From Nonomuraea gerenzanensis (lineage in GTDB: Bacteria > Actinomycetota > Actinomycetes > Streptosporangiales > Streptosporangiaceae), in assembly GCF_020215645.1 (NCBI RefSeq), contig NZ_CP084058.1:5146001-5210000 (forward strand): 64,000 nucleotides of DNA, written 5' to 3'. Below, in pieces: positions 1 to 64,000 of this stretch. Position 1 is the first letter of the stretch, and the number at the start of each line of letters is the position of its first letter. Below the pieces are notes generated by a model that had not been told where the DNA came from, ran no database searches, and saw nothing but the letters and a program-made list of their open reading frames with translations. The translations under genes were made by a program, and so were the position numbers.

Positions 1-158
1 GCCCGCACCTGCTCCCACTTGCGGATCGGCGACCCGCCGTCGCTGTCAGTGTCGCTGCCGGGGTCGTTGTCGGCGTCGAGATGGCCCTCGGACAGCACCT
101 CGTACCAGGGCGCGAACTCGGCTCTGAGCTCGTGGTGAGCTTGGCTCCACTCGTACAT
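1..158 (-). CDS. Acyl-CoA dehydrogenase-like protein, N-terminus only (partial)
   Basis: Only the first 52 codons lie in the window; the gene continues off the left edge. The ATG at 158 opens with MYEWSQAHHELRAEFAPWYE and reaches IRKWEQVR, the start expected of actinobacterial acyl-CoA dehydrogenase-like flavoproteins that act on carrier-bound acids (WSxEQ..LR at the start, then W..(V/I)R). An Asp/Ser/Gly-rich stretch at residues 34-43 is an unusual insertion. It lies just after the ectoine-synthase-like gene on the same strand with a 15-bp gap, so it probably shares an operon with the ACP and EctC homologue and may desaturate an ACP-bound acyl group. The family call is inferred from a short fragment; the FAD-binding part is not visible. 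Confidence 0.5.
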   Translation of the reverse strand, partial: MYEWSQAHHELRAEFAPWYEVLSEGHLDADNDPGSDTDSDGGSPIRKWEQVR

Positions 159-173
159 GCGAGATCAGATCCG

Positions 174-548
174 TCAGTAGCAGGAGAACGCGGCCTCGTC
201 GAGCGCGTGGCGCTCGTCGCCGCGCAGCGCGGGGGAGAAGACGCAGATCAGCCGCAGGTCCTCGCCGGGGGAGGCGATCAGGTGGTGCGGGTCGTTCTGG
301 TCGAGGGCGTACATGGTGCCCGGCTCCAGGACGTGCTGGCGCCCGTCGGAGTCGACCACCGCGCCCGTGCCGCTGATGCAGTAGCAGGCCTCGAGGTGCT
401 TGCGGTACTCCAGGGGGGAGCTGGTGCCGGCCCAGACGGTCGTGTCGGTGAGCGTGTAGCCCATGCCGTCGTCCTCGACCAGGAACCGGTGGCTCAGGCC
501 GTTCCCCCACTCGACCGGCTCCACCTCGGAAAGCTTGCGAATGATCAT
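174..548 (-). CDS. L-ectoine synthase (EctC)-like cupin
   Basis: This 124-aa protein spans the whole length of ectoine synthase. It shows the family's WGNG motif near residue 15, DGMGYTLTDTTV, the central YRxHLEACYCISGTG (EctC has RNHLEACYCIEGxG) and the PGTMYALDQNDPHHL motif with its metal-site histidine region. Known EctC cyclises N-acetyl-diaminobutyrate to a tetrahydropyrimidine. Here the other ect genes are absent: the neighbours are a free-standing ACP (ATGA overlap upstream) and an acyl-CoA dehydrogenase. A role in cyclising a carrier-bound or released amino acid for the natural product is therefore more likely than osmolyte synthesis (inference). The start ATG at 548 overlaps the ACP stop, which fixes the start. 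Confidence 0.85.
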   Translation of the reverse strand: MIIRKLSEVEPVEWGNGLSHRFLVEDDGMGYTLTDTTVWAGTSSPLEYRKHLEACYCISGTGAVVDSDGRQHVLEPGTMYALDQNDPHHLIASPGEDLRLICVFSPALRGDERHALDEAAFSCY

Positions 549-826
549 GAGAGTGTCCGTTCTGCTGGTGCCGGCAGGGCTGACTCGACGAAATCGCGGA
601 TGGCGGCCACGGTCCGGAAGTTCTCCGGGACGATGTCGAGCTCGTCGACGGGGATGCCGAACTGGTCCTTCAGCCAGGAAATGAGCCTCAGCAGATCGAG
701 GCTGTTCACCACCCCGTTGCGGAAAAGGTCGTAATCGACCTCGAGCTCGTCGGCGGGAGTATCAGGCAGATACTCCGTGACCACGAATTCTCTGATCACC
801 TCTGTGATGTCCACGAATCGCAGCAT
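545..826 (-). CDS. Free-standing acyl carrier protein
   Basis: A 93-aa acidic protein with the acyl-carrier fold: helix I at residues 5-18, then the phosphopantetheine site NGVVNSLDLLRLISWL with Ser42 in an NSL rather than the usual DSL context, followed by PVDELDIVPENFRTVAAIRDFVE (helices II-III). The chain can start at ATG 826 or the adjacent GTG 829; ATG is preferred. Its stop overlaps the EctC-like start (ATGA), so the two are translationally coupled. Single ACPs beside a stand-alone AMP-ligase (2540-4012) and an acyl-CoA dehydrogenase usually carry an amino acid or small acid for oxidation, as in pyrrolyl-PCP systems. The loaded acid cannot be told from sequence. Confidence 0.85.
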   Translation of the reverse strand: MLRFVDITEVIREFVVTEYLPDTPADELEVDYDLFRNGVVNSLDLLRLISWLKDQFGIPVDELDIVPENFRTVAAIRDFVESALPAPAERTLS

Positions 827-847
827 CACCTCTGCGCACAGCCGGAC

Positions 848-863
848 GCATCTCTCAGAATGC
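848..863 (-). promoter_or_regulatory. Candidate shared operator, half site (weak)
   Basis: GCATCTCTCAGAATGC matches the cluster-wide 16-mer consensus GCATCTCGTGRCGTGC at 11 of 16 positions, including the invariant GCATCTC and TGC ends. It lies 22 bp upstream of the ACP start, where an operator for the ACP/EctC-like/dehydrogenase operon would sit. On its own the match would be unconvincing; it is listed because of the stronger sites elsewhere in the window. Confidence 0.35.
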
Positions 864-893
864 GCGGTGCCGGACGGTCGCCCGGCACCGCGC
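863..893 (-). terminator. Hairpin after the lipocalin-like gene
   Basis: A perfect 12-bp inverted repeat (gcgcggtgccgg / ccggcaccgcgc) with an 8-nt loop lies 12 bp past the stop of the 905-1318 gene. There is no clear T-run, so it may act as a factor-dependent terminator or RNA-stabilising hairpin between this gene and the ACP operon. Confidence 0.45.
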
Positions 894-904
894 GGGTGAA
901 AAGG

Positions 905-1318
905 TCAGGCACGGACCATGGTCGACTGAAAGCCACCTCCCGGCCATTCCCAGGCTCCGGTGTTGGAGCTGCGGTCCTCGTTGAACGTGCCGACGAAACG
1001 GGCGGGCGAGCCCGGGTCGCCGTACCAGATGGTCAGGGTGTCGCCGGCCACCTCCCAGGTGTACTTGAGGATCTCGTGCGACTGGCCGAACAGGTGCGAC
1101 TTCAGGGTGCCGGTCTCCTGGTCGTAGCCGATGTACTCGACGGACCTGCTCACGCCCAGGTCGACGCGCTGGATCAGGTAGAAGCCGCCGTCGAGCCACT
1201 CGAACGTGACGGTGCCCTCGTCGGTCTGCTTGCCGTCCTCGTCGAAGTTCGTCACCTTCCAGGTGCCGACGAGAACGTCGAGCTGGCGCATCGCGGGATT
1301 CGGGGTTTTGTCGGCCAT
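905..1318 (-). CDS. Small lipocalin-like (DUF1579-type) protein
   Basis: A 137-aa protein without signal peptide or membrane segment. Alternating hydrophobic strands and the pattern LDVLVGTWKV...FEWLDGGFYLIQRVD...EYIGYDQETGTLKSHLF...WYGDPGSPARFVGTF...W.WPGGGFQSTM suggest a small beta-barrel related to DUF1579/lipocalin-like proteins. A clear paralogue, with the same LVGTW, EYIGY and GTL.S motifs, lies at 28371-28847. No enzymatic motif is visible. Such barrels can bind hydrophobic ligands, so transport, protection or a non-redox cyclase role are all possible; none is shown. ATG 1318 follows a GGAGGAGAA ribosome site. Confidence 0.75.
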   Translation of the reverse strand: MADKTPNPAMRQLDVLVGTWKVTNFDEDGKQTDEGTVTFEWLDGGFYLIQRVDLGVSRSVEYIGYDQETGTLKSHLFGQSHEILKYTWEVAGDTLTIWYGDPGSPARFVGTFNEDRSSNTGAWEWPGGGFQSTMVRA

Positions 1319-1556
1319 CGGGTTTTCTCCTCCATTTCACGACCGGGTGTGGCGGGGTCTACGGGCCAGATCGTACACTGCCGCCAGATGGCCGCCAATA
1401 CGTGCGCAATGTCGATCCTGACCATTCTCGGCAAATAAAGTCAAGCGCTCTGTCCGCCGATAAGTGCGCACGTTGGAAGAAGACCGGGTGCGGCCTTCCG
1501 TGTTAATACTCGGAGCAGGAATTCGCCTGGACGGGGAATTCCGGAAGGAGTTGCAT

Positions 1557-2462
1557 ATGAGCCGCCGTGGCTGGGTGCTGTTCGCCCTGATATCTGTCAT
1601 GTGGGGCATTCCCTACCTGCTGATCAAGGTCGCGGTGAGCGAGGTGCCGGTGCCCGTGCTGGTCTTCGCCCGCACCGCCATCGGCGCCGCGCTGCTCCTG
1701 CCCCTGGCGCTGCGCGGCGGGCAGCTCGGCCAGGTCCGCCGGCACTGGCGGCCGGTCGCCGCGTTCGCCTTCCTGGAGATCCTCGCGCCCTGGTGGCTGC
1801 TGTCGGACGCCGAACGGCAGCTGTCCAGCTCCACCGCCGGGCTGCTGATCGCCGCCGCCCCCATCCTCGGCGTGCTGCTGGCCCGCATGACCGGCGGCGA
1901 GGAACGGCTCGGCAGGGCCCGCTGGGCAGGGCTGGCGCTCGGCGTGGTCGGCACCGCCGTGCTCGCCGGGCCGCACCTGGAGGGCGGGGACGCCTGGTCG
2001 ATCACCGAGGTGCTGCTGACCGTGCTCGCCTACGCGCTGGCCCCGCTGATCGCCGACCGCTACCTGCGCGACGTGCCCACCATCCCGCTCACCGCGGCCT
2101 GCCTCGCCTTCGCCGCGCTCGTCTACGCCCCCGCCGCCGCCTGGACCTGGCCGTCCGTCATGCCCAGCGGCGCGGTGCTCGCCGCGCTCCTCGGGCTGGG
2201 GGTGCTCTGCACGGGGCTGGCGTTCGTGGTGTACGTGGAGCTCATCAGGGAGGCCGGGCCGTCGCGCGCCCTGGTGTCGACGTACGTGAACCCGGCCGTG
2301 GCGATCGCCGCCGGGGTGCTCGTCCTCCAGGAGCCGTTGACCGGGCTGATCGCCGTCTCCTTCGTGCTCATCCTGGCCGGATCCGTGCTGGCGACCCGGG
2401 CCGAGGGCGAGCCGCCCTCCTCTGCTGAGCGCCCGGCGGAGCTGGAGGACGTACGGACCTGA
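1557..2462 (+). CDS. EamA/DMT-family transporter
   Basis: A 301-aa integral membrane protein with about ten hydrophobic segments arranged as two EamA repeats. The N-terminal WVLFALISVMWGIPYLLIKVA and the second-half signatures TGLAFVVYVELIREAGPSRA and YVNPAVAIAAGVLVLQEPL are typical of drug/metabolite exporters (RhaT/YdcZ type). The start at ATG 1557 is chosen for its ggaaggag site 5 bp upstream rather than an in-frame start at 1464. It is transcribed away from the lipocalin-like gene and towards the AMP-ligase. It probably exports a small metabolite or pathway product. The substrate is unknown. Confidence 0.9.
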   Translation: MSRRGWVLFALISVMWGIPYLLIKVAVSEVPVPVLVFARTAIGAALLLPLALRGGQLGQVRRHWRPVAAFAFLEILAPWWLLSDAERQLSSSTAGLLIAAAPILGVLLARMTGGEERLGRARWAGLALGVVGTAVLAGPHLEGGDAWSITEVLLTVLAYALAPLIADRYLRDVPTIPLTAACLAFAALVYAPAAAWTWPSVMPSGAVLAALLGLGVLCTGLAFVVYVELIREAGPSRALVSTYVNPAVAIAAGVLVLQEPLTGLIAVSFVLILAGSVLATRAEGEPPSSAERPAELEDVRT

Positions 2463-2539
2463 CGGCAGGAAGCTGCCGATCACCGGCACGTAGCTGACGC
2501 CGATCCGCCTGGTTCCCGGGCCGTTCGTCGCCGAAGCTC

Positions 2540-4012
2540 ATGGTCATGACAACCTCTGAACCGCTGCACGGTTTCCTCGCCAGGACCGCCTCCGACCCCG
2601 CCGCGCCCGCGCTGCGGACCCGTACAGGGACGGTCAGCTACGGTGAGCTGGCCGCACTCGCCGGGCACGCCCAGGCGGAGCTGACCACCCTGCCGCCCGG
2701 CCCGGTCGCGGTGCTCGCCAAGAAGTCGCCGGAGGCGATCGCACTCGTGCTCGGCTGCCTCGCGGCGGGGCGGCCGGTGCTGCTGCCACCGATCGACCTG
2801 GGCCCGGTCGCGCTGCGCGAGCTGTGCGAGCGGGCCGGCTGCGCGCAGGTGCTCGCCACCGACGCCGAGCAGGCCGGGGAGCACCCCGACCTGGTCACCA
2901 GGATCATCACCAGGGGTGAGACAGGCGGCCCGCCGTTGCCGCAGCCCGCGCCCGTCACCGACGCCCACACCGCCTTCATCCTGACCACCTCCGGCTCCAC
3001 CGGAACCCCGAAGCTGGTCCCGCTCTCCACCGGCGCGGTCACCCGCTTCACCGGCTGGGCGGGCGACGCCTTCGGTCTGGGCCCCGGCGAGGTGGTGCTC
3101 AACTACGCGCCGCTCAACTTCGACCTGTGCCTGCTCGACATCTGGGCCACGCTGCGGCACGGCGGCTGCGTCGCCCTGGTGGACCCCGCGGTGGCCGCCA
3201 ACCCGCGGCACGTCGGCGACTTCTTCGCCGACTCGCGGGTGACCGTCGTCCAGGGCGTGCCCATGCTGTACCAGCTCCTCGCGGAGGGCGCCTTCCCCGG
3301 CGTGCGGCACGTCATCGTGACCGGCGACCACGCGCCCGCGTCCGTACGGGCGACGCTGCCGCGGCGCTTCCCGAACGCCCGCTTCCACAACGTTTACGGC
3401 TGCACCGAGACCAACGACAGCTTCTGGTACGAGTTCGACGCCGCCGAGGCCGCCGCCCCCGGCCCGCTGCCGATCGGCGAGCCGCTGCCCGGCGTCGTCG
3501 CCGTGTTCGAGCCGGACCGCTCCGCCGACCCGCAGCGCGCCGGTGCCGTCGAGCTCCTGGTCCGCACGCCGTTCCAGACCAGCGGCTACCTGACGCGCGA
3601 CCCGGGCACGCCGTCCGGCCGGTTCGTCACCGGCGCCGACGGGCACAGCTACTTCCGCACCGGCGACCTGGTCCGCCGCGACCCCGACGGGCGGCTGTTC
3701 CTGGTCGGCAGGGACGACTTCCAGCTCAAGGTGCGCGGCGTCCGGGTCAATCCCGAGCAGATCGAGCGGGTCCTGCTGGAGCACGACGACGTCGTCGAGG
3801 CCGTCGTCGTACCGGCCGGTGACGGCGCCGAGCTGCGGCTGACCGCCTTCGTCCGCGGGGCGCGCCCGAGCGGCCTGTCGGGGCTGCGCCTGCGCGCGCA
3901 CTGCGCGACCCGGCTGCCGCGAGCGGCCATCCCGTCCGCCATCCGGCTGGTCGAGCACCCGTTCCCGCGCACGTCCACCGGCAAGGTGGACCGCAAGCGC
4001 ATCGCCGCCTGA
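2540..4012 (+). CDS. Stand-alone AMP-forming acyl/aminoacyl ligase
   Basis: A 490-aa ANL-family adenylating enzyme without a fused carrier. The P-loop LTTSGSTGTPK lies near residues 147-157, the aromatic/Asp motif LNFDLCLLDIW has Asp195, YGCTET is near 285, YFRTGDL near 373 and the C-terminal FPRTSTGKVDRK near 480. Asp195 sits where alpha-amino-acid-activating domains keep an Asp that contacts the amine, so an amino acid substrate is plausible. The likely partner is the free ACP at 545-826. Two in-frame ATGs (2540, 2546) are possible starts. This enzyme plus the ACP, acyl-CoA dehydrogenase and EctC-like cyclase could form one precursor pathway (inference). Confidence 0.88.
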   Translation: MVMTTSEPLHGFLARTASDPAAPALRTRTGTVSYGELAALAGHAQAELTTLPPGPVAVLAKKSPEAIALVLGCLAAGRPVLLPPIDLGPVALRELCERAGCAQVLATDAEQAGEHPDLVTRIITRGETGGPPLPQPAPVTDAHTAFILTTSGSTGTPKLVPLSTGAVTRFTGWAGDAFGLGPGEVVLNYAPLNFDLCLLDIWATLRHGGCVALVDPAVAANPRHVGDFFADSRVTVVQGVPMLYQLLAEGAFPGVRHVIVTGDHAPASVRATLPRRFPNARFHNVYGCTETNDSFWYEFDAAEAAAPGPLPIGEPLPGVVAVFEPDRSADPQRAGAVELLVRTPFQTSGYLTRDPGTPSGRFVTGADGHSYFRTGDLVRRDPDGRLFLVGRDDFQLKVRGVRVNPEQIERVLLEHDDVVEAVVVPAGDGAELRLTAFVRGARPSGLSGLRLRAHCATRLPRAAIPSAIRLVEHPFPRTSTGKVDRKRIAA

Positions 4013-4015
4013 CCG

Positions 4016-4046
4016 GGCGCCGCGATCTCCGCGGCGCCGCCCCTTT
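4016..4046 (+). terminator. Weak intrinsic terminator
   Basis: A 9-bp inverted repeat (ggcgccgcg / cgcggcgcc) with a 5-nt loop is followed by gccccttttc, directly after the AMP-ligase stop. The antiporter gene starts only 25 bp later, so read-through or partial termination is likely. Confidence 0.5.
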
Positions 4047-4070
4047 TCGATGTTCTGCTGAGGAGAAGAC

Positions 4071-5384
4071 ATGGCCCCCGTCGCGCCCATCGGTGCACAC
4101 CAGTTGATGATCTTTCTGCTCCAGGTCGGCTCGTTGCTGCTCCTGGCGCTCGCCCTGGGGTCGCTGGCGACCCGGTTACGGCTGCCTTCCGTGGTCGGCG
4201 AGCTGCTCGCCGGCGTCCTGGTGGGGCCGTCGTTGCTGGCCCATCTCGCGCCGGACGTCCAGCAGTGGCTGTTCCCCGCGCAGGCCGGCCAGTTCCACCT
4301 GCTCGACGCGGTCGGGCAGCTCGGCGTGATCCTGCTGGTCGGGCTGACGGGCATGCACCTGGACATGGGGCTGGTCCGCAGGCGCGCGGCGACGGCGGCG
4401 GGAGTGAGCGTGGGCGGGCTGGTGGTGCCGCTGGGGCTCGGCGTCGCGGCGGGCTTCCTCATCCCCGGCTCGCTGATCCCGGACGGCGCCGACGGCACGG
4501 TATTCGCGCTGTTCCTGGGGGTCGCCATGTGCGTCAGCGCCATCCCCGTGCTGGCCAAGACGCTGATGGACATGAAGCTCATCCACCGCAACGTCGGCCA
4601 GCTCTCGCTCACCGCCGGGATGATCGACGACGCCTTCGGCTGGTTCATGCTGTCGATCGTCAGCGCCATGGCCGTGCACGCGGCCTCGGCGGGGACCGTG
4701 CTGACGTCCCTGGCCTGCCTCGCCGCGATCGTCGTGTTCGCCCTCACCGTCGGCAGGCCGCTGGTGCGCGGCTCGCTCCGGCTGGCCGCCAGGTCGGAGG
4801 GGGCCGGCGCCACGGTGGCCACCACGGTCGTGCTCATCGTGCTGGCCGGCGCCGCGACCCACGCGCTGGGGCTGGAGGCGGTCTTCGGCGCGTTCGTCAT
4901 GGGCATCCTCATCGGCAGCGCCGGCAAGGTGGACCCCGCGCGGCTGGCGCCGCTGCGCACCGTGGTGCTGGGCGCGCTCGCCCCCGTCTTCTTCGCCACC
5001 GCCGGCCTGCGCATGGACCTCACCGCGCTGACCGAGCCGCCCGTGCTGCTGGCCGGGCTCGCGGTCCTGGCCGTCGCCGTCGTGGGCAAGTTCCTCGGCG
5101 TGTACGCGGGCGCCAAGCTCAGCAGGCTCAACCGGTGGGAGGCGCTCGCGCTGGGCGCCGGGCTCAACGCGCGCGGTGTCATCGAGGTTGTGGTGGCCAT
5201 GGTGGGCCTGCGGCTGGGCATCCTGAGCGTCGAGGTCTACACCATGATCATCCTGGTGGCCGTGGTCACCTCGGTCATGGCGCCGCCCATCCTGCGGCTG
5301 GCCATGGCCCGGGTGGAGCGGACCGCCGACGAGGAGCTGCGGGAGACGGCGCACCGGGCGTGGGACAAGCAGCCGTCCGCATGA
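4071..5384 (+). CDS. Cation/proton antiporter (CPA2, Kef/NapA type)
   Basis: A 437-aa membrane protein with about twelve to thirteen hydrophobic segments. N-terminal LRLPSVVGELLAGVLVGPS is the classic Na+/H+ exchanger opening (L..P.V.G.L..G...GP). LTAGMIDDAFGWFML carries the paired Asp-Asp of the ion site in this family, and LNARGVIEVVVAMVGL matches the conserved N.RG..E motif. The C-terminus is short and lacks a TrkA-N domain. ATG 4071 is preceded by gaggag. Antiporters of this type recur in natural-product clusters, where they serve export or pH/cation homeostasis; a specific role here is not visible. Confidence 0.9.
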   Translation: MAPVAPIGAHQLMIFLLQVGSLLLLALALGSLATRLRLPSVVGELLAGVLVGPSLLAHLAPDVQQWLFPAQAGQFHLLDAVGQLGVILLVGLTGMHLDMGLVRRRAATAAGVSVGGLVVPLGLGVAAGFLIPGSLIPDGADGTVFALFLGVAMCVSAIPVLAKTLMDMKLIHRNVGQLSLTAGMIDDAFGWFMLSIVSAMAVHAASAGTVLTSLACLAAIVVFALTVGRPLVRGSLRLAARSEGAGATVATTVVLIVLAGAATHALGLEAVFGAFVMGILIGSAGKVDPARLAPLRTVVLGALAPVFFATAGLRMDLTALTEPPVLLAGLAVLAVAVVGKFLGVYAGAKLSRLNRWEALALGAGLNARGVIEVVVAMVGLRLGILSVEVYTMIILVAVVTSVMAPPILRLAMARVERTADEELRETAHRAWDKQPSA

Positions 5385-5535
5385 CGGTGCAGACGGGTCG
5401 CCGGCGCGGGCCGGGACCGGCTCACGTCCCGGCGACGAGACCGGCACCGGCAGCGTGGCGGCACCCGCGGGCGGGTCGAAGCTCTTCCCGGCCAGGACGT
5501 ACCGCCGTGGCATGAACGTCGCACGGCCGCCGCCG
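5385..5535. other. Intergenic stretch, no gene seen
   Basis: No convincing reading frame with a ribosome site. Together with 5737-5847 it flanks the relic at 5536-5736. The frames open here are Arg/Pro/Ala-rich and typical of non-coding GC-rich DNA. Confidence 0.6.
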
Positions 5536-5736
5536 TCACGCGGTGGCCGTCGTCGAGCTCCTGCCAGACGCCGCCGTGCTCCGCCGCAGCTCACCGCTCG
5601 GCGTGCTGGCGCCCGGCGCTGACCTACGCGGCTCCCGTAAGTCGTGCGCGAACCGCTGCACGGGGCCGGCCGCCGGGTCCAGCGGCCCTTCCTCCTGCCC
5701 ATCAGGCGTCCCCTCTGCGCGGCACGATGTTGCCAT
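5536..5736 (-). pseudogene. Relic of an XRE/WD40-type regulator N-terminus
   Basis: The reading frame from ATG 5736 contains GPLDPAAGPVQRFAHDLRE, which closely resembles the conserved opening of large actinobacterial proteins with an N-terminal helix-turn-helix followed by NTPase/WD40 parts. The expected MGR-type start is in another frame, and after 'LRE' the similarity stops and the frame ends within 35 codons. I read it as a decayed fragment left beside the cluster. The resemblance is from memory of the family's N-terminal pattern and covers only about 20 residues. Confidence 0.35.
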
Positions 5737-5847
5737 GCACGGGACGTCGGGCCCGCGCCCGTGATCGGTGCCCGGTTCATCCGCCACGCGAATGCGCACA
5801 GCAATTCACCGCCCCGCGAAAATCGCACGCCCCCGGCACAAAAACGA

Positions 5848-5876
5848 AGACCCCCGCGGCGCCCGCGGGGGTCTTT
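5848..5876. terminator. Strong bidirectional intrinsic terminator
   Basis: A perfect stem (agacccccgcgg / ccgcgggggtct) with a 3-nt loop, flanked by A-rich sequence on the left and TTTTT on the right. It can stop transcription from both directions and lies after the stop of the NTWP-repeat gene on the minus strand. Confidence 0.85.
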
Positions 5877-5944
5877 TTCGTGGTGTTCGTTTTATGTCGC
5901 TCCTTTCAGCTCAATGCCCGGCACAATTTCCCACATTCTCCTTC

Positions 5945-6250
5945 CTAGGCGGACGGCCAGGTGTTGGGGTCGGGGGCGGCGACCGGCACCGGCCAGGTGT
6001 TCGGGTCGGGGACGGCGACCGGAGCGGGCCACGTGTTCGCGGCCACCACGCGCGGCCAGGTGTTGGGGTCAGGGGCGGTGGCGGGGACCGGCCAGGTGTT
6101 GGGGTCGGCCAGCACCGCGTCGGCACCGCGGTCCGCGACCAGGTCCAGCGCGCCGGCGCCCAGTCCGAAAGCCGAACCGAAAGTGGCGACCGCAGCCGCG
6201 ATCTTGACAATCTTGCCGGAAATCCGCGGGGTAAGAATGGCGTTCGTCAT
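5945..6250 (-). CDS. Small exported-type protein with five NTWP repeats
   Basis: A 101-aa protein of unknown function. Residues 1-40 have a basic start (RISGKIVK) and a hydrophobic Ala/Gly/Leu-rich stretch that resembles a weak signal or anchor segment. Residues 49-101 consist of tandem units of the form DPNTWPxPxxAP. NTWP begins at residues 51, 63, 72, 84 and 96: a 12-residue period with one 9-residue unit. ATG 6250 has an AGAGG site. A second small protein with Trp-containing repeats lies at 46917-47123. No modifying enzyme is adjacent. It could be a cell-surface, ligand-binding or precursor peptide; I do not recognise the family. Confidence 0.7.
   Translation of the reverse strand: MTNAILTPRISGKIVKIAAAVATFGSAFGLGAGALDLVADRGADAVLADPNTWPVPATAPDPNTWPRVVAANTWPAPVAVPDPNTWPVPVAAPDPNTWPSA
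5955..6106. repeat. Imperfect 36-bp tandem repeat
   Basis: Four to five copies of a 36-bp unit containing ggccaggtgttggggtcggg encode the NTWP repeats. One unit is 27 bp, so the length changes stay in frame, which argues for selection on the peptide. Confidence 0.8.
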
Positions 6251-6474
6251 TTCACTGCCTCTTTCTCAAGTCTGGGTTTTTCTGGGCCGTTCTCGCTTGC
6301 ACTTCCAACTTTGCGATCCCGGCGCCCGGCAAACCAGATGAAACGGAGTCAGCAAGCTGCAGGCGCGTTGCACCTTCCTGCCACGCGCGGCCATGGAGGG
6401 GCGCGGCGGCCGGCCCGACAGTGAGAAGGCAGGCATTGACGTGACCTGACCGCAGATGCTGAATGGAGAGCGCC

Positions 6475-7245
6475 ATGAAGACACAGATCGTCCTCGTGCC
6501 CGGTCCGTGGATGGGCGCCTGGTGCTGGGAGACGGTGCTGCAGCGCCTGCGTGGTCACGGCCACGACGCGCTCGCCGTCACGCTGCCCGGGCTCGCCAGC
6601 GCCAGGGAGGACGTGTCCCACATCGGGCTGGAGACCCACGTGGAGGCGGTCATGGCGGTCCTGGAGGAGCGGGACCTGCGCGACGTGGTGCTGGCCGGGC
6701 ACAGTTACTCGGGGCTCGTGGTCGGCCAGGTCGCCGACCGGATGCCGGACCGGGTGGCGCACACGGTGTTCATCGAGGGGTTCCTGCCGCATGACGGCAA
6801 GTCGATGTTGCACGCCTTTCCCGAGCGGTTGCGCAGGAGCGAGTTGCGGCAGATCGACGACAACGGGGGCCGCTGGCCGGCGCCCGACGCCGGTGCGGTG
6901 GGCGACGGGCAGGGGCTGAGCGCGCGGCAGGCGCATGCGCTGGCCCGGCGTTTCGTGGGCCACCCCGGGCGGACCGTGGCCGACCCCGTGAAGCTGAACC
7001 GGCCGCTGGCCGAGCAGCGGGCCACGTACGTCATCTGCTCCCTGGAGCACGTGAACGGCCAGATCGCCCCCGATGTGACGGCCATGCGCGCGGCGCCCGG
7101 GTGGGACTTCGAGACCCTGCACACCGGGCACTGGCCGATGATCTCCACGCCCGGACCGCTCGCCGCCCTGCTGGCCAGGATCGCCGACGGCGCCGCCGTG
7201 CCCGAGACGGCGGGGGAGCGGGGGCGTACGCGTGAGGGGGCCTGA
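6475..7245 (+). CDS. Alpha/beta-hydrolase (esterase type)
   Basis: A 256-aa alpha/beta-hydrolase. The N-terminal LVPGPWMGAWCWE matches the oxyanion-hole region of the plant-esterase/EstC-like branch (HG.W.GAW.W). The nucleophile elbow is GHSYSG (Ser near residue 81), and the C-terminal TGHWPM supplies the catalytic His. ATG 6475 has GGAG 6 bp upstream. It probably cleaves or makes an ester or amide in the pathway. N-formylkynurenine hydrolysis is conceivable, since tryptophan dioxygenase and kynureninase are in the cluster but no kynurenine formamidase is seen; that is speculation. The C-terminus (AVPETAGERGRTREGA) is polar and may be unstructured. Confidence 0.85.
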   Translation: MKTQIVLVPGPWMGAWCWETVLQRLRGHGHDALAVTLPGLASAREDVSHIGLETHVEAVMAVLEERDLRDVVLAGHSYSGLVVGQVADRMPDRVAHTVFIEGFLPHDGKSMLHAFPERLRRSELRQIDDNGGRWPAPDAGAVGDGQGLSARQAHALARRFVGHPGRTVADPVKLNRPLAEQRATYVICSLEHVNGQIAPDVTAMRAAPGWDFETLHTGHWPMISTPGPLAALLARIADGAAVPETAGERGRTREGA

Positions 7246-7257
7246 GCGCCGGGTGGG

Positions 7258-7315
7258 GGCGCTCGCGGGAGGGCGCCCGGGCGAGCGGTGGCGCTCGCGG
7301 GAGGGCGCACGGGCG
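7258..7315. repeat. Two 26-bp direct repeats before the thioesterase gene
   Basis: ggcgctcgcgggagggcgc followed by (c/a)cgggcg occurs at 7258-7283 and 7290-7315 with one mismatch and a 32-bp period. It lies in the 110-bp gap between the hydrolase and thioesterase genes. It may be a recent duplication or a regulatory element. Confidence 0.6.
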
Positions 7316-7322
7316 GAGATGC
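7307..7322 (-). promoter_or_regulatory. Candidate shared operator, half site
   Basis: Read on the minus strand, GCATCTCCGCCCGTGC matches the site at 12150-12165 (GCATCTCCTGACGTGC) at 13 of 16 positions. It is 33 bp upstream of the thioesterase start. It partly overlaps the second direct repeat. Confidence 0.4.
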
Positions 7323-7355
7323 GTGCGCGGCCCGGCAGCCGCACACTGACCGCTC

Positions 7356-8123
7356 ATGGACACCGATGTGCTGCTGCCGCTGCGGACGACCGGCTCCGGG
7401 GTGCCGTTGTTCTGCGTGCATCCGCTGCTGGGGCTCGGCTGGTGCTACACGGGTCTGGTGCCCTACCTGGGGCGGCGTCCCGTCTACTGCCTCCAGGCAC
7501 GGCGGCGGCCCGTGGGCGACCTGGCCGCGATGGTGGCCGACTACCTCACCCAGGTCCGCGCGGTGTGCCCGGACGGGCCGTACCAGCTCATGGGCTGGTC
7601 GGCGGGCGGCAGCATCGCGCACGCGATGGCGTGCGAGCTGCAGCGGCGAGGGGCGCGCGTCGGGTTCCTGGCGCTGCTGGACTCCTTCCCCAGTACGGGT
7701 GAGTACGTGCGGCCGGCGGACCCCGAGGGCGACAGGCTGGATCTCGCCCGCACGCTCGCCCAGGACCTGGGCACCCGCCGCGGCCCCGACCCCGGGGACG
7801 ACACCACGCTTGTCCTGCGGCGCCTGGCCGGGGACAGCGGCCTGAGCGAGCGGTTCCTGACGGAGCTGGTGGACACCGCGCTGCGCACCCGCGCCGCCGT
7901 ACGGGGGTCGCTGCCCGGCGTCTTCCGCGGCGACGTGCTCCACCTGGAGGCGGCCAGGGAGAGCAGGGGGACGCTCACCCCGCGCGCCTGGGAGCGGCAC
8001 CTCGACGGCCGCCTGGAGGTGCGCCGCGTCGACTGCCGGCACGTGGACATGATGCGGCCCGGCCCTCTCAGCGTCATCGGCCCGATCCTCGCCGCCGGGC
8101 TGGACACGCCGGCACACCGGTGA
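7356..8123 (+). CDS. Stand-alone thioesterase (NRPS/PKS type)
   Basis: A 255-aa alpha/beta-hydrolase of the non-ribosomal/polyketide thioesterase family. The opening VPLFCVHPLLGLGWCYTGL resembles integrated TE domains (P.FC.HP..G..W.Y..L). The nucleophile motif GWSAGG (Ser near residue 83) and LLDSFP after the next strand are also typical, with a catalytic His near the end (DCRHVDMM). It resembles a chain-releasing or acyl-transferring TE rather than the hotdog TEBC. It could hydrolyse mis-primed carriers or release a carrier-bound aryl acid. ATG 7356. Confidence 0.85.
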   Translation: MDTDVLLPLRTTGSGVPLFCVHPLLGLGWCYTGLVPYLGRRPVYCLQARRRPVGDLAAMVADYLTQVRAVCPDGPYQLMGWSAGGSIAHAMACELQRRGARVGFLALLDSFPSTGEYVRPADPEGDRLDLARTLAQDLGTRRGPDPGDDTTLVLRRLAGDSGLSERFLTELVDTALRTRAAVRGSLPGVFRGDVLHLEAARESRGTLTPRAWERHLDGRLEVRRVDCRHVDMMRPGPLSVIGPILAAGLDTPAHR

Positions 8124-8146
8124 CGGCACGTGACGCCTGTCATCCA

Positions 8147-8162
8147 GCACGGTCAGAGATGA
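8147..8162 (-). promoter_or_regulatory. Candidate shared operator, half site (weak)
   Basis: On the minus strand TCATCTCTGACCGTGC keeps the CATCTC and CGTGC ends of the consensus (11 of 16 positions). It lies 34 bp upstream of the nucleotidylyltransferase start. Confidence 0.3.
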
Positions 8163-8195
8163 TGCGGGCACCCCCGCGTTGGGATTCTGGCCACC

Positions 8196-9251
8196 ATGAA
8201 GGCTCTGGTGCTGTCCGGCGGGTCAGGCACCCGCATGCGCCCCCTGAGCCACTCCATGCCGAAGCAGCTCATCCCGATCGCGAACAAGCCGGTCCTTGAG
8301 CACGTGCTGGAGAGCCTGCGCGAGCTGGGCGTGACCGAGATCGGTCTCGTCGTCGGCGACAGGCAGGCGCAGATCGCCGAGGTCGTCGGCGACGGCTCGA
8401 GGTTCGGGGCGCGCGTCACCTACATCAGCCAGTCACGGCCGCTGGGGCTGGCCCACTGCGTGAAGCTGGCCCGCGGCTTCCTCGGCGACGACGACTTCGT
8501 CATGTATCTCGGGGACTGCGTGCTGGCCGGCGGGATCGGCGCGATCGCCGAGGAGTTCCGCGCGCTGCGGCCCGCCGCGCAGCTCGTGGTGCGCCGCGTG
8601 GCCGACCCCCGGCCGTTCGGGGTGGTCGAGGTGGACGCGGCGGGCGCCGTCCTGCGGCTGACGGAGAAGCCGGAGCGGCCCGCCAGCGACCTGGTGATGG
8701 TCGGCGTCTACTTCTTCACCGCCGCCGTCCACGAGGCGGTCGAGCGGATCGCGCCGGGACGGCGCGGCGAGCTGGAGATCACCGACGCCCTCCAGTGGAT
8801 GGTCGACCACCGCCACGAGGTCAGGGCGAGCGTGTACGACGGGTACTGGACCGACGCCGGCCGGGTGGACGACGTCCTCGACTGCAACCGCAGGATGCTG
8901 GCCACGCAGGCGCGCGGCATCGCCGGCCACCTGGACGGGGTCAGCGACGTACGCGGGGAGGTGGTCATCGAGCCCGGCGCGCGGATCGTCGCCTCCACGA
9001 TCGAGGGCCCGGCGATCATCGGCGCGGACACCCTGATCGTGGACAGCCACGTCGGCCCGAACACCTCCATCGGCACGGGCTGCGTGGTGCGCGCCACCCG
9101 CATCGCCGACTCCATCGTGCTCCACGGCGCCTCGATCGAGGAGGCCAGCCTGCGCGGCTCGCTCATCGGACGCTTCACCACGGTGGCGCCGGGACAGGCG
9201 CACCACCGGCTCGTGGTGGGCGACCACACGCGGATCGAGCTGACGACATGA
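8196..9251 (+). CDS. rmlA: Glucose-1-phosphate thymidylyltransferase, long type
   Basis: A 351-aa nucleotidylyltransferase. The N-terminal signature LSGGSGTRMRPLSHSMPKQL contains the G.GTR.RP...PK nucleotide-binding motif. Residues about 240-350 form hexapeptide-like repeats (VVIEPGARIVAST..GPAIIGADT), a left-handed beta-helix found in the long antibiotic-type enzymes such as StrD and SgcA1. It should make dTDP-glucose, feeding the dTDP-glucose 4,6-dehydratase at 39357 and the rest of the aminosugar pathway, 31 kb away. Nucleotide preference (dTTP versus UTP) is inferred from this similarity only. Confidence 0.88.
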   Translation: MKALVLSGGSGTRMRPLSHSMPKQLIPIANKPVLEHVLESLRELGVTEIGLVVGDRQAQIAEVVGDGSRFGARVTYISQSRPLGLAHCVKLARGFLGDDDFVMYLGDCVLAGGIGAIAEEFRALRPAAQLVVRRVADPRPFGVVEVDAAGAVLRLTEKPERPASDLVMVGVYFFTAAVHEAVERIAPGRRGELEITDALQWMVDHRHEVRASVYDGYWTDAGRVDDVLDCNRRMLATQARGIAGHLDGVSDVRGEVVIEPGARIVASTIEGPAIIGADTLIVDSHVGPNTSIGTGCVVRATRIADSIVLHGASIEEASLRGSLIGRFTTVAPGQAHHRLVVGDHTRIELTT

Positions 9252-9276
9252 CCGGCAAGAGATGAGGAGTGAGGAC

Positions 9277-10824
9277 GTGACCCACGACGTCGCCCCGCGC
9301 GCGGGGCGGAAGGAATGGATGGGGCTGGCGGCGCTGGCCCTGCCCACCATGCTCGTGTCGCTGGACATCAGCGTGCTGTTCCTGGCGTTGCCGCACCTGA
9401 GTGTCGACCTGGGCGCGAACGCCACGCAGCAGCTCTGGATCACCGACATCTACGGCTTCATGACCGCGGGCTTCCTGGTCACCATGGGCTCGCTGGGCGA
9501 CCGCATCGGCAGGCGCAGGCTGCTGCTCGTCGGCGGGGCGGCCTTCGGCCTGGTCTCCCTGGTGGCGGCCATGTCCACCAGCCCCGAGATGCTGATCGTG
9601 TGCCGGGCGCTGCTCGGGATCGCCGGCGCGACGCTGCTGCCCTCGACGCTCTCGCTGATCGGCGTGATGTTCCGCGATCCCAAGCAGTTCGGGCAGGCCA
9701 TGGCCGTGTGGGGGACCGCGTTCATGGTCGGCATCGCGCTCGGCCCCGCCGTCGGCGGCGCGCTGCTCGAACGGTTCTGGTGGGGCTCGGTGTTCGTGAT
9801 GGGCGTGCCGGTGATGGTGCTGCTGATCGTGGCGCTGCCGCTGCTGCCCGAGTTCCGCGATCCGGGCGGCGGGCGGCTGGACCTGCTCAGCGTCGTGCTG
9901 TCGCTGGGCGCGATCCTGCCGCTGATCTACGGGCTCAAGGCCGTGGCGCGGGACGGCTGGGCGGCCGGCCCGCTCGTCGCGATCGCCGGCGGGCTGGTCG
10001 TGGGCCTCGTGTTCGTACGCAGGCAGCGGGTGCTGGAGCATCCCCTGTTCGACCTGCGGCTGTTCCGGCACCGGGCCTTCACCGCGGCGGTGGTGATCGG
10101 GATGCTCTGCGGCTCGCTGCAGACGGGCACCGGGCTGGAGGTCGCGCTGTTCCTGCAGACGGTCGAAGGGCTGTCGCCGCTGGTCGCCGGGCTGTGGTTG
10201 CTGATCCCGTCGCTGGTGCTGATCGTGTCCATCAACCTGACGCCACGGGTGGCGGCCAAGGTGCGCCCGGCGTACGTGCTGGGTGGCGGCATGCTCGTCG
10301 CGGTGCTCGGCCAGCTCCTCATCACCCAGGTCGCGGTCGGCGGGGTGATCCTGCTGGTCGTGTTCCTGTCCGTCTGCTACTTCGGGGTCGGGCCCGTGGG
10401 CGGGCTCGTCAACCAGGTCGCCATGGCCAGCAGCCCGCCGGAGAAGGCGGGGTCCGCCGCGTCGATGGTGGCCACCGGGGGTGAGTTCGGGGTGGCGCTC
10501 GGCATCGCGACGCTGGGGACTCTGGGGACCGCCGTGTACCGGAGCGAGCTGGTGCTGCCGGCCGGGGCGCCCGCTGTGGCCGGTGACAGCATCAACGGTG
10601 CTGTCGGGGCGGCGGCCGGGCTGCCCGCCGGGCAGGCGGCGGAGCTGCTCGACGCCGCGCGGGCGGCCTTCACGACGGGGCTGCACGCGGTGGGGGCGGT
10701 CAACGCCATCCTGTTCGCCGGGCTCGCGGTGCTGGCGTTCACGCAGCTGCGGCACCTGGCGCCCTTCGCCGGTCATCACCACCCGGAGCCGGAGCAGGAG
10801 CAGGAGCCCGCTCTGACGGGGTGA
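9277..10824 (+). CDS. MFS exporter, DHA2 (14-TM) family
   Basis: A 515-aa major facilitator with about fourteen hydrophobic segments. DIYGFMTAGFLVTMGSLGDRIGRRR is the DHA2 motif A region, and GVMFRDPKQFGQAMAVWGTAFMVGIALGPAVGG matches motif C (G..(L)GP..GG). It resembles QacA/SgcB-type efflux pumps, so export of the chromophore and self-protection are likely. GTG 9277 is chosen because GAGGAG lies 7 bp upstream; ATG 9262 in the same frame has a weaker site. The C-terminus is Glu/Gln-rich. It follows the rmlA-like gene closely and ends at a strong terminator. Confidence 0.88.
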   Translation: MTHDVAPRAGRKEWMGLAALALPTMLVSLDISVLFLALPHLSVDLGANATQQLWITDIYGFMTAGFLVTMGSLGDRIGRRRLLLVGGAAFGLVSLVAAMSTSPEMLIVCRALLGIAGATLLPSTLSLIGVMFRDPKQFGQAMAVWGTAFMVGIALGPAVGGALLERFWWGSVFVMGVPVMVLLIVALPLLPEFRDPGGGRLDLLSVVLSLGAILPLIYGLKAVARDGWAAGPLVAIAGGLVVGLVFVRRQRVLEHPLFDLRLFRHRAFTAAVVIGMLCGSLQTGTGLEVALFLQTVEGLSPLVAGLWLLIPSLVLIVSINLTPRVAAKVRPAYVLGGGMLVAVLGQLLITQVAVGGVILLVVFLSVCYFGVGPVGGLVNQVAMASSPPEKAGSAASMVATGGEFGVALGIATLGTLGTAVYRSELVLPAGAPAVAGDSINGAVGAAAGLPAGQAAELLDAARAAFTTGLHAVGAVNAILFAGLAVLAFTQLRHLAPFAGHHHPEPEQEQEPALTG

Positions 10825-10838
10825 GCAGGACGGCCACA

Positions 10839-10876
10839 CGAAGGGGGCCCGCCCCGCAAGGGCGGACCCCCCTTCG
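10839..10876. terminator. Bidirectional terminator between convergent genes
   Basis: An imperfect stem of about 15 bp (cgaagggggcccgcc / gggcggaccccccttcg) with a short loop separates the MFS gene from the oppositely oriented monooxygenase gene. It lacks a long T-run. Confidence 0.7.
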
Positions 10877-10887
10877 CGCTGGGCGCG

Positions 10888-12090
10888 TCAGCCGGCGCCG
10901 AAGTGGGCCCGGGCCAGCTCCCGGTTGGCCACCGTGGACAGGAAGATGGCAAACCCGGCATGGCTATGCAAGGTGGACATGTCCCGCCAGATCCGCTCGA
11001 TCCGCTCCCCGTTCCGCACCGCGCTGGAGCCGGCCGTCGGGAAGAGACACCCCTCCACCGCCCGCCAGGCCAGCCGCGCGATCTCCCTGCTGATGGTGGC
11101 CAGCCGCAGGTCCCGCTCCCTGGTGAACTCGCCGCCCGCACAGGCTTCCTGCCACTGCCGGATGGCGTCCGACCACGCCGCCTCGGCGGTGGCGAGCAGC
11201 CCGGCGGCCTCGCCGTACCAGAACTGGTAGTCCGGATCCTCGGCACGCAGGGAGAACGGCGGGAACACGGTCGTCCTGACCCGCATCAGCTCCTCGTAGG
11301 CGTCCAGCGCCCCCTGAGCCATCCCCAGCATGACGGTGGCGCTGTCGAGCAGCATGAAGCTGAGCGGCCCGCCACCGTACTCGGGGTTGCCGTGCAGGGC
11401 CAGGCCGGGGGTGCCGCCGGCCACGGAGGTCTGGCTGAGGTGCAGCGGCAGCGTGTAGTGGCCGGGGATGGAGGCGTGGTCGAAGGCGACGCTGTGCGAT
11501 CCGCTGCCCTTGAGGCCGAGCTGGTTGCCCCAGTCGTCCAGGCGGCGCCAGCGGTCGCGCGGGGCGACGAACAGCATGGGCGCGCCGTCCACCACCACAT
11601 GACCCATGAAGTGGGTGGCGTAGGGGGCGCCCGAGCAGTAGTTCCAGGTGCCGTCGAGGATCCAGCGGCCGTCCGCGCCGCGCGTCGCGGCGCCGCTGGG
11701 CGCCACGGTCGCCGGGCAGACGAAGTCGCCGGTGGCGAACAGCTCGGCCTGCGCCCGCTCGCCGAACAGCGTGGCGACCGCCAGCGCGTGCGCGGTGCCG
11801 AGCGAGTACATCCAGCCCGTCGAGGGGCAGCCGCGCGCCAGCGTCATCGACACGCGCAGGAACGTCTCGACGCCGAACTCGTAGCCGCCGAAGCGGCGCG
11901 GCACCAGGATGCGGTAGAAACCGGCCCGCGCGAACGCCTCGTGGGTGTCCTGCGCGTAAAAGGTACGCTGCTCCGTCTCGGCCTGGCGCTCGACCAGGGC
12001 GGGCACCATGGCCTGCGCGCGCGCGACGATCGTGTCGGGGGTGAGACCGGGCTCGGGCGGAGCTCCGGGGGCATCGGTGACGGCTGTCAT
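10888..12090 (-). CDS. Group D flavin-dependent monooxygenase (acyl-CoA dehydrogenase fold)
   Basis: A 400-aa protein with the acyl-CoA dehydrogenase fold used by two-component aromatic hydroxylases (HsaA, 4-hydroxyphenylacetate C2 component). FYRILVPRRFGGYEF, the GCPSTGWMYSLG segment (a SxGW motif is typical), WNYCSGAPYATHF and GLKGSGSHSV are family landmarks. It needs reduced flavin from a partner reductase not seen in this window. A homologue in the opposite direction (12258-13439) shares its promoter region. It probably hydroxylates the polyene/warhead or an aryl side chain. ATG 12090 is used; there are several upstream in-frame starts, but the upstream part looks non-coding and contains the operator. 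Confidence 0.85.
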   Translation of the reverse strand: MTAVTDAPGAPPEPGLTPDTIVARAQAMVPALVERQAETEQRTFYAQDTHEAFARAGFYRILVPRRFGGYEFGVETFLRVSMTLARGCPSTGWMYSLGTAHALAVATLFGERAQAELFATGDFVCPATVAPSGAATRGADGRWILDGTWNYCSGAPYATHFMGHVVVDGAPMLFVAPRDRWRRLDDWGNQLGLKGSGSHSVAFDHASIPGHYTLPLHLSQTSVAGGTPGLALHGNPEYGGGPLSFMLLDSATVMLGMAQGALDAYEELMRVRTTVFPPFSLRAEDPDYQFWYGEAAGLLATAEAAWSDAIRQWQEACAGGEFTRERDLRLATISREIARLAWRAVEGCLFPTAGSSAVRNGERIERIWRDMSTLHSHAGFAIFLSTVANRELARAHFGAG

Positions 12091-12149
12091 GCTGCGCGAA
12101 CCCTTCGTCTCGGGTTTTTCCCCAGCGTCGCCCCGCGCCGCGCCGCCCC

Positions 12150-12192
12150 GCATCTCCTGACGTGCCACGCAATCACGCACGCCAGGAGATGC
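12150..12192. promoter_or_regulatory. Shared operator, inverted repeat (best copy)
   Basis: Two 16-bp arms, GCATCTCCTGACGTGC at 12150-12165 and its inverted near-copy at 12177-12192 (one mismatch), are separated by 11 bp. The site lies between the divergent monooxygenase genes 10888-12090 and 12258-13439, so a bound dimeric regulator could control both. The same half site recurs in at least four other divergent regions (18089, 21700, 26937, 32200). Confidence 0.75.
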
Positions 12193-12257
12193 GCACGTCA
12201 GCGTCCGGATGGGACGTTCAGGTGGGCAGTTCCTCGACTGACGTCTGGGAGGACATC

Positions 12258-13439
12258 GTGTTGGTGACCGATGCTCCGGTGCGGGAAGACCTGGTTCACC
12301 GCGCCTCGGAGATCGTGCCTGTTCTGCGCGGGCACGCGGCATGGGCTGAGGAGAACCGCAGGCTCCACGAGGAGTCGATAGCAGCAATGGCCGACGCGGG
12401 CGTCTTCAGGCTGCGGACGCCGCGCCGCTACGGCGGCCACGAGGCGGACACCAGGACGCTGGTCGAGGTCGCCACCGAGCTGGGCAGGGCGGACGGCTCG
12501 ACCGGCTGGGTCGCCTCCGTCTACTGGATCCCGACCTGGATGGCCTGCCACTTCCCCGAGGCGGTCCAGGACGAGGTGTTCGCCACGCCGGACGTGCGCA
12601 TCTGCGGCACGCTCAGCCCGACCGCCATGGCGGCGCGTACGGACGGCGGCATCGTCGTCAACGGCAAGTGGGGGTTCGTCAGCGGCGCGCACCACAGCCA
12701 CTGGCAGGAGATCGTGGCCGTCATCCTCAGCGACGACGCGCCGCCCGAGCCGATCATGGCGCTGGTCCCGATGTCGGACCTGATCGTGATCGACGACTGG
12801 CACACCTCGGGCCTGCGCGGCACCGGCAGCGTGAGCACGGTGGCGCAGGACCTGTTCGTCCCCGCCGAGCGTGTCATGCCGCTCGGCGCGATCCTGGAGG
12901 GCGCGCACGCCGACGGCGCCAGCGCCGGCTCGGCGATCTACCGGCCGCCGCTGCTGCCCGTCGCCTCCGCCTCGTCCGTCGGCACCGTGCTCGGCCTGGC
13001 CAGGGCCGCCCGCGAGGTCTTCTTCGAGCGGCTGCCCCAGCGGAAGATCACCTACACCGGGTACGAGAGCCAGAGCGCCGCGCCCCTGACCCACCTTCAG
13101 GTCGCCGAGTCCACGTTCAAGATCGACCAGGCCGAGTTCCACGCCTGCCGCCTGGCCGCGACCGTGGACGGCAAGGGCGAGCAGAGCGCCACGTGGAGCG
13201 TCGAGGAGCGGGTGCGCGCCCGCGCCGACCTGGGCGCCGTGTGCCGGCTCGGCAAGGAGGCGGTGGACATCCTGGCCACCGCGAGCGGCGGCTCGTCCAT
13301 CTATAGCGACGTGCCGATCCAGCGGATCACGCGCGACGTCCACGCGGTCAACCAGCACGCGCTCATGCACCCGAACACCAACGCCGAGCTGTACGGGCGC
13401 ATCCTGTGCGGCCTCGAGCCCGACACGCTCTACATCTGA
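12258..13439 (+). CDS. Group D flavin-dependent monooxygenase (second copy)
   Basis: A 393-aa acyl-CoA dehydrogenase-fold hydroxylase. [32 protein letters not shown] (SxGW motif), [13 protein letters not shown] and [10 protein letters not shown] correspond position by position to landmarks in the divergent neighbour, though the two are only moderately similar. GTG 12258 is preferred because GGAGG lies 5 bp upstream. Family knowledge: these enzymes use FADH2 or FMNH2 from a reductase to hydroxylate phenols or polyketides. The gene's last 34 bp and the next 10 bp are duplicated in tandem after the stop (13405-13492). Confidence 0.85.
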
Positions 13440-13492
13440 ACACGCCAGTGTGCGGCCTCGAGCCCGACACGCTCCACATCTGAACACGCCAG
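13405..13492 (+). repeat. 44-bp tandem duplication at a gene end
   Basis: 13405-13448 and 13449-13492 are identical except for one base (tac versus cac in the second copy). The first copy encodes the last codons and stop of the 12258-13439 monooxygenase; the second copy is a non-coding duplicate up to the next gene's ribosome site. Confidence 0.9.
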
Positions 13493-13503
13493 GAGGAGAC
13501 ACC

Positions 13504-13908
13504 ATGACCACCGCACCCGCACACGCCCCCGACCAGGCCGCTGTGGCGGCACTGCCACAGCGCGTGATCGAGGCGTGGGCCGCGCACGACGCCGACGCCT
13601 TCGCCGCGGTCTTCACCGAGGACGGGTCGATGATCCTGCCCGGCCAGTACCGCAAGGGCCGCGAGGAGATCCGCGGCTTCATGACCGCCGCCTTCGCCGG
13701 CCCCTACAAGGGCACCCGGGTCACCGGCACGCCCATCGACGTGCGCTTCTTCAACGACGACTGCGGCGTGCTGATCACCCAGGGCGGCGTGCTCGCCCCG
13801 GGCGAGAGCGAGGTCTCCGCCGAGCGGGCCGTGCGCGCGTCCTGGCTCGTCGTGCGGCAGGACGGGCAGTGGCGGCTGGCCGCCTACCAGAACAGCCCGC
13901 GTGACTGA
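13504..13908 (+). CDS. SgcJ/EcaC-type SnoaL-like protein
   Basis: A 134-aa protein of the SnoaL-like/NTF2 fold in the SgcJ/EcaC group. Landmarks are [28 protein letters not shown] near residues 15-42, YRKGREEI, and the C-terminal [21 protein letters not shown]. Homologues are regular members of nine-membered enediyne clusters, where genetic work links them to an early step with the PKSE product; a precise reaction is not established here. ATG 13504 has an AGGAGGAGA site. Its stop overlaps the GTG start of the next FAD monooxygenase by 8 bp, indicating coupling. Confidence 0.85.
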
Positions 13909-15274
13909 GATGGCCGGCCTCGTCGCGGACCGCGCGGTGGTGCTGGGCGGCGGCATGGCGGGCCTGCTGGCGGCCCGCGTGCTGTCCGAGCACTACGCCG
14001 AGGTCCTGGTGATCGACAGGGACACTCTGACGGGGGCGAGCGGCCCGCGCAGGGGCGTCCCGCACGGCTGCCACGCGCACGCCCTGCTCGCCCGCGGCCA
14101 GCAGATACTCGACGAGCTGTTCCCCGGCCTGACCAGGCAGCTCGTCGAGGCCGGGGTGCCCGCCGGCGACATGGCCACCCGGCTGCGCTGGTACTTCAAC
14201 GGCCGCCGGCTGCGGCAGGCGCCCAGCGGCCTGGTCAGCGTGTCGGCCACCCGACCCGTGCTGGAGGAGCAGGTCAGGATCAGGGTGGCGGCCCTGGAGA
14301 ACGTGCGCTTCCTGGAGCGGACCGACATCCTCGGCCCCACGTCGGCCGGCGCCCGCATCACGGGCGTGCGGGTACGGCACAGCGACGGGCAGGAGGAGCA
14401 CCTGGCCTCCGACCTGCTCATCGACGCGACCGGCCGGGGTTCGCGCACGCCCGCGTGGCTGCAGGAGCTCGGGTACGAGCGGCCGGACGAGGACCGGGTG
14501 AAGATCGGCCTGGCCTACACCACCCGCCACTTCCGGCTGCGGTCGGACCCGTACGGGGACGATCTGTCGATCAACCCGGTGGCCTCCCCGGCCAACCCGC
14601 GGGGCGCCTTCTTCCCCAAGCTGCCCGGCGACATGAGCATGCTCTCGCTCACCGGCATACTCGGCGACCACCCGCCGGCCGACTACGACGGCTTCCTGGC
14701 GTTCGCCAAGTCCCTGCCCGTGCCGGACATCTACGAGGCGATCCGCGACGCCGAGCCGCTGGACGAGGGGGCCACCTTCACCTTCCCGGCCAGCGTGCGG
14801 CGCCGCTACGAGCGGCTGCCCGGCTTCCCCGGCGGGCTGCTGGTGCTCGGCGACGGCGCGTGCAGCTTCAACCCCGTGTACGGCCAGGGCATGACCGTGG
14901 CCGCCATGGAGTCCATGATCCTGCGCGACCACCTGAGGCGGGGCGGGGAGCCCCGGTGGCAGGCGTTCTTCAAGGACATCTCGCGCGTCATCGACGTGCC
15001 CTGGGACATCTCCGCGGGCGCCGACCTGGCCTTCCCCGGCGTGCGCGGGCCGCGCACGCTGAAGGTGCGGCTCGGCAACGCCTACATGGGACGGCTGCAC
15101 GCCGCGGCGGCCCGCGACGGCGCGGTCACGGCGGCGTTCATGCGGGTGGCCGGGCTCGTCGATCCGCCGCAGGCGCTCATGCGGCCCGGGCTGATGCTGC
15201 GCGTGCTGGCCAACGGCGGCAGGCACACGACGGCGGAGGAGGCGGCGCAGCCGCTGCCGGTGCTGCGGGGCTGA
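13901..15274 (+). CDS. FAD-dependent monooxygenase (aromatic hydroxylase type)
   Basis: A 457-aa flavoprotein. It opens with the dinucleotide motif [20 protein letters not shown] (GxGxxG, residues about 13-32) followed by VIDRDTL. Further landmarks are [10 protein letters not shown], and [27 protein letters not shown], the GD..P..G.G motif near residue 310 that binds FAD ribityl. This branch includes epoxidising and hydroxylating tailoring enzymes. The start is GTG 13901 (coupled to the SgcJ-like gene) or ATG 13910. It probably oxidises the warhead precursor, possibly creating the epoxide opened by the neighbouring hydrolase (inference). Confidence 0.85.
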
Positions 15275-15287
15275 CAGGACACACACG

Positions 15288-15323
15288 AAAGGCGCCGGCG
15301 GCTTCCCGCCGCCGGCGCCTTTC
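15288..15323. terminator. Bidirectional intrinsic terminator
   Basis: A perfect inverted repeat of 15 bp (aaaggcgccggcggc and its complement) around a 5-nt loop, ending in TTT/AAA. It separates the converging FAD monooxygenase and epoxide hydrolase genes. Confidence 0.85.
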
Positions 15324-15332
15324 CGCATGCCC

Positions 15333-16481
15333 CTACGTCCTCGAGATCAGCGAGCCGGCGAACGTCCTGACGTCGCCCACCAGCAGCTCCGGCTGCTCCA
15401 GCGCGGCGAAGTGCCCGCCACGGTCGAACTCGCTCCAGTGCGTGATGGTCGGGATGTCGCGATCGGCGAGCCTGCGCACGGGGACGAAGATGTCCCGGGG
15501 GAACACCGCCACCCCCACGGGCACGGTGATCGGCGGCGGCGTGTGCCCCTCGGCCGCCTGCCGCAGCCCCTCGGCGCCCTCGTAGTAGAACCGGGCCGAC
15601 GAGCCGGCGGTCGCGGTCAGCCAGTAGATCGACACGTTGGTCAGCATCCGGTCCCTGGCGACCGCGTCCTCGGGCACCTGGCCGGAGTCCGTCCAGTCGC
15701 GGAACTTCTCCACGATCCAGGCGAGCTGCCCGACCGGCGAGTCCGTGAGCGCGTACGCGAGCGTCTGCGGCCGGGTCGACTGCAGCTTCATGTAGCCGGA
15801 CAGCTCCTGGTCGAAGCGGGCCAGCCCGGCCAGCCGCTGCAGGTCCGACGGCGGCAGGCCCGCCAGCTCGGCGGGGTCGCCGGAGGGGAAGGCCATGAGC
15901 ATGTTGACGTGCGCGCCGATGACGGACTCCGGAGCCAGCCTGGCCAGCTCCAGCGAGATCACCGCGCCGGCGTCGCCGCCCTGCACGAGGTAACGGCCGT
16001 AGCCGAGCCGCCGCATCAGCTCCGCCCAGGCCAGCGCCACCCGGTACGGATGCCAGCCGGCCTCCCTGGTGTGACCGGAGAAGCCGAAGCCGGGGATGGA
16101 CGGGATCACCAGGTGGAAGGCGGGCCCGTCGGCGGGCTCCGTCAGCGGGCCGATCACGTCCAGGAACTCGGCCACCGAGCCGGGCCAGCCGTGGGTCAGC
16201 AGCAGCGGGACGGCGTCCGGCCGCGGCGACCTGACGTGCAGGAAGTGCACGGTGGCGCCGTCGATCTCGTCGACGAACTGCGGGTGGCTGTTGAGCTCCG
16301 CCTCCGCGGCCCGCCAGTCGAAGTCGTGCCGCCAGTACGTGGCCAGCTCCTTGAGGTACGTCAGCGGCACGCCACGCTCCCAGCCGGTGCCGGGCAGCTC
16401 GTCGGGCCAGCGGGTGTCGTCGATCCTGCGGTGCAGGTCACGCAGGTCGGCGTCGGGAATCTCGATGCGAAACGGCCGCAT
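15333..16481 (-). CDS. Epoxide hydrolase, SgcF-like
   Basis: A 382-aa alpha/beta-hydrolase with the N-terminal epoxide-hydrolase lid (EHN) typical of juvenile-hormone-type enzymes. MRPFRIEIPDADLRDLHRRI opens the lid region; LLTHGWPGSVAEFLDVIGPL carries the HGWPGS oxyanion motif; LVQGGDAGAVISLELA holds the nucleophile Asp (GGDxG). The last His is in GGHFAALEQP. Orthologues such as SgcF, NcsF2 and KedF open an epoxide on the enediyne core to a vicinal diol. ATG 16481 lies 14 bp after the HpaB-like stop, so the two are co-transcribed leftward. Confidence 0.92.
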   Translation of the reverse strand: MRPFRIEIPDADLRDLHRRIDDTRWPDELPGTGWERGVPLTYLKELATYWRHDFDWRAAEAELNSHPQFVDEIDGATVHFLHVRSPRPDAVPLLLTHGWPGSVAEFLDVIGPLTEPADGPAFHLVIPSIPGFGFSGHTREAGWHPYRVALAWAELMRRLGYGRYLVQGGDAGAVISLELARLAPESVIGAHVNMLMAFPSGDPAELAGLPPSDLQRLAGLARFDQELSGYMKLQSTRPQTLAYALTDSPVGQLAWIVEKFRDWTDSGQVPEDAVARDRMLTNVSIYWLTATAGSSARFYYEGAEGLRQAAEGHTPPPITVPVGVAVFPRDIFVPVRRLADRDIPTITHWSEFDRGGHFAALEQPELLVGDVRTFAGSLISRT

Positions 16482-16495
16482 GCTTCCGCCCTTTC

Positions 16496-18031
16496 TCAGA
16501 GGCTTTCTGTCTGTCGTAACCCGGCGAACGAGGACAGGTCGGGCACCGTCCAGCCGTCCAGGTCGTACTCGCTGAGGCACTGCTCGGCGAGCGCCGCGTA
16601 CTCCTTGAGCCGGCCGGAGGCCATCTGGCCGAACAGCAGCTCGATCCTGGTGTTCTCGTGGTTGCCGGCGTAGTTGCGCTCGTACAGCTCGTGCCGGCCG
16701 CCGAACTCCGAGCCGACGGCGTCCCACAGCAGCTTCATCACCTTGACCCGCTCCTCGGCCCCGGACCCGTCCGAGCCCCGCAGGTACTTGTCCAGGTAGG
16801 GGCGGATGTCGGGGTTCTTGAAGTCGGCCGCGCCCGAGTTGACGTAGATGAGGCCGCTGGCGACGTCCTGAAGGATGATCTCCCTGATCCGGGGGTAGCC
16901 GATCTGGGTGAACCAGCGGTAGGCCATGCCGTACTCGGGGTTCGGCAGCAGCGCGCCGTTCTTCCAGGTCACGGGGTTGCGTGCGGCGGCGTCCGACAGC
17001 GACCAGAACAGGTTGCGCCAGGCCAGCACCTCGCCGACCCGGGTCTGCACGCCGCGGAAGTCCTTGGTGCCGGTGATCTCCAGCGCGCGCAGCAGCAGCC
17101 CCGCCAGGAACTCCAGCTTGACCGCCAGCCGGGTGCAGCCGTGGAAGGTGAAGCGCTCGATGAAGCCGGAGCTGCCGGTGAAGAGCTGCACCTTGCCCAG
17201 GTCGCCGTAGATGAACACGTTCTCCCAGGGGATGAGCACCTGGTCCAGGACGAGGATGCTGTCGTTCTCGTCCAGCCGCGAGGACAGCGGGTAGTCGAAG
17301 GGGCTGCCGGTCAGCGCGGCGGCCGCCGTGTAGGAGGGGCGGCAGATCAGCTTCAGCCCGGGCGCGTCCATGGGCACCGTCGCCACCAGGGCGAACTCCC
17401 GCTTCTTGACCGGCAGGCCGTAGTGGGCCAGGAAGTTGTAGTGCGTCAGCGCCGAGCCCGTGGCGACCACCTTGGCCCCGCTGACCACCAGCCCGGCGTC
17501 GGTCTCGCGCTCGACGTGCACGTACACGTCGCCGACCTGGTCGGGCGGCAGGTTGCGGTCCACCGGCGGGTGCACGATCGCGTGGTTCCAGTACAGGACC
17601 CGCTCCTGCGACTCGCGGTACCAGCGGCGGGCGTTGTCGGCGAAGGGCGCGTAGAAGTCCGCGTTGGCGCCCAGCGTGCCGAGGAAGGAGGCCTTGTAGT
17701 CGGGGCTGCGGCCCATCCAGCCGTAGCTCATCCTGGCCCAGGTCGCGATGGCCCGCTGGTCGGCCACCAGGTCCTCCACGCTGCGCGGCGTGGTGAAGAA
17801 GTGGTGCGTGTAGCCCTCGCCGCCGCTGTCGGTGGGGCAGGTGAGCTGGTCGCGGGTGGCCGGGTCGTGCAGGGCGTCGTACAGCCTGGCCGTCATCCGC
17901 ACCGGGTTGTGGAAGGCGGGGTGTTCGGTGACGTCCTTGACGCGGTCGCCGTAGAGGTAGATCTCGCGGGTGTCGCGCAGGCTCTCGACGTACTCGCTGC
18001 CGGTCATCGGGCGCGTCGCGGGCATCGGCAT
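16496..18031 (-). CDS. 4-hydroxyphenylacetate 3-monooxygenase (HpaB/SgcC-like)
   Basis: A 511-aa oxygenase component of the HpaB family. [32 protein letters not shown] is the standard opening; [13 protein letters not shown], the flavin/substrate loop with [16 protein letters not shown], and [11 protein letters not shown] are conserved. SgcC, its C-1027 counterpart, hydroxylates the 3-position of a carrier-bound chloro-beta-tyrosine with FADH2 from a reductase. Here the substrate could be the PCP-bound hydroxyaryl acid from the 33544-35316 A-PCP protein (inference). ATG 18031 is chosen for GGAG 7 bp upstream; the longer frame to 18421 runs across the operator and is unlikely to be coding. Confidence 0.92.
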
Positions 18032-18088
18032 CTCCCTGCTCCAGGCGGCGGTTTCGCCTCTCCAGCCTGGCATCCGAGGTCGTGGCGG

Positions 18089-18104
18089 CCATCTCACGTC
18101 GTGC
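18089..18104. promoter_or_regulatory. Shared operator half site
   Basis: CCATCTCACGTCGTGC, followed by GCTGTT as at 32216-32221, lies between the divergent HpaB-like and O-methyltransferase genes. A weaker direct copy (CATCCGAGGTCGTGG) begins 19 bp to the left at 18071. No inverted second arm is evident. Confidence 0.6.
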
Positions 18105-18257
18105 GCTGTTGGGCGCTTCGAGCCCGCCGCCTCGCCTTTGGTGGCGGGGGCTGCGCTGTGCGGCGGGGCCTTCCGCTGGGCGGCGGCACCTTGACCAGGA
18201 CCCTGGCCGGCACTCTGGAAGGTGCAGGGCCGGACGGGCCGGTGTGACGATGGCCGC

Positions 18258-19250
18258 GTGAGCGAGCATCGGCTGTGGGCGCTGGCCCATCTGGGAACTC
18301 CGATGGCCCTCCGGGTCGCCGCGACACTGAGGATCGCCGACCGGCTGGCCAAGGGACCGAGCACCGGCGAAGACCTGGCCGGCGCAGTGGGCGCAGACCC
18401 CGGCGCGCTGGAACGACTCATGCGCTACCTGGCTGCCAGAGGCGTCTTCGGCAGAGACCCGTCAGGGGCCTACACCCTGACCCCCTTGGGCGAGGAACTG
18501 CGCGAGGACCATCCGGCCGGCATGCGCGCCATGCTCGACCTCGAAGGCTGGGAGGGACGGGCCGAGCTGTCGTTCGCGCACCTCCTGCACAGCGTGCGCA
18601 CGGGCGAGGCGGCCTTCCCCCACCAGTTCGGCCACTCCTTCTGGGACGACCTGGCCGCCGACCCGGCACGCGCCGCCGCCTTCGACGCCCGCATGGCCGC
18701 CGAGATGCCCGCCAGAGCGCCCGCCATCGTGGCCGGCTACGACTGGGGCACGCTCAGCCACCTCGTCGATGTCGGCGGCGGCAACGGCTCCCTGCTCATC
18801 GCCCTGCTCACCGCCTTCCCCACCCTCCACGGCACCGTGCTCGACCAGCCCGAGACCGCGCGCACCGCCCAGGCGGCACTGGAGTCGGCCGGCCTGTCCG
18901 AACGCGGCCGCGCCGTCGGCGGCAGCTTCTTCGACCCACTGCCGGCCGGCCACGACGGCTACCTGCTGTCGTGGATCCTGCACGACTGGAGCGACGACGA
19001 CGCCCGCGTCATCCTGGGACGTTGCGCCGAGGCGGTACGGCCAGGCGGGTCGGTGTTCGTGGTCGAGGACTTCGGCGCCGACGGGGAGTCGCCGCGTACA
19101 GGGATGGACCTGCGGATGCTCGTCTACTACGGCGGGCGGGAGCGCGGCATCGCCGATCTGCGGCCACTGGCCCATGACGTCGGCCTGGAGGTCGCCTCCG
19201 TGCATCCTGCGGCCAACCTGAGGATCGTCCGTCTGGTGGCGTGCTCATGA
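18258..19250 (+). CDS. SAM-dependent O-methyltransferase
   Basis: A 330-aa class I methyltransferase of the plant COMT/TcmN-type family: an N-terminal dimerisation/winged-helix part ([23 protein letters not shown]...[11 protein letters not shown]) and a C-terminal Rossmann domain with [12 protein letters not shown] (SAM site), LDQPE, and [14 protein letters not shown] with the His-Asp of the catalytic region. GTG 18258 is preferred to an in-frame GTG at 18222. Its stop overlaps the P450 start (ATGA). A P450/O-methyltransferase pair parallels SgcD3/SgcD4, which hydroxylate and methylate the benzoxazolinate aryl ring in C-1027, so methylation of a hydroxyanthranilate-type acid is a reasonable guess. 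Confidence 0.88.
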
Positions 19251-20626
19251 GCACCCTGGACGAACTGGGCGCCCCCGAGACGAGCGCCACCGGTACGGCG
19301 CCCAGAACCAGCACCGCTGGCACGATGGGGACGGCGCCCGGTGAGGCGGTGGCGGCGCTGGTGTCGCCTGCGGGGCGGCGGGATCCGTACCCGCTGTATG
19401 AGGCGTTGCGTGCGCACGGTCCCGTGATCCCGGTGCGGTCGGGGCTCACCGTCGTCGTCGGTTACGCCGAGATCTCCCGCGCGCTGCGCGACAACCGGCT
19501 CCGTGTCCAGGACGCCGCCAGCTACGACGTCATCTACCCCCGCTGGCGCTCGCACTCGTCGTTGCGCGGCTACACCGACTCCATGCTCTACCGCAACCCG
19601 CCCGACCACGCCCGCATGCGCCGCCTGGTCAGCAGCGGCTTCACGCCCGCGCGGGTGGCGGCGATGAGTGAGTCGGTCGAGCGGATGGTGCACCGGCTGC
19701 TGGACAGGCTGGCGGACCTCGGCGCGGGTGGGGCTCCGGTGGACTACATCGCCGAGTTCGCCTCCCGGTTGCCGATCGCGGTCATCAGTGCGTTGATCGG
19801 TGTCGCGGAGCGGGATCAGCAGTGGTTCCGGGAGATGGCGTCCGACCTGACGATCGCGCTGGAGGGGATCACCAACATCGCCAGGCTCGGTGCGGCGGAT
19901 CGTGCGATGGATGAGCTGGCCGCCTACTTCGGCGACCTGATCGAGCACCGGCGCCGGCATCCCGCCGACGACATGCTGACAGCACTGGTACGCGCGCATG
20001 ACGACGGCGGTGCGCAAGGCGACGGCGGTGCGCAAGGCGAGCGGGGTGTGGGGCGCGAGGGTGGTGCCAGGGGCAGTCGCGATGGTGGCGGTGGTGCCAG
20101 GCTCAGCCATGACGAGCTCGTCGGGAACCTGATGCTGCTGCTGACCGCCGGCTTCGAGACCACGAGTTTCCTGCTCGGGCACGGGCTCAGGCTGGCCTTC
20201 GAGCATCCGGAGCAGGCCGCGCGCCTGCGGGCGGAGCCGGGGCGGAGCACCTCGTACGTCGAGGAGGTCCTGCGTTTCGAGACGCCTGTCCAGGCCACCA
20301 GCCGGTGGGCGGAGACGGGCATGGAGTTGCTGGGCACGCCGCTGGAGGGCGGGACGAAGGTGGTGCTCATGCTGGGGGCCGGCAACAGGGATCCGGAGCG
20401 CTTTCCCGATCCCACCCGCTTCGACCCCGATCGGCCGGACATCCAGCCGCTCAGCTTCGGGGCCGGGCCGCACTTCTGCCTGGGGGCGCCGTTGTCGCGC
20501 ATGGAGGCCAGGATCGCGCTGCCGTTGTTGTTGCGCAGGTTCCCCGCGCTGGCCGCCGCTGAGCCGCCGGACCATCGGGATCGCTGGGTTGGGCGAGGGC
20601 TGCGACGCTTCCTGATCACCGTCTGA
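19247..20626 (+). CDS. Cytochrome P450
   Basis: A 459-aa bacterial P450. It has the I-helix AGFETTSFLL (acid-alcohol pair kept as E-T), ExxR in EEVLRFE, the DPERFPDPTRFDPDRPD region and the haem loop FGAGPHFCLG with the Cys ligand near residue 412. Between the G helix region and the I helix there is a Gly/Asp/Arg-rich low-complexity insert of about 35 residues (near residues 250-285), encoded partly by an 18-bp tandem repeat; this is unusual. Start ATG 19247 is coupled to the O-methyltransferase stop. It probably hydroxylates an aryl acid or the core. Redox partners are not in the window. Confidence 0.9.
   Translation: MSTLDELGAPETSATGTAPRTSTAGTMGTAPGEAVAALVSPAGRRDPYPLYEALRAHGPVIPVRSGLTVVVGYAEISRALRDNRLRVQDAASYDVIYPRWRSHSSLRGYTDSMLYRNPPDHARMRRLVSSGFTPARVAAMSESVERMVHRLLDRLADLGAGGAPVDYIAEFASRLPIAVISALIGVAERDQQWFREMASDLTIALEGITNIARLGAADRAMDELAAYFGDLIEHRRRHPADDMLTALVRAHDDGGAQGDGGAQGERGVGREGGARGSRDGGGGARLSHDELVGNLMLLLTAGFETTSFLLGHGLRLAFEHPEQAARLRAEPGRSTSYVEEVLRFETPVQATSRWAETGMELLGTPLEGGTKVVLMLGAGNRDPERFPDPTRFDPDRPDIQPLSFGAGPHFCLGAPLSRMEARIALPLLLRRFPALAAAEPPDHRDRWVGRGLRRFLITV
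20003..20038 (+). repeat. 18-bp tandem duplication inside the P450 gene
   Basis: gacggcggtgcgcaaggc occurs twice in tandem, encoding part of the Gly-rich insert. The change keeps the reading frame. Confidence 0.9.
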
Positions 20627-20772
20627 GGGCACGCCACGCGCTTGGGACGTGTCGCTTCTGCGCCATGGCTCAGCGCCTTGGCCGGCGCGCGGTCGATGAG
20701 CTTCCTCGCCGGCTCGCCATGCCAGGTGGAACGCCCGCCCCTGGCCACCGGACACCCACCACCACAGCTCCC
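20627..20772. other. Intergenic gap between convergent genes, nothing seen
   Basis: The P450 and N-acetyltransferase-like genes converge here. I see no good hairpin with a T-run and no reading frame with a ribosome site. Confidence 0.6.
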
Positions 20773-21645
20773 TCAACTCACCGCCACAGCCCCCTTACGC
20801 CGCTGCCAAGCCTCATGCGCCCCCCGCACCTTCTCCCACAACATCTCCCGATCCCTGCCATTCACATCCCCCAGATGCAACCCGAACACCGAGCTGAGCG
20901 CCTCGAACCACTCTCCCCGGCTCCCCAGCTCCACCTCACTGACCCCCGCCCCACTGACCCGCCGCAACATGCACCCCACCAACGCATCCGCCCCCGCCCC
21001 ATCCCGCCGCAACACGACAGCGGCCCGCACCAGCCGGGACTCAGGCGAGGTGCACAGATACGGATGCCACTCCACGAAGTCCACCGCCGAAGCAGGCTCG
21101 GTCTCCATGTCCAGCCCCGCGATGGACCCCCGCGGATCGTGATCGAAGCGCCACCCGCCAGGCTCCACGGAGGACGCCGACAGCCGGAACTCGAACGGCC
21201 CCTGCCGGTAGCGGCCCTCGCGCAGCGGCAGCGGCTCCAGGAGCCCGTCGCCCAGCCCGATGTCGACCAGCCACGGCTGCCCCTCCATCCTGACGGTCAG
21301 GGCCAGGTGCGGGGCGAAGGAGACGCCGCTCGCCGGAGCGCGCCTGCCGGCCTGGACGCCGGCGCGGTGCCAGGTCACGTCGTACCCCAGCGCCGTCAGC
21401 AGCGTGGCGAACGCGCCGTTGAGCTGGACGCAGTAGCCGCCGCGCCCGCGCAGGATCCGGTCGATCGACTCGCGCGGGTCCAGGGTGATCCGCCGGCCGA
21501 GCTGGACCTCCAGCGTCTCGTACGGCACGCGCTCGACGTGCGCGCGATGCAGGGCGCGCAGCGCGTCGAGGGACGGCTCGCCGGGGTCGCCGATCTCCAG
21601 CCGGTCGAGGTAGGTGCTCAGGTCGCGGTCATGGGGTCGCCGCAT
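20773..21645 (-). CDS. Arylamine N-acetyltransferase-family acyltransferase
   Basis: A 290-aa NAT-family enzyme. The Cys-His-Asp triad is visible: RGRGGYCVQLNGAF (Cys near residue 72), SFAPHLAL (His near 111) and WLVDIGLGD (Asp near 127). ATG 21645 has GGAGG upstream; a start at 21675 is possible. NATs acylate aryl amines from acyl-CoA; relatives such as RifF act as amide synthases. With kynureninase and tryptophan dioxygenase nearby, N-acylation of an anthranilate, or coupling of an anthranilyl unit to another acyl group, is an attractive role (inference). It is transcribed away from the FkbM methyltransferase, with a shared operator between them. Confidence 0.88.
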   Translation of the reverse strand: MRRPHDRDLSTYLDRLEIGDPGEPSLDALRALHRAHVERVPYETLEVQLGRRITLDPRESIDRILRGRGGYCVQLNGAFATLLTALGYDVTWHRAGVQAGRRAPASGVSFAPHLALTVRMEGQPWLVDIGLGDGLLEPLPLREGRYRQGPFEFRLSASSVEPGGWRFDHDPRGSIAGLDMETEPASAVDFVEWHPYLCTSPESRLVRAAVVLRRDGAGADALVGCMLRRVSGAGVSEVELGSRGEWFEALSSVFGLHLGDVNGRDREMLWEKVRGAHEAWQRRKGAVAVS

Positions 21646-21699
21646 GGCTCCTCCACTCAGGTCGAGTTCCTCCATCGTGCGCGGGTCGGCAGCCCCGCC

Positions 21700-21743
21700 G
21701 CATCTCGCGGAGTGCTGCCCGTACCGCGCAATACGCAAGATGC
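21700..21743. promoter_or_regulatory. Shared operator, inverted repeat
   Basis: Left arm GCATCTCGCGGAGTGC (21700-21715) and inverted right arm (read in reverse, GCATCTTGCGTATTGC, 21728-21743) match at 13 of 16 positions with a 12-bp spacer. It lies between the divergent NAT-like and FkbM genes. The geometry is almost the same as at 12150-12192. Confidence 0.7.
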
Positions 21744-21808
21744 GGCGGGCTCCGGGCGTGATCGACGATGACACTGGCCTGAGCCATCCACCGGGAGGAG
21801 ACGAGCAG

Positions 21809-22483
21809 ATGCGCAACCAGGTAATCGTGCGGGAGCAGGTGACTGCCCGGTGGGAGGAGCACCTGCCCGGCTTGCTCGGCCGGCTGGAGGTGCCGGCCCA
21901 GGGCGTGGTGCAGGTGGGTGCGCACCGGGGGCAGGAGGTGGCGGCGTTCACGGCGTGCGGGTTCCGGCGCCTGGTGATGATGGAGCCCAACCTTGACCAC
22001 CTGTCGGCGCTGCGCGAGCAGTTGCGCGTGCACCACCTGGCCGCCGGGCTGCCCGAGCCCGCCGACGGTCACCTGCCGCGAGTGGTGGTGGCCGCCGCGG
22101 CGGGCCAGAGGCGCGGCCGGGCCACGCTGAACATCACCCCCTATGACAAGCAGTCCAGCATGCTGGAGCCGTTGCAGCCGATGGCCGTCGTGCGCCAGGT
22201 GAGCGTGCCGGTCGTGCCCGTCAGCGAGGTGCAGCACGGTTGCAACGTGCTGGTGGTGGACGCCCAGGGCGCCGAGCTGGACGTCCTGGCGGGCACCGAT
22301 CTGGACAGGCTGCGCCTGGCGGTGATCGAGGGCAGCGTGTCGGCCCGCTACAACGGCGGCTCGACGCTGGACAGCATCGCCGCCCACATGACCGCGCACG
22401 GCTGGCGTTCTGTGGCCTCGTGGGCGCACGAGCGTCCCGGCGTGGTGGACGTGGCCTGGCTGGCGCCCGAGCCGGCGCGCTGA
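21809..22483 (+). CDS. FkbM-family methyltransferase
   Basis: A 224-aa SAM-dependent methyltransferase of the FkbM type. VVQVGAHRGQEVAAFTACGF is the SAM motif I (V..GA..G.E), followed by MMEPNLDHLSALRE; the later ITPYDKQSSMLEPL and VLVVDAQGAELDVLAG (D..G.E..VL.G) are family marks. FkbM relatives O-methylate hydroxyls on polyketides or sugars. ATG 21809 has GGAGG upstream. The stop overlaps the enoyl-CoA hydratase start (TGATG). It may methylate an enol or hydroxyl in the side-chain pathway it leads. Confidence 0.82.
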   Translation: MRNQVIVREQVTARWEEHLPGLLGRLEVPAQGVVQVGAHRGQEVAAFTACGFRRLVMMEPNLDHLSALREQLRVHHLAAGLPEPADGHLPRVVVAAAAGQRRGRATLNITPYDKQSSMLEPLQPMAVVRQVSVPVVPVSEVQHGCNVLVVDAQGAELDVLAGTDLDRLRLAVIEGSVSARYNGGSTLDSIAAHMTAHGWRSVASWAHERPGVVDVAWLAPEPAR

Positions 22484-23232
22484 TGAGCCTGCTGCGGGAG
22501 GGCGGCGGCGACGGCGTTGCCGTCCTGCGGCTGAACCGGCCGCGGGTGCGCAACGCGCTCGGCGGCGAGCTGGTGGCGACGCTCGGCGCCGCGCTCGCCG
22601 AGCTGGACGACGACTCCGGCGTGCGCGTGGCCGTGCTCACGGGCACGCCGCCGGGGTTCTGCGCGGGCTCCGACCTCAAGGAGCTCTCCCGCATGAACGG
22701 CGAGGGCAAGGTACGCCACGAGGCCGAGACAGGCCGGCTGGCCAGGCACATCCAGCACCTCGGCATCCCCGTGATCGCCGCGGTGGAGGGCTTCGCCATG
22801 GGCGGCGGCTTCCTGCTGGCCACCAGCTGCGACCTCGTCGTCACGGCCGGGGACGCGCGCTGGCACCTGCCCGAGGTCCGGCTCGGCTGGGTGCCGCCGT
22901 GGGGTGTGCAGAGCCTGGTCTCCAGGGTCGGGCCCGTGACCGCCAGGCGCCTGGTGTGGGGTGAGCGCCCGCTGACCGGCGGCGAGCTGTACGCGCTGGG
23001 CGCCGCCGACGAGCTGACCGTCCCGGGTGACGCGCTGGCCCGCGCCCTGGAGGTGGCGGCCGGGCTGGCCCGGCTGCCGGCGCACGCGGTGACCTCGGCC
23101 AAGCGCGCCCTGGCCGACGCCGTCGCCGGGCACGCCGAGACGCTGGACGCGCGTACCGCGTGGATGTTCGGCGCGGACTGCGGCTCCGGCGCCGCGCGGC
23201 GGAGCCTGGCCCGATTCCACTCACCGGTGTGA
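22483..23232 (+). CDS. Enoyl-CoA hydratase/isomerase family protein
   Basis: A 249-aa crotonase-fold protein. LNRPRVRNALGGELV is the N-terminal signature; PPGFCAGSDLKELSRMNG and AAVEGFAMGGGFLLATSCDLVV are the oxyanion-hole loops. One catalytic Glu position of true hydratases is replaced in HLPEVRLGWVPPWG, where a Glu remains but the context is altered, so isomerase, lyase or hydratase chemistry are all possible. It sits between the methyltransferase and a CoA-transferase in one operon, suggesting a short CoA-bound acid pathway. Confidence 0.85.
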   Translation: MSLLREGGGDGVAVLRLNRPRVRNALGGELVATLGAALAELDDDSGVRVAVLTGTPPGFCAGSDLKELSRMNGEGKVRHEAETGRLARHIQHLGIPVIAAVEGFAMGGGFLLATSCDLVVTAGDARWHLPEVRLGWVPPWGVQSLVSRVGPVTARRLVWGERPLTGGELYALGAADELTVPGDALARALEVAAGLARLPAHAVTSAKRALADAVAGHAETLDARTAWMFGADCGSGAARRSLARFHSPV

Positions 23233-23239
23233 GGCACCC

Positions 23240-24865
23240 ATGAACGGCAAGGCGCGCAACGCGGCGATGACCCCGGCGATGAGCAAGCTGCGCGGCAGGG
23301 CGAACGGCAAGGTGTGCGACGCGGCGCAGGCCGTGGCGCTCATCGGCGACGGCCAGGCGGTCGCGAGCACGGGCGTCATCGGCTGGCTCACGCCCGACGC
23401 CCTGCTGGCCGCGCTGGCCGAGCGCTACCGGACCGGCGGCACGCCCCGCGACCTCACCTTCTACTTCCCGTGCGCCACCGGCGACGCCGTGGGGATCCGC
23501 GGCATGGACCACGTGGCGGTGAAGGGCCTGATGCGCCGGATCGTGTCGGGCTCGTTCATCAACCCCCGCCACCCGGAGACGGGCGCGCGGCCCGCGCTGA
23601 CCGAGCTGATCCAGAACGACCTCGTCGAGGCCTACACCTGGCCGATGGGCGCCACCATGCACTGGCTGCGCGAGGTGGCCAGGCGCGGCCCCGGCTACCT
23701 GACGCGCGTCGGCCTCGGCACGTACGCCGATCCCAGGCACGGCGGCGGCAAGTTCACCCGCCTGGCCACCGACGAGCTGGTCGAGCTGGTCGAGCTGGGC
23801 GGCCGGGAGTACCTGTGGTACCCGACGTGGCCGCTGGACGTGGGCCTGATCCGGGCCGGCAGCGCCGACGCGGACGGCAACCTGGCGTTCGAGGACCAGC
23901 CGCTGCTGTCGAGCGCGCTGGCGATCGCCATGGCGGTCAAGGCGTGCGGCGGCACCGTGATCGCGCAGGTGTCGCGGCTGACCGGGCCGGGGGAGCGGCC
24001 GGCCCGCGAGGTGCGCGTCCCCGGCGCGCTCGTGGACCGGGTCGTCGTGGTCCCCGACGCGCCGACCGGCACCGGCGTGCGCGACGACCCCGGCTACCTG
24101 GGGCACGTGCCCGGCGCGGTGGCGCGCGTGCCCCGGCTGCCGGCCGGGCCGGACAAGGTCATCGCGCGCCGCGTGGCGCGGGAGGTGCGCAAGGGAGAGA
24201 CCTCGATCTTCGGGTTCGGCGCCTCGTCCGACGCCGTGCTCGTCATGGCGGAGGACGGCGCCCTGGACGGGGAGAGCCTGGACGACTACCTGTTCACCAC
24301 CGAGCACGGCTCGTTCGGCGGCATCGTGATGAGCGGCTGGCAGTTCTCCGCGAACTACTCGCCGCGCGCGCTGCTCGATGGGCCCGCCCAGTTCGACTTC
24401 ATCGACGGGGGCGGCTGCCCGTTCGCGGCGCTGGCCTTCGCGCAGCTGGACGCGCTCGGCCGGGTGAACGTCAGCCGCTTCGGCGCGGCCAACCCCGGCG
24501 CCGGCGGGTTCGTGGACATCGCGCACGGCGCCACCCGCCTGGTCTTCGCCGGCACGATGACCACCGACGGGCTCAGGGCCGACTGTACGGCCGGCCGGCT
24601 GCGGATCCTGGAGGAGGGGCGGGTGACCAAGTTCGTGCCGCGCGTGGACCACGTGACCTACCGGCTGGGCGAGGGGGTCGCGGCCGGGCAGAGCGCCCTG
24701 GTCGTCACCGAGCGCGCCGTCTTCGACGTCACCGCGGACGGGCTGGTGCTGACCGAGGTCGCCCCGGGCGTGGACGTCGAGCGCGACGTGCTGGCCCACA
24801 TCGGCTTCCCGGTCAGGCGGGCACCCGGCGTGACGCTGATGGACGCGAGCCTGTTCCGGCCGTAG
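23240..24865 (+). CDS. Family I CoA-transferase (propionate/acetate CoA-transferase type)
   Basis: A 541-aa protein with fused alpha and beta halves of family I CoA-transferases. The N-terminal half has DGQAVASTGVIGWLTPDALLAAL; the beta half has GASSDAVLVM and FTTEHGSFGG, in which the Glu is the expected nucleophile forming the acyl-CoA intermediate. It would activate a free acid by CoA exchange, replacing an ATP-dependent ligase. A candidate acid is the anthranilate or its small acyl partner. The gene overlaps the convergent kynureninase gene by 53 bp at the 3' end. Confidence 0.85.
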   Translation: MNGKARNAAMTPAMSKLRGRANGKVCDAAQAVALIGDGQAVASTGVIGWLTPDALLAALAERYRTGGTPRDLTFYFPCATGDAVGIRGMDHVAVKGLMRRIVSGSFINPRHPETGARPALTELIQNDLVEAYTWPMGATMHWLREVARRGPGYLTRVGLGTYADPRHGGGKFTRLATDELVELVELGGREYLWYPTWPLDVGLIRAGSADADGNLAFEDQPLLSSALAIAMAVKACGGTVIAQVSRLTGPGERPAREVRVPGALVDRVVVVPDAPTGTGVRDDPGYLGHVPGAVARVPRLPAGPDKVIARRVAREVRKGETSIFGFGASSDAVLVMAEDGALDGESLDDYLFTTEHGSFGGIVMSGWQFSANYSPRALLDGPAQFDFIDGGGCPFAALAFAQLDALGRVNVSRFGAANPGAGGFVDIAHGATRLVFAGTMTTDGLRADCTAGRLRILEEGRVTKFVPRVDHVTYRLGEGVAAGQSALVVTERAVFDVTADGLVLTEVAPGVDVERDVLAHIGFPVRRAPGVTLMDASLFRP

Positions 24866-26054
24866 CCGGGCGCCCGCCGGTCGCGCGCACCAGGTCGCGC
24901 AGCTCCTCCGCCAGCAGCTCCACGGCCTGTTCGAGCTGCTCGTCCGACAGGTACGGCGCGGGCCCGAGCCGCAGCCGGTCCCCCCGGCTGTCCGCCTGCA
25001 CCCCCCGCGCCGCCAGCCCGGCACGCAGCCGCTCCGCGTACGGCGACCGCAGCGCCAGGAACCCGCCGAAGTCCTCGGGCCGCCCCGTCCTGTCCCTGCT
25101 GACCAGGTGCTCCGGCACGTCCAGGGCGTCGAAGCGCGCGGCCAGCAGCCCGACCTGCCGCAGCGAGACCCCCCGCAGGAACCGCGGCGTCAGCCCCTGC
25201 TCGGCGAAGAAGTCGAAGACCCGCGCGGCCCGGTAGTGGCTGGTCGGATCGTAGGTGGCGCCCGCGAACCGCTGCGCGCCCGCGGGGTAGGCGACGCCGG
25301 GAGGCTGCTCGCCGGAAAGCTCACCGAACTCCGCGAACCACCCGGTGATCACCGGCCGCAGCCGGTCGGCGTGGCCGGGCAGGCGCAGGAAACAGTTGCC
25401 CTCGCCGAGCTGCAGGTACTTGTACCCGCCGCCCACCACCCACGCCTCCTCGATGCCCGCCGTGCCGAACGGCACCACGCCGAGCGCGTGATAGGCGTCG
25501 ACCAGCAGCTCCGCCCCGTGCCGCAGGCAGGCGCCGGCCAGCGCGTCCAGCCCCGGCACGATCCTGGCGTCCTCGAACAGCACCGCGGAGACCAGCACCG
25601 CCGCCGTCCGGCCGTCCACCGCGGCGGACAGCCGCGCGGCGAGCGTGTCGGCGGGCCGCGCGGGCAGCACGGTCACCTCCACCCCCTCCTCGGCCAGCCT
25701 GCCGAGCTGCCTGCGCAGCGTGTGGAACTCGCCGTCGGAGGTGACCAGCCTGGGCCGGCGCCGCAGGTCGAGCGCCGACAGGAAGCGCAGCACCAGGTCG
25801 TGGGTGCTGGCGCCGAGGGCCAGCTCGGCGTGCGGGTCGCCGAGGAAGCCGCGCAGCCCGTCCCTGACCCGGTCGGCCACCTTGAACGCGCCCGCCCACT
25901 TGTCGTCGGCGTCCCTGGCGGCGTCCAGGAACGCGTCGATCTGACCGGCCAGCGCCACGTCCGGCCAGGCCTGGTGCGAGTGGCCGGTGAGCAGCAGCCG
26001 CTCGGAGACGCGGAAGCGGGAGTAGTGCGGCGCCAGCCGCGCGGACTGGTCCAT
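24813..26054 (-). CDS. kynU: Kynureninase-like PLP enzyme
   Basis: A 413-aa fold-type I PLP enzyme. FRVSERLLLTGHSHQAWPDVA, LGASTHDLVLRFLSAL, VTSDGEFHTLRRQL, VDAYHALGVVPF and VVGGGYKYLQLGEGNCFLRL (Lys of the Schiff base in GYKYL) are close to the kynureninase pattern of the short bacterial branch. It would cleave kynurenine or 3-hydroxykynurenine to (3-hydroxy)anthranilate and alanine. The start ATG 26054 overlaps the tryptophan dioxygenase stop (TGATG), tying the two steps together. The intermediate formamidase is not recognisable in the window. Confidence 0.85.
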   Translation of the reverse strand: MDQSARLAPHYSRFRVSERLLLTGHSHQAWPDVALAGQIDAFLDAARDADDKWAGAFKVADRVRDGLRGFLGDPHAELALGASTHDLVLRFLSALDLRRRPRLVTSDGEFHTLRRQLGRLAEEGVEVTVLPARPADTLAARLSAAVDGRTAAVLVSAVLFEDARIVPGLDALAGACLRHGAELLVDAYHALGVVPFGTAGIEEAWVVGGGYKYLQLGEGNCFLRLPGHADRLRPVITGWFAEFGELSGEQPPGVAYPAGAQRFAGATYDPTSHYRAARVFDFFAEQGLTPRFLRGVSLRQVGLLAARFDALDVPEHLVSRDRTGRPEDFGGFLALRSPYAERLRAGLAARGVQADSRGDRLRLGPAPYLSDEQLEQAVELLAEELRDLVRATGGRPATAGTGSRPSASRRVPA

Positions 26055-26839
26055 CACATCGCGCTCCTGATCGCCCACAGGTCGGGGAAGCAGGGCGCCA
26101 GCGAGCTCCTGAGGTAGCCGCCGCCGCTGGAGCCGGCGGTGCCGGGCCTGGCGCCGATCGTCCGCTCCACCATCTTCAGGTGCCGGTAGCGCCACTCCTG
26201 GAAGCTCTCGTCCAGGTCCACCATGCGCTCGCAGAGCTGCGCGGCGCCCGTGTCGTCCTGGTAGACGCGCAGCAGCAGGCTCTGCAGGTCCTCGGAGGGT
26301 TCGAGGTGCTCGGTCACGTCCCGGTGCAGCTTGTCCTTCGGCACCTCGTAGCCGCGCAGGTAGAGGTAGGTGAGCAGGGAGTCGTACAGCGACGGCCTGG
26401 CCAGCGCGGCCGCGATCCTGTCGCGGGCCGGGCTGCCCTCCGGCTGGCCGTGCAGGACGCGCTCGTCGCGCCGCCCCAGCACCACCTCGATCTCCCTGAA
26501 CTGCGCCGACTGGAAGCCGCTGCTGGTGCCGAGCTGGCCGCGGAAGGCGGAGAACTGGCCGGGCGTCATCGTCTCCAGCACGTCCATCTGCGCCGCGGCC
26601 AGCTTGACGATGCGCAGCAGCCGGTGCAGGGTCCGCATGGCGTGCGCGGTGAACCCGCCCGCCAGCTCCAGCTGCAGCTCCGCCATCTCGTGCAACGTCT
26701 GCTTGAACCACAGCTCGTAAACCTGGTGGACGACGATGAACAACGTCTCGTCATGGCTGTCGGAAACCGGCCGCTGCGCCCCGAGAATCTCGTCGAGCGC
26801 CAGGTACGAGGAATACGTGAGAACAGTTTTTTCCGTCAT
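26054..26839 (-). CDS. kynA: Tryptophan 2,3-dioxygenase
   Basis: A 261-aa haem dioxygenase with the full family pattern: LTYSSYLALDEILGAQRP, DETLFIVVHQVYELWFKQTLHEM (His and the H..YELWFK motif), MTPGQFSAFRGQLGTSSGFQSAQFREIE, and the C-terminal WRYRHLKMVERTIGARPGTAGSSGGGYL carrying the proximal His. It oxidises L-tryptophan to N-formylkynurenine. Placed directly upstream of kynureninase inside the cluster, it marks a dedicated tryptophan route to an anthranilate-type building block rather than general catabolism. Confidence 0.95.
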   Translation of the reverse strand: MTEKTVLTYSSYLALDEILGAQRPVSDSHDETLFIVVHQVYELWFKQTLHEMAELQLELAGGFTAHAMRTLHRLLRIVKLAAAQMDVLETMTPGQFSAFRGQLGTSSGFQSAQFREIEVVLGRRDERVLHGQPEGSPARDRIAAALARPSLYDSLLTYLYLRGYEVPKDKLHRDVTEHLEPSEDLQSLLLRVYQDDTGAAQLCERMVDLDESFQEWRYRHLKMVERTIGARPGTAGSSGGGYLRSSLAPCFPDLWAIRSAM

Positions 26840-26936
26840 GGCTTAAACGATGTGCCCAGCGAAAAGCCGGCACCATGCCGATGAGCAGCAGCTACCTGCG
26901 CGGGCCCGGCCGGTTCCTGCCATGTCGGCCGATTCC

Positions 26937-26952
26937 GCACGCCACGAGATGC
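26937..26952 (-). promoter_or_regulatory. Shared operator half site
   Basis: On the minus strand GCATCTCGTGGCGTGC, a perfect consensus match, lies between the divergent tryptophan dioxygenase and acyltransferase genes. An inverted second arm is not convincing (only CCATGTCGGCC next to it). Confidence 0.65.
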
Positions 26953-27021
26953 GGTGGGCAAGAGCGCGGCGTGACTATGGCGCCAGGTCCCATCAGCGAA
27001 CGGACTGCGAGGAAGCATGCC

Positions 27022-28308
27022 ATGACATCACCGGAAATCATCAGCAATGGCGGTGGCGGCGGAAAACGCGCGCCACGGCTCGACGGCTTGCGCGGATATC
27101 TGGCACTCGGCGTGATCGTCGTGCACGTCGCCTTCGCCGCCGGCGTCATCGGCTTCTACGACAAACCCGCCGACACCATCTGGGCCGTCCTGGTCCAGGG
27201 GTTCAACGTGCTGCTGCCGCCCTTCTTCGTGATGTCCGGACTGCTGCTGTACCGGCCGTTCGCCAGGGCGACCATCGTCGGCACGCCCCGCCCGGCCATC
27301 AGGGGCTACCTCATCAAGCGCATGCTGCGCATCCTGCCCGCCTACTGGCTGGTGGCCGTCGCGGCGCTGCTGCTGCTCAACGCCAAGAGCGTGGACGGCA
27401 TCTGGTACGTCCTGAGCCCGCTGCTGCTCATGCACAACTACGTGCCGGGCCCCGAGCTGGGCTACGCGGGCCTCGAACCCACCTGGACCGTCCCCGCCGA
27501 GGTCACCTTCTACCTGGCGCTGCCGATCCTGGCCTGGGTGTTCGACCGGTTCGCCAGGAAGGCCGACACCCCGGGCGGCAAGGCCCGCCGCCTGATCGTG
27601 CCGCTGGCCGTGTTCGTGCTCGTGGGGCTGGCCTGGACGGTCTACACGCACCTGGAGTTCATGGGGCCGTTCCCGTACGAGTACTTCTGGGTGATCGGCT
27701 TCACCGGCTTCCTGGCCATCGGGATGGGGCTGGCGATCCTGTCCGCGTACGCGGAGGCCACCGGCACCACGCCGCGCCTCTACCGCGCGGCGCAGCGCCG
27801 CCCGCTGCTGTTCTGGCTCGGCGCGCTGGTCGTGTACGTGATCAACTGCATCAGGCCGTTCGGCAAGCCCGGCATGGCCGACTACGCCACCGTGCCGGAG
27901 GCGATGGTGGAGATGGTGCTGTTCCTCATCTTCGCGCTGCTCATCATCGCGCCCGTCGTCGTGCCGAACGTGCGCTCGGCGTTCATCGACGCCGTGCTCA
28001 CCAACCGGCCGATGCGCTTCTTCGGGCGCATCTCCTACGGTGTCTACCTGTGGCACTTCGTGCTGCAGTACCTGTGGCTGCAGAACGGCAGCGTCTTCGG
28101 CGCCGCGCCGCTGCCGATGCCGGCCGTGATGGGCAAGGCCGGGTTCTGGGAGCTGCTCGCGGTGGTGCTCGTCGGCACCGTGATCATCGCCACCATCAGC
28201 TACTACCTGGTCGAGCTGCCCGCGATGCGGCTGCGCGAGCGCCTGGTCGCCGGATCCGGGCGGCAGCGGGCCGAGCAGCAGCAGGAAAGGCCCCGCGTTC
28301 CCGCCTGA
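27022..28308 (+). CDS. Membrane acyltransferase (Acyltransferase 3/OafA family)
   Basis: A 428-aa protein with about ten hydrophobic segments. PRLDGLRGYLALGVIVVHVAF holds the conserved R..DGLR...(A/V)..VV..H motif with the catalytic His; LIKRMLRILPAYWLV and GRISYGVYLWHF are further signatures. Such enzymes move acetyl or longer acyl groups onto sugars or other periplasmic/cytoplasmic acceptors. In this cluster it may acylate the sugar or the chromophore. ATG 27022 is preceded by gaggaag; the upstream region contains the shared operator. The C-terminus is polar (RQRAEQQQERPRVPA). Confidence 0.88.
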   Translation: MTSPEIISNGGGGGKRAPRLDGLRGYLALGVIVVHVAFAAGVIGFYDKPADTIWAVLVQGFNVLLPPFFVMSGLLLYRPFARATIVGTPRPAIRGYLIKRMLRILPAYWLVAVAALLLLNAKSVDGIWYVLSPLLLMHNYVPGPELGYAGLEPTWTVPAEVTFYLALPILAWVFDRFARKADTPGGKARRLIVPLAVFVLVGLAWTVYTHLEFMGPFPYEYFWVIGFTGFLAIGMGLAILSAYAEATGTTPRLYRAAQRRPLLFWLGALVVYVINCIRPFGKPGMADYATVPEAMVEMVLFLIFALLIIAPVVVPNVRSAFIDAVLTNRPMRFFGRISYGVYLWHFVLQYLWLQNGSVFGAAPLPMPAVMGKAGFWELLAVVLVGTVIIATISYYLVELPAMRLRERLVAGSGRQRAEQQQERPRVPA

Positions 28309-28319
28309 CGGCGCGGGCA

Positions 28320-28364
28320 CGCGAACAGGTGGCGGCGGGCTCGGCCCGCCGCCACCTGTTCGCG
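28320..28364. terminator. Long perfect bidirectional hairpin
   Basis: A perfect 21-bp inverted repeat with a TCG loop (arms begin cgcgaacaggtggcggcggg) between the convergent acyltransferase and lipocalin-like genes. There is no T-run, but its length and position fit a bidirectional terminator. Confidence 0.8.
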
Positions 28365-28370
28365 TCGCGG

Positions 28371-28847
28371 TCAGCTCACCTTGGTCATCGTGGCCTCGTA
28401 GCCGCCGCCCGGCCACGCCCAGCGCCCGGAGATGGTGGCGCCGTCGGCGCTGAAGGTGCCGGTGAAGCCGGCGGGGGAGCCCTCCTCGCCGAACCAGATG
28501 CTCAGCTCGCCGTCCTGGAGCTTCCACACGTAGGTGAAGGCGTTGCCCGTGCTGTCGAAGTACCGCGAGCGCAGCGTCCCGCTGTCGGCCTCGTAGCCGA
28601 TGTACTCCACGCCCTTCATCGTGCCGTGCCCGTGGTCCATCTCGTGCTGCTGGACCAGGAAGAAGCCGCCCTCCATCCACTCGAAGACGAGCCGCCCGCC
28701 GAGGGGGTCGCCGGAGTTGAGGTCCTTGCCGGTCATGTCCCAGGTGCCGACGAGTGGTTCGAGCGCGTTGAGCGTGGGGTCGGGGGTGGGGAACTGGTTC
28801 TGCGGGTTCTCTGTCACGGTGTCGGTGTCGGTGACGGTCTCGGTCAT
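28371..28847 (-). CDS. Small lipocalin-like (DUF1579-type) protein, second copy
   Basis: A 158-aa paralogue of the 905-1318 protein, with a Thr/Asp-rich N-terminal tail (residues 2-20) before LEPLVGTWDMTG. Shared landmarks are LVFEWMEGGFFLVQQHEMDHG, VEYIGYEADSGTLRSRYF, WFGEEGSPAGFTGTFSADG and W.WPGGGYEATM. No signal peptide. ATG 28847 has GGAGGAG. It is followed on the same strand by nothing before the terminator and preceded by DoxX, the multicopper oxidase and the binding-protein homologue, all leftward. Its function is unknown; a ligand-binding barrel is the simplest reading. Confidence 0.75.
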   Translation of the reverse strand: MTETVTDTDTVTENPQNQFPTPDPTLNALEPLVGTWDMTGKDLNSGDPLGGRLVFEWMEGGFFLVQQHEMDHGHGTMKGVEYIGYEADSGTLRSRYFDSTGNAFTYVWKLQDGELSIWFGEEGSPAGFTGTFSADGATISGRWAWPGGGYEATMTKVS

Positions 28848-28923
28848 GTCTCCTCCAGAGAGACTTTCTCGGTCGGACAGGCCGACGCCCGGTACGCCAC
28901 GTCGCGTACCGGGCGTCACGTGC

Positions 28924-29331
28924 TCACTTGGCGCCGAAGAACGCCTTGACCCGGGACCAGCGGCCCCAGACGACCAGGCCGGCGATGACGAGCAGGACGG
29001 CCTCGATGATCGGCGGGCCGCCGAGGACGAACGCGTTCGTGCCGGCCGCGCAGACCAGCAGCCCGACGAGCCCGAGGGCGGCCACGCCGGACAGGCGCGG
29101 GATCAGCAGGCCGATCGCGCCGGCGATCTCGATGACGGCCACGACGTACCTGAACCACTGGCCGGCGCCGATGGCCTCGAACATGCCGACCATCGTGGGA
29201 TCGCCGATCAGCTTCAGTACGCCGCCCAGCCCGATCTGGTACGCCAGGAGAACCTGGGCGACCCAGAGGGCGATGTTCTTGCCGCGGCCCGTCTTCTGGG
29301 GGGTCGCGGTGATCCTTTCTGTGGTGCTCAT
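28924..29331 (-). CDS. DoxX-family membrane protein
   Basis: A 135-aa protein with four hydrophobic segments. NIALWVAQVLLAYQIGLGGVLKL and WFRYVVAVIEIAGAIGLLIPRLSGVAALGLVGLL match the DoxX/DoxD-like pattern (G..K..., E..G...L). ATG 29331 has AGGAGG. DoxX proteins are membrane partners in redox or thiosulfate-quinone systems and have been linked to oxidative-stress complexes. It lies 17 bp after the multicopper oxidase stop, implying a functional pair at the membrane. Confidence 0.85.
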   Translation of the reverse strand: MSTTERITATPQKTGRGKNIALWVAQVLLAYQIGLGGVLKLIGDPTMVGMFEAIGAGQWFRYVVAVIEIAGAIGLLIPRLSGVAALGLVGLLVCAAGTNAFVLGGPPIIEAVLLVIAGLVVWGRWSRVKAFFGAK

Positions 29332-29348
29332 CCAGTCCTCCTTGAGAA

Positions 29349-30824
29349 CTAATTGACGATCTCCATCTGGCCCATCATTCCGAGGGCGGAGTGCTCCAGC
29401 ATGTGGCAGTGATAGACGTATCGGCCCAGGTGGGAGCCGATGTCGACCTGTAGGCGAACGGTCTCGCCCGGCTGGATGAGTACGGTGTCCTTCCAGCCCC
29501 CCTCGCCCGGCGGCGGCGCCTTGCCGTCCCGGTCCAGGAGCAGGAAGTGCGACAGGTGGGTGTGGAAGTTGTGCGGGACGCCGAAGCCGGAGCCGCCGAC
29601 GTTCGTGTCGGTGTTGGTGACCTCCCAGATCTCGGTGGTGCCCCGCTTGACCTGCATGTCCACCCTGGCCGGGTCGAACACCTGATCGTTGATCAGCGCC
29701 CTGATGTTGACCGGGTCCAGGCTGAGCACGAGCTTGCGGTCGCGTACGGCCACCGGCGCCGGAGCCAGGGGGCGCAGCAGGGCGGGCACCCGGCTGCGGT
29801 CGGCGGCCTGCCGTACGACGTCGAAGCGCAGCACGGGGCCGGCCACGTCGTTGACCGTCACGTGGCCGCCCAGCGGCACCTTGGCGAAGTCGACCACGAT
29901 GTCGGCGCGCTCGCCCGACGACAGCACCAGCCGGTCCACCGGGACGGGCGCGGGCAGCAGACCGACGTCGGTGGCGATCTGCGTCATCTGCGCGCCGTCG
30001 AGCGTCAGCTCGAAGACCCGGTGGGTGGAGCTGTTGAGCAGGCGGAAGCGGTACTTGCGCGCGGCGACCTCGAAGTAGGGCTGCGCCTTGCCGTTGGCCA
30101 GCAGCGTGGGGCGGTTGTAGGGGTCGGCGGGGTCGAAGATCAGGTTGCCCGCGTCGTCGAGCAGCGCGTCCCGCAGCATGATCGGCACGTCGTAGCCGCC
30201 CGACGGCAGGCCGAGCCGCCGCTCCGCCTCGTCGTCGATCAGGTAGAACCCGTGCAGGCCGCGGTAGACGTTCTCGGCCTCCAGGTGGTGCGCGTGGTCG
30301 TGGTACCACAGCGTGGCGCCCGGCTGGGCGTTCGGGTACAGGTAGGCCCGGCCCGCGCCCGGCGCGATCACGTCCGTCGGGTAGCCGTCGTGCGCGGCGG
30401 CCACCCGCCCGCCGTGCAGGTGCACGTTGGTGTCGTGGCCGAGCTTGTTGTCGAAGGTGATCAGCGTCCTGCGGTTGCGACGCGCGCGGATCGTGGGGCC
30501 GCAGAAGGCGCCGCCGTACGTCAGCACGGGGGTGTTCACCCCCGGCAGGAGCTGCGCCGTCGCCTGCTGGACGGACAGCCGGTAGATGTCGGTGTCGCCG
30601 GTCTGCACCGACGGGACGCGGGTGGCGGGCACCGGCATCCTGACCGAGAAGGGGGTGACGGCGGGTCCCGACCTGACCGCCGGGACGCGGCCGGCGTGGT
30701 CGTGCACGTGCGGGTGGTGCGTGCTCGCGGTCCCGGACGGGGCGAGCTCCGACTGGACGAACGGGGCCAGCGCGGCGCCTCCCGTCAGCCCGCCGAGAAC
30801 GAGTAAGCGCCGTCGGCTCAACAT
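29349..30824 (-). CDS. Multicopper oxidase (bilirubin oxidase/phenoxazinone synthase/CotA type)
   Basis: A 491-aa exported multicopper oxidase. MLSRRRLLVLGGLTGGAALAP is a Tat-type signal peptide. The copper motifs are complete: HLHGG, WYHDHAHH, HNFHTHLSHF and YHCHMLEHSALGMMG, giving one type 1 and a trinuclear centre. The overall layout resembles CotA, bilirubin oxidase and phenoxazinone synthase, enzymes that oxidise phenols, o-aminophenols or tetrapyrroles. With an anthranilate pathway in the cluster, oxidative handling of an aminophenol is possible, as is protection outside the membrane. ATG 30824; a longer frame to 30878 lacks a better ribosome site. Confidence 0.9.
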   Translation of the reverse strand: MLSRRRLLVLGGLTGGAALAPFVQSELAPSGTASTHHPHVHDHAGRVPAVRSGPAVTPFSVRMPVPATRVPSVQTGDTDIYRLSVQQATAQLLPGVNTPVLTYGGAFCGPTIRARRNRRTLITFDNKLGHDTNVHLHGGRVAAAHDGYPTDVIAPGAGRAYLYPNAQPGATLWYHDHAHHLEAENVYRGLHGFYLIDDEAERRLGLPSGGYDVPIMLRDALLDDAGNLIFDPADPYNRPTLLANGKAQPYFEVAARKYRFRLLNSSTHRVFELTLDGAQMTQIATDVGLLPAPVPVDRLVLSSGERADIVVDFAKVPLGGHVTVNDVAGPVLRFDVVRQAADRSRVPALLRPLAPAPVAVRDRKLVLSLDPVNIRALINDQVFDPARVDMQVKRGTTEIWEVTNTDTNVGGSGFGVPHNFHTHLSHFLLLDRDGKAPPPGEGGWKDTVLIQPGETVRLQVDIGSHLGRYVYHCHMLEHSALGMMGQMEIVN

Positions 30825-30890
30825 GGCTGAACTCCTATCGCCAGCTCCGAGCGTGGCATCGCACCCCGGAGCGGTCATCTTCCGTATTGC

Positions 30891-32168
30891 TCACTTGACG
30901 GCCAGCCGCCGCGGCGTGCGGCCGGCGGCGCAGTCGTCGTTGTAGGCGTCGAGCAGGCGCTGCGCCGCGGCCGTCGCCTCGGCCAGCCGCGTGCCCGGGT
31001 CGCCGCCGGCCAGCACGCCGGTCATGGCGCCGGTCATGAGGTCCTGGATCCCGGCGAAGTCGCCCAGGATCGCGCCGAGCGCGGCGGGCGAGCCGTCGGC
31101 CGCGCGCAGCTGGCCGGTGGCGGCCCGGTGGATCGGGTGCCGCTCGAACCAGCCCTCCCGCTCCAGCAGCTCGACCGAGGCGCCGGTGACCGGCAGGAAC
31201 CCGGCGCCGCGGTGCCACTCGGCCACGTTGCGCGCGTCCAGCAGGTACTGCAGGAACGCCAGCGCGCCGTCCGCCTTCTCGCGGGGCAGCCCGTCGGTGA
31301 GCCAGAACGCCTGGCCGGAGACCAGGTGCCCGGCGCGCGCCGCGCCCTCGTTGTACGGCAGCGGGCCGGCCGCCACCTCGAAGCCCGCCTCGGCGCAGGA
31401 TCGCGCGATCATCCCGGCGACGACCGAGGAGGCGACGGTGCAGGCCACCCGCTGCTCGGTGAAGGCCCGCAGGGTGCCGCCCCAGTCCTCCGGCGTCCCG
31501 GTGTCCAGGTAGCGGCCCCGCCGGTGCAGCCGCTGCCACCAGGTGGCGTAGGCCAGCAGCTCCTCGGAGGCCAGTGTCACCTTCTCGGCCCGCCCCGACC
31601 TGCCGTTGTCGTGGTCGGCCAGCAGGCCGCCCTGCCCGGCCACCGCCTGCTGGATCAGCCAGCCGTGGTTGGCCCAGGTCACCGGGCCCGCCTCGGCCAG
31701 CTCGCCCCAGGTCCGCGGCATCGTCGTGAAGCCCGCGGCCTCCAGCATGGCGGTGTTGCCGAGCAGCACCGCCGTGGTGGCCGTCATCGGCGCCGCCACC
31801 AGTTCGCCGGCGTAGGTGTAGTAGCCGCGTACGGCGGGCTCCAGGTCGCCGAGGACGACCCGCTCGCCGAGGATCTCGCCGCGCCCGGCGACGGCCCGCT
31901 CGACGGGTACGAACAGCGGCGCGCCCGACGGCCCCCGCGTGTCCAGGGCCAGCCGGGTCGCGGTGGCGTAGTACTCGGCGAGGTCGGGGGGAGTGCCGCG
32001 GGCGGCGGCCCTGGCCACCTCGGCGGGCAGCTCGCGGAAGCCGTACCCGGTGATGTCGATCCGGTAGCCCGGATGGGCGGCCTCGAAACCGGCGGCCAGC
32101 TTCTTGATCGGATCCAGGTAGCCCGGCAGCGGATGCTCCGCCAGCCAGACGTTGACGACCGTTGTCAT
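30891..32168 (-). CDS. Sugar-binding-protein (family 1 SBP) homologue without signal peptide
   Basis: A 425-aa protein with the fold landmarks of extracellular solute-binding proteins of sugar ABC systems: VVNVWLAEHPLPGYLDPIKKLAAGFEAAHPGYRIDITGY, MTATTAVLLGNTAMLEAAGF, PRTWGELAEA and GHLVSGQAFWLTDGLPREKADGALAFLQYLL. It begins MTTVVNVWLAEH directly in the first beta-strand: no signal peptide, no lipobox Cys, and no ABC permease or ATPase genes nearby. It is probably cytoplasmic and may have been recruited to bind a glycosylated product or intermediate (inference). ATG 32168 is preceded by GAGG. It shares a divergent promoter with the halogenase. Confidence 0.85.
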   Translation of the reverse strand: MTTVVNVWLAEHPLPGYLDPIKKLAAGFEAAHPGYRIDITGYGFRELPAEVARAAARGTPPDLAEYYATATRLALDTRGPSGAPLFVPVERAVAGRGEILGERVVLGDLEPAVRGYYTYAGELVAAPMTATTAVLLGNTAMLEAAGFTTMPRTWGELAEAGPVTWANHGWLIQQAVAGQGGLLADHDNGRSGRAEKVTLASEELLAYATWWQRLHRRGRYLDTGTPEDWGGTLRAFTEQRVACTVASSVVAGMIARSCAEAGFEVAAGPLPYNEGAARAGHLVSGQAFWLTDGLPREKADGALAFLQYLLDARNVAEWHRGAGFLPVTGASVELLEREGWFERHPIHRAATGQLRAADGSPAALGAILGDFAGIQDLMTGAMTGVLAGGDPGTRLAEATAAAQRLLDAYNDDCAAGRTPRRLAVK

Positions 32169-32199
32169 CGCCTCATCATGGACACGGCCCCGCGCCCGC

Positions 32200-32252
32200 A
32201 CATCTCGTGACGTGCGCTGTTCCCCCGGGCCACACAGCAATACAGAGGATGA
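32200..32252. promoter_or_regulatory. Shared operator, inverted repeat with longer spacer
   Basis: Left arm ACATCTCGTGACGTGC (32200-32215) and an inverted, weaker right arm (read in reverse, TCATCCTCTGTATTGC, 32237-32252). The spacer is 21 bp, one helical turn more than at 12150 and 21700, which would keep both arms on the same DNA face. It lies between the binding-protein and halogenase genes. Confidence 0.6.
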
Positions 32253-32314
32253 GTGATCGAACAGGGAGATGTGACCCTGGCTCCGAGTCGCATGGCGGCG
32301 AATGGAGGAGCACG

Positions 32315-33532
32315 GTGATCAGTACCCATGACGAGTTCGATGTTGTCGTGATCGGTGGCGGCCCCGGCGGATCGAGCACGGCCGGACTGCTGGCCAAACG
32401 TAACCACCGCGTGCTGGTGCTCGAACGCGAGAAGTTCCCCCGTTACCACATCGGCGAGTCGCTGATCACGGGGTCCATGCCCACGCTTGACGAGCTGGGC
32501 CTGCGCTCGCGGCTGGACCAGATGGGCTTCGTCAAGAAGTACGGCGGCACGCTGCTGTGGGGCAAGAACCAGGGCACCTGGGACTTCCGTTTCGCCGAGG
32601 CCGCCAACTACGAGCACACCTACCAGGTGCGCCGGGCCGACTTCGACGCCGTCCTGCTGGCCAGGGCCAGGGAGCTGGGCGCGACCGTGCTGGAGGAGGC
32701 GACGGTCAAGCACTTCCTGTTCGAGGGCGAGCGCATCGCCGGCGTCACGTACACGGTCAAGGGCGACCCCGAGCCGCGCACCGCGCGCTGCCGCCTGCTC
32801 GTGGACGCCTCGGGGCAGCAGCACGTGCTGGCCCGCCACTTCGACCTCGTCGAGTACCACGAGGACCTGCGCAACATCGCCGTCTGGTCCTACTTCCAGG
32901 GCTGCAAGCGCTACGGCGGCACCAGGGCGGGCGACACGGTCACGGAGAACAGGCCGAACGGCTGGTTCTGGTTCATCCCGCTGCACGACGGCACCGTGAG
33001 CGTCGGCTACGTCACGCCGATCGAGGAGTACAAGAAGTCGGGCAAGAGCCTGGAGGAGCTGTTCACCTCCGAGCTGGCCGCCGCCGAGGAGGTCAGGGCG
33101 CTGACGGAGGGCGCCACCCGGGCGGCCGCCTTCCGCAGCATCCGCGACTGGTCCTACACCTGCAGCCGCTTCCACGGCCCCGGCTGGGCGCTGGTGGGCG
33201 ACGCGGCGGCCTTCATCGACCCGCTGCTGTCCACGGGCGTCGGCCTGGCGCTGCGCGGCTCGCGCGGGCTGGCCGGCGCCGTGGACGCCGCCCTGCGCGA
33301 CCCGTCCTGCGAGGAGCAGGTGCTGGCGCGCTACGAGAAGGAGTACCGCGCCTTCCTGAACTCCCTGCTGGCCTTCGTGCGCTTCTTCTACGACCGCACC
33401 CGCCACAAGGAGGAGTACTGGGAGAAGGCGCAGGAGCTGCTCGACCCGCGCAGGCTGCGCCCGCGGAAGATCGACTTCGCGACGATGCTCTCCGGCGTCT
33501 CGGGCGTCCACGACATCTTCCACACCGACTGA
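32315..33532 (+). CDS. Flavin-dependent halogenase (SgcC3-like, carrier-bound substrate type)
   Basis: A 405-aa flavin-dependent halogenase. VVVIGGGPGGSSTAGLLAKRNHRVLVLEREKFPRYHIGESL carries the GxGxxG site and the K/R-F-P-R-xHxGES motif of the halogenase/geranylgeranyl-reductase group. GWFWFIPLHDGTVSVG contains the WxWxIP halogenase signature, and GPGWALVGDAAAFIDPLLSTGVGLAL the second flavin motif. It resembles enzymes that chlorinate aryl groups on a carrier protein, such as SgcC3. The adjacent A-PCP protein would present the substrate. GTG 32315 has GGAGGAG 5-10 bp upstream. It starts an operon that runs to at least the aminotransferase at 43538. Confidence 0.92.
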   Translation: MISTHDEFDVVVIGGGPGGSSTAGLLAKRNHRVLVLEREKFPRYHIGESLITGSMPTLDELGLRSRLDQMGFVKKYGGTLLWGKNQGTWDFRFAEAANYEHTYQVRRADFDAVLLARARELGATVLEEATVKHFLFEGERIAGVTYTVKGDPEPRTARCRLLVDASGQQHVLARHFDLVEYHEDLRNIAVWSYFQGCKRYGGTRAGDTVTENRPNGWFWFIPLHDGTVSVGYVTPIEEYKKSGKSLEELFTSELAAAEEVRALTEGATRAAAFRSIRDWSYTCSRFHGPGWALVGDAAAFIDPLLSTGVGLALRGSRGLAGAVDAALRDPSCEEQVLARYEKEYRAFLNSLLAFVRFFYDRTRHKEEYWEKAQELLDPRRLRPRKIDFATMLSGVSGVHDIFHTD

Positions 33533-33543
33533 CGGAGCGTCTG

Positions 33544-35316
33544 ATGGTGCCGACATCTGTTCATGGACACGTCGCCGAGCAGGCAGCGCTCACGCCGGAC
33601 CTGGTCGCCGTCTCCGGCGGCCCCGCCACCCTGACCTACCGGGAGCTCGACGAGCGGGCCAACCGGCTGGCCCACCGCCTGCGCGGCCTCGGCGTGGGGC
33701 CGGAGACGCCGGTCGCGGTCCTGATGGAGCGCTCGGCCGAGCTCGTGGTGGCGCTGCTCGCGATCCTCAAGGCGGGCGGCTGCTACCTGCCCGTGCACAG
33801 CGCCTACCCGCCCGACCGGCAGCAGTGGATCATCGACTCGTCGGGCGCTCCCGTGCTGCTGGCCGACCGCGCCAAGGCCGGCGCCGGTCTGCCGTCCGCG
33901 CCCAGGACCCTCGTCCTGGACGAGCCGGACGAGCGGGCGCGGGCGGACGCCGAGCCGTCCGCCGCGCCGCCCGACGTCACCCTGCCGGGCAACCTGGCCT
34001 ACGTCATCTACACCTCGGGCTCGACCGGGCGCCCCAAGGGCGTGGCCGTCACCCACGACGACGTGCTCGGCCTGGCGCTGGACCGCTGCTGGGACAGCGG
34101 CAACCACCGCCGCGTGCTCATGGTCGCCCCGTACGCCTTCAACGTCTCCACCTACGAGCTGTGGGTGCCGCTGCTGCACGGCGGCCGGATCGTCGTGGCA
34201 CCGCCCGGCGAGCTGGACCTGGCCGGGCTGAAGGAGCTGGTGACCCGCGAGGAGATCACCGCCCTGCACCTGACGGCCGGGCTGTTCCGCGTCGTGGCGG
34301 AGGAGGGCCCCGGCTGGCTGGCCGCCGTGCGCGAGGTGCTCACCGGCGGCGACGTGATCGTCCCGTCGGCGGTCAGGCAGCTGCACGCCGCCTGTCCCGA
34401 CACGGTGGTCCGCGCCATGTACGGGGCGACGGAGGTCACCCTGTTCTCCACGACCGCCGAGCTGCGCGCCGGCGCCGCGCTGGACACGTGCGTCCCGGTC
34501 GGCGGCCCGATGGACGACGTCAGGCTGTACATCCTGGACGACCGGCTCAGCCCCGTCCCCGGCGACCTCGAAGGCGAGCTCTACATCGGCGGCAGGGGCG
34601 TCGCCCGCGGGTACTACGACCGGGCCGACCTGACCGCCGAGCGCTTCGTGGCCGACCCGTTCGCCGGCGCCGGCCGCCGCATGTACCGGACCGGCGACCT
34701 GGCCAGGCGCAACGGCGACGGGCAGATCGAGTTCATCGGGCGGGCCGGCGACCAGGTCAAGATCCTGGGCTTCCGGGTGGAGCTGGCCGAGGTCGAGGCC
34801 GCGGTGGCGAGCTTCCCCGGCCTCGCGCACGCCGCCGTCGTCGCCCGCGAGCTGCGCGAGGGCGAGAAGCGCCTGGTCGCCTACGTGGTGCCGGCCGGTG
34901 AGCCGCCCGCCGTGGGCACGCTGCGCGCGCACGTCAAGACCCTGCTGCCCGACTACATGGTGCCCGCGGCGTTCGTCCTGCTGGACGCGCTGCCGCTGAC
35001 CGCCAACGGCAAGGTGGACCGCGCGGCGCTGCCCGACCCGGAGCCGGACACCGACACCGCCTACCGGGCGCCGCTCAACGCCCGCCAGGAGGTCCTGTGC
35101 TCGGTGTTCGCCGACGTGTTCGGCGTCGAGCGGATCGGCATCGACGACAGCATCTTCGACCTCGACGTGCAGTCGCTGCTGGCGATGCGGCTGGTCAACC
35201 GCATCTCCACGACGCTGGACGTCGAGCTGACCATCCGCGACCTGTTCGACGCCCCCACCGTGGCCGGTCTGGATGAATGGCTCGAGTCCGCCGTGGCGGG
35301 CCAGGGAGGCAGCTGA
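33544..35316 (+). CDS. Adenylation-PCP didomain protein
   Basis: A 590-aa two-domain NRPS protein: adenylation (residues 1-505) and PCP (about 515-590). Core motifs: [52 protein letters not shown] and [11 protein letters not shown]. The motif that normally reads FDxS, whose Asp grips the alpha-amino group, is [10 protein letters not shown] here with Asn200, arguing for a non-alpha-amino substrate such as a hydroxy or beta-amino aryl acid. The PCP site is atypical, [11 protein letters not shown] with Ser544, instead of LGGxSL. C-1027 uses separate SgcC1 and SgcC2 for this step; the fusion is different. MbtH follows 1 bp later. Confidence 0.93.
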
Positions 35317-35317
35317 G

Positions 35318-35530
35318 ATGAGCAACCCCTTCGACGACCAGGCCACCACCTTCCGCGTGCTGGTCAACCACGAGGACCAGCACTGCCTGTGGCCGGCCTT
35401 CGCCGACGTGCCCGAGGGCTGGGAGAGCGCCTACGGGCCGGCCGAGCGCGCGGCCTGCGTCGAGTACGTCAACGCGCACTGGACCGACCTGCGGCCCCGC
35501 AGCCTCGTCGCCCAGATGGAGGCGGGATAG
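35318..35530 (+). CDS. mbtH: MbtH-like protein
   Basis: A 70-aa MbtH-family protein with the complete signature: [29 protein letters not shown] and [10 protein letters not shown] (conserved Trp residues). It is known to bind and activate adenylation domains. It lies directly after the A-PCP gene and probably supports that domain. Confidence 0.95.
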
Positions 35531-35533
35531 GCC

Positions 35534-36601
35534 ATGACCAGGGACGATCTGCGCCTCGACCACATCGGCTTCCACGTCGCCGACCTGACGGCGGAGGCGG
35601 GCGGGCTGAGCCGCGGCTACGGGCTGCGCCCCTACGCCGAGGCCGCCACGCCGGGCTCCCGCTCGCTGGCCGTGGGCGCCGGCCGGGTCAGGTTCGTGCT
35701 CACCCAGCCGGCCGCCGGTGACCATCCCGGCGCCGCCTACCTCGACAGGCACGGCGACGGCGTGGCCGACGTCGCGTTCGGCGTCGCCGACGCCACCGCC
35801 GCCTTCCACACCGCGGTCGACCGGGGCGCCGGGCCGGTGTCCCCGCCGCACGCCCGCGACGGCTTCGTCACCGCCACCGTCCAGGGCGTGGGCGACCTGG
35901 TCCACACGTTCGTGCAGCGCCCGGAGGGCCTGGACGAGCGGGCCCTGCCCGGCTTCACGCCCATCCCCGAGCCGGCGGGCGGCCTCGACGCCGGCCTGGT
36001 CGAGGTGGACCACCTGGCCGTGTGCGTGCCGTCCGGCGACCTGGCCGCCACCGTGGCCTTCTACCGGCACGTCCTGGACTTCCAGCTCATCTTCGCCGAG
36101 CGCATCACCGTCGGCGACCAGGCCATGACCACCGAGGTGGTCAAGAACGGGTCGGTGACGCTCACGCTCATCGAGCCCGACGCCGACAAGGAGCCCGGCC
36201 ACATCGACGAGTTCCTCGCCGCCCACGGCGGCGCGGGCGTGCAGCACCTGGCGATGAGCACGCTCGACATCACCGCGGCCGTGGACACCACCGGCGCCGG
36301 GGGAGTGGAGTTCCTGCCCACCCCCGCCACCTACTACGACCTGCTGCCCGGCCGGGTGCGGCCCGCCAAGTACCCGCTGCCCGAGCTGCGGCGGCGCAGC
36401 ATCCTCGTGGACGAGGACCACGACGGGCAGCTCTACCAGATCTTCGCCCGCTCCGCGCACCCGCGCGGCACCTTCTTCTTCGAACTCATCGAGCGGCTGG
36501 GAGCCCGCTCCTTCGGCAGCGGCAACATCGCCGCGCTCTACCAGGCCGTGGAGCTCCAGCGCGCCAACCATCGCGACGCCCGTACGGAGGCGGCAGCATG
36601 A
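35534..36601 (+). CDS. 4-hydroxyphenylpyruvate dioxygenase / hydroxymandelate synthase-like enzyme
   Basis: A 355-aa non-haem iron dioxygenase of the HPPD/HmaS family built of two vicinal-oxygen-chelate halves. The iron ligands are visible: VEVDHLAVCV (His), GVQHLAMST (His) and GTFFFELIER (Glu). HPPD makes homogentisate; HmaS makes (S)-4-hydroxymandelate from the same substrate, and the two cannot be separated with confidence by eye. The operon setting (halogenase, A-PCP with Asn200, condensation enzyme) and the lack of a tyrosine aminomutase favour hydroxymandelate as a building block (inference). It overlaps the condensation gene by 4 bp. Confidence 0.85.
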   Translation: MTRDDLRLDHIGFHVADLTAEAGGLSRGYGLRPYAEAATPGSRSLAVGAGRVRFVLTQPAAGDHPGAAYLDRHGDGVADVAFGVADATAAFHTAVDRGAGPVSPPHARDGFVTATVQGVGDLVHTFVQRPEGLDERALPGFTPIPEPAGGLDAGLVEVDHLAVCVPSGDLAATVAFYRHVLDFQLIFAERITVGDQAMTTEVVKNGSVTLTLIEPDADKEPGHIDEFLAAHGGAGVQHLAMSTLDITAAVDTTGAGGVEFLPTPATYYDLLPGRVRPAKYPLPELRRRSILVDEDHDGQLYQIFARSAHPRGTFFFELIERLGARSFGSGNIAALYQAVELQRANHRDARTEAAA

Positions 36602-37965
36602 CCTCTTCCCTGTCAACCCCGGCCCCGCCCACCACGCAGCACCCGCTGTCCTACACCCAGCAGTTCCTGCGGCTGTTCGACCAGGGCGACGGCCAGGGCC
36701 CCTTCAGCGCCCGCTACAACATCGTCGTGGGCTGGCGCGTACGCGGCCGGCTCGACGTGGAGACGCTGCGCGAGGCGATCACCGAGGTCGCCGCCAGGCA
36801 CGACTCGCTCAACGCCACGATCACCCGCGGCGAGGGCGAGTCGCACCAGACCATCCAGCCGCCCTCGCCCGCCCGGCTGCTCGTGGTGGACCTGCCGAAG
36901 GCGGCGCCCGAGTACCGCGGCCGCAAGGCCGAGGAGCTGCTGACCGAGATCGAGTCCGGCTCCTACAGCCTCCAGGAGCTGCCGCACCTGCGCGCCGTCC
37001 TGGGCCGCTTCGACGAGCAGGACGCGGTGCTCGCGCTGATCGTGCACCACACGGCGGGCGACGGCTGGTCCATGCAGCTGCTCATCCGCGACATCGTCAC
37101 CTGCTACGCCCGCCGCCGCGGCCACGACGTGCCCGAGCAGCCGGCGCCGCGGCCCTACCACGAGTACGCCGCCTGGCAGCAGGAGAACGCCGAGTCCGCG
37201 AACGCGCGGGCCGCGCGCGGCTACTGGCGCGACAAGCTGCGCGGCGCGCGCATGCTGTCGGTCAGGACCGACCACACCAGGTCGGCCGGGCTGGCCAAGG
37301 TCTGCCCGGTCTACCGCTTCACGCTCACCAAGGAGCTGTCGGCCGAGGCGCTGGCGTTCGCCAAGCGGGCCCGCAGCTCACCCTTCATGGTGCTGCTGGC
37401 CGCCTACAACGTGCTGCTGCAGCGCCTCACCGGCGCCACCGACCTGGTCATCCCGGCCATCACCTCGGGCCGGGCGCAGCCGCAGTTCCAGGAGACCGTC
37501 GGGCCGTTCTTCAACTTCCTGCCGCTGCGTACCGACGTCACCGGCTGCGACACCTTCCGCCAGGTGGTCGACAGGACCAGGATCACCTGCGTCGAGGCGT
37601 ACGCGCAGGAGATCCCGTTCCTGCAGATCGCGGCCGAGTCGCCGGAGCTGATGGCCGAGGCGGCGCTGGACGACAGGGCGCTGTGCGCGCTGCAGGTCTG
37701 GCAGTTCGCCGCCGTCATGGAGGGCGAGCGGATCGGCGACCTGGCGGTCGAGGAGGTGCGCGGGCGGCTGTTCTCCCAGCCCAACGGCACCGACATCCCC
37801 GACGGCGCGCTGCTCACCTTCGACATCGACCCGTCGGGCGAGATCTACGGCAACTTCGCCTACAACAGCAACCTGTTCACCGAGAGCTCGATCATGTCCA
37901 TGGTGGCGGAGTTCTCCGGGATCCTCCGGTACGGCGTCGCCGCGCCCGACTCCCCGATGGAGTGA
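36598..37965 (+). CDS. Free-standing condensation enzyme (SgcC5-like)
   Basis: A 455-aa stand-alone NRPS condensation-domain protein. LSYTQQFLRLFDQGD is the C1 region, LALIVHHTAGDGWSMQLLIRDI has the catalytic HHxxxDG, and QETVGPFFNFLPLRTDV matches the C5 region. SgcC5 of C-1027 joins PCP-bound chloro-hydroxy-beta-tyrosine to a hydroxyl of the enediyne core through an ester; the same reaction is the best prediction here, with the acid from the A-PCP/halogenase/HpaB route. The start overlaps the upstream dioxygenase gene (ATGA). Confidence 0.92.
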   Translation: MTSSLSTPAPPTTQHPLSYTQQFLRLFDQGDGQGPFSARYNIVVGWRVRGRLDVETLREAITEVAARHDSLNATITRGEGESHQTIQPPSPARLLVVDLPKAAPEYRGRKAEELLTEIESGSYSLQELPHLRAVLGRFDEQDAVLALIVHHTAGDGWSMQLLIRDIVTCYARRRGHDVPEQPAPRPYHEYAAWQQENAESANARAARGYWRDKLRGARMLSVRTDHTRSAGLAKVCPVYRFTLTKELSAEALAFAKRARSSPFMVLLAAYNVLLQRLTGATDLVIPAITSGRAQPQFQETVGPFFNFLPLRTDVTGCDTFRQVVDRTRITCVEAYAQEIPFLQIAAESPELMAEAALDDRALCALQVWQFAAVMEGERIGDLAVEEVRGRLFSQPNGTDIPDGALLTFDIDPSGEIYGNFAYNSNLFTESSIMSMVAEFSGILRYGVAAPDSPME

Positions 37966-37970
37966 TCGCG

Positions 37971-39323
37971 ATGCGCGTGATGTTCACCGTCTTCCCCGCC
38001 CCGGCGCACTTCCTGCCCGTCGTCCCCTACGCGTGGGCGCTGCAGGCGGCCGGCCACCAGGTGTGCGTGGCCGCGCCGCCCGGCGTCGCGACGGGCGTGG
38101 CCGTGCCCGACTTCCACCGGGCGGTCACCGCCGCGGGGCTGACGGCGGTGTCGTGCGGCGAACCCGAGCGGCTGTCGGTGCACGACCGGGGCTACCCGGG
38201 CTTCGCCGAGCTCATCCCCACCATCGAGGAGAGCGAGCGGCTGGTGTCCGCGCTCGGGATCACCCCGGCCGAACGCGCGCCCTGGGACGTCTTCCACCAC
38301 TTCGCGCTGCTCACCATGCGCAACTACCACCCGCCGGTGCCGCGCCAGGACGTCCTGGCCGTCGTCGACTTCGCCAGGGAGTGGCGGCCCGACCTGGTGC
38401 TGTGGGACCCGTGGTTCCCCTGCGGCGCCGTCGCGGCGCGCGCCAGCGGCGCCGCGCACGCCCGCATCCTGCACTCGCCCGACTACACCGCCTGGGCCAC
38501 CCAGAAGTACGCGGGCAGCGGCGAGCGCAACCCGCTGATCGGCGTGATCGAGCCCCTCGCGGACCGGTACGGGGTGCGCGTGGACGAGGAGCTGCTGCTC
38601 GGCCACTGGACCGTGGACCCGTTCCCGGCCGGGATGAGCCTGCCCACCGGCGTCACCCGGCTGCCCGTGAGGTACGTGCCCTACACCGGCGGCGGCCTCA
38701 TGGAGGACTGGCTGCGCCGGCCCCCGTCCAGGCCCCGGGTCGCGCTGTCGCTCGGCGTGTCGATGCGGGCGTTCTTCAAGGGCGACTGGGGCCGGCTGGC
38801 CAAGCTCATGGAGGCGGTCGGCGGCCTGGACGTCGAGGTGATCGCCACTCTGGACGCCAACCAGCTGCTCGACCTGCAAGGGCCGCCGCCGGACAACGTG
38901 CGGGTGCTGGAGTACGTACCGCTCGACCAGTTGCTGCCGACCTGCTCGGCGATCATCCACCACGGCTCCATCGGCACGTTCGTGGCGGCCTCCGCCGCCG
39001 GCGTGCCGCAGCTCATCTGCGACACCGACGAGCCGAGCCGCATCGTCGGCACCCCCGTCGAGGGCGGCATCGACTGGAACCTGAAGTGCCAGAAGCAGCT
39101 CACCGCCGGTCGCACGTCCCGCTACGTGAGCGAGCGCGGGGCGGGCGTCCGGCTGAACCACCAGACGCAGTCCGCCTCGGACATCCGCGAGGAGCTGCGG
39201 CGCGTGCTCGGCGAGCCCTCCTTCCACAAGGGCGCGCGGGGCATCCACGAGGACTGGCTGGCCACGCCGAGTCCCACCGACATCGTCGCCGACCTGGAGC
39301 GGTTGACCGCCGCCGCCAGGTGA
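37971..39323 (+). CDS. Glycosyltransferase, GT1 (macrolide/enediyne type)
   Basis: A 450-aa GT-B glycosyltransferase. MRVMFTVFPAPAHFLPVVPYAWALQAAGHQV is the acceptor-domain opening of the EryCIII/SgcA6 group. The C-terminal half has VALSLGVSMRAF, VRVLEYVPLDQLLPTCSAIIHHGSIGTF (HHGS(A/I)GT, sugar-nucleotide site) and VPQLICD. It should attach the aminosugar made by the next four genes to the core. No P450-like activator partner (EryCII type) is adjacent. ATG 37971 follows the condensation gene by 5 bp. Confidence 0.92.
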   Translation: MRVMFTVFPAPAHFLPVVPYAWALQAAGHQVCVAAPPGVATGVAVPDFHRAVTAAGLTAVSCGEPERLSVHDRGYPGFAELIPTIEESERLVSALGITPAERAPWDVFHHFALLTMRNYHPPVPRQDVLAVVDFAREWRPDLVLWDPWFPCGAVAARASGAAHARILHSPDYTAWATQKYAGSGERNPLIGVIEPLADRYGVRVDEELLLGHWTVDPFPAGMSLPTGVTRLPVRYVPYTGGGLMEDWLRRPPSRPRVALSLGVSMRAFFKGDWGRLAKLMEAVGGLDVEVIATLDANQLLDLQGPPPDNVRVLEYVPLDQLLPTCSAIIHHGSIGTFVAASAAGVPQLICDTDEPSRIVGTPVEGGIDWNLKCQKQLTAGRTSRYVSERGAGVRLNHQTQSASDIREELRRVLGEPSFHKGARGIHEDWLATPSPTDIVADLERLTAAAR

Positions 39324-39356
39324 CCGGCGACCTATCTTCCCAGAGGAGACGGACAA

Positions 39357-40340
39357 GTGCGGATCCTGGTCACCGGCGGTGCCGGTTTCATCGGCTCGGA
39401 GTTCGTCAGAGCGACGCTGCGCGACGCGCCGGGCACCCGGGTCACCGTCCTGGACAAGCTCACCTACTCCGGCAACCTGGCCAACCTCGACCCCGTAGCC
39501 GGCCACCCCGGGCTGCGCTTCGTGCCCGGCGACACCGCCGACCCGCTCGTCGTCGACGAGGTGACGGCGGGCCAGGACGTCATCGTGCACTTCGCCGCCG
39601 AGACGCACGTGGACCGGTCGATCATCAGCGCCACCGACTTCGTGCGCACCAACGTGCTCGGCACCCAGACGCTGCTGGAGGCGGCGCTGCGGCACGGCGT
39701 CAGCCGCTTCGTGCACGTCTCGACCGACGAGGTGTACGGCTCCATCGCCCGGGGGTCGTGGACCGAGGAGACGCCGCTGGCGCCGAACGTGCCCTACGCG
39801 GCCTCCAAGGCGGGCTCGGACCTGCTGGCCCTGGCCTTCCACCGGACGCTCGGCCTGGACGTGGTGGTCACCCGGTGCACCAACAACTACGGCCACTACC
39901 AGTTCCCGGAGAAAGTGATCCCGCTGTTCGTGACCAACCTGCTGGAGGGCCGCCCGGTGCCGCTGTACGGCGACGGCGACAACCGGCGCGACTGGCTGCA
40001 CGTCTCCGACCACTGCAGGGCCATCCGCCTGGTGCTCGAACGCGGGCGCGCGGGCGAGGTCTACCACATCGGCGGCGGCTGCGAGTTGTCCAACCTGGAG
40101 CTGACCGCCCTGCTGCTCGACGCGTGCGGCGCGGACTGGGACCTGGTCCAGCACGTGCCCGACCGCCCCGGCCACGACCTGCGCTACTCCCTGGACATCT
40201 CCAAGATCCAGCGGGAGCTGGGCTACGCGCCCGCGGTCGCGTTCACCGACGGGCTGGCCGCGACCGTCGAGTGGTACAGGAACAACCGGTCCTGGTGGGA
40301 GCCGCTGAAGCACCGCGAGCTCGCGGCCGCCATCCGCTGA
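39357..40340 (+). CDS. rmlB: dTDP-glucose 4,6-dehydratase
   Basis: A 327-aa extended short-chain dehydrogenase. MRILVTGGAGFIGSEFVRATL is the NAD motif, HFAAETHVDRSI, STDEVYGSI and PYAASKAGSDLLALAF (Tyr-x-x-x-Lys) are diagnostic of RmlB, and RCTNNYGHYQFPEKVIPLFVTNLLEG is nearly canonical. GTG 39357 with an agaggag site. It makes dTDP-4-keto-6-deoxyglucose, the SgcA step of the C-1027 aminosugar pathway. Confidence 0.95.
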   Translation: MRILVTGGAGFIGSEFVRATLRDAPGTRVTVLDKLTYSGNLANLDPVAGHPGLRFVPGDTADPLVVDEVTAGQDVIVHFAAETHVDRSIISATDFVRTNVLGTQTLLEAALRHGVSRFVHVSTDEVYGSIARGSWTEETPLAPNVPYAASKAGSDLLALAFHRTLGLDVVVTRCTNNYGHYQFPEKVIPLFVTNLLEGRPVPLYGDGDNRRDWLHVSDHCRAIRLVLERGRAGEVYHIGGGCELSNLELTALLLDACGADWDLVQHVPDRPGHDLRYSLDISKIQRELGYAPAVAFTDGLAATVEWYRNNRSWWEPLKHRELAAAIR

Positions 40341-40358
40341 AGATCACTAGGAGTAGTC

Positions 40359-41630
40359 ATGCAGGACATCGTCCGACGACTTGACACCTGCCGGGTCTGC
40401 GGCGAGGACGACTGGCTGGAGGTCACCTCCTTCGGGCCGGTGCCGCTCGCCAACGGCTTCCTCGACCCCGGCGACCTGCCCGAGCACGAGCCCGCCTACC
40501 CCGTGGACGTGATCGTGTGCCGCGGCTGCCGGCTGATGGCCATCAGGCACGTGATCCGGCCCGACGTGCTGTTCCGCCACTACGTGTACGTCACCTCCGA
40601 GTCCGACCAGATGATCGGCCACATGCGCCGCATCGTCGGCTGGTGCGAGCGCCGCGCCGGGCTCGCCCCCGGCGACCTGGTGGTGGAGCTCGGCAGCAAC
40701 GTCGGCCTCCAGCTCGCCATGTTCCAGGAGCGGGGCCAGCGGGTGGTGGGCGTGGACCCGGCCGAGAACCTCGCCCGGATCGCCAACGCCCGCGGCGTCC
40801 GGACGCTGCCCGAGTTCTTCGGCGGCGACCAGGGCAGGCGCGTGGCCGCCGAGGAGGGCCAGGCCAAGCTGGTGCTGGGCCGCCAGTGCTTCGCGCACAT
40901 CGACGACGTGCACAACGTGCTCGACGGGGTGACGGCGGTGCTGGCGCCGGACGGCCTGCTGGCGATCGAGGTGCCGTACCTGGTGGACCTGCTGCAGGAG
41001 AACCAGTTCGACACGATCTACCACGAGCACCTGTCGTACTACTCGGTGCACACGCTGGGCCGCCTGTTCGCCGCCCACGGGCTGCGGCTGGTGGACGTCG
41101 AGCGCGCCGCCGTGCACGGCGGCTCCGTCGTGGTCTTCGCGGCCAGGCAGAGCTCGGGGCACGAGCCGGCGCCCGTGGTGGCGCGGCTGCACTCGCTGGA
41201 GCGGCAGCTCGGCCTGGAGTCCGACGAGGTCTACCTGGAGTTCGGCGTCCGCGCGCACGAGGTGATCGCCCAGGTGCGCGACCTGGTGCGCGGCCTGGCG
41301 GCCGAGGGCAAGGTCGTCGCCGGGTACGGCGCGCCGTCCAAGGGCACCACGCTGCTGCAGTTCTGCGGCCTCGGGCCCGCGGAGCTGCGCTTCTGCAGCG
41401 ACACGACCACCCTCAAGCACGGCAGGCTGCTGCCGGGCACCCGCATCCCGGTGTACTCGCCCGAGCAGGCGCGCGCCGAGCAGCCCGACTACTACCTCCT
41501 GCTGGCGTGGAACTACGCCGCGGAGATCCTGTCCAAGGAGGCGGACTTCCTGCGGCGGGGCGGGCGGTTCATCATCCCCATCCCGCAGCCGAGAGTCGTC
41601 GCGGCCGAGCCCGCCGCGGCAGTGGCCTGA
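40359..41630 (+). CDS. Sugar C-methyltransferase (TylCIII/SgcA3-like)
   Basis: A 423-aa sugar C-methyltransferase. The N-terminal zinc module is seen as CRVCG near residue 11 and CRGCR near residue 54; the SAM domain has VVELGSNVGLQLAMF; PYLVDLLQENQFDTIYHEHLSYYS holds the Tyr-His-Glu-His core motif; and the C-terminal domain has VAGYGAPSKGTTLLQF. These enzymes methylate C-3 or C-5 of 4-keto dTDP-sugars. A gem-dimethyl sugar as in C-1027 would be consistent. Confidence 0.93.
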   Translation: MQDIVRRLDTCRVCGEDDWLEVTSFGPVPLANGFLDPGDLPEHEPAYPVDVIVCRGCRLMAIRHVIRPDVLFRHYVYVTSESDQMIGHMRRIVGWCERRAGLAPGDLVVELGSNVGLQLAMFQERGQRVVGVDPAENLARIANARGVRTLPEFFGGDQGRRVAAEEGQAKLVLGRQCFAHIDDVHNVLDGVTAVLAPDGLLAIEVPYLVDLLQENQFDTIYHEHLSYYSVHTLGRLFAAHGLRLVDVERAAVHGGSVVVFAARQSSGHEPAPVVARLHSLERQLGLESDEVYLEFGVRAHEVIAQVRDLVRGLAAEGKVVAGYGAPSKGTTLLQFCGLGPAELRFCSDTTTLKHGRLLPGTRIPVYSPEQARAEQPDYYLLLAWNYAAEILSKEADFLRRGGRFIIPIPQPRVVAAEPAAAVA

Positions 41631-41643
41631 AGGAGGTCGTCCG

Positions 41644-42384
41644 ATGGAATACGGATCCGATCACGCCGAGTACTACGACCTCATCTTCCGCAGCCGCGGC
41701 AAGGACTTCGAGGGCGAGGCGGAGGAGCTGGGCAGGATCGTCCGCGCCCGCGCCCCGCGCGCGGCGTCCCTGCTGGACGTGGCCTGCGGCACGGGCGCGC
41801 ACATGGAGACGTTCGTCAAGCTCTTCGACCACGTCGAGGGCCTGGAGCTGTCGCCCGACATGCGGACGGTGGCCGCGCAGCGCCTGCCGGGCGTCCCCGT
41901 GCACCCGGGCGACATGCGCGACTTCGACCTCGGCCGCGTCTTCGACGCCGTCACCTGCATGGGCAACGCGGTCGGCGAGCTGGGCTCGCCCGAGGAGCTG
42001 CGGGCCGCGATCGGCACGATGGCCGCGCACCTGGCCCCCGGCGGGGTGCTGGTCGTCGAGCCGTGGTACTTCCCCGACAACTTCCTGGACGGCCACGTCG
42101 GCGGGCACCTGCTCGTCGAGGAGGACCGCGTGGTGTCCAGGATGACGCACTCGCGCCGCGAGGGCGGCAAGAGCCGGCTGGAGGTGCGCTTCAGGATCGC
42201 CGACTCCTCGGGGTTCAAGGACTTCTCCGAGGTGCTGCACTCCAGCCTGTTCACCCGCGAGCAGTACACGGCGGCCTTCGAGGCGGCCGGCTGCCGCACC
42301 GAGTTCCTGCCCGGCTTCCAGCTCGCCGGCGGCCGCCCGAACAGCCCGGGGCTCTTCGTCGGCATGCTCGACGGGGTGGCGTGA
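41644..42384 (+). CDS. Sugar N-methyltransferase (DesVI/SgcA5-like)
   Basis: A 246-aa SAM-dependent methyltransferase. YGSDHAEYYDLIFRSRGKDFEGEAEEL and LLDVACGTGAHMETF (motif I) match the DesVI/TylM1 group of aminosugar N,N-dimethyltransferases; VTCMGNAVGEL and VEPWYFPDNFLDG are further shared motifs. It would methylate the 4-amino group installed by the next gene. Start ATG 41644 after aggaggtcgtccg; the stop overlaps the aminotransferase start (TGATG). Confidence 0.92.
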   Translation: MEYGSDHAEYYDLIFRSRGKDFEGEAEELGRIVRARAPRAASLLDVACGTGAHMETFVKLFDHVEGLELSPDMRTVAAQRLPGVPVHPGDMRDFDLGRVFDAVTCMGNAVGELGSPEELRAAIGTMAAHLAPGGVLVVEPWYFPDNFLDGHVGGHLLVEEDRVVSRMTHSRREGGKSRLEVRFRIADSSGFKDFSEVLHSSLFTREQYTAAFEAAGCRTEFLPGFQLAGGRPNSPGLFVGMLDGVA

Positions 42385-43538
42385 TGACGGCCTGGGACAC
42401 CCTGGTCGTCGGCCGGCCCAACGTGGGCGAGCGCGAGCGGCTGATGCGGCGCCTCGACGGCGTGCTTGACCGGCTCTGGCTGACCAACAACGGCCCGCTG
42501 GTGCGCGAGTTCGAGGAACGCATCGCCGCGGTGGCCGGCACCAGGCACGCGGTGGCCACCTGCAACGCCACCACGGGCATCCAGATCGCCGCCAGGGCCG
42601 CCGGCATCAGGCCCGGTGACGAGGTCATCGTCCCCTCCTTCACCTGGGTCGCCACGGCGCACGCGCTGGAGTGGATCGGCATCGTCCCGGTCTTCTGCGA
42701 CGTGGACGAGGCCACCGCCAACGCCGACCCCGAGCACGTCGCGCGGCTCATCGGGCCCAGGACCCGCGGCATCCTGGCCGTGCACGTCTTCGGTCACCCG
42801 TGCGACGTCGAGGCGCTGACACGGCTGGCGGACGAGCACGGCCTGGTCCTGCTGTTCGACGCCGCGCACGCGCTGGGCTGCACCTACCGGGGCAGGCCGG
42901 TCGGCGGGTTCGGCACGGCGGAGATCTTCAGCTTCCACGCCACCAAGTTCGTCAACAGCGTCGAAGGCGGCGTCATCACCACCGACGACGACGCCTATGC
43001 CGCCCGGGTCAGGGCCCTGCGCAACCAGGGCATCGACCCGGGCGGCCGGATCGCGGGCCCCGGCACCGTGGCCAGGATGAACGAGTTCTGCGCCGCCATG
43101 GGCCTGACCTCGCTCGACGCCATCGACACGATCGTGGCGGCGAACCGGCGCAACCAGGCGGTCTACGAGGAGCACCTGGCCGGCGTGCCGGGCGTGAGCG
43201 TGCGCGGTCAGGCGCCCGGCGAGCGCGCCAACCACCAGTACCTCGTGATCGAGGTGGAGGAGGCGCTGGCCGGGATCTCCCGTGAGACGGTGCTGGAGGA
43301 CCTGCTCCGCTACGACGTGCACGCCCGGCGTTACTTCTCGCCGATCTGCCACCAGGTCGAGCCGTACCGGTCGGCGCCCGAGCGGCACCTCCCGCTGCCG
43401 CTGCCGCGCGCGGAGGCGCTGGCGAGCCGGGTGCTCTCGCTGCCGACCGGCCCCACGGTGGAGCCCGGCGACGTGGCGGCCGTCTGCGCGATCATCAAGG
43501 AGTCGGTCGCCCGCGCGGGGCGCCGCCTCGTCGCCTGA
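42384..43538 (+). CDS. Sugar aminotransferase, DegT/DnrJ/EryC1 family
   Basis: A 384-aa PLP aminotransferase. The opening NNGPLVREFEERIAAVAGTRHAVATCNATTGIQIAARAAGI, EVIVPSFTWVATAHA, LLFDAAHALGC and FSFHATKFVNSVEGGVI (PLP Lys) are textbook for keto-sugar aminotransferases such as SgcA4. It closes the sugar operon, 3 bp before the end of the convergent regulator gene. Substrate: a dTDP-4-keto sugar (inference from the gene set). Confidence 0.93.
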   Translation: MTAWDTLVVGRPNVGERERLMRRLDGVLDRLWLTNNGPLVREFEERIAAVAGTRHAVATCNATTGIQIAARAAGIRPGDEVIVPSFTWVATAHALEWIGIVPVFCDVDEATANADPEHVARLIGPRTRGILAVHVFGHPCDVEALTRLADEHGLVLLFDAAHALGCTYRGRPVGGFGTAEIFSFHATKFVNSVEGGVITTDDDAYAARVRALRNQGIDPGGRIAGPGTVARMNEFCAAMGLTSLDAIDTIVAANRRNQAVYEEHLAGVPGVSVRGQAPGERANHQYLVIEVEEALAGISRETVLEDLLRYDVHARRYFSPICHQVEPYRSAPERHLPLPLPRAEALASRVLSLPTGPTVEPGDVAAVCAIIKESVARAGRRLVA

Positions 43539-43541
43539 CCG

Positions 43542-46500
43542 TCAGGGGGTGGCTTCCGTGATGGGCAGGTTCGGCGAGCCGGCCCGGTGGCTGACCGAGG
43601 CCAGGTGTTCGAGCACCAGCTTGCCCGTCCGCTCGTCCACGTGCTCGACCAGCTCCATCACGCGCGTCACCGCCCGGTCCGACGCGTTCGTGTCGCCGAT
43701 CGACCAGAGCGCGTCGCTCAGCTTGATCAGCGTGCGCGCCTCCAGCAGCGGGATCCGCGTCTGGCGGTACAGCAGCGCGGCCTTGCGCAGGTGCTCCACG
43801 CCGTCGCGGGGCCGGTCGGCGGCCACGGCCAGCTCGCCCAGCCCCGCCAGGGCGTGCGCCTCGACCAGCTTGTGACGCGACCGCCTGGCCAGCGTCAGCG
43901 CCTTGTCCAGCAGGGTGTCGGCGTCGGCCAGCCGGCCGCGCCGCACGTTGGCGACGCCGAGCCCGTGCAGCGCGTACGCCTCGCCCGTGGTGTCGCCGAT
44001 CTCCTGCACGATGGTGAGCGACTCCTCGAAGGCCCCGGCCGCCAGGCCGAACTCGTTGGCCTGGAGGTGGATGCGGCCCATGCGGTGCAGCACCTGCGAG
44101 ACGATGCGCCTGCTGCCGCCGTCGCGCCCGCGCACGAGCGCCTCGGCCAGCAGGATCTTGGCCTCGTCGATGTCGCCGCACTCGGCCCTGATCGCCGCCA
44201 GGTTCTGCAGCGTGATCGCCGCTTCGAGCTGGTCGCCGATGTCGGTGAAGATGGCCAGCGCCTGCTCCAGGTGGTGCATCGCCTCGTGCAGCTGGCCGTC
44301 GATCCGCTTGAGGAAGGCCAGGTTGCGGGTGGACCTGGCGACCAGGGGCACGTCGCCGATGCGCTCGAAGATGGTCAGGGCCGCCTCGAAGTCGCGCCTG
44401 GCGTCGTCGAAGCGCTGCTCGGTCTGGGCCAGCGAGGCGCGCACGATCAGCATCTCCGCCTGCCCGCGCTCGTCGCGGCCCTGCCGGGCGGCGTCCAGCG
44501 CGATCTCGTGCGACTCGCGCCAGTCGTCGAGATAGCCGCGCAGCTCGAAGAAGGGCTCGGCGTTGCTGGCCATCCGCCAGCACAGCTCGACCTGGCCCGC
44601 CTGGGCGGCCTGCCGGATGCCGGAGACGAGCAGATGGCGCTCGCGCTCGAACCAGGCGATCGGGTTGGAGACCAGCCGGTCCACCAGCGGCTCGGACAGC
44701 CAGGCGTCGATCCCGAACCGCTTGCGCGACTGGTCGGAGGCGCCGTACTCGCGGTCGTGGGCGGCCTTCAGCAGGCAGTGCAGCGCGTGCAGCACCCGGG
44801 TCAGCGCCGCCGTGCGCTCCGCCGGGTCCTCCTCGGCGGCCAGGCGCTCGCGGGCGTACACCCTGATCAGGTCATGGAAGCGGTACTGCACCCGCGAGGC
44901 GCCGCCGGTGCCGATGACCTCCACGAGGTGCGCGTCCGCCAGGTCGTCGAACAGGTCCTGCGCGCTGGTCAGCGGCTCCGCCAGGACGGCCGCGCCGGCC
45001 CAGGCGGAGAAGACGGGCGAGTCGAGCAGGGCCAGCCGCCTGAACAGGCAGCGGGCCGGCTCGCTGATGTTCTCGTAGGTCAGCGACAGGCTGGCCCTGA
45101 TCCCCATGTCGCCGTGGCTCAGCTCGTCGAGCCTGCGTGCCTCGTCCCGCAGGCGGTCCACGAGGTGGTCCACGCCCCAGTGCATCCTGACGGCCAGCCG
45201 CGCGCCCGCGATGCGCAGCGCCAGCGGCAGGTAGCAGCAGAGCTCGGCCAGCGCGGCGGCCGACTCGGGCTCCGACAGCACCCGGTCCTCGCCCGCGATG
45301 TGCGACAGCAGCTCGACGGCGTGCGAGACGTCGAACTCGTCCACGCTCACCTGCGTCGTGCCGGCCAGGCCGCCGAGCCGGTGCCGGCTGGTCACGATGA
45401 CCGCCGACGGCGGGTTGCCCGGCATCAGCGGCAGCACCTGGCTTTCGGACTCGGCGTCGTCGAGCACGATCAGCACCTTGCGGTCGGCCAGCAGCATGCG
45501 GAACATCTCCGCGCGCTCGACCAGCGTCTCGGGCAGCTCGGGGCCGCGCACGCCGAAGGCGCGCAGGAAGCGGTCGAGCACCTGCATGGGGCTGACCGGC
45601 CTGGCCAGGGCGCCGTGCAGGTTGGCGAACAGCTGGCCGTCGGGGAAGTGCTCGGCGATGGCGTGCGCCGCGTGGATCGCGATCGTCGTCTTGCCGATGC
45701 CGGGACGGCCCGCGAGGGCGACGATGGGCACGGCGAAGCGCGCGTCGCCGTCCAGCGGCATGGTCAGCCGCCTGCTGATCTTCTCGATCTGGTCGTGCCT
45801 GCCGACGAAGTCGGCGATGTCCGCGGGCAGCATGCGCGGCACCGTGGCGATGGGCGTGGCCGCGACGGGCTCGGCGGCCGGCGCCACCGGCGGGGCGGGC
45901 GCGGCGAGGCTGTCGTCGGCGCCCAGGATGGCGGCTTCGAGCTGCTGGAGCCGCTCGTTCGGCTCGATGCCCAGCTCGTCGACCATGCTGCGCCTGGCCT
46001 CGCGGTAGATCTGGAGCGACTCGGCCTGCCTGCCGGAGCGGTACAGCGCGGTCATGAGCTGGGCGATGAGCCCTTCGCGCAGCGGGTTCTCCTTGACCAG
46101 CCGGCTCAGCTCGCCGACCAGCTCCTGGTGGCGGCCCAGGTCCAGCTCCAGCTGCACGCACTCCTCGTTGGCGGTGATGCGCTGCTCGGTGAGCCAGCTC
46201 GCCAGCGCCTGCACGTACCTGCTCTCGATGCCGTCGAGCGCGGGGCCCCGCCACAGTGACAGGGCGCCGCGATAATGGCTGATGGCCTCTTCGAACTGTT
46301 TCTGCTCGCGCGCCTTACGGGCCCGGGTGACGAGATTGTCGAAGCGGTGCGCGTCGATGGATTCCGTCGGCGCGCGTAAGGTGTAGCCCTGCCGCGTGGT
46401 GACGATCATTTCCGCGTGACCGTCTTTGTTGATCAGCCGGCGCAGCGCGGAAATGCAGATCTGCACCTGCGCACGGGCGGTCGCGGGCGGATCGTCGTCG

Positions 46501-46649
46501 TAGATGGCCTCGACCAGCCGATCAAGGGTGACCGATCGGTTGGCGTTGAGCAGCAGGACGGCGAGGACGATCTGTTGTCGTGCCCCGCCAGGGCCTAGTT
46601 GCCGGCCGTTCGCGGATACTTCGAGGGCCCCCAGTACACGAAATTCCAC
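43542..46649 (-). CDS. SARP/AfsR-type transcriptional activator
   Basis: A 1035-aa multi-domain regulator. Residues 1-95 are an OmpR-type winged helix (MEFRVLGALEVSANGRQL, LLLNANRSVTLDRLVEAIY); 96-245 the bacterial transcriptional activation domain (HRFDNLVTRARKAREQKQFEEAISHYRGALSLWRGPAL); about 275-560 an NB-ARC ATPase with LAGRPGIGKTTIAIH and VLIVLDDAES; and about 690-1030 TPR repeats. AfsR-type SARPs activate antibiotic clusters through direct repeats upstream of -10 boxes. It is the obvious candidate activator, transcribed leftward opposite the sugar operon. Confidence 0.95.
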   Translation of the reverse strand: MEFRVLGALEVSANGRQLGPGGARQQIVLAVLLLNANRSVTLDRLVEAIYDDDPPATARAQVQICISALRRLINKDGHAEMIVTTRQGYTLRAPTESIDAHRFDNLVTRARKAREQKQFEEAISHYRGALSLWRGPALDGIESRYVQALASWLTEQRITANEECVQLELDLGRHQELVGELSRLVKENPLREGLIAQLMTALYRSGRQAESLQIYREARRSMVDELGIEPNERLQQLEAAILGADDSLAAPAPPVAPAAEPVAATPIATVPRMLPADIADFVGRHDQIEKISRRLTMPLDGDARFAVPIVALAGRPGIGKTTIAIHAAHAIAEHFPDGQLFANLHGALARPVSPMQVLDRFLRAFGVRGPELPETLVERAEMFRMLLADRKVLIVLDDAESESQVLPLMPGNPPSAVIVTSRHRLGGLAGTTQVSVDEFDVSHAVELLSHIAGEDRVLSEPESAAALAELCCYLPLALRIAGARLAVRMHWGVDHLVDRLRDEARRLDELSHGDMGIRASLSLTYENISEPARCLFRRLALLDSPVFSAWAGAAVLAEPLTSAQDLFDDLADAHLVEVIGTGGASRVQYRFHDLIRVYARERLAAEEDPAERTAALTRVLHALHCLLKAAHDREYGASDQSRKRFGIDAWLSEPLVDRLVSNPIAWFERERHLLVSGIRQAAQAGQVELCWRMASNAEPFFELRGYLDDWRESHEIALDAARQGRDERGQAEMLIVRASLAQTEQRFDDARRDFEAALTIFERIGDVPLVARSTRNLAFLKRIDGQLHEAMHHLEQALAIFTDIGDQLEAAITLQNLAAIRAECGDIDEAKILLAEALVRGRDGGSRRIVSQVLHRMGRIHLQANEFGLAAGAFEESLTIVQEIGDTTGEAYALHGLGVANVRRGRLADADTLLDKALTLARRSRHKLVEAHALAGLGELAVAADRPRDGVEHLRKAALLYRQTRIPLLEARTLIKLSDALWSIGDTNASDRAVTRVMELVEHVDERTGKLVLEHLASVSHRAGSPNLPITEATP

Positions 46650-46916
46650 GCATATCTCCTCGAAGAGATTGTCCGCAACGATCGGCGTTCTGACGTGCGT
46701 GGTCCAAGAAACTCACAATAAATGTAAGGCCAGTGGTCCAGCGCCCCCCGTTCGGCCGCCCTTCAATGGGGCGGCCGAGGCGATCGGGCAGTAACTGCTC
46801 GCAGCGTGACACCATGATTGCCTTGGGCGGACCCTGGTCAGGTTGTGGAGGATCGTACATCGCTGGGCGAGGTGTTACCAGCTACTTGACGGCTCTAGCT
46901 TGGAGCCCCGTAACCG
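46650..46916. other. Intergenic region upstream of the SARP gene
   Basis: It holds the promoter of the leftward SARP gene and the 3' side of the leftward repeat-peptide gene. A weak GGCTC/GAGCC hairpin at 46891-46907 lies just past the peptide stop. No reading frame with a ribosome site and no copy of the shared 16-bp operator were found. Confidence 0.5.
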
Positions 46917-47123
46917 TTACTCCCAGGGGCTGTCGGCCAGCTCCCACGGGCTGTCGAGCTCCCACGGGCTGTCGATCTCCCAGGGGCTGTCGAGCTCCCA
47001 CGGGCTGTCGGCCGCGGTGACGGGCGCGGCGGAGGCGGGGGACGCCAGGCCGGCGACGGAGCCGAGGATCGCGACGATCGAGATGAGAACCAGGGCCGCC
47101 AGCTTGCTGATGCGTGCACTCAT
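46917..47123 (-). CDS. Secreted small peptide with five DSPWE repeats
   Basis: A 68-aa protein. Residues 1-32 are a clear Sec signal peptide: basic start (MSARISK), hydrophobic core LAALVLISIVAILGSVAGL and an ASPASA cleavage site. The predicted mature chain of about 36 residues is almost entirely the acidic hexapeptide DSPWEL: DSPWE starts at residues 39, 45, 51, 57 and 64. ATG 47123 has GGAGG; an upstream in-frame ATG at 47153 is less likely. I do not recognise the family. It shares a divergent promoter with the transthyretin-fold gene. It could bind a metal or hydrophobic ligand extracellularly, or be a precursor; no processing enzyme is adjacent. Confidence 0.72.
   Translation of the reverse strand: MSARISKLAALVLISIVAILGSVAGLASPASAAPVTAADSPWELDSPWEIDSPWELDSPWELADSPWE
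46920..47009. repeat. 18-bp tandem repeats coding DSPWEL
   Basis: About five copies of ctgtcgagctcccacggg with a few third-position or conservative differences encode the hexapeptide repeats. One unit is extended by 3 bp (extra Ala), preserving frame. Confidence 0.85.
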
Positions 47124-47248
47124 TTCGACCAACCTCCGTGTCGTTTCTCGCACCGGTTGTGCGTTCGGCGACGACGCTCACAGCAGCCGCAATTCACTTC
47201 GCATCGCGTGTCTTTCACGGGGATATCGACCCTGGTCGGAGTGCGGAA

Positions 47249-47343
47249 CTATCGCTTACCGATGGCGTTCCATCGCGCCGCCTTCGGCCCGCTATCGCCC
47301 GGCGATAGCGGATCGATAGAACACGAAAGGGCGGGCGATAGCC
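47249..47343. promoter_or_regulatory. CTATCGC operator cluster with a 23-bp palindrome
   Basis: A perfect palindrome CCGCTATCGCC-C-GGCGATAGCGG at 47289-47311, with further half sites CTATCGC at 47249-47255 and GCGATAG at 47335-47341, lies between the divergent repeat-peptide and transthyretin-fold genes. Multiple copies of one half site in a divergent region suggest a regulator binding cooperatively. It differs from the shared 16-bp motif. Confidence 0.6.
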
Positions 47344-47421
47344 GAGGTCGGCATGGTGGGTCGGTACACGCGGGCGAGGTGCCCGCGGCCGATCGTTTCT
47401 AGCCCTGATGGGTGTGGTGAC

Positions 47422-47766
47422 ATGGGAATCTCGGTGGAGGCGCAGGACGCGGTCTACGGCCGCCCCGCCGCCGGCATGGAGGTGCGCCTCGAACGGATGG
47501 CCGACACCCAGTGGATGCTCGACGGGAAATCCGAGATCGGCCCCGAGGGTTTCGTTCGGGAATGGCTGACGCTCGATCTGAGCCGCGGTCTCTATCGCGT
47601 GGTCTTCTGCGGAGAACGCTATTTCGGGGCCCTCGGGCTCAGCTCCGCCTATCCGGAGATAAGCGTGATGTTCCGCATGCTCGGCGATCAGGACGCGAGC
47701 GCGTACAAAATTCAGGTCTGGCTCTCGCCCTATTCCTATTCGACTTACTTCGGCTCGAGGATCTGA
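47422..47766 (+). CDS. Transthyretin-fold protein, HIUase-like but catalytically degenerate
   Basis: A 114-aa protein aligning end to end with 5-hydroxyisourate hydrolase: ISVEAQDAVYGRPAAGMEVRLER, GLYRVVFCGERYFGALG, YPEISVMF and WLSPYSYSTYFGS. Every catalytic element is changed: the N-terminal His is Glu6 (SVE for SVH), the DGR arginine is Phe44 (EGF), the YHVPLLLS His is Lys96, and the terminal YRGS is YFGS (109-112). Purine chemistry is therefore very unlikely. A binding role like vertebrate transthyretin, or a new reaction, are options. The LeuA homologue starts 5 bp downstream. Confidence 0.8.
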   Translation: MGISVEAQDAVYGRPAAGMEVRLERMADTQWMLDGKSEIGPEGFVREWLTLDLSRGLYRVVFCGERYFGALGLSSAYPEISVMFRMLGDQDASAYKIQVWLSPYSYSTYFGSRI

Positions 47767-47771
47767 TCCCC

Positions 47772-49532
47772 ATGAAGGCCTCCCGCTACAGCCCGCCCCC
47801 GCGGATCCCGCTCGACGACCGCTCCTGGCCGGACGCCACCCTCGGCGCGCCGCCCCGATGGCTCTCGACCGACCTGCGCGACGGCAACCAGGCGCTGTCC
47901 AGGCCCATGTCGCCCGAGCGCAAGCTCGTCATGTTCGACCTCCTCGTGGGCATGGGCTACAAGGAGATCGAGATCGGCTTCCCCACGGCGAGCCGCGACG
48001 AGCACGACTTCGTCCGCCTGCTCATCGAGCGCGGGCTCATCCCCGACGACGTGGTGGTCTCGGTGCTGACGCCGGCGCGCGAGGAGCTGATCGAGGCCAC
48101 CATGGCGAGCCTGCGCGGCGCCGCCAGGGCCACGCTGCACCTCTACAACGCCACCTCGCCGGCCGCCAGGCGTCTGGTGCTGGGCGTGAACCGCCAGGAG
48201 TGCAAGGACCTCGCCGTCCACGGCACGCACCTGGTCATGAAATATGCCGACTCACTGCTCGACGACTGCGACCTGCGCTTCCAGTACTCGCCCGAGCACT
48301 TCAACGACACCGAGCCGGACTTCTCCCTGGAGGTCTGCGAGGCCGTCATGGACGTCTGGCAGCCCGGCCCCGACCGGCCGATCACGCTGAACTTCCCCAC
48401 GACGGTCGAGCGCTTCATGCCCAACCTGTTCGCCGACCAGATCGAGTGGATGGACCGCCACCTGAGCCACCGCGCCCACCGCTGCCTGTCGGTGCACCCG
48501 CACAACGACAGGGGCACCGGCGTGGCGGCGGCGGAGCTGGCGATGCTGGCGGGCGCGCGGCGCGTCGAGGGCTGCCTGTTCGGCAACGGCGAGCGCGCCG
48601 GCAACGTCTGCCTGGTCACGCTGGGGCTGAACCTGGCGGCGCAGGGCGTCGACCCCGGCATCGACTTCGGCGACCTGGACGGCGTGCGCCGCATCGTGGA
48701 GGAGTGCACCGGCATCGCCGTCTCGCCCCGCCACCCCTACGGCGGCGACCTGGTCTACACGGCCTTCTCCGGCGGCCACCAGGACGCGATCAAGAAGGGC
48801 TTCGACGCCATGGCCGCGCAGGCCGCCGTCGCCGGGCGCGACCGCTCCGAGCTGCCGTGGGCCGTGCCGTACCTGCTGGTGGACCCGCAGGACGTGGGCA
48901 GGACCTACGAGGCCGTGGTCCGCGTCACCAGCCAGTCGGGCAAGGGCGGCGCCGCGTACGTGATGAGCTCCCGCTACGGGATGAACCTGCCCAGAGGGCT
49001 GCAGGCCGAGCTGGCCCGGCTCGTCCAGTCGCTGGCCGACGCCGGCGGCGGCGAGGTGGCGCCGGAACGCATCATGGAGGCGTTCGCCGACGAGTACGTG
49101 GTGCCCGTCGTACCCGGCGTGCCAGGCGTGCCCGGCGTGCCAGGCGTTTCCTCGTTCGAGGCGCCGGGCACGGTAGCCACCCTGCACATCGACGGCGAGC
49201 CCGACGGCGCCGACTGGGCGGCCACGATCGCCTCGATCCGGTCGGCGATGGAGCGCCGCGGCCTGGTGACCCGGGTGGTGCGGCTCATGGGCGGGGCGTC
49301 GGTGAGGCGGGGCGAGGACATCGCCGTGTACGCCGAGTGCGAGCTGGACGGCGACGCCGTCTGGGGGGTGGGGATCGAGCCCGACGTGTGCGCCGCCGCC
49401 CTGGCCGCCGTCGGCTCCGCGATGGCCAGGGCACGGCGGAACGGGCTGCTCCCGGACGGCACGCGCGAGGACGGGCGCCGGGGCGGGCGGCTCGGGCCCG
49501 CCAGGCTCAGACGCGTGATGGCGAAACGATAG
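47772..49532 (+). CDS. 2-isopropylmalate synthase (LeuA) homologue
   Basis: A 586-aa LeuA-type enzyme. WLSTDLRDGNQALSRPMSPERKLVMF is the HMGL-like catalytic opening with the metal-site Asp; EIEIGFPTASRDEHDFVR, LSVHPHNDRGTGVAAAELA (His-x-His metal ligands) and VEGCLFGNGERAGNV are canonical. The C-terminal regulatory region is reduced and preceded by a VPGVPGVPGV repeat near residues 446-460. Inside the cluster and coupled to the transthyretin-fold gene, it may condense acetyl-CoA with a pathway 2-keto acid (chain extension) rather than make leucine; LeuCD homologues are not in the window. A back-up leucine enzyme is the alternative. Confidence 0.85.
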   Translation: MKASRYSPPPRIPLDDRSWPDATLGAPPRWLSTDLRDGNQALSRPMSPERKLVMFDLLVGMGYKEIEIGFPTASRDEHDFVRLLIERGLIPDDVVVSVLTPAREELIEATMASLRGAARATLHLYNATSPAARRLVLGVNRQECKDLAVHGTHLVMKYADSLLDDCDLRFQYSPEHFNDTEPDFSLEVCEAVMDVWQPGPDRPITLNFPTTVERFMPNLFADQIEWMDRHLSHRAHRCLSVHPHNDRGTGVAAAELAMLAGARRVEGCLFGNGERAGNVCLVTLGLNLAAQGVDPGIDFGDLDGVRRIVEECTGIAVSPRHPYGGDLVYTAFSGGHQDAIKKGFDAMAAQAAVAGRDRSELPWAVPYLLVDPQDVGRTYEAVVRVTSQSGKGGAAYVMSSRYGMNLPRGLQAELARLVQSLADAGGGEVAPERIMEAFADEYVVPVVPGVPGVPGVPGVSSFEAPGTVATLHIDGEPDGADWAATIASIRSAMERRGLVTRVVRLMGGASVRRGEDIAVYAECELDGDAVWGVGIEPDVCAAALAAVGSAMARARRNGLLPDGTREDGRRGGRLGPARLRRVMAKR

Positions 49533-49548
49533 AGATCGGAATCCGGCC

Positions 49549-52317
49549 ATGGCCTTGATCGAGCGGCAGGAAGAGTTGTCGTGCCTTGAGACGCTCATCG
49601 CCGGCGCGGCGCTGGGGGAAGGGAAGATCGCCCTCGTCGGCGGCCCGTCGGCGATGGGCAAGAGCGCGCTGCTCGACGCCCTGGCCGAGCGGGCGATCGA
49701 CGTGGGGGCCCTGGCGATCACGGCGACCGCGTCCAGGATGGAGCAGGGCCTGCAGCTCGGCGTGCTGCGCCAGCTCATCCAGGACGCGCCGCTCGTCCGG
49801 GCGGAGCGCGAGCGCGCCGACCGCCTGCTGGAGGAGGGCCGCAGGAGCGCCACCGAGCGCGCGGGCAGCGAGCTGCTGCTGGAGGAGCAGGTCGTGCACG
49901 CGCTGATCACGGTGCTGCTGGAGCAGTCGGAGCGCTACCCGCTGGTCATCCTCGTGGACGACGTGCACCACGCCGACCGGGCCTCGCTCATCTGCCTGGC
50001 CTACATGGCCCGCAGGGTCAGGGGCGCCAAGGCCGTGACGGTGTTCGCGCACAACGACGGCTTCCCGCACGACGACCTGCTCGGCGTCGAGGTGCCGCGC
50101 CTGCCGCACTGCCGGCGGCTGCGGCTGGCGCCGCTGTCGCGCCGGGGCGTGGCCGCGCTGATGGCGGGCCGCGTGGGCCTGGGCGCGGTGGACCGCTTCA
50201 TCGACGAGTGGTACGCGCTCAGCGGCGGCAACCCCCTGCTGGCCGGGGCGCTGGCCGAGGACCACCGCAGGTTCCTGCGCACCGCCGACGAGCCGCCGGC
50301 CGAGCCGGTCGTCGGCGAGCAGTTCGGCCAGGCCGTGCGCGAGTGCCTGCGGCGCGGCCATCCCCGTACCGCGCAGGTGGCGCAGGGCCTGGCCATCCTC
50401 GGCACGCGCGAGGGGCTGGAGGAGCTGCTCGGGCTGCCCGGCCTCGACGTCGGCAGGGAGCTGGACGCGATGGCGGCGATCGGCCTGCTGGACTGCGGCA
50501 CGTTCCGGCACGAGGCCGTCAGGTCGGCCGTCCTGGCCGGCACCGAGCTCGACCGGCGCCGCGAGCTGTATCGCGGCGCCGCCGAGCTGGCCTACACCCG
50601 GGGCCTGCCGCCCTGCGTCGTGGCCGGGCTGCTGCTGCACGCCACCCCGGTCGAGGCGTCCTGGGTGGTGCCCACGCTGGAGGAGGCCGCCATGATCGCG
50701 CTGCGCGAGGGCCGGGTCGAGGAGGCCATCTCCTACCTGAAGCTCGCCTGGCGCGAGTGCGCGGACGAGTCCCGCCGCGCCAAGATCATGACGATGCTCG
50801 TCCGCGCGCAGTGGCGGCTCAACCCCGCCGCGCCCGCCGGTCACCTGGACCTGCTCACCGAGGCCCTGACCAACGGCAGCCTGCGCGGCAGCGACGCGAT
50901 CGTGCTGGCCCGCGCGCTGCTGTGGCACGGGCGCTTCGAGGAGGCCCGCGAGGTGCTCGACCGGCTGACGGCGGAGATGGCCGCGGCCGACCACGAGACC
51001 CGCGCCGAGCTGCTGGTCACCCAGCTGTGGCTGCGCGCCACCCACCCGCCGCTGGTCGCCCGCACGCGTTACCCGCGCAAGGCGGACGTGCTGGCCGGCA
51101 TGGTGTCGGGGGCCGTCAGCAGGCGGATGGAGTCGACGCTGGCCCTGGCCGAGGTGGTCACCCGCGGCCCGCGCGAGTCCAGCCTGGCGACCGTCGAGCG
51201 CATCCTGGACAACACCCACCTGGATGAGATGTCCATGGACGTGGTGGAGAACTCGCTGCTCGCGCTCACCTACGCCGGCCGCTGCGGGCGCGCTGCCCCG
51301 CTGTGCGACCAGTTCAGCGCCGAGGCCTCGGCCCGGCAGGCGCCGAGCAGGCAGGCCAGGCTGGCCGCGATCCGCGCCGAGATCGCGATCAGGCAGGGCG
51401 ACCTGCCCGCCGCCGAGCGGCACGCCCGCACCGCGCTGGAGACGATCCCGATGAGCAGCTGGGGCGTGGCCATCGGCGGCCCGCTGGCCAGCATGATCAA
51501 CGCCCTCACGGCGATGGGCCGCCAGGACGCCGTGCGCGAGTACCTCGACCGCCCGGTGCCGAAGGCGATGTTCCAGACCAGGTACGGCCTGCACTACCTG
51601 CACGCCAGGGGACGCTACAACCTGGCCGCCGAGAGCTTCACGCTGGCCATCCACGACTTCCTGCGCTGCGGCGACCTGATGACGGCCTGGGGCCTCGACA
51701 ACCCCTCGATGATCCCGTGGCGGGCCGACGCGGGGGAGGCGTGCCTGCGCGTGGGCCAGGCGGCGGAGGCCATGGGGCTGGTCGAGGCCCACCTGGAGGC
51801 CTGCGACCACGCCGCGCACCGCGCCAGGGGCATCGGGCTGCGCCTGCGCGCCGCCGGCGCAGAGCCGCAGCGCCGCCCCGCCCTGCTCAGGCAGGCCACG
51901 GAGTACCTGCAACTGGCCGGCGACAAGTACGAGCTGGCCAGGGCCCTGTCCGACCTGGCCGAGGCCTACGACGCGCTGGGCGACAACAGGCGGGCGCTCA
52001 CCATCGCCGGCCGGGCCCTGGCCGCGGCGGAGGAGTGCCGGGCCGCCCCGATGATCAGCGCGCTGAGCCGGGCGACGGAGGCGGGCGACGTGCCCGCGCC
52101 GCTGCCCGGCACCGTGATCGACAAGCTGAGCGGGGCCGAGCGGCGGGTGGCGGCCCTGGCGGCGGCGGGATACGCCAACCACGAGATCGCCGACAAGCTC
52201 TACATCACGGTCAGCACGGTCGAGCAGCACCTGACCAAGACCTATCGCAAGCTCAACATCTCCGGCCGCGCCGACCTGCCCCTGATCCAGGAGTTCGGCA
52301 ACCACCCCCGGGCCTGA
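49549..52317 (+). CDS. LAL-type LuxR family transcriptional regulator
   Basis: A 922-aa large ATP-binding LuxR regulator. The Walker A GGPSAMGKSALLDAL is near residues 32-46, Walker B VILVDDVHHADRASL near 132-146, a TPR-like middle follows, and the C-terminal LuxR helix-turn-helix (LSGAERRVAALAAAGYANHEIADKLYITVSTVEQHLTKTYRKLNI) lies near 862-907. LALs are common pathway-specific activators. Together with the SARP it gives two candidate activators; either could recognise the shared 16-bp motif, but this cannot be decided from sequence. Confidence 0.93.
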   Translation: MALIERQEELSCLETLIAGAALGEGKIALVGGPSAMGKSALLDALAERAIDVGALAITATASRMEQGLQLGVLRQLIQDAPLVRAERERADRLLEEGRRSATERAGSELLLEEQVVHALITVLLEQSERYPLVILVDDVHHADRASLICLAYMARRVRGAKAVTVFAHNDGFPHDDLLGVEVPRLPHCRRLRLAPLSRRGVAALMAGRVGLGAVDRFIDEWYALSGGNPLLAGALAEDHRRFLRTADEPPAEPVVGEQFGQAVRECLRRGHPRTAQVAQGLAILGTREGLEELLGLPGLDVGRELDAMAAIGLLDCGTFRHEAVRSAVLAGTELDRRRELYRGAAELAYTRGLPPCVVAGLLLHATPVEASWVVPTLEEAAMIALREGRVEEAISYLKLAWRECADESRRAKIMTMLVRAQWRLNPAAPAGHLDLLTEALTNGSLRGSDAIVLARALLWHGRFEEAREVLDRLTAEMAAADHETRAELLVTQLWLRATHPPLVARTRYPRKADVLAGMVSGAVSRRMESTLALAEVVTRGPRESSLATVERILDNTHLDEMSMDVVENSLLALTYAGRCGRAAPLCDQFSAEASARQAPSRQARLAAIRAEIAIRQGDLPAAERHARTALETIPMSSWGVAIGGPLASMINALTAMGRQDAVREYLDRPVPKAMFQTRYGLHYLHARGRYNLAAESFTLAIHDFLRCGDLMTAWGLDNPSMIPWRADAGEACLRVGQAAEAMGLVEAHLEACDHAAHRARGIGLRLRAAGAEPQRRPALLRQATEYLQLAGDKYELARALSDLAEAYDALGDNRRALTIAGRALAAAEECRAAPMISALSRATEAGDVPAPLPGTVIDKLSGAERRVAALAAAGYANHEIADKLYITVSTVEQHLTKTYRKLNISGRADLPLIQEFGNHPRA

Positions 52318-52352
52318 CGGCAGGGCATGCGGGAAGTTGCCGCCGTCCGCCC

Positions 52353-52580
52353 GTGCGGGTGATCGTCGATGGTATGGAGCTGACCGTGGTGCGGGGCAGG
52401 GCGACCCCCGAGGAACTGGAAGCGATCGCCGCGGCCATCGTCCGGTGCGTGGCGCGCGGGAACGGCGATCGCGGCACGCGGTGGGCCGAGTCAGGCCGGC
52501 CGGCGCGCGGGCCGCTGCCTCCGGGCGGCCGCGACGGGTGGCGGCTGAGCGGCTGGGCGGCCGGGCGCGATCTGTGGTGA
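52353..52580 (+). CDS. Acyl-CoA carboxylase epsilon subunit
   Basis: A 75-aa protein with the pattern of the small epsilon subunit of actinobacterial acyl-CoA carboxylases: MELTVVRGRATPEELEAIAAAIV near the start and DGWRLSGW near the end (family: V.RG.PT.EELAAL ... W..S). GTG 52353 or ATG 52374 could be the start. Epsilon subunits stabilise the beta subunit of acetyl/propionyl-CoA carboxylases that supply malonyl-CoA, the only extender the PKSE needs. No beta subunit is in the window, so it may pair with a genomic copy or one beyond the edge. The following frame starts on its stop (GTGA). Confidence 0.6.
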   Translation: MRVIVDGMELTVVRGRATPEELEAIAAAIVRCVARGNGDRGTRWAESGRPARGPLPPGGRDGWRLSGWAAGRDLW

Positions 52581-53035
52581 ACACCGCTGGGCGGCCGGGC
52601 GGCCGGGGGCGCGGGACGGCGAGGGCCGAAGCACAGCCGGCGGGCTTCGCCGACACCGTCATCGGCGGCACCGTGACCGACATCCTGCTCGGCGAGGGCG
52701 CCGGCGAGCGGCCCCTCGCGGGCGTCGGCGTCATCGGCCTGGCCCTGCTCTACCTGGGCCTGGCCGCGATCGGCCCGGTGCCCGCCCCGTTCGCCCGCGC
52801 GCCGCGCGCCCGCCCCTTCCCGCTGTTGCGCCACCTGCTCAGGCACGCGGCGGACAGCGCTGGGCGACGTCGTGCTCATGGCGGTGCTGTTCCTCATCGT
52901 GGCGCGGTTCGGCGGCGGCCCGCAGCCGGCGCCGCAGGCGACCGCCGCCCCCTGATCGTGGCGGGCGTGTTCACCTTCCTGTACCGGGACCTGCGGCTGC
53001 TGGCCGCAGGGAGATCATCCCCCGGTACCCCGTAG
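52577..53035 (+). pseudogene. Broken small membrane-protein gene
   Basis: The frame starting at GTG 52577 (overlapping the upstream stop) reads a plausible protein with a hydrophobic segment PLAGVGVIGLALLYLGLAAIG up to about 52860. There the protein-like reading jumps to the +1 frame (ALGDVVLMAVLFLIVARFGG, ending at TGA 52953), while the original frame turns into Arg/Gly-rich noise before regaining a hydrophobic FTFLYRDLRLL. This fits one or two frameshifts, real or from sequencing error. The family is not recognised. Confidence 0.35.
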
Positions 53036-53059
53036 CGCCGTGGTCCTAAGGAGACGACC

Positions 53060-54025
53060 ATGTCAACATTGCTCGGCTCGCTGCGCAGGCTCGTCCTGGC
53101 CCCCTCCCTGGAGGAGGTGAGCTTCGCCGGGCGCGGCTTCCCCGGCACGCCCACGGCGGCGACGGCCCGCCTGGAGGCGATCCCCCAGGCCGTGGTGTGC
53201 GGCTTCGAGTGGGGGATCGACGCGCGTGACCAGGGGGAGGTGGAGCGCAGGCTCGCCCTGGTCGACCCGGAGTTGCGCGGCTTCGCCTACGAGGGCGCGA
53301 CGATGGCGTTCACCGTACGCGACGTCATGCCGGGCGGAGGCGCGCACCGCACCCGTGACCTGCTGCTCGGCCCCGGGCAGCCGCACATCTTCCTGGCCTA
53401 CATCGGCATCGGCTTCGCCATGGCCCGGCTGCCCAGGCCGCTGTGGAAGAAGGTGCTGCCCGACCTGGCCGGCACGCCGTACCACCCCACGATGAGCTGG
53501 CTGGCCGTCGACGGTTACGGCTTCGACCTGGCCTACTTCCACACCCGGACGTGGGTGCGGGAGCAGCGGGTGCCGGAGCCGTACCCGTGGCTGGGCGAGC
53601 CCGGCTACTTCCCGCGCGCCGTGGACCAGGGCATCGGCCGCGCGCTGTGGTTCATCCACGGCGCGCGGACCGGCGAGGTTTCGGCGGCGGTGCGTGCCTT
53701 CGCCGCGCACCGGCAGCCCGACCTGTGGAGCGGCGTCGGCCTGGCCGCGACGTTCGCGGGCGGCTGCGACGGCGCGGCGCTGGACGCGCTGTGCGCGGAG
53801 GCGGGCGAGCACCGGGCGCACCTGGCGCAGGGATCGGTGTTCGCGGTGAAGGCGCGCCATTACGCGGGATTCCTGCCCGCGCACAGCGAAGCGGCGGGTG
53901 CGGTGCTCACCGGCCTTTCCGTGGCCGATACCGTCGCGCTCGCCGACGGCACCGCCGGCGACGATTACGAAATCTGGCGCGGCCGTATCCGCGCGCATTT
54001 CTCCACGGAGAAAGCCGGCCGCTGA
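53060..54025 (+). CDS. unbL: Enediyne DUF1702 (UnbL-like) protein, copy 1
   Basis: A 321-aa DUF1702 protein. Landmarks shared with its downstream paralogue are RGF near residue 25, GFAYEGA, YIGIGFAMARLPR, VDGYGF..AYFHTR, AVDQGIGRALWF, and the C-terminal W..RI. DUF1702/UnbL is one of three conserved proteins of unknown reaction (UnbL, UnbV, UnbU) that accompany PKSE in enediyne clusters and seem needed to turn the polyene into the core. No signal peptide or membrane segment. ATG 53060 with an aaggaga site. Confidence 0.9.
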   Translation: MSTLLGSLRRLVLAPSLEEVSFAGRGFPGTPTAATARLEAIPQAVVCGFEWGIDARDQGEVERRLALVDPELRGFAYEGATMAFTVRDVMPGGGAHRTRDLLLGPGQPHIFLAYIGIGFAMARLPRPLWKKVLPDLAGTPYHPTMSWLAVDGYGFDLAYFHTRTWVREQRVPEPYPWLGEPGYFPRAVDQGIGRALWFIHGARTGEVSAAVRAFAAHRQPDLWSGVGLAATFAGGCDGAALDALCAEAGEHRAHLAQGSVFAVKARHYAGFLPAHSEAAGAVLTGLSVADTVALADGTAGDDYEIWRGRIRAHFSTEKAGR

Positions 54026-54102
54026 CCGCATTTCGTCCCCTGGCAGGACGGGTGGCTTGACGCTGCGCTGAAACGCCCTCTGAGCTGAGCAAATCCGAAG
54101 TT

Positions 54103-54117
54103 GTCCGATTGTCGGAC
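54103..54117. promoter_or_regulatory. Palindrome in the core-cassette promoter region
   Basis: GTCCGA-TTG-TCGGAC, a perfect 6-bp inverted repeat with a 3-bp centre, lies 52 bp upstream of the second DUF1702 start, in the only sizeable gap (144 bp) of the core block. It may be an operator for the unbL2-unbV-unbU-pksE-tebC operon. The shared 16-bp motif is absent here. Confidence 0.45.
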
Positions 54118-54169
54118 CGGATGTGCTAATTGGTAGGGGTTTATCTGACCACAAGGTTGGAGGGCGATT

Positions 54170-55162
54170 TTGGCCAGTGTGTTGCGGTCACTGAGGAAGA
54201 GAATTCTGACGCCCCACATCCGGGAGACCACGCTCGAAAGACGCGGTTTCCCGGTGAAGAACGCGGCGGCCAAAGAATTGCTGGAGACCGTCGGCGAGAG
54301 CTTTCTCGCCGGCTACGCCCACGCGGTGGAGTCGGGCAGCCTCGCCGAGGCCGAGCAGCGGCTGGAGCAGGTGCCGGCCAGGTTCAAGGGCTTCGCCTAC
54401 GAGGGCGCGGGCATGGGCTTCGCCGTCCTGGACTGCCTGGCCTTCTCCGACCTGCGCAGGACCCGCCGGTTCCTGAGCGGCGCGGGCGACAGGCACAACT
54501 ACATGATCTACGTCGGGATCGGGTGGGCCATGGCGCGGCTGCCCCGCTTCCTGTGGCCGTCGAGCCGCCGGCTCGACCCGCTGCTGCTGTGGCTCGTGCA
54601 CGACGGCTACGGCTTCCACCAGGCCTACTTCCACACCCGGCGCTACGTGCACGAGCAGTACCGGGAGCCACGCTTCTCCTGGCCCGCCGGCTACGAGAGC
54701 TACGCGTCCCGGGCCGTGGACCAGGGCATCGGCCGCGCCCTGTGGTTCGTCGGCGGCACGGACGTGGACCGGGTCACCGCCCTGATCGACGGCTTCCCCG
54801 CGGCCCGCAGGCCCGACCTGTACGCGGGGACGGGCCTGGCCGCCACCTACGCCGGCGGCGCCCCCGAGTCCGAGCTGCGCGAGCTGCGCAGGCGGGCCGG
54901 TGACCACGCGCCCCAGCTCGCCCAGGGCAGCGCCTTCGCCGCCGAGGCCAGGATCCGCGCCGACCTGCTGTGCCCGCACAACGAGCTGGCCGCGCACGTG
55001 CTGTGCGGCACGAGCGCGCTGCGGGCGGCCACGCTGTGCCGGGAGACGCGGCCCGGCTCCCAGGAGCTGGCCGCCCAGACGCCCGGCGCCCCGCCCGCGT
55101 ACGAGACGTGGCGCGCGCGCATCGCCGACAGTCTTCACTCCCTTGGAGGTGTTACCCCGTGA
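54170..55162 (+). CDS. unbL: Enediyne DUF1702 (UnbL-like) protein, copy 2
   Basis: A 330-aa paralogue of the upstream gene, with GFAYEGAGMGFAVLD, YVGIGWAMARLPRFLW, VHDGYGFHQAYFHTRRYV and SRAVDQGIGRALWFVGG. The start is an unusual TTG at 54170, supported by a GGAGGG site and by alignment with copy 1 (SVLRSLRKRILTPHI against STLLGSLRRLVLAPS). The stop overlaps the unbV GTG start (GTGA). It heads the tightly coupled core operon. The reaction is unknown for the family. Confidence 0.9.
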   Translation: MASVLRSLRKRILTPHIRETTLERRGFPVKNAAAKELLETVGESFLAGYAHAVESGSLAEAEQRLEQVPARFKGFAYEGAGMGFAVLDCLAFSDLRRTRRFLSGAGDRHNYMIYVGIGWAMARLPRFLWPSSRRLDPLLLWLVHDGYGFHQAYFHTRRYVHEQYREPRFSWPAGYESYASRAVDQGIGRALWFVGGTDVDRVTALIDGFPAARRPDLYAGTGLAATYAGGAPESELRELRRRAGDHAPQLAQGSAFAAEARIRADLLCPHNELAAHVLCGTSALRAATLCRETRPGSQELAAQTPGAPPAYETWRARIADSLHSLGGVTP

Positions 55163-57114
55163 CAGTGGTGGCCGCATGGCTGCGCAGGCAGCTCGCGGGC
55201 GTGATCGCCCTGATCCTGATGATCGCCGTGTTCCTCGTGGGCCGCCCGACCTTCGCGTCGCAGGCGGACAGGGAGCACCTGTCGGGCGCGTACGGCTTCG
55301 CGCCCATGAGCATCGCGATGCCGGGCGGGGCGCCCCAGCAGACGATCCGCAAGGTGAACCAGGCCTACAAGCACATCGACGCGTGGATCTCCTCGGTCGG
55401 CGCGGCGATCGCCATGAACGACCTCGACGGCAACGGCCGCGACGACGACCTCGTCATCGTGGACACCCGTACCGACCAGGTGGTCGTCACCCCGGTCCCC
55501 GGCCAGGGCACCGCCAGGTACCAGCCGTTCGCGCTGTCACTGGGCGCCCTGCCCGTGAACGAGGCGATGGCGCCCATGGGCGCAGTCCCCGCCGACTACA
55601 ACCAGGACGGCAGGACGGACCTGCTGGTCTACTGGTGGGGCCGCACGCCGACGCTGCACCTGCAGCGCTCGACCGCGACCACGCTCGACGCGGCGGCCTT
55701 CCAGGCGAGCGAGCTGGTGCCCGGCCCCGCGGGCGGCGAGTACCGCGGCGAGCTGTGGAACAGCAACGTGGCCACGGTCGCCGACTTCGACGGCGACGGC
55801 CGGCCCGACGTCTTCGTCGGCAACTACTTCCCCGACGGCAGCCCGGTGCTCGACAGCCGCGTCAACGGGGGCGTCGAGATGAACGACTCGCTGTCCAACG
55901 CCGTCAACGGCGGCCGCAACTACTTCTTCCGCTGGACGGCGGGCACCTCCGGCGACCGGCCCACCGCGAGCTTCACCAGGCTCGACGACGTGCTGCCCGC
56001 CGACCTGTCCACCGGCTGGGAGCTCGGCGCGACCTCGGTCGACCTCGACGGCGACACGCTGCCCGAGCTGATGCTGAACAACGACTTCGGCCACGACCAC
56101 CTGCTCTACAACACCTCCAGGCCCGGCTCGATCTCCTTCACCCGGGTCCAGGCCACGCGCGGCCCCGGCGTGCCCAAGTCCAAGATCCTCGGCAACGACT
56201 CCTTCAAGGGCATGGGCTCCGACGCCGGCGACTTCAACCACGACGGCATCTACGACTTCTTCGTCAGCAACATCACCACGCCGTTCGGCATCCAGGAGAG
56301 CAACTTCCAGTTCATCTCCACGGCCAGGAACAAGCAGGACCTGCGGGCCCAGCTCAAGAGCGGCGGCGCCCCCTGGGACGACCTCAGCGCCGAGCTGCGC
56401 ACCGCCTGGTCGGGCTGGGGCTGGGACCCCAAGATCGAGGACTTCGACAACGACGGCGAGCTGGAGATCGTCCAGGCGACCGGCTTCGTCAAGGGCGACG
56501 TCAACCGCTGGCCGCCGCTGCAGGAGCTGGCCGCGGCCAACGACCAGATCACCAGCAACCCCAAGTCCTGGCCCAACGTCACCCAGGGCGGCGACATCGC
56601 CGGCAGCCAGCACCTGGCGTTCTTCGCGCCCGACGGCAACGGCCGCTACGCCGACCTGTCCCGGGAGCTCGGGCTGGCCGTGCCGGTGCCCACCCGCGGC
56701 ATCGCGACCGGTGACGCCAACGGCGACGGCCTGATCGACTTCGCCGTGGCGCGGCAGTTCGACGCGCCGGTCTTCTACCAGAACACCAGCACCTCCAAGG
56801 GCGCCTTCCTCGGGCTGCGGCTGACCCACGAGGACCCCGCGGCCGAGCCGGGCACCGGCTCGCCGGTGATCGGCGCGCAGGCCACCGTCACCACCCCGGA
56901 CGGGCGCGTCCACGTCGGCCGGGTGGACGGCGGCAGCGGCCACTCCGGCAAGCGCGCGCACGCCATCCACCTCGGCCTGGGCCAGAACGTGACAGGCCCG
57001 CTCAAAGTGCACCTGACCTGGCGCGACCGCACCGGACAGCCGCGCAGCCAGGACCTCCAGCTCACCCCCGGCTGGCACGCCGTCCAGCTCGGCACGTCCG
57101 CGAAGGAGAAGTGA
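55159..57114 (+). CDS. unbV: Enediyne UnbV protein (FG-GAP/ASPIC-UnbV)
   Basis: A 651-aa protein. Residues 8-28 (LRRQLAGVIALILMIAVFLVG) form a signal/anchor, so the rest is probably outside the membrane. At least seven Asp-rich loops of the type DxDGDGRPD (for example DLDGNGRDDD, DYNQDGRTD, DFDGDGRPD, DFNHDGIYD, DFDNDGELE, DANGDGLID) indicate a calcium-binding FG-GAP beta-propeller. The C-terminus (GAQATVTTPDGRVHVGRVDGGSGH...HLGLG) is the ASPIC/UnbV domain. It is conserved in all enediyne clusters and required in those tested; its reaction is not established. Confidence 0.95.
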   Translation: MTVVAAWLRRQLAGVIALILMIAVFLVGRPTFASQADREHLSGAYGFAPMSIAMPGGAPQQTIRKVNQAYKHIDAWISSVGAAIAMNDLDGNGRDDDLVIVDTRTDQVVVTPVPGQGTARYQPFALSLGALPVNEAMAPMGAVPADYNQDGRTDLLVYWWGRTPTLHLQRSTATTLDAAAFQASELVPGPAGGEYRGELWNSNVATVADFDGDGRPDVFVGNYFPDGSPVLDSRVNGGVEMNDSLSNAVNGGRNYFFRWTAGTSGDRPTASFTRLDDVLPADLSTGWELGATSVDLDGDTLPELMLNNDFGHDHLLYNTSRPGSISFTRVQATRGPGVPKSKILGNDSFKGMGSDAGDFNHDGIYDFFVSNITTPFGIQESNFQFISTARNKQDLRAQLKSGGAPWDDLSAELRTAWSGWGWDPKIEDFDNDGELEIVQATGFVKGDVNRWPPLQELAAANDQITSNPKSWPNVTQGGDIAGSQHLAFFAPDGNGRYADLSRELGLAVPVPTRGIATGDANGDGLIDFAVARQFDAPVFYQNTSTSKGAFLGLRLTHEDPAAEPGTGSPVIGAQATVTTPDGRVHVGRVDGGSGHSGKRAHAIHLGLGQNVTGPLKVHLTWRDRTGQPRSQDLQLTPGWHAVQLGTSAKEK

Positions 57115-57118
57115 CGAC

Positions 57119-58093
57119 ATGGCAGACAAGGCGGTCACCACCAAGCCGGGTCACGATCCCAAGGTCATCACCGCGCTGCGCAGGTTCGCCATCTCCATCA
57201 CGGTGTTCAACATCCTCGGCTACACCTGGTTCGGCTTCGAGCAGCCGTGGACCTGGCCGTTCGTGGCGCTGGCCACCGGCTACACCGTCGAGATCGTGCT
57301 GGAGGTCATCGGCGCCCGGTCGGAGGGCAGGGCGCCGCGGTTCCTCGGCAACGGCCCGCGCGGCCTCATGGAGTTCCTCCTGCCCGCGCACATCACCTCG
57401 ATCGCCCTCAACATGCTGACCTACGTCAACGACCAGGTGCTGGTCATGATGTTCGGCGTCACCGTCGCCGTCGGCGCCAAGTGGGTGCTCAGGGCGCCGG
57501 TCCGCGGCCGGCTGCGGCACTTCATGAACCCCTCCAACCTCGGCATCGCGGTGATCCTGCTCGTCTTCCCCTGGGCCAGCATCGCGCCGCCGTACCACTT
57601 CACCGAGAACGTCTACAACCCCATCGACTGGATCATCCCCGCGATCATCATCGTCGGCGGCACCATGCTCAACGGCAAGCTGACCAACCGGATGTGGCTG
57701 ATCGGCGCCTGGGTGGGCGGCTACGCGCTGCAGGCGATCGTACGCGGGCTCGTCATCGACGACATCTCCATCCTGGGCGGCCTGTCGATGATGACCGGGG
57801 TGGCGTTCATCCTCTTCACCAACTACATGATCACCGACCCGGGCACCACGCCGTCCAGGCCGCTGTCCCAGGTGGCCTTCGGCGGCGGCGTCGCCCTCGT
57901 CTACGGCCTGCTGATGGGCATGAACATCCCCTACGGGATCTTCTTCGCCACGGCGGCCGTCTGCCTGATCCGCGGCGCCTTCCTGTGGTCGCTGCACATC
58001 GTGAACCAGGCCAGGACGCTGGACGCCGCCAGGGTGACCGCGGCGGCCGAGCAGGCGGTCGCCGCCTCAGGGAGAGAGGTCGCGAAAGCATGA
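57119..58093 (+). CDS. unbU: Enediyne UnbU membrane protein (RnfD/NqrB-like)
   Basis: A 324-aa polytopic protein with about eight to nine hydrophobic segments. The C-terminal FTNYMITDPGTTPSRPLSQVAFGGGVALVYGLLM resembles the (A)TDP.(T/S)(S/T)P signature of NqrB/RnfD subunits of ion-pumping flavoprotein complexes. In RnfD a flavin is bound covalently at a separate Thr, which I cannot place here. The similarity suggests electron transfer at the membrane for core maturation (inference). Coupled to unbV (4 bp gap) and pksE (ATGA overlap). Confidence 0.92.
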   Translation: MADKAVTTKPGHDPKVITALRRFAISITVFNILGYTWFGFEQPWTWPFVALATGYTVEIVLEVIGARSEGRAPRFLGNGPRGLMEFLLPAHITSIALNMLTYVNDQVLVMMFGVTVAVGAKWVLRAPVRGRLRHFMNPSNLGIAVILLVFPWASIAPPYHFTENVYNPIDWIIPAIIIVGGTMLNGKLTNRMWLIGAWVGGYALQAIVRGLVIDDISILGGLSMMTGVAFILFTNYMITDPGTTPSRPLSQVAFGGGVALVYGLLMGMNIPYGIFFATAAVCLIRGAFLWSLHIVNQARTLDAARVTAAAEQAVAASGREVAKA

Positions 58094-61000
58094 CCAGGAT
58101 CGCGATAGTCGGCATGGCCTGCCGCTACCCGGACGCCGCCTCCCCGCGCGAGCTGTGGGACAACGCCGTCGCCGGGCGCCGGGCCTTCCGCCGGCTGCCC
58201 GACACCCGCATGCGGCTGGAGGACTACTGGGACCCCGATCCGGCCGCGCCCGACACCTTCTACGCCAGGACCGCCGCGGTCATCGAGGGCTACACCTTCG
58301 ACCGGATGGCGCACCGGATCGCGGGCAGCACGTACCGCTCGACCGACCTGACCCACTGGCTCGCCCTCGACATGGCCGGCCGCGCCCTGGCCGACGCGGG
58401 CTTCCCCGAGGGCAGCGGGCTGCCGCGGGCCCGTACAGGCGTCGTCGTCGGCAACACGCTCACCGGCGAGTTCACCCGCGCCAACGTGATGCGGCTGCGC
58501 TGGCCGTACGTCCGGCGCACGCTCGCCGCCGCGCTCAAGGAGCAGGGCTGGGACGACGACCGGCTGGCCACCTTCCTGGCCGGCTACGAGGAGGTCTACA
58601 AGGACCCGTTCCCGCCCGTGGACGAGGACACCCTGGCCGGCGGGCTGGCCAACACCATCGCCGGGCGCATCTGCAACCACTACGACCTGCACGGCGGCGG
58701 CTACATCGTGGACGGGGCCTGCTCCTCCTCGCTGCTGTCGGTGGTCACCTCCGCCAAGGCGCTGACCGACGGCGAGCTGGACGTGGCGATCGCCGGCGGC
58801 GTGGACCTGTCCATCGACCCGTTCGAGGTGATCGGCTTCGCCAAGACCGGCGCGCTGGCCAAGGGCGAGTTCCGGCTCTACGACCGGCACTCCAACGGGT
58901 TCTGGCCCGGTGAGGGCTGCGGCATCGTGGTGCTGATGCGCGAGGCCGACGCGCTGGCCGCCGGGCACCGCGTCTACGCCACGGTCGCCGGCTGGGGCAT
59001 CTCCTCCGACGGCAAGGGCGGCATGACGCGGCCCGAGGTCAAGGGGTACCGGCTGGCGCTGGAACGCGCGTACGAGCGGGCCGGGTTCGGCATCGAGACC
59101 GTGTCCCTGTTCGAGGGGCACGGCACGGGCACGGCGATCGGCGACGCGACCGAGCTCACCGCGCTGTCGCAGTCGAGGGCCGCCGCCGACCCGGCGGCGC
59201 CTCCGGCGGCCGTCGGCTCGATCAAGGGCATGATCGGCCACGCCAAGGCGGCGGCCGGGGTGGCGGGCCTCATCAAGGCCGCCATGGCCGTGCACGAGCA
59301 GGTGCTGCCGCCGACCATCGGCTGCGTCGACCCGCACCCGGTGCTCGCCGAGGAGCCCGCCGCGCTGCGCGTGCTGCGCCAGGCCGAGCCGTGGCCCGAC
59401 GGGCGCCCGCTGCGCGCCGGCGTCACCGCCATGGGGTTCGGCGGCATCAACACCCACGTCGTGCTGGAGGCCGAGGCGCCCAGGCGCAGGATGTCCAGCA
59501 GGACCAGGGCGCTGGCCACCGCCCAGCAGGACGCGGAGCTGTTCCTCTTCGACGCGGCCTCCTGGGAGGAGCTGCGCGGCGGCGTGGCCGAGGTGGCCGC
59601 GTTCGTGCCCGCCGTGTCGTACGCCCAGCTCGGCGACCTGGCCGGGACGCTGCGCGGCAGGCTGCGCGGCCTGCCGTACCGGGCGGCGGCGGTCGTCGCC
59701 TCGCCCGAGGACGCCGAGCGGCAGCTCGGACGGGTGCTGACGGCGCTCGACTCCGGCCAGAGCGAGCTGTTCACCCCGGACGGCAAGGCGTGGCTGCGCC
59801 GCGCCTCGGCCAGGCCCCGCGTCGGCTTCCTCTTCCCCGGCCAGGGCTCGGGGCGCGGCACGAGCGGTGGCGCGCTGCGCAGGCGCCTGCCGTGCGTGGA
59901 CGAGCTCTACCGGACGGCCGGCCTGCCCACCACCGGCGACATGGTGGCCACCTCGGTGGCCCAGCCGCGCATCACCACCGGCTCCATGGCCGGCGTGCGC
60001 GCGCTGTCCGCGCTCGGCATCGAGGCGGAGGTCGCGGTCGGGCACAGCCTGGGCGAGCTGTCCGCCCTGTGCTGGGCCGGCGCCATGGACGAGGCCGCGC
60101 TGCTGCGCGTCGCGGGCAAGCGGGGCAGGGCCATGGAGCAGCACAGCGACTCCGGCACGATGGCCGGGCTGCGCGCCGGGCCCGAGGCCGCCCGCCGGCT
60201 GATCGGTGACCTGCCCGTGGTGATCGCCGGCTACAACTCCGGCGACCAGACCGTCGTGGCGGGCCCCGTGGACGCCATCGACCAGGTCGGGCAGGCCGCC
60301 GCCCGCGAGGGCCTGACCTGGACCAGGCTGAACGTCTCGCACGCCTTCCACTCGCCGCTCGTCGCCCCCGCCGCGCAGGCGCTCGGCGACGCCCTGGCAG
60401 GCGAGCGGTTCGTGCCGCCGGCCCGCCGGGTCGTCTCCACCGTCACCGGAGCCGAGCTGAACGGCGACACCGACGTCACCGAGCTGCTGCTGCGCCAGAT
60501 CACCGCGCCCGTCCGGTTCGCCCAGGCCGTGCGGCTCGCCGCCGACGGGCTCGACCTGCTCGTCGAGGTGGGCCCCGGCCGGGTGCTCAGCGGGCTGGCG
60601 GAGGAGCTCACCGACGTGCCCGCGGTCGCGCTGGAGACCGACGGCGAGTCGCTGACGGGGCTGCTCGGCGTGGTCGCCGCCGCCCACGTGAGCGGCGTGC
60701 CCGTCGAGCACGAGGAGCTGTTCCACGGCCGCCTCGTGCACCCCCTGGAGATCGGCACGGAGTTCTCGTTCTTCGCCAGCCCCGCGGAGTCGGCGCCGAA
60801 GCCCTTCGTCAAGGCGGTCGCCAAGCCCGTCACCGTTCCCGGGCAAGCAGCCGCGCAGGAGAGCGCCAAGCGCGACGGCGAGTCCACCACGGACCTGCTG
60901 CGCCGCCTGGCCGCCGAACGCGTGGAGCTGCCGCTGGAGCTGGTCACCGCCGACAGCAAGCCGCTGGACGGCCTGCACCTCAGCTCCGTCACCGTCATGC

Positions 61001-63810
61001 ACATCCTCGACCAGGCCACCCAGCATCTCGGCATGCCCGCCGTGCAGCTGCCCAACGTGGCCACGGCCACCCTGGGCGAGCTGGGCGAGGCGCTGGACCG
61101 GCTGGCGGCCCAGCCGCGCGACCAGCGGGCCCGCGGCGTCGCGGCGGCGGCCACCTGGGTGCGGCCGTTCACCGTCGACCTGGACGAGCTGCCGGTGCCC
61201 CGGCGGGTGGCCAAGGAGCAGCAGGGCCGGTGGGAGGTGTTCGCCCCTTCGGGCTCGGCTCTCGCCCAGCCGCTGAAGCAGGCGCTCGAACAGGAGAAGG
61301 TCGGTTCAGGTGTGCTGGTGTGCCTACCGCCGGACTGCGCGGCGGCGGACCTGGAGCAGGCCCTGCTCGGCGCCCAGGCGGCGCTCGCGGCGGGGCCGGG
61401 CACCCGGTTCGTCCTGGTCCAGCACGGTAAGGGGGCGGCCGGGCTGGCCAAGACACTCCACCTGGAGGCCCCCGGGGTGCGCACCACCGTCGTGCACGTA
61501 CCGCCGGCGACCGAGCTGATCGGGCAGGTGGTCGCCGAGGTGGCCGCCACCGGGGACTTCTCCGAGGTGCACCTCGGCGCCGACGGCGTGCGCAGGGTGC
61601 CCACCCTGCGCGTGCTGCCCGCCGGTCAGGAACGCGAGGAGCACCCGCTCACGGCGGACGACGTGCTGCTCGTGACCGGCGGCGGCAAGGGCATCACGGC
61701 GGAGTGCGCGATCGCCATGGCAGGCGCCGTGGCCGGTGCGGGCTCCGCCAAGCTGCTCCTGCTCGGCCGCTCCGACCCCGCCCAGGACGAGGAGCTGGCC
61801 GCCAACCTGCGGCGGATGACCGGCTCCGGCCTGACCGTCCACTACGCCAGGGCCGACGCCGCCGACCCCGACCAGGTACGCCAGGCCGTCGCGGCAGGAG
61901 AGCAGGCACTCGGCCCGGTCACCGCGATCCTGCACGGCGCCGGCTACAACGCCCCTGCCGGCATCGCGAGCCTGACCCCGGACGCCTTCGCCCGCACGTT
62001 CGCCCCCAAGGTGGACGGCCTGCGCAACGTGCTCGCCGCCGTGGACCCCGGCAGGCTGCGCCTGCTGGTCACCCTGGGCAGCATCATCGGCAGGGCGGGC
62101 CTGCAGGGCGAGGCGCACTACGCCACCGCCAACGAGTGGCTGGCCGAGCTCACCACCGAGGTGGGCGCGGCCCACCCGGACACCAGGTGCCTGTGCCTGG
62201 AATGGTCGGTGTGGTCCGAGGTCGGCATGGGCGAGCGCCTGTCGGTGGTGGACAAGCTCACCGAGCAGGGCATCACCCCGATCCCCGTCGAGCAAGGCGT
62301 GCGGATCATGCGCAGGCTCGTCACCGACCCGGACCTCGACGGCGTCGTGGTGATCAGCGGGCGCACCGAGGGGGTCGCCACGGTCAGGCGCGACGAGCCC
62401 GAGCTGCCGCTGCTGCGCTTCGTCGGCACGCCGCTGATCCGCTACCACGGGGTGGAGCTGGTCAGCGAGGTCGAGCTGAACGCGGGCACCGACCTCTACC
62501 TGGCCGACCACCTCCTCGACGGGAACCTGCTGTTCCCCGCCGTGATCGGCATGGAGGCCATGAGCCAGGTGGCGTGCGCCGCCACCGGCCGCCAGGAGGC
62601 GCCCGTCATCGAGCGGGCCGCCTTCAGCCGGCCGATCATCGTGCCGCCCGGGTCGAGCACCACGCTCAGGATCGCGGCGGCCGCCACCGGCGACGACACC
62701 GTCGCCGTCACCATCCGCAGCGCGGAGACCGGCTTCGAGGTGGACCACTTCAGCGCCGAGCTCCGCTTCGACGCCGGGCCCTGCCCCGAGGGCCCGCCCG
62801 GCCAGATCCCGGACGGGCTGCCCCCGGTCGCCCTCGACCCCGACACCGACCTGTACGGCCAGGTGCTCTTCCAGGGCACCCGCTTCCAGAGGCTGCGCCG
62901 CTACCACCGGGCGGCGGCCCGCCACGTGGACGCCGACCTAGCCGTGGAGCGGGACGGCTCCTGGTTCGCCGGATACCTGCCGGGTGAGCTGCTGCTCGGC
63001 GACCCCGGCATGCGGGACGCGCTCATGCACGGCAACCAGGTGTGCGTGCCCGACGCCACGCTGCTGCCGACCGGCATCGACCGGGTGCGGCCGGGCGGGG
63101 CGGCGCTGGACGAGCTGGACGAGGTGCGTTACTGCGCCGCCGAGCGCAGCAGGGACGGTGACACCTACGTCTACGACATCGCGGTCCGCACCAAGACCGG
63201 TGATCTCGTCGAGCGCTGGGAGGGGCTGCGCCTGCAGGCCGTGCGCAAGCAGGACGGCCGCGGGCCGTGGGCGGCGCCGCTGCTCGGCCCGTACGTCGAG
63301 AGGAGGCTCGGCGACCTGGTCGGCGCGAGCGTCGCGGTCGTCGTCGAACCCGGCGACGAGCTGACGGACCTGGCCCGCCAACGCCTGCACACCCTGCCGG
63401 CCGCTCCACCTCCTCAGGGCAGCAGCGCACTGGCGCATGTGCCGGGCCTGACGCTCACCGTGGCCGCCACGCAGACGGTGGCCTGCGCCATCACACCGGT
63501 CGGTGCCGCGCCGGAGCCCGCGCACCGGGCGACGGCCGAGCGGAACGACACGCAAGCCGGGCTCGCCGAGCGGATCGCCGCGCAGGCGGGGGAGAGCGGC
63601 GACGTCGCCGCCGCCCGCGTCCGCGCCGCGGCGGCCTGCCTGCGCGACGCCGGCCTCGGCGACCTGGCGGAGCCGGAGCTGCGCCCGCCCACCGGCGACG
63701 GCTGGGTGGTGCTGGCCACGGCGGACGCGCGCATCGCGACCCTGGCGACCACCGTGCGCGGCCTGACCGACCCCGTGGTGGTCGCGGTTCTCACCGAAGG
63801 ACGGTCATGA
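58090..63810 (+). CDS. pksE: Enediyne polyketide synthase PKSE
   Basis: A 1906-aa iterative type I PKS with the order KS-AT-ACP-KR-DH-C-terminal domain that defines PKSEs. KS: DGACSSSL (Cys211), GHGTGT, IGHAKAAAG. AT: GHSLGE (Ser653). ACP: DGLHLSSVTVMHIL (Ser965 or Ser966) in the PKSE-specific context. KR: LLVTGGGKGITAEC near 1193, with Ser/Tyr in GSIIGRAGLQGEAHYATANE. DH: YLADHLLDGNLLFPAVIGMEAM near 1470-1490. The C-terminus is where a phosphopantetheinyl transferase normally sits, but its usual acidic and Lys residues seem absent. It makes a linear polyene from malonyl-CoA that TEBC releases. It starts inside the unbU stop. Confidence 0.97.
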   Translation: MTRIAIVGMACRYPDAASPRELWDNAVAGRRAFRRLPDTRMRLEDYWDPDPAAPDTFYARTAAVIEGYTFDRMAHRIAGSTYRSTDLTHWLALDMAGRALADAGFPEGSGLPRARTGVVVGNTLTGEFTRANVMRLRWPYVRRTLAAALKEQGWDDDRLATFLAGYEEVYKDPFPPVDEDTLAGGLANTIAGRICNHYDLHGGGYIVDGACSSSLLSVVTSAKALTDGELDVAIAGGVDLSIDPFEVIGFAKTGALAKGEFRLYDRHSNGFWPGEGCGIVVLMREADALAAGHRVYATVAGWGISSDGKGGMTRPEVKGYRLALERAYERAGFGIETVSLFEGHGTGTAIGDATELTALSQSRAAADPAAPPAAVGSIKGMIGHAKAAAGVAGLIKAAMAVHEQVLPPTIGCVDPHPVLAEEPAALRVLRQAEPWPDGRPLRAGVTAMGFGGINTHVVLEAEAPRRRMSSRTRALATAQQDAELFLFDAASWEELRGGVAEVAAFVPAVSYAQLGDLAGTLRGRLRGLPYRAAAVVASPEDAERQLGRVLTALDSGQSELFTPDGKAWLRRASARPRVGFLFPGQGSGRGTSGGALRRRLPCVDELYRTAGLPTTGDMVATSVAQPRITTGSMAGVRALSALGIEAEVAVGHSLGELSALCWAGAMDEAALLRVAGKRGRAMEQHSDSGTMAGLRAGPEAARRLIGDLPVVIAGYNSGDQTVVAGPVDAIDQVGQAAAREGLTWTRLNVSHAFHSPLVAPAAQALGDALAGERFVPPARRVVSTVTGAELNGDTDVTELLLRQITAPVRFAQAVRLAADGLDLLVEVGPGRVLSGLAEELTDVPAVALETDGESLTGLLGVVAAAHVSGVPVEHEELFHGRLVHPLEIGTEFSFFASPAESAPKPFVKAVAKPVTVPGQAAAQESAKRDGESTTDLLRRLAAERVELPLELVTADSKPLDGLHLSSVTVMHILDQATQHLGMPAVQLPNVATATLGELGEALDRLAAQPRDQRARGVAAAATWVRPFTVDLDELPVPRRVAKEQQGRWEVFAPSGSALAQPLKQALEQEKVGSGVLVCLPPDCAAADLEQALLGAQAALAAGPGTRFVLVQHGKGAAGLAKTLHLEAPGVRTTVVHVPPATELIGQVVAEVAATGDFSEVHLGADGVRRVPTLRVLPAGQEREEHPLTADDVLLVTGGGKGITAECAIAMAGAVAGAGSAKLLLLGRSDPAQDEELAANLRRMTGSGLTVHYARADAADPDQVRQAVAAGEQALGPVTAILHGAGYNAPAGIASLTPDAFARTFAPKVDGLRNVLAAVDPGRLRLLVTLGSIIGRAGLQGEAHYATANEWLAELTTEVGAAHPDTRCLCLEWSVWSEVGMGERLSVVDKLTEQGITPIPVEQGVRIMRRLVTDPDLDGVVVISGRTEGVATVRRDEPELPLLRFVGTPLIRYHGVELVSEVELNAGTDLYLADHLLDGNLLFPAVIGMEAMSQVACAATGRQEAPVIERAAFSRPIIVPPGSSTTLRIAAAATGDDTVAVTIRSAETGFEVDHFSAELRFDAGPCPEGPPGQIPDGLPPVALDPDTDLYGQVLFQGTRFQRLRRYHRAAARHVDADLAVERDGSWFAGYLPGELLLGDPGMRDALMHGNQVCVPDATLLPTGIDRVRPGGAALDELDEVRYCAAERSRDGDTYVYDIAVRTKTGDLVERWEGLRLQAVRKQDGRGPWAAPLLGPYVERRLGDLVGASVAVVVEPGDELTDLARQRLHTLPAAPPPQGSSALAHVPGLTLTVAATQTVACAITPVGAAPEPAHRATAERNDTQAGLAERIAAQAGESGDVAAARVRAAAACLRDAGLGDLAEPELRPPTGDGWVVLATADARIATLATTVRGLTDPVVVAVLTEGRS

Positions 63811-64000
63811 CGATGGAGAAGTACTTCGAGTATCGCCACACGGTGGGTTTCGAGGAGACCAACCTGGTGGGCAACGTCTACTACGTCAACTACCTGCGCT
63901 GGCAGGGCAGGTGCAGGGAGATCTTCCTCAAGGAGTGCGCCCCCGAGGTGCTCGCCGACCTTCAGGACGACCTCAAGCTGTTCACCCTCAAGGTCGACTG
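63807..64000 (+). CDS. tebC: Enediyne hotdog thioesterase TEBC (partial)
   Basis: The first 64 codons of a 4-hydroxybenzoyl-CoA-thioesterase-like hotdog protein, running off the right edge. EKYFEYRHTVGFEETNLVGNVYYVNYLRWQGRCRE matches the SgcE10/CalE7/DynE7 opening, including the ETN..GNVYY.NY..W.G..RE motif near the active site. It releases the polyene from PKSE. The ATG overlaps the PKSE stop (ATGA). Confidence 0.93.
   Translation, partial: MTMEKYFEYRHTVGFEETNLVGNVYYVNYLRWQGRCREIFLKECAPEVLADLQDDLKLFTLKVD

Follow-up and report, generated by a model that had tools for sequence, protein, structure and literature searches.

Many genes of an enediyne cluster of Nonomuraea gerenzanensis are preceded by a 16-bp directional operator, at which an AraC-family, SgcR2-related protein very probably acts as cluster-wide activator. 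The operator has the consensus GCA-N6-GAGATGC (reverse strand RCATCTYCNGRAWTGC) and is followed 20 or 21 nt downstream by a hexamer of the form xAxxxT, which we infer to act as a -10 box. The predicted operators of the window (the whole stretch of DNA analyzed, 64 kb) and the genes needed to follow the argument are given below. Genes were called with a custom codon-usage caller, and their start positions are approximate.

822..863, minus strand: operator GCATTCTGAGAGATGC (848-863), -10-like GATGCT (822-827), toward a carrier-protein gene (545-829, PP-binding domain); 19.4 bits, spacing 21; counterparts in genomes G172 and G185, and also in G163, where it is assigned to the neighboring gene
7307..7347, plus strand: operator GCACGGGCGGAGATGC (7307-7322), -10-like CACACT (7342-7347), toward a thioesterase gene (7356-8123, PF00975); 15.1 bits, spacing 20; 2 of 4 close genomes
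8147..8188, plus strand: operator GCACGGTCAGAGATGA (8147-8162), -10-like GATTCT (8183-8188), toward a nucleotidyltransferase gene (8196-9251, PF00483); 15.2 bits, spacing 21; 4 of 4 close genomes
12124..12165, minus strand: operator GCACGTCAGGAGATGC (12150-12165), -10-like GACGCT (12124-12129), toward a flavin monooxygenase-like gene (10888-12009, HsaA-like, below cut-off); 20.1 bits, spacing 21; 4 of 4 close genomes
12177..12218, plus strand: operator GCACGCCAGGAGATGC (12177-12192), -10-like GACGTT (12213-12218), toward an acyl-CoA-dehydrogenase-like gene (called 12387-13439, PF08028); 18.8 bits, spacing 21; 4 of 4 close genomes
18064..18104, minus strand: weak operator GCACGACGTGAGATGG (18089-18104), -10-like CAGGCT (18064-18069), toward an HpaB-like gene (16496-18031, TIGR02310, below cut-off); 10.5 bits, spacing 20; 4 of 4 close genomes
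18210..18251, plus strand: operator GCACTCTGGAAGGTGC (18210-18225), -10-like GACGAT (18246-18251), toward an O-methyltransferase gene (18303-19250, PF00891); 16.4 bits, spacing 21; 4 of 4 close genomes
21674..21715, minus strand: operator GCACTCCGCGAGATGC (21700-21715), -10-like CACGAT (21674-21679), toward an arylamine N-acetyltransferase-like gene (20773-21645, PF00797); 17.7 bits, spacing 21; 4 of 4 close genomes
21728..21769, plus strand: operator GCAATACGCAAGATGC (21728-21743), -10-like GACGAT (21764-21769), toward an FkbM-type methyltransferase gene (21809-22483, PF05050); 18.2 bits, spacing 21; 4 of 4 close genomes
26937..26978, plus strand: operator GCACGCCACGAGATGC (26937-26952), -10-like GACTAT (26973-26978), toward an acyltransferase gene (27112-28308, PF01757); 16.7 bits, spacing 21; 4 of 4 close genomes
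30850..30890, minus strand: operator GCAATACGGAAGATGA (30875-30890), -10-like CACGCT (30850-30855), toward a multicopper-oxidase gene (29349-30707, PF07732); 19.5 bits, spacing 20; 4 of 4 close genomes
32175..32215, minus strand: operator GCACGTCACGAGATGT (32200-32215), -10-like CATGAT (32175-32180), toward a solute-binding-protein gene (30891-32168, PF13416) whose message is probably leaderless; 17.2 bits, spacing 20; 4 of 4 close genomes
32237..32278, plus strand: operator GCAATACAGAGGATGA (32237-32252), -10-like GACCCT (32273-32278), toward a halogenase-like gene (called 32411-33532, halogenase-type families, below cut-off); 14.4 bits, spacing 21; 4 of 4 close genomes
52325..52366, plus strand: operator GCATGCGGGAAGTTGC (52325-52340), -10-like GATCGT (52361-52366), ahead of a short open reading frame (52374-52580, ACC_epsilon match weak and below cut-off) and of the first of the core genes, which begin at 53069; 14.5 bits, spacing 21; 3 of 4 close genomes
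43542..46466, minus strand: SARP/AfsR-like regulator gene (BTAD and Trans_reg_C domains)
49549..52317, plus strand: LAL-type LuxR regulator gene (AAA_16 and GerE domains)
58090..63810, plus strand: enediyne-type polyketide synthase (PKSE) gene, the cluster marker, sharing 62% identity over its full length with the C-1027 plasmid's PKS
66257-67018 on the window scale (L010:2257-3018), minus strand: AraC-family protein gene, 2.3 kb right of the window

The motif is genuine and greatly exceeds chance expectation. All 14 operator-plus-(-10) matches in the window are intergenic and point at the next gene; 5,162 intergenic bases hold 13 matches, compared with 0.12 on first-order resampling. This resampling, together with permuted matrices, rules out chance or GC bias as the source. 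In the 144 kb around the cluster, all 17 promoter-model matches face the next gene, those right of the window lying at 80342 and 81307, and none falls outside 848-81307. The 12.07-Mb genome contains six places within one mismatch of GCATCTCGTGRCGTGC, four of them in the 64-kb window (binomial P = 1.2e-8). At up to three mismatches there is no genome-wide excess (313 versus 391 for the reversed pattern), and the motif is therefore local; together with the lack of any exact match to the general form in the N. gerenzanensis genome, this rules out a genome-wide operator.

A preliminary description of the window had listed eight main sites, all of which are present (12150+, 12177-, 18089+, 21700+, 21728-, 26937-, 32200+ and 32237-). 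Site 18089 has four mismatches to the consensus used there; 21728 and 32237 match it weakly, although the matrix derived later gives them 18.2 and 14.4 bits. Three candidates then considered weak (848, 7307 and 8147) are supported, since a -10-like hexamer follows each of them at the expected spacing. A possible site at 1376 falls away; the better candidate close by, at 1468 (16.2 bits), is without xAxxxT at 20 or 21 nt. Overlooked at the time were 18210, which is the better O-methyltransferase site, 30875 and 52325, as well as the two sites right of the window.

The geometry is that of a class II promoter, with a fixed distance to the putative -10, overlap with the -35 position and one orientation. 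Given a spacing of 20 to 21 nt, the operator would span about -48 to -33, overlapping the place of the -35 box, for which class II activators substitute. Among 157 non-redundant gene-facing sites, xAxxxT stands at 20 to 22 nt in 132, against 7 to 20 in other three-offset windows. The same analysis found no operator sites in convergent intergenic regions, and in tandem ones 47 operators point toward the downstream gene and 4 away (47/51; 29/32 in another count). The operators are single directional sites, each belonging to one gene or transcription unit, and what had been read as an inverted pair consists in each case of two back-to-back operators, one per gene. A fixed distance from GAGATGC to the -10-like hexamer would also be expected if GAGATGC itself served an alternative (ECF) sigma factor as its -35 element, with no activator involved, and an ECF-type sigma gene (67541-67987) adjoins the AraC gene. 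We regard this as very unlikely. Another conserved block, GCA, is found 6 bases farther upstream, outside a -35 hexamer, and a spacing of 20 to 21 is long for a -35/-10 pair, which is usually separated by 16 to 18. Furthermore, no homologue of the sigma factor was found in the retrieved DNA stretches examined of several motif-bearing clusters (e.g., G219, G267, G310 and G156), and the annotation of the C-1027 cluster shows none either.

The same element was found in enediyne clusters with other tailoring genes. Because the operator matrix was trained on 13 clusters, with near-palindromic sites entered once per strand, counts from these clusters depend on the training; independent counts come from 65 held-out loci, C-1027 and locus L290. 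The held-out loci, which are the best 80 of 515 relatives less 15 from previously used genomes, contained 117 intergenic matches versus 0.40 expected, with xAxxxT at 20 or 21 nt in 64 of 79 sites (mean of 3.8 for other spacing pairs). The C-1027 cluster of Streptomyces globisporus has 14 operator-promoter matches, and 14 of the 15 intergenic matches on its replicon lie inside the cluster (128 of 167.8 kb scanned; permuted mean 0.015). The core PKSE block had been described as devoid of the motif. This holds only in part, as 52325 precedes the first core genes and a strong operator stands before the core operon in several related clusters and C-1027. The suggestion of one regulator for the cluster is strongly supported, whereas its restriction to tailoring and precursor genes is not, given these core operons. 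No description of the operator was found in the open-access literature searched.

Across 345 genomes, 181 of 198 exact sites fall in the 77 genomes with both PKSE and AraC matches. This tally was compiled by hand from four tables (variant motif, PKSE, AraC and exact sites), with a general exact pattern drawn by eye from the matrix and status set at E values of 1e-180 for PKSE, whose matches reach down to about 58% identity and need not all be enediyne PKSs, and 1e-40 for AraC. An exact site is present in 60 of these 77 genomes compared to 5 of 58 PKSE-positive genomes without an AraC match, although this co-occurrence is partly phylogenetic because AraC and PKSE track the same clade. The other 17 lack the exact general pattern, N. 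gerenzanensis among them, where the sites are of a variant form; this variant occurs in 20 genomes, six of which (G099, G124, G136, G170, G171 and G225) are without a PKSE or carry it on a different contig or at a distance of 1.7 Mb. Only one of seven AraC-positive genomes without a PKSE match has an exact site, and one of this type (G210) showed none in the 20 kb examined. Genome G303 has AraC and no exact core match within 100 kb of PKSE. The distribution also bears on the idea that the sites are bound by a global regulator encoded elsewhere, e.g., an AraC protein of the AdpA type. Such regulators control many clusters, and the solved proteins most closely related to the AraC-family protein encoded beside the window include AdpA. 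However, the 203 genomes with neither PKSE nor AraC match have 11 exact sites in total, whereas the 77 with both have 181, and the matches around the N. gerenzanensis cluster are confined as described above; we consider a global regulator highly improbable.

The AraC-family protein carries PF12833 and PF00165 above cut-off over residues 5 to 96, two helix-turn-helix units that place it in the family, followed by a beta-rich domain, and its model can be superposed on the DNA-binding domains of AraC-family proteins. Across 30 relatives, the residues of the two presumed recognition helices are for the most part invariant. The protein is 47% identical to SgcR2 over 234 residues and, by this homology and its position in an enediyne cluster, is of the SgcR2 type; in both clusters the gene adjoins a P450 gene and the PKSE block. 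Within the DNA stretches retrieved, it is the only regulator of the 144 kb for which each of the 13 motif-bearing clusters compared has a homologue. Among SgcR1, SgcR2, the presumed SgcR3 and an HxlR-type protein of C-1027 (the names on SGLP1, sgcA1 included, were assigned by gene order and annotation), SgcR2 alone has a homologue in the N. gerenzanensis 144 kb. SgcR2 homologues occur in 20 of 22 clusters. The StrR-like SgcR1 (2 of 22) and presumed SgcR3 (0 of 22) were rejected as common readers. Passages of the published reports describe SgcR2 and TnmR7 as positive regulators (PMC8210685, PMC9464397); according to the passage on TnmR7, the protein was insoluble and its paper hence has no gel shift.

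The preliminary description had proposed the SARP and LAL proteins for binding tests, and the evidence instead favors the AraC-family protein. Six PKSE- and AraC-positive genomes with three to six exact sites (G004, G012, G026, G234, G282 and G305) have no close homologue of the SARP, of the LAL or of a TrmB/LuxR-like protein encoded right of the window (75170-76156), absences being defined by E-value cut-offs; these three proteins look dispensable for the motif. The first reading of the operator was a symmetric 7-2-7 dimer site, its partly palindromic form, GCATCTC-NN-GAGATGC, resembling the 7-2-7 sites that GerE-domain proteins bind. The LAL and TrmB/LuxR proteins each have a GerE domain, and close homologues are common in the 77 genomes (49 for LAL, 43 for TrmB/LuxR). 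Nevertheless, binding by such a GerE-type (LuxR-family) dimer is unlikely. The distal half of the operator is more degenerate than the proximal half, which weakens the symmetric reading, and the C-1027 cluster has no GerE-type protein evident in its annotation. Close homologues are missing from 28 (LAL) and 34 (TrmB/LuxR) of the 77 genomes, so that at the thresholds used neither accompanies the motif throughout. Two further genomes, G320 and G121, have four and three sites, yet no LAL or TrmB/LuxR match at the cut-offs used; their AraC proteins are only 33 to 36% identical, and both genomes were scored AraC-negative in the tally. That the SARP reads the motif is hardly conceivable, even though it is encoded in the cluster: SARPs bind direct heptamer repeats, which are not evident here, and a close homologue occurs in 45 of the 77 genomes and is missing in 32, so it too does not follow the motif. 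As had been noted before, no operator-promoter match stands in front of the SARP or LAL gene, and the AraC gene likewise has none in the 144-kb scan.

For the AraC-family protein, we infer binding of the operator as a monomer, and activation. It would contact GCA-N6-GAGATGC with its two helix-turn-helix units, the operator substituting for a -35 box 20 to 21 nt ahead of the degenerate xAxxxT, and, much in the manner of SoxS, Rob and RamA, would work as a class II activator by recruiting RNA polymerase. One operator would then serve one transcription unit, and back-to-back operators a divergent gene pair. The partly palindromic character of the operator would suit a symmetric dimer and counts against a monomer. 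As the putative counterpart of SgcR2, the protein may form with its operator a pair that runs enediyne clusters in many actinobacterial genera.

We lean toward the view that one regulatory code is common to Actinomycetota enediyne clusters with differing product types: a single SgcR2-type AraC activator acts through a class II operator before most transcription units, and non-homologous tailoring genes were recruited by gaining the operator. If so, the operator-plus-(-10) model would mark the borders and full regulon of an enediyne cluster, even of chromosomally separate pieces, and help to delimit clusters in genomes objectively. Operator and fixed promoter geometry could likewise be used as a probe set that predicts transcription units under an SgcR2/TnmR7-type activator. 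Predicted targets in C-1027 include the sgcC4 operon and the presumed sgcA1 gene, each of which reportedly declines when sgcR3 is mutated, and would fit a hierarchy from SgcR3 through SgcR1R2 to the structural genes.

Among the closest known systems is C-1027, where SgcR2, like the AraC-family protein here, is an AraC-family regulator in an enediyne cluster with the same operator-promoter element. A StrR-like gene is followed after 25 bp by the presumed sgcR2, matching the sgcR1/sgcR2 layout given in published passages. In contrast to C-1027, the 144 kb studied here has no SgcR1 or SgcR3 homologue and instead encodes the SARP, LAL and TrmB/LuxR proteins. UcmR7 and TnmR7 of 10-membered enediyne clusters are AraC-family regulators likened to the present protein by description, UcmR7 being 34% identical to SgcR2 according to a published passage; the literature passages on SgcR2, UcmR7 and TnmR7 give no binding site. 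The class II activators MarA, SoxS, Rob and RamA differ from the arrangement here, which combines an N-terminal helix-turn-helix pair with a beta-rich domain, a GCA-N6-GAGATGC site and a predicted regulon of one biosynthetic cluster. AdpA is a global AraC-type regulator of Streptomyces, whereas the present operator is concentrated in enediyne-bearing genomes. At LuxR-type promoters, the lux box replaces the -35 element and an operator centered near -40 works alike, but GerE-domain proteins look dispensable here.

The 16-base motif that a preliminary description had placed in divergent promoters of the window's left half is a real, cluster-wide promoter element, observed directly in its sequence, geometry, confinement and co-occurrence with an AraC gene. 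All eight main sites were recovered, and the paired sites described as inverted pairs are present, although each pair proved to be two directional promoters back to back. Within one mismatch, GCATCTCGTGRCGTGC occurs at six places in the 12.07 Mb genome, four of them inside the window (P = 1.2e-8) and two elsewhere on the same contig (1,499,712 and 7,226,915); at three mismatches there was no genome-wide excess (313 versus 391 for the reversed pattern). Most window sites are a variant of the general form with the right half GRCGTGC.

A promoter model combining an operator of at least 8 bits with a -10-like hexamer, xAxxxT, 20 or 21 nt further on gave 17 matches in the 144 kb of window and flanks, all directed toward the next gene, 16 intergenic, and none outside 848-81307. 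Within the window, all 14 matches are intergenic and fall within 5,393 intergenic bases; the 23 stretches that served for resampling hold 13 matches against 0.12 expected. Six matches lie beyond the sites first described:

18210, promoter-model match
30875, promoter-model match
52325, promoter-model match upstream of a small open frame (52374-52580, plus strand), followed by core genes
80342, the non-intergenic match, overlapping a gene's end
81276, very weak match (8.4 bits), absent from the relatives
81307, promoter-model match

The frame at 52374-52580, which has a weak, below-cut-off match to ACC_epsilon (acyl-CoA carboxylase epsilon subunit), starts where the message of the 52325 promoter should start; that message would be leaderless.

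Three other genes in the window merit description:

5945-6250, minus strand, small predicted protein with NTWP-type repeats
46917-47123, minus strand, small predicted protein with DSPWE repeats, flanked by the SARP gene on one side and the genes preceding LAL on the other
24813-26839, minus strand, tryptophan 2,3-dioxygenase-like gene (TIGR03036, below cut-off), adjoined by a gene that we read as kynureninase-like

The first two products may be repeat-containing small peptides or resemble RiPP precursors. The dioxygenase-like and kynureninase-like pair suggests, from gene content, a product with a kynurenine-derived aromatic part.

In the 345 searched genomes of the order, GCATCTCNTGRCGTGC has 32 exact matches, spread over 20 genomes, against 4 for the reversed control. 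Seventeen of the 20 also match the enediyne-type polyketide synthase PKSE (503-residue piece as query) and three do not; for G099, G136 and G171, which belong to the 17, the site is 1.7 Mb away from the PKSE or on a different contig. At E 1e-180 or better, 135 of the 345 genomes match the PKSE piece, a high share, some of which need not be enediyne clusters. We compared 34 stretches: 18 from 13 GCATCTCNTGRCGTGC genomes, 13 from as many PKSE genomes that lack an exact match, two further and this genome. Three close relatives (PKSE piece 97% identical) carry sites at the same promoters, with 13 of 17 targets bearing a site in all four genomes, and in more distant clusters (about 80-84%) the motif also precedes genes without a window counterpart. 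The general pattern RCATCTYCNGRAWTGC came from a weight matrix that was refined on the intergenic sequences of 13 clusters and comprised 318 matches, each near-palindromic site being counted once per strand. Intergenic site counts exceeded every one of 200 column-permuted matrices in 28 of the 34 stretches; of the remaining six, four had no intergenic site (G166, G210, a stray locus of G185 and the split piece of G303) and two had one each. The G303 cluster is split or rearranged: on contig C2 (4262955 and 8188657), its PKSE, AraC and TrmB/LuxR genes are separated by about 3.9 Mb from the LAL and SARP genes, elsewhere their neighbours within a cluster, and its exact operator sites are at a third place, on contig C3.

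Of 162 non-redundant sites, oriented with GAGATGC last, 161 could be assigned to a type of intergenic region: 110 divergent, 51 tandem and none convergent. Among the tandem sites, 47 are directed at the downstream gene and 4 are not. In 132 of 157 gene-facing sites, xAxxxT begins 20-22 nt past the operator, compared with 7-20 in other three-offset windows. If the -10 hexamer is numbered -12 to -7, as is customary, the operator would span roughly -48 to -33, where class II activators sit.

The same architecture recurred at loci retrieved by an AraC-alignment search (the best 80 of 515), 65 of which were held out as not coming from genomes fetched earlier. In these 65, the promoter model gave 117 intergenic and 8 intragenic matches (permuted mean, 0.40 overall), with an intergenic site in 38 of the 47 loci that match PKSE at all and in 14 of the 18 that do not. 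When the -10 requirement was dropped, xAxxxT still stood at 20/21 in 64 of 79 non-redundant sites (other pairs, mean 3.8); 43 sites were divergent, none convergent, and 29 of 32 tandem sites faced the downstream gene. Site-bearing loci include Saccharothrix, Amycolatopsis, Actinomadura, Catellatospora, Kitasatospora and Streptomyces, and in 40.7 kb of Streptomyces clavuligerus pSCL4 all six matches are intergenic.

The most likely reader of the element is the AraC/SgcR2-type activator encoded beside the PKSE (here at 66257-67018, minus strand, 2.3 kb right of the window), which we infer to bind it and activate transcription. Exact matches to the general pattern number 198 and occur in 75 of the 345 genomes (reversed pattern, 6). 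Genomes matching both PKSE and AraC (77) hold 181 of these sites, those matching PKSE alone (58) hold 5 (G112, G114, G166, G232, G320), those matching AraC alone (7) hold 1, and those matching neither (203) hold 11. Among PKSE genomes the AraC-site association has P = 9e-17, for part of which clade structure accounts. Close homologues of the other candidate regulators are found in fewer of the 77 genomes (TrmB/LuxR, 43; LAL, 49; SARP, 45), and six genomes (G004, G012, G026, G234, G282, G305) have 3-6 sites yet no close homologue of any of the three. The AraC protein has 253 residues, with its DNA-binding domain inside 5-96; in the model predicted for a relative of 91% identity (mean pLDDT, 81), a low-confidence linker and a beta-rich domain follow. 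A protein encoded in Nonomuraea gerenzanensis is 99.6% identical to it, and the window may therefore stem from this species or one very close to it. Fold matches listed for the first part of the predicted model include AdpA, MarA, SoxS, Rob and RamA. Both helices that we presume to be the recognition helices are largely invariant across 30 sequences whose identity falls as low as 48%, in keeping with conservation of the operator.

The C-1027 cluster of Streptomyces globisporus offers the closest comparison. Among four regulators taken from it, SgcR2 alone has a homologue in the 144 kb of window and flanks, and of 22 clusters compared, 20 have a homologue of SgcR2, 2 of SgcR1, 2 (weak) of the HxlR-type protein and none of the presumed SgcR3. 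On SGLP1, the producer's plasmid (from a plasmid collection; 128 of 167.8 kb scanned), whose PKS is 62% identical to the window's PKSE, 14 of 15 intergenic matches of at least 14 bits fall within the cluster (20,000-91,000); one extra such match is intragenic, and permutation gave a mean of 0.015 and a maximum of 1. The operator there precedes a glucose-1-phosphate thymidylyltransferase gene (sgcA1 by our reading), a halogenase, an AMP-binding/HpaB run, an AMP-binding/tyrosine aminomutase pair (sgcC4 by our reading) and a DUF1702 gene with core genes and PKSE behind it on the same strand. A StrR-like gene is followed after 25 bp by the AraC gene, the same order as sgcR1-sgcR2 in PMC2657911. 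That paper also reports lower levels of sgcA1 and sgcC4 transcripts when sgcR3 is mutated, and binding of SgcR3 to the sgcR1R2 promoter, though not to those structural promoters that were tested. Direct action of SgcR2 on the structural promoters would fit these results. UcmR7 is, according to PMC8210685, an SgcR2 homologue and is conserved in several enediyne clusters. PMC9464397 reports that TnmR7 regulates positively, tiancimycin production being abolished by its deletion, and that the protein was insoluble, which precluded a gel shift there.
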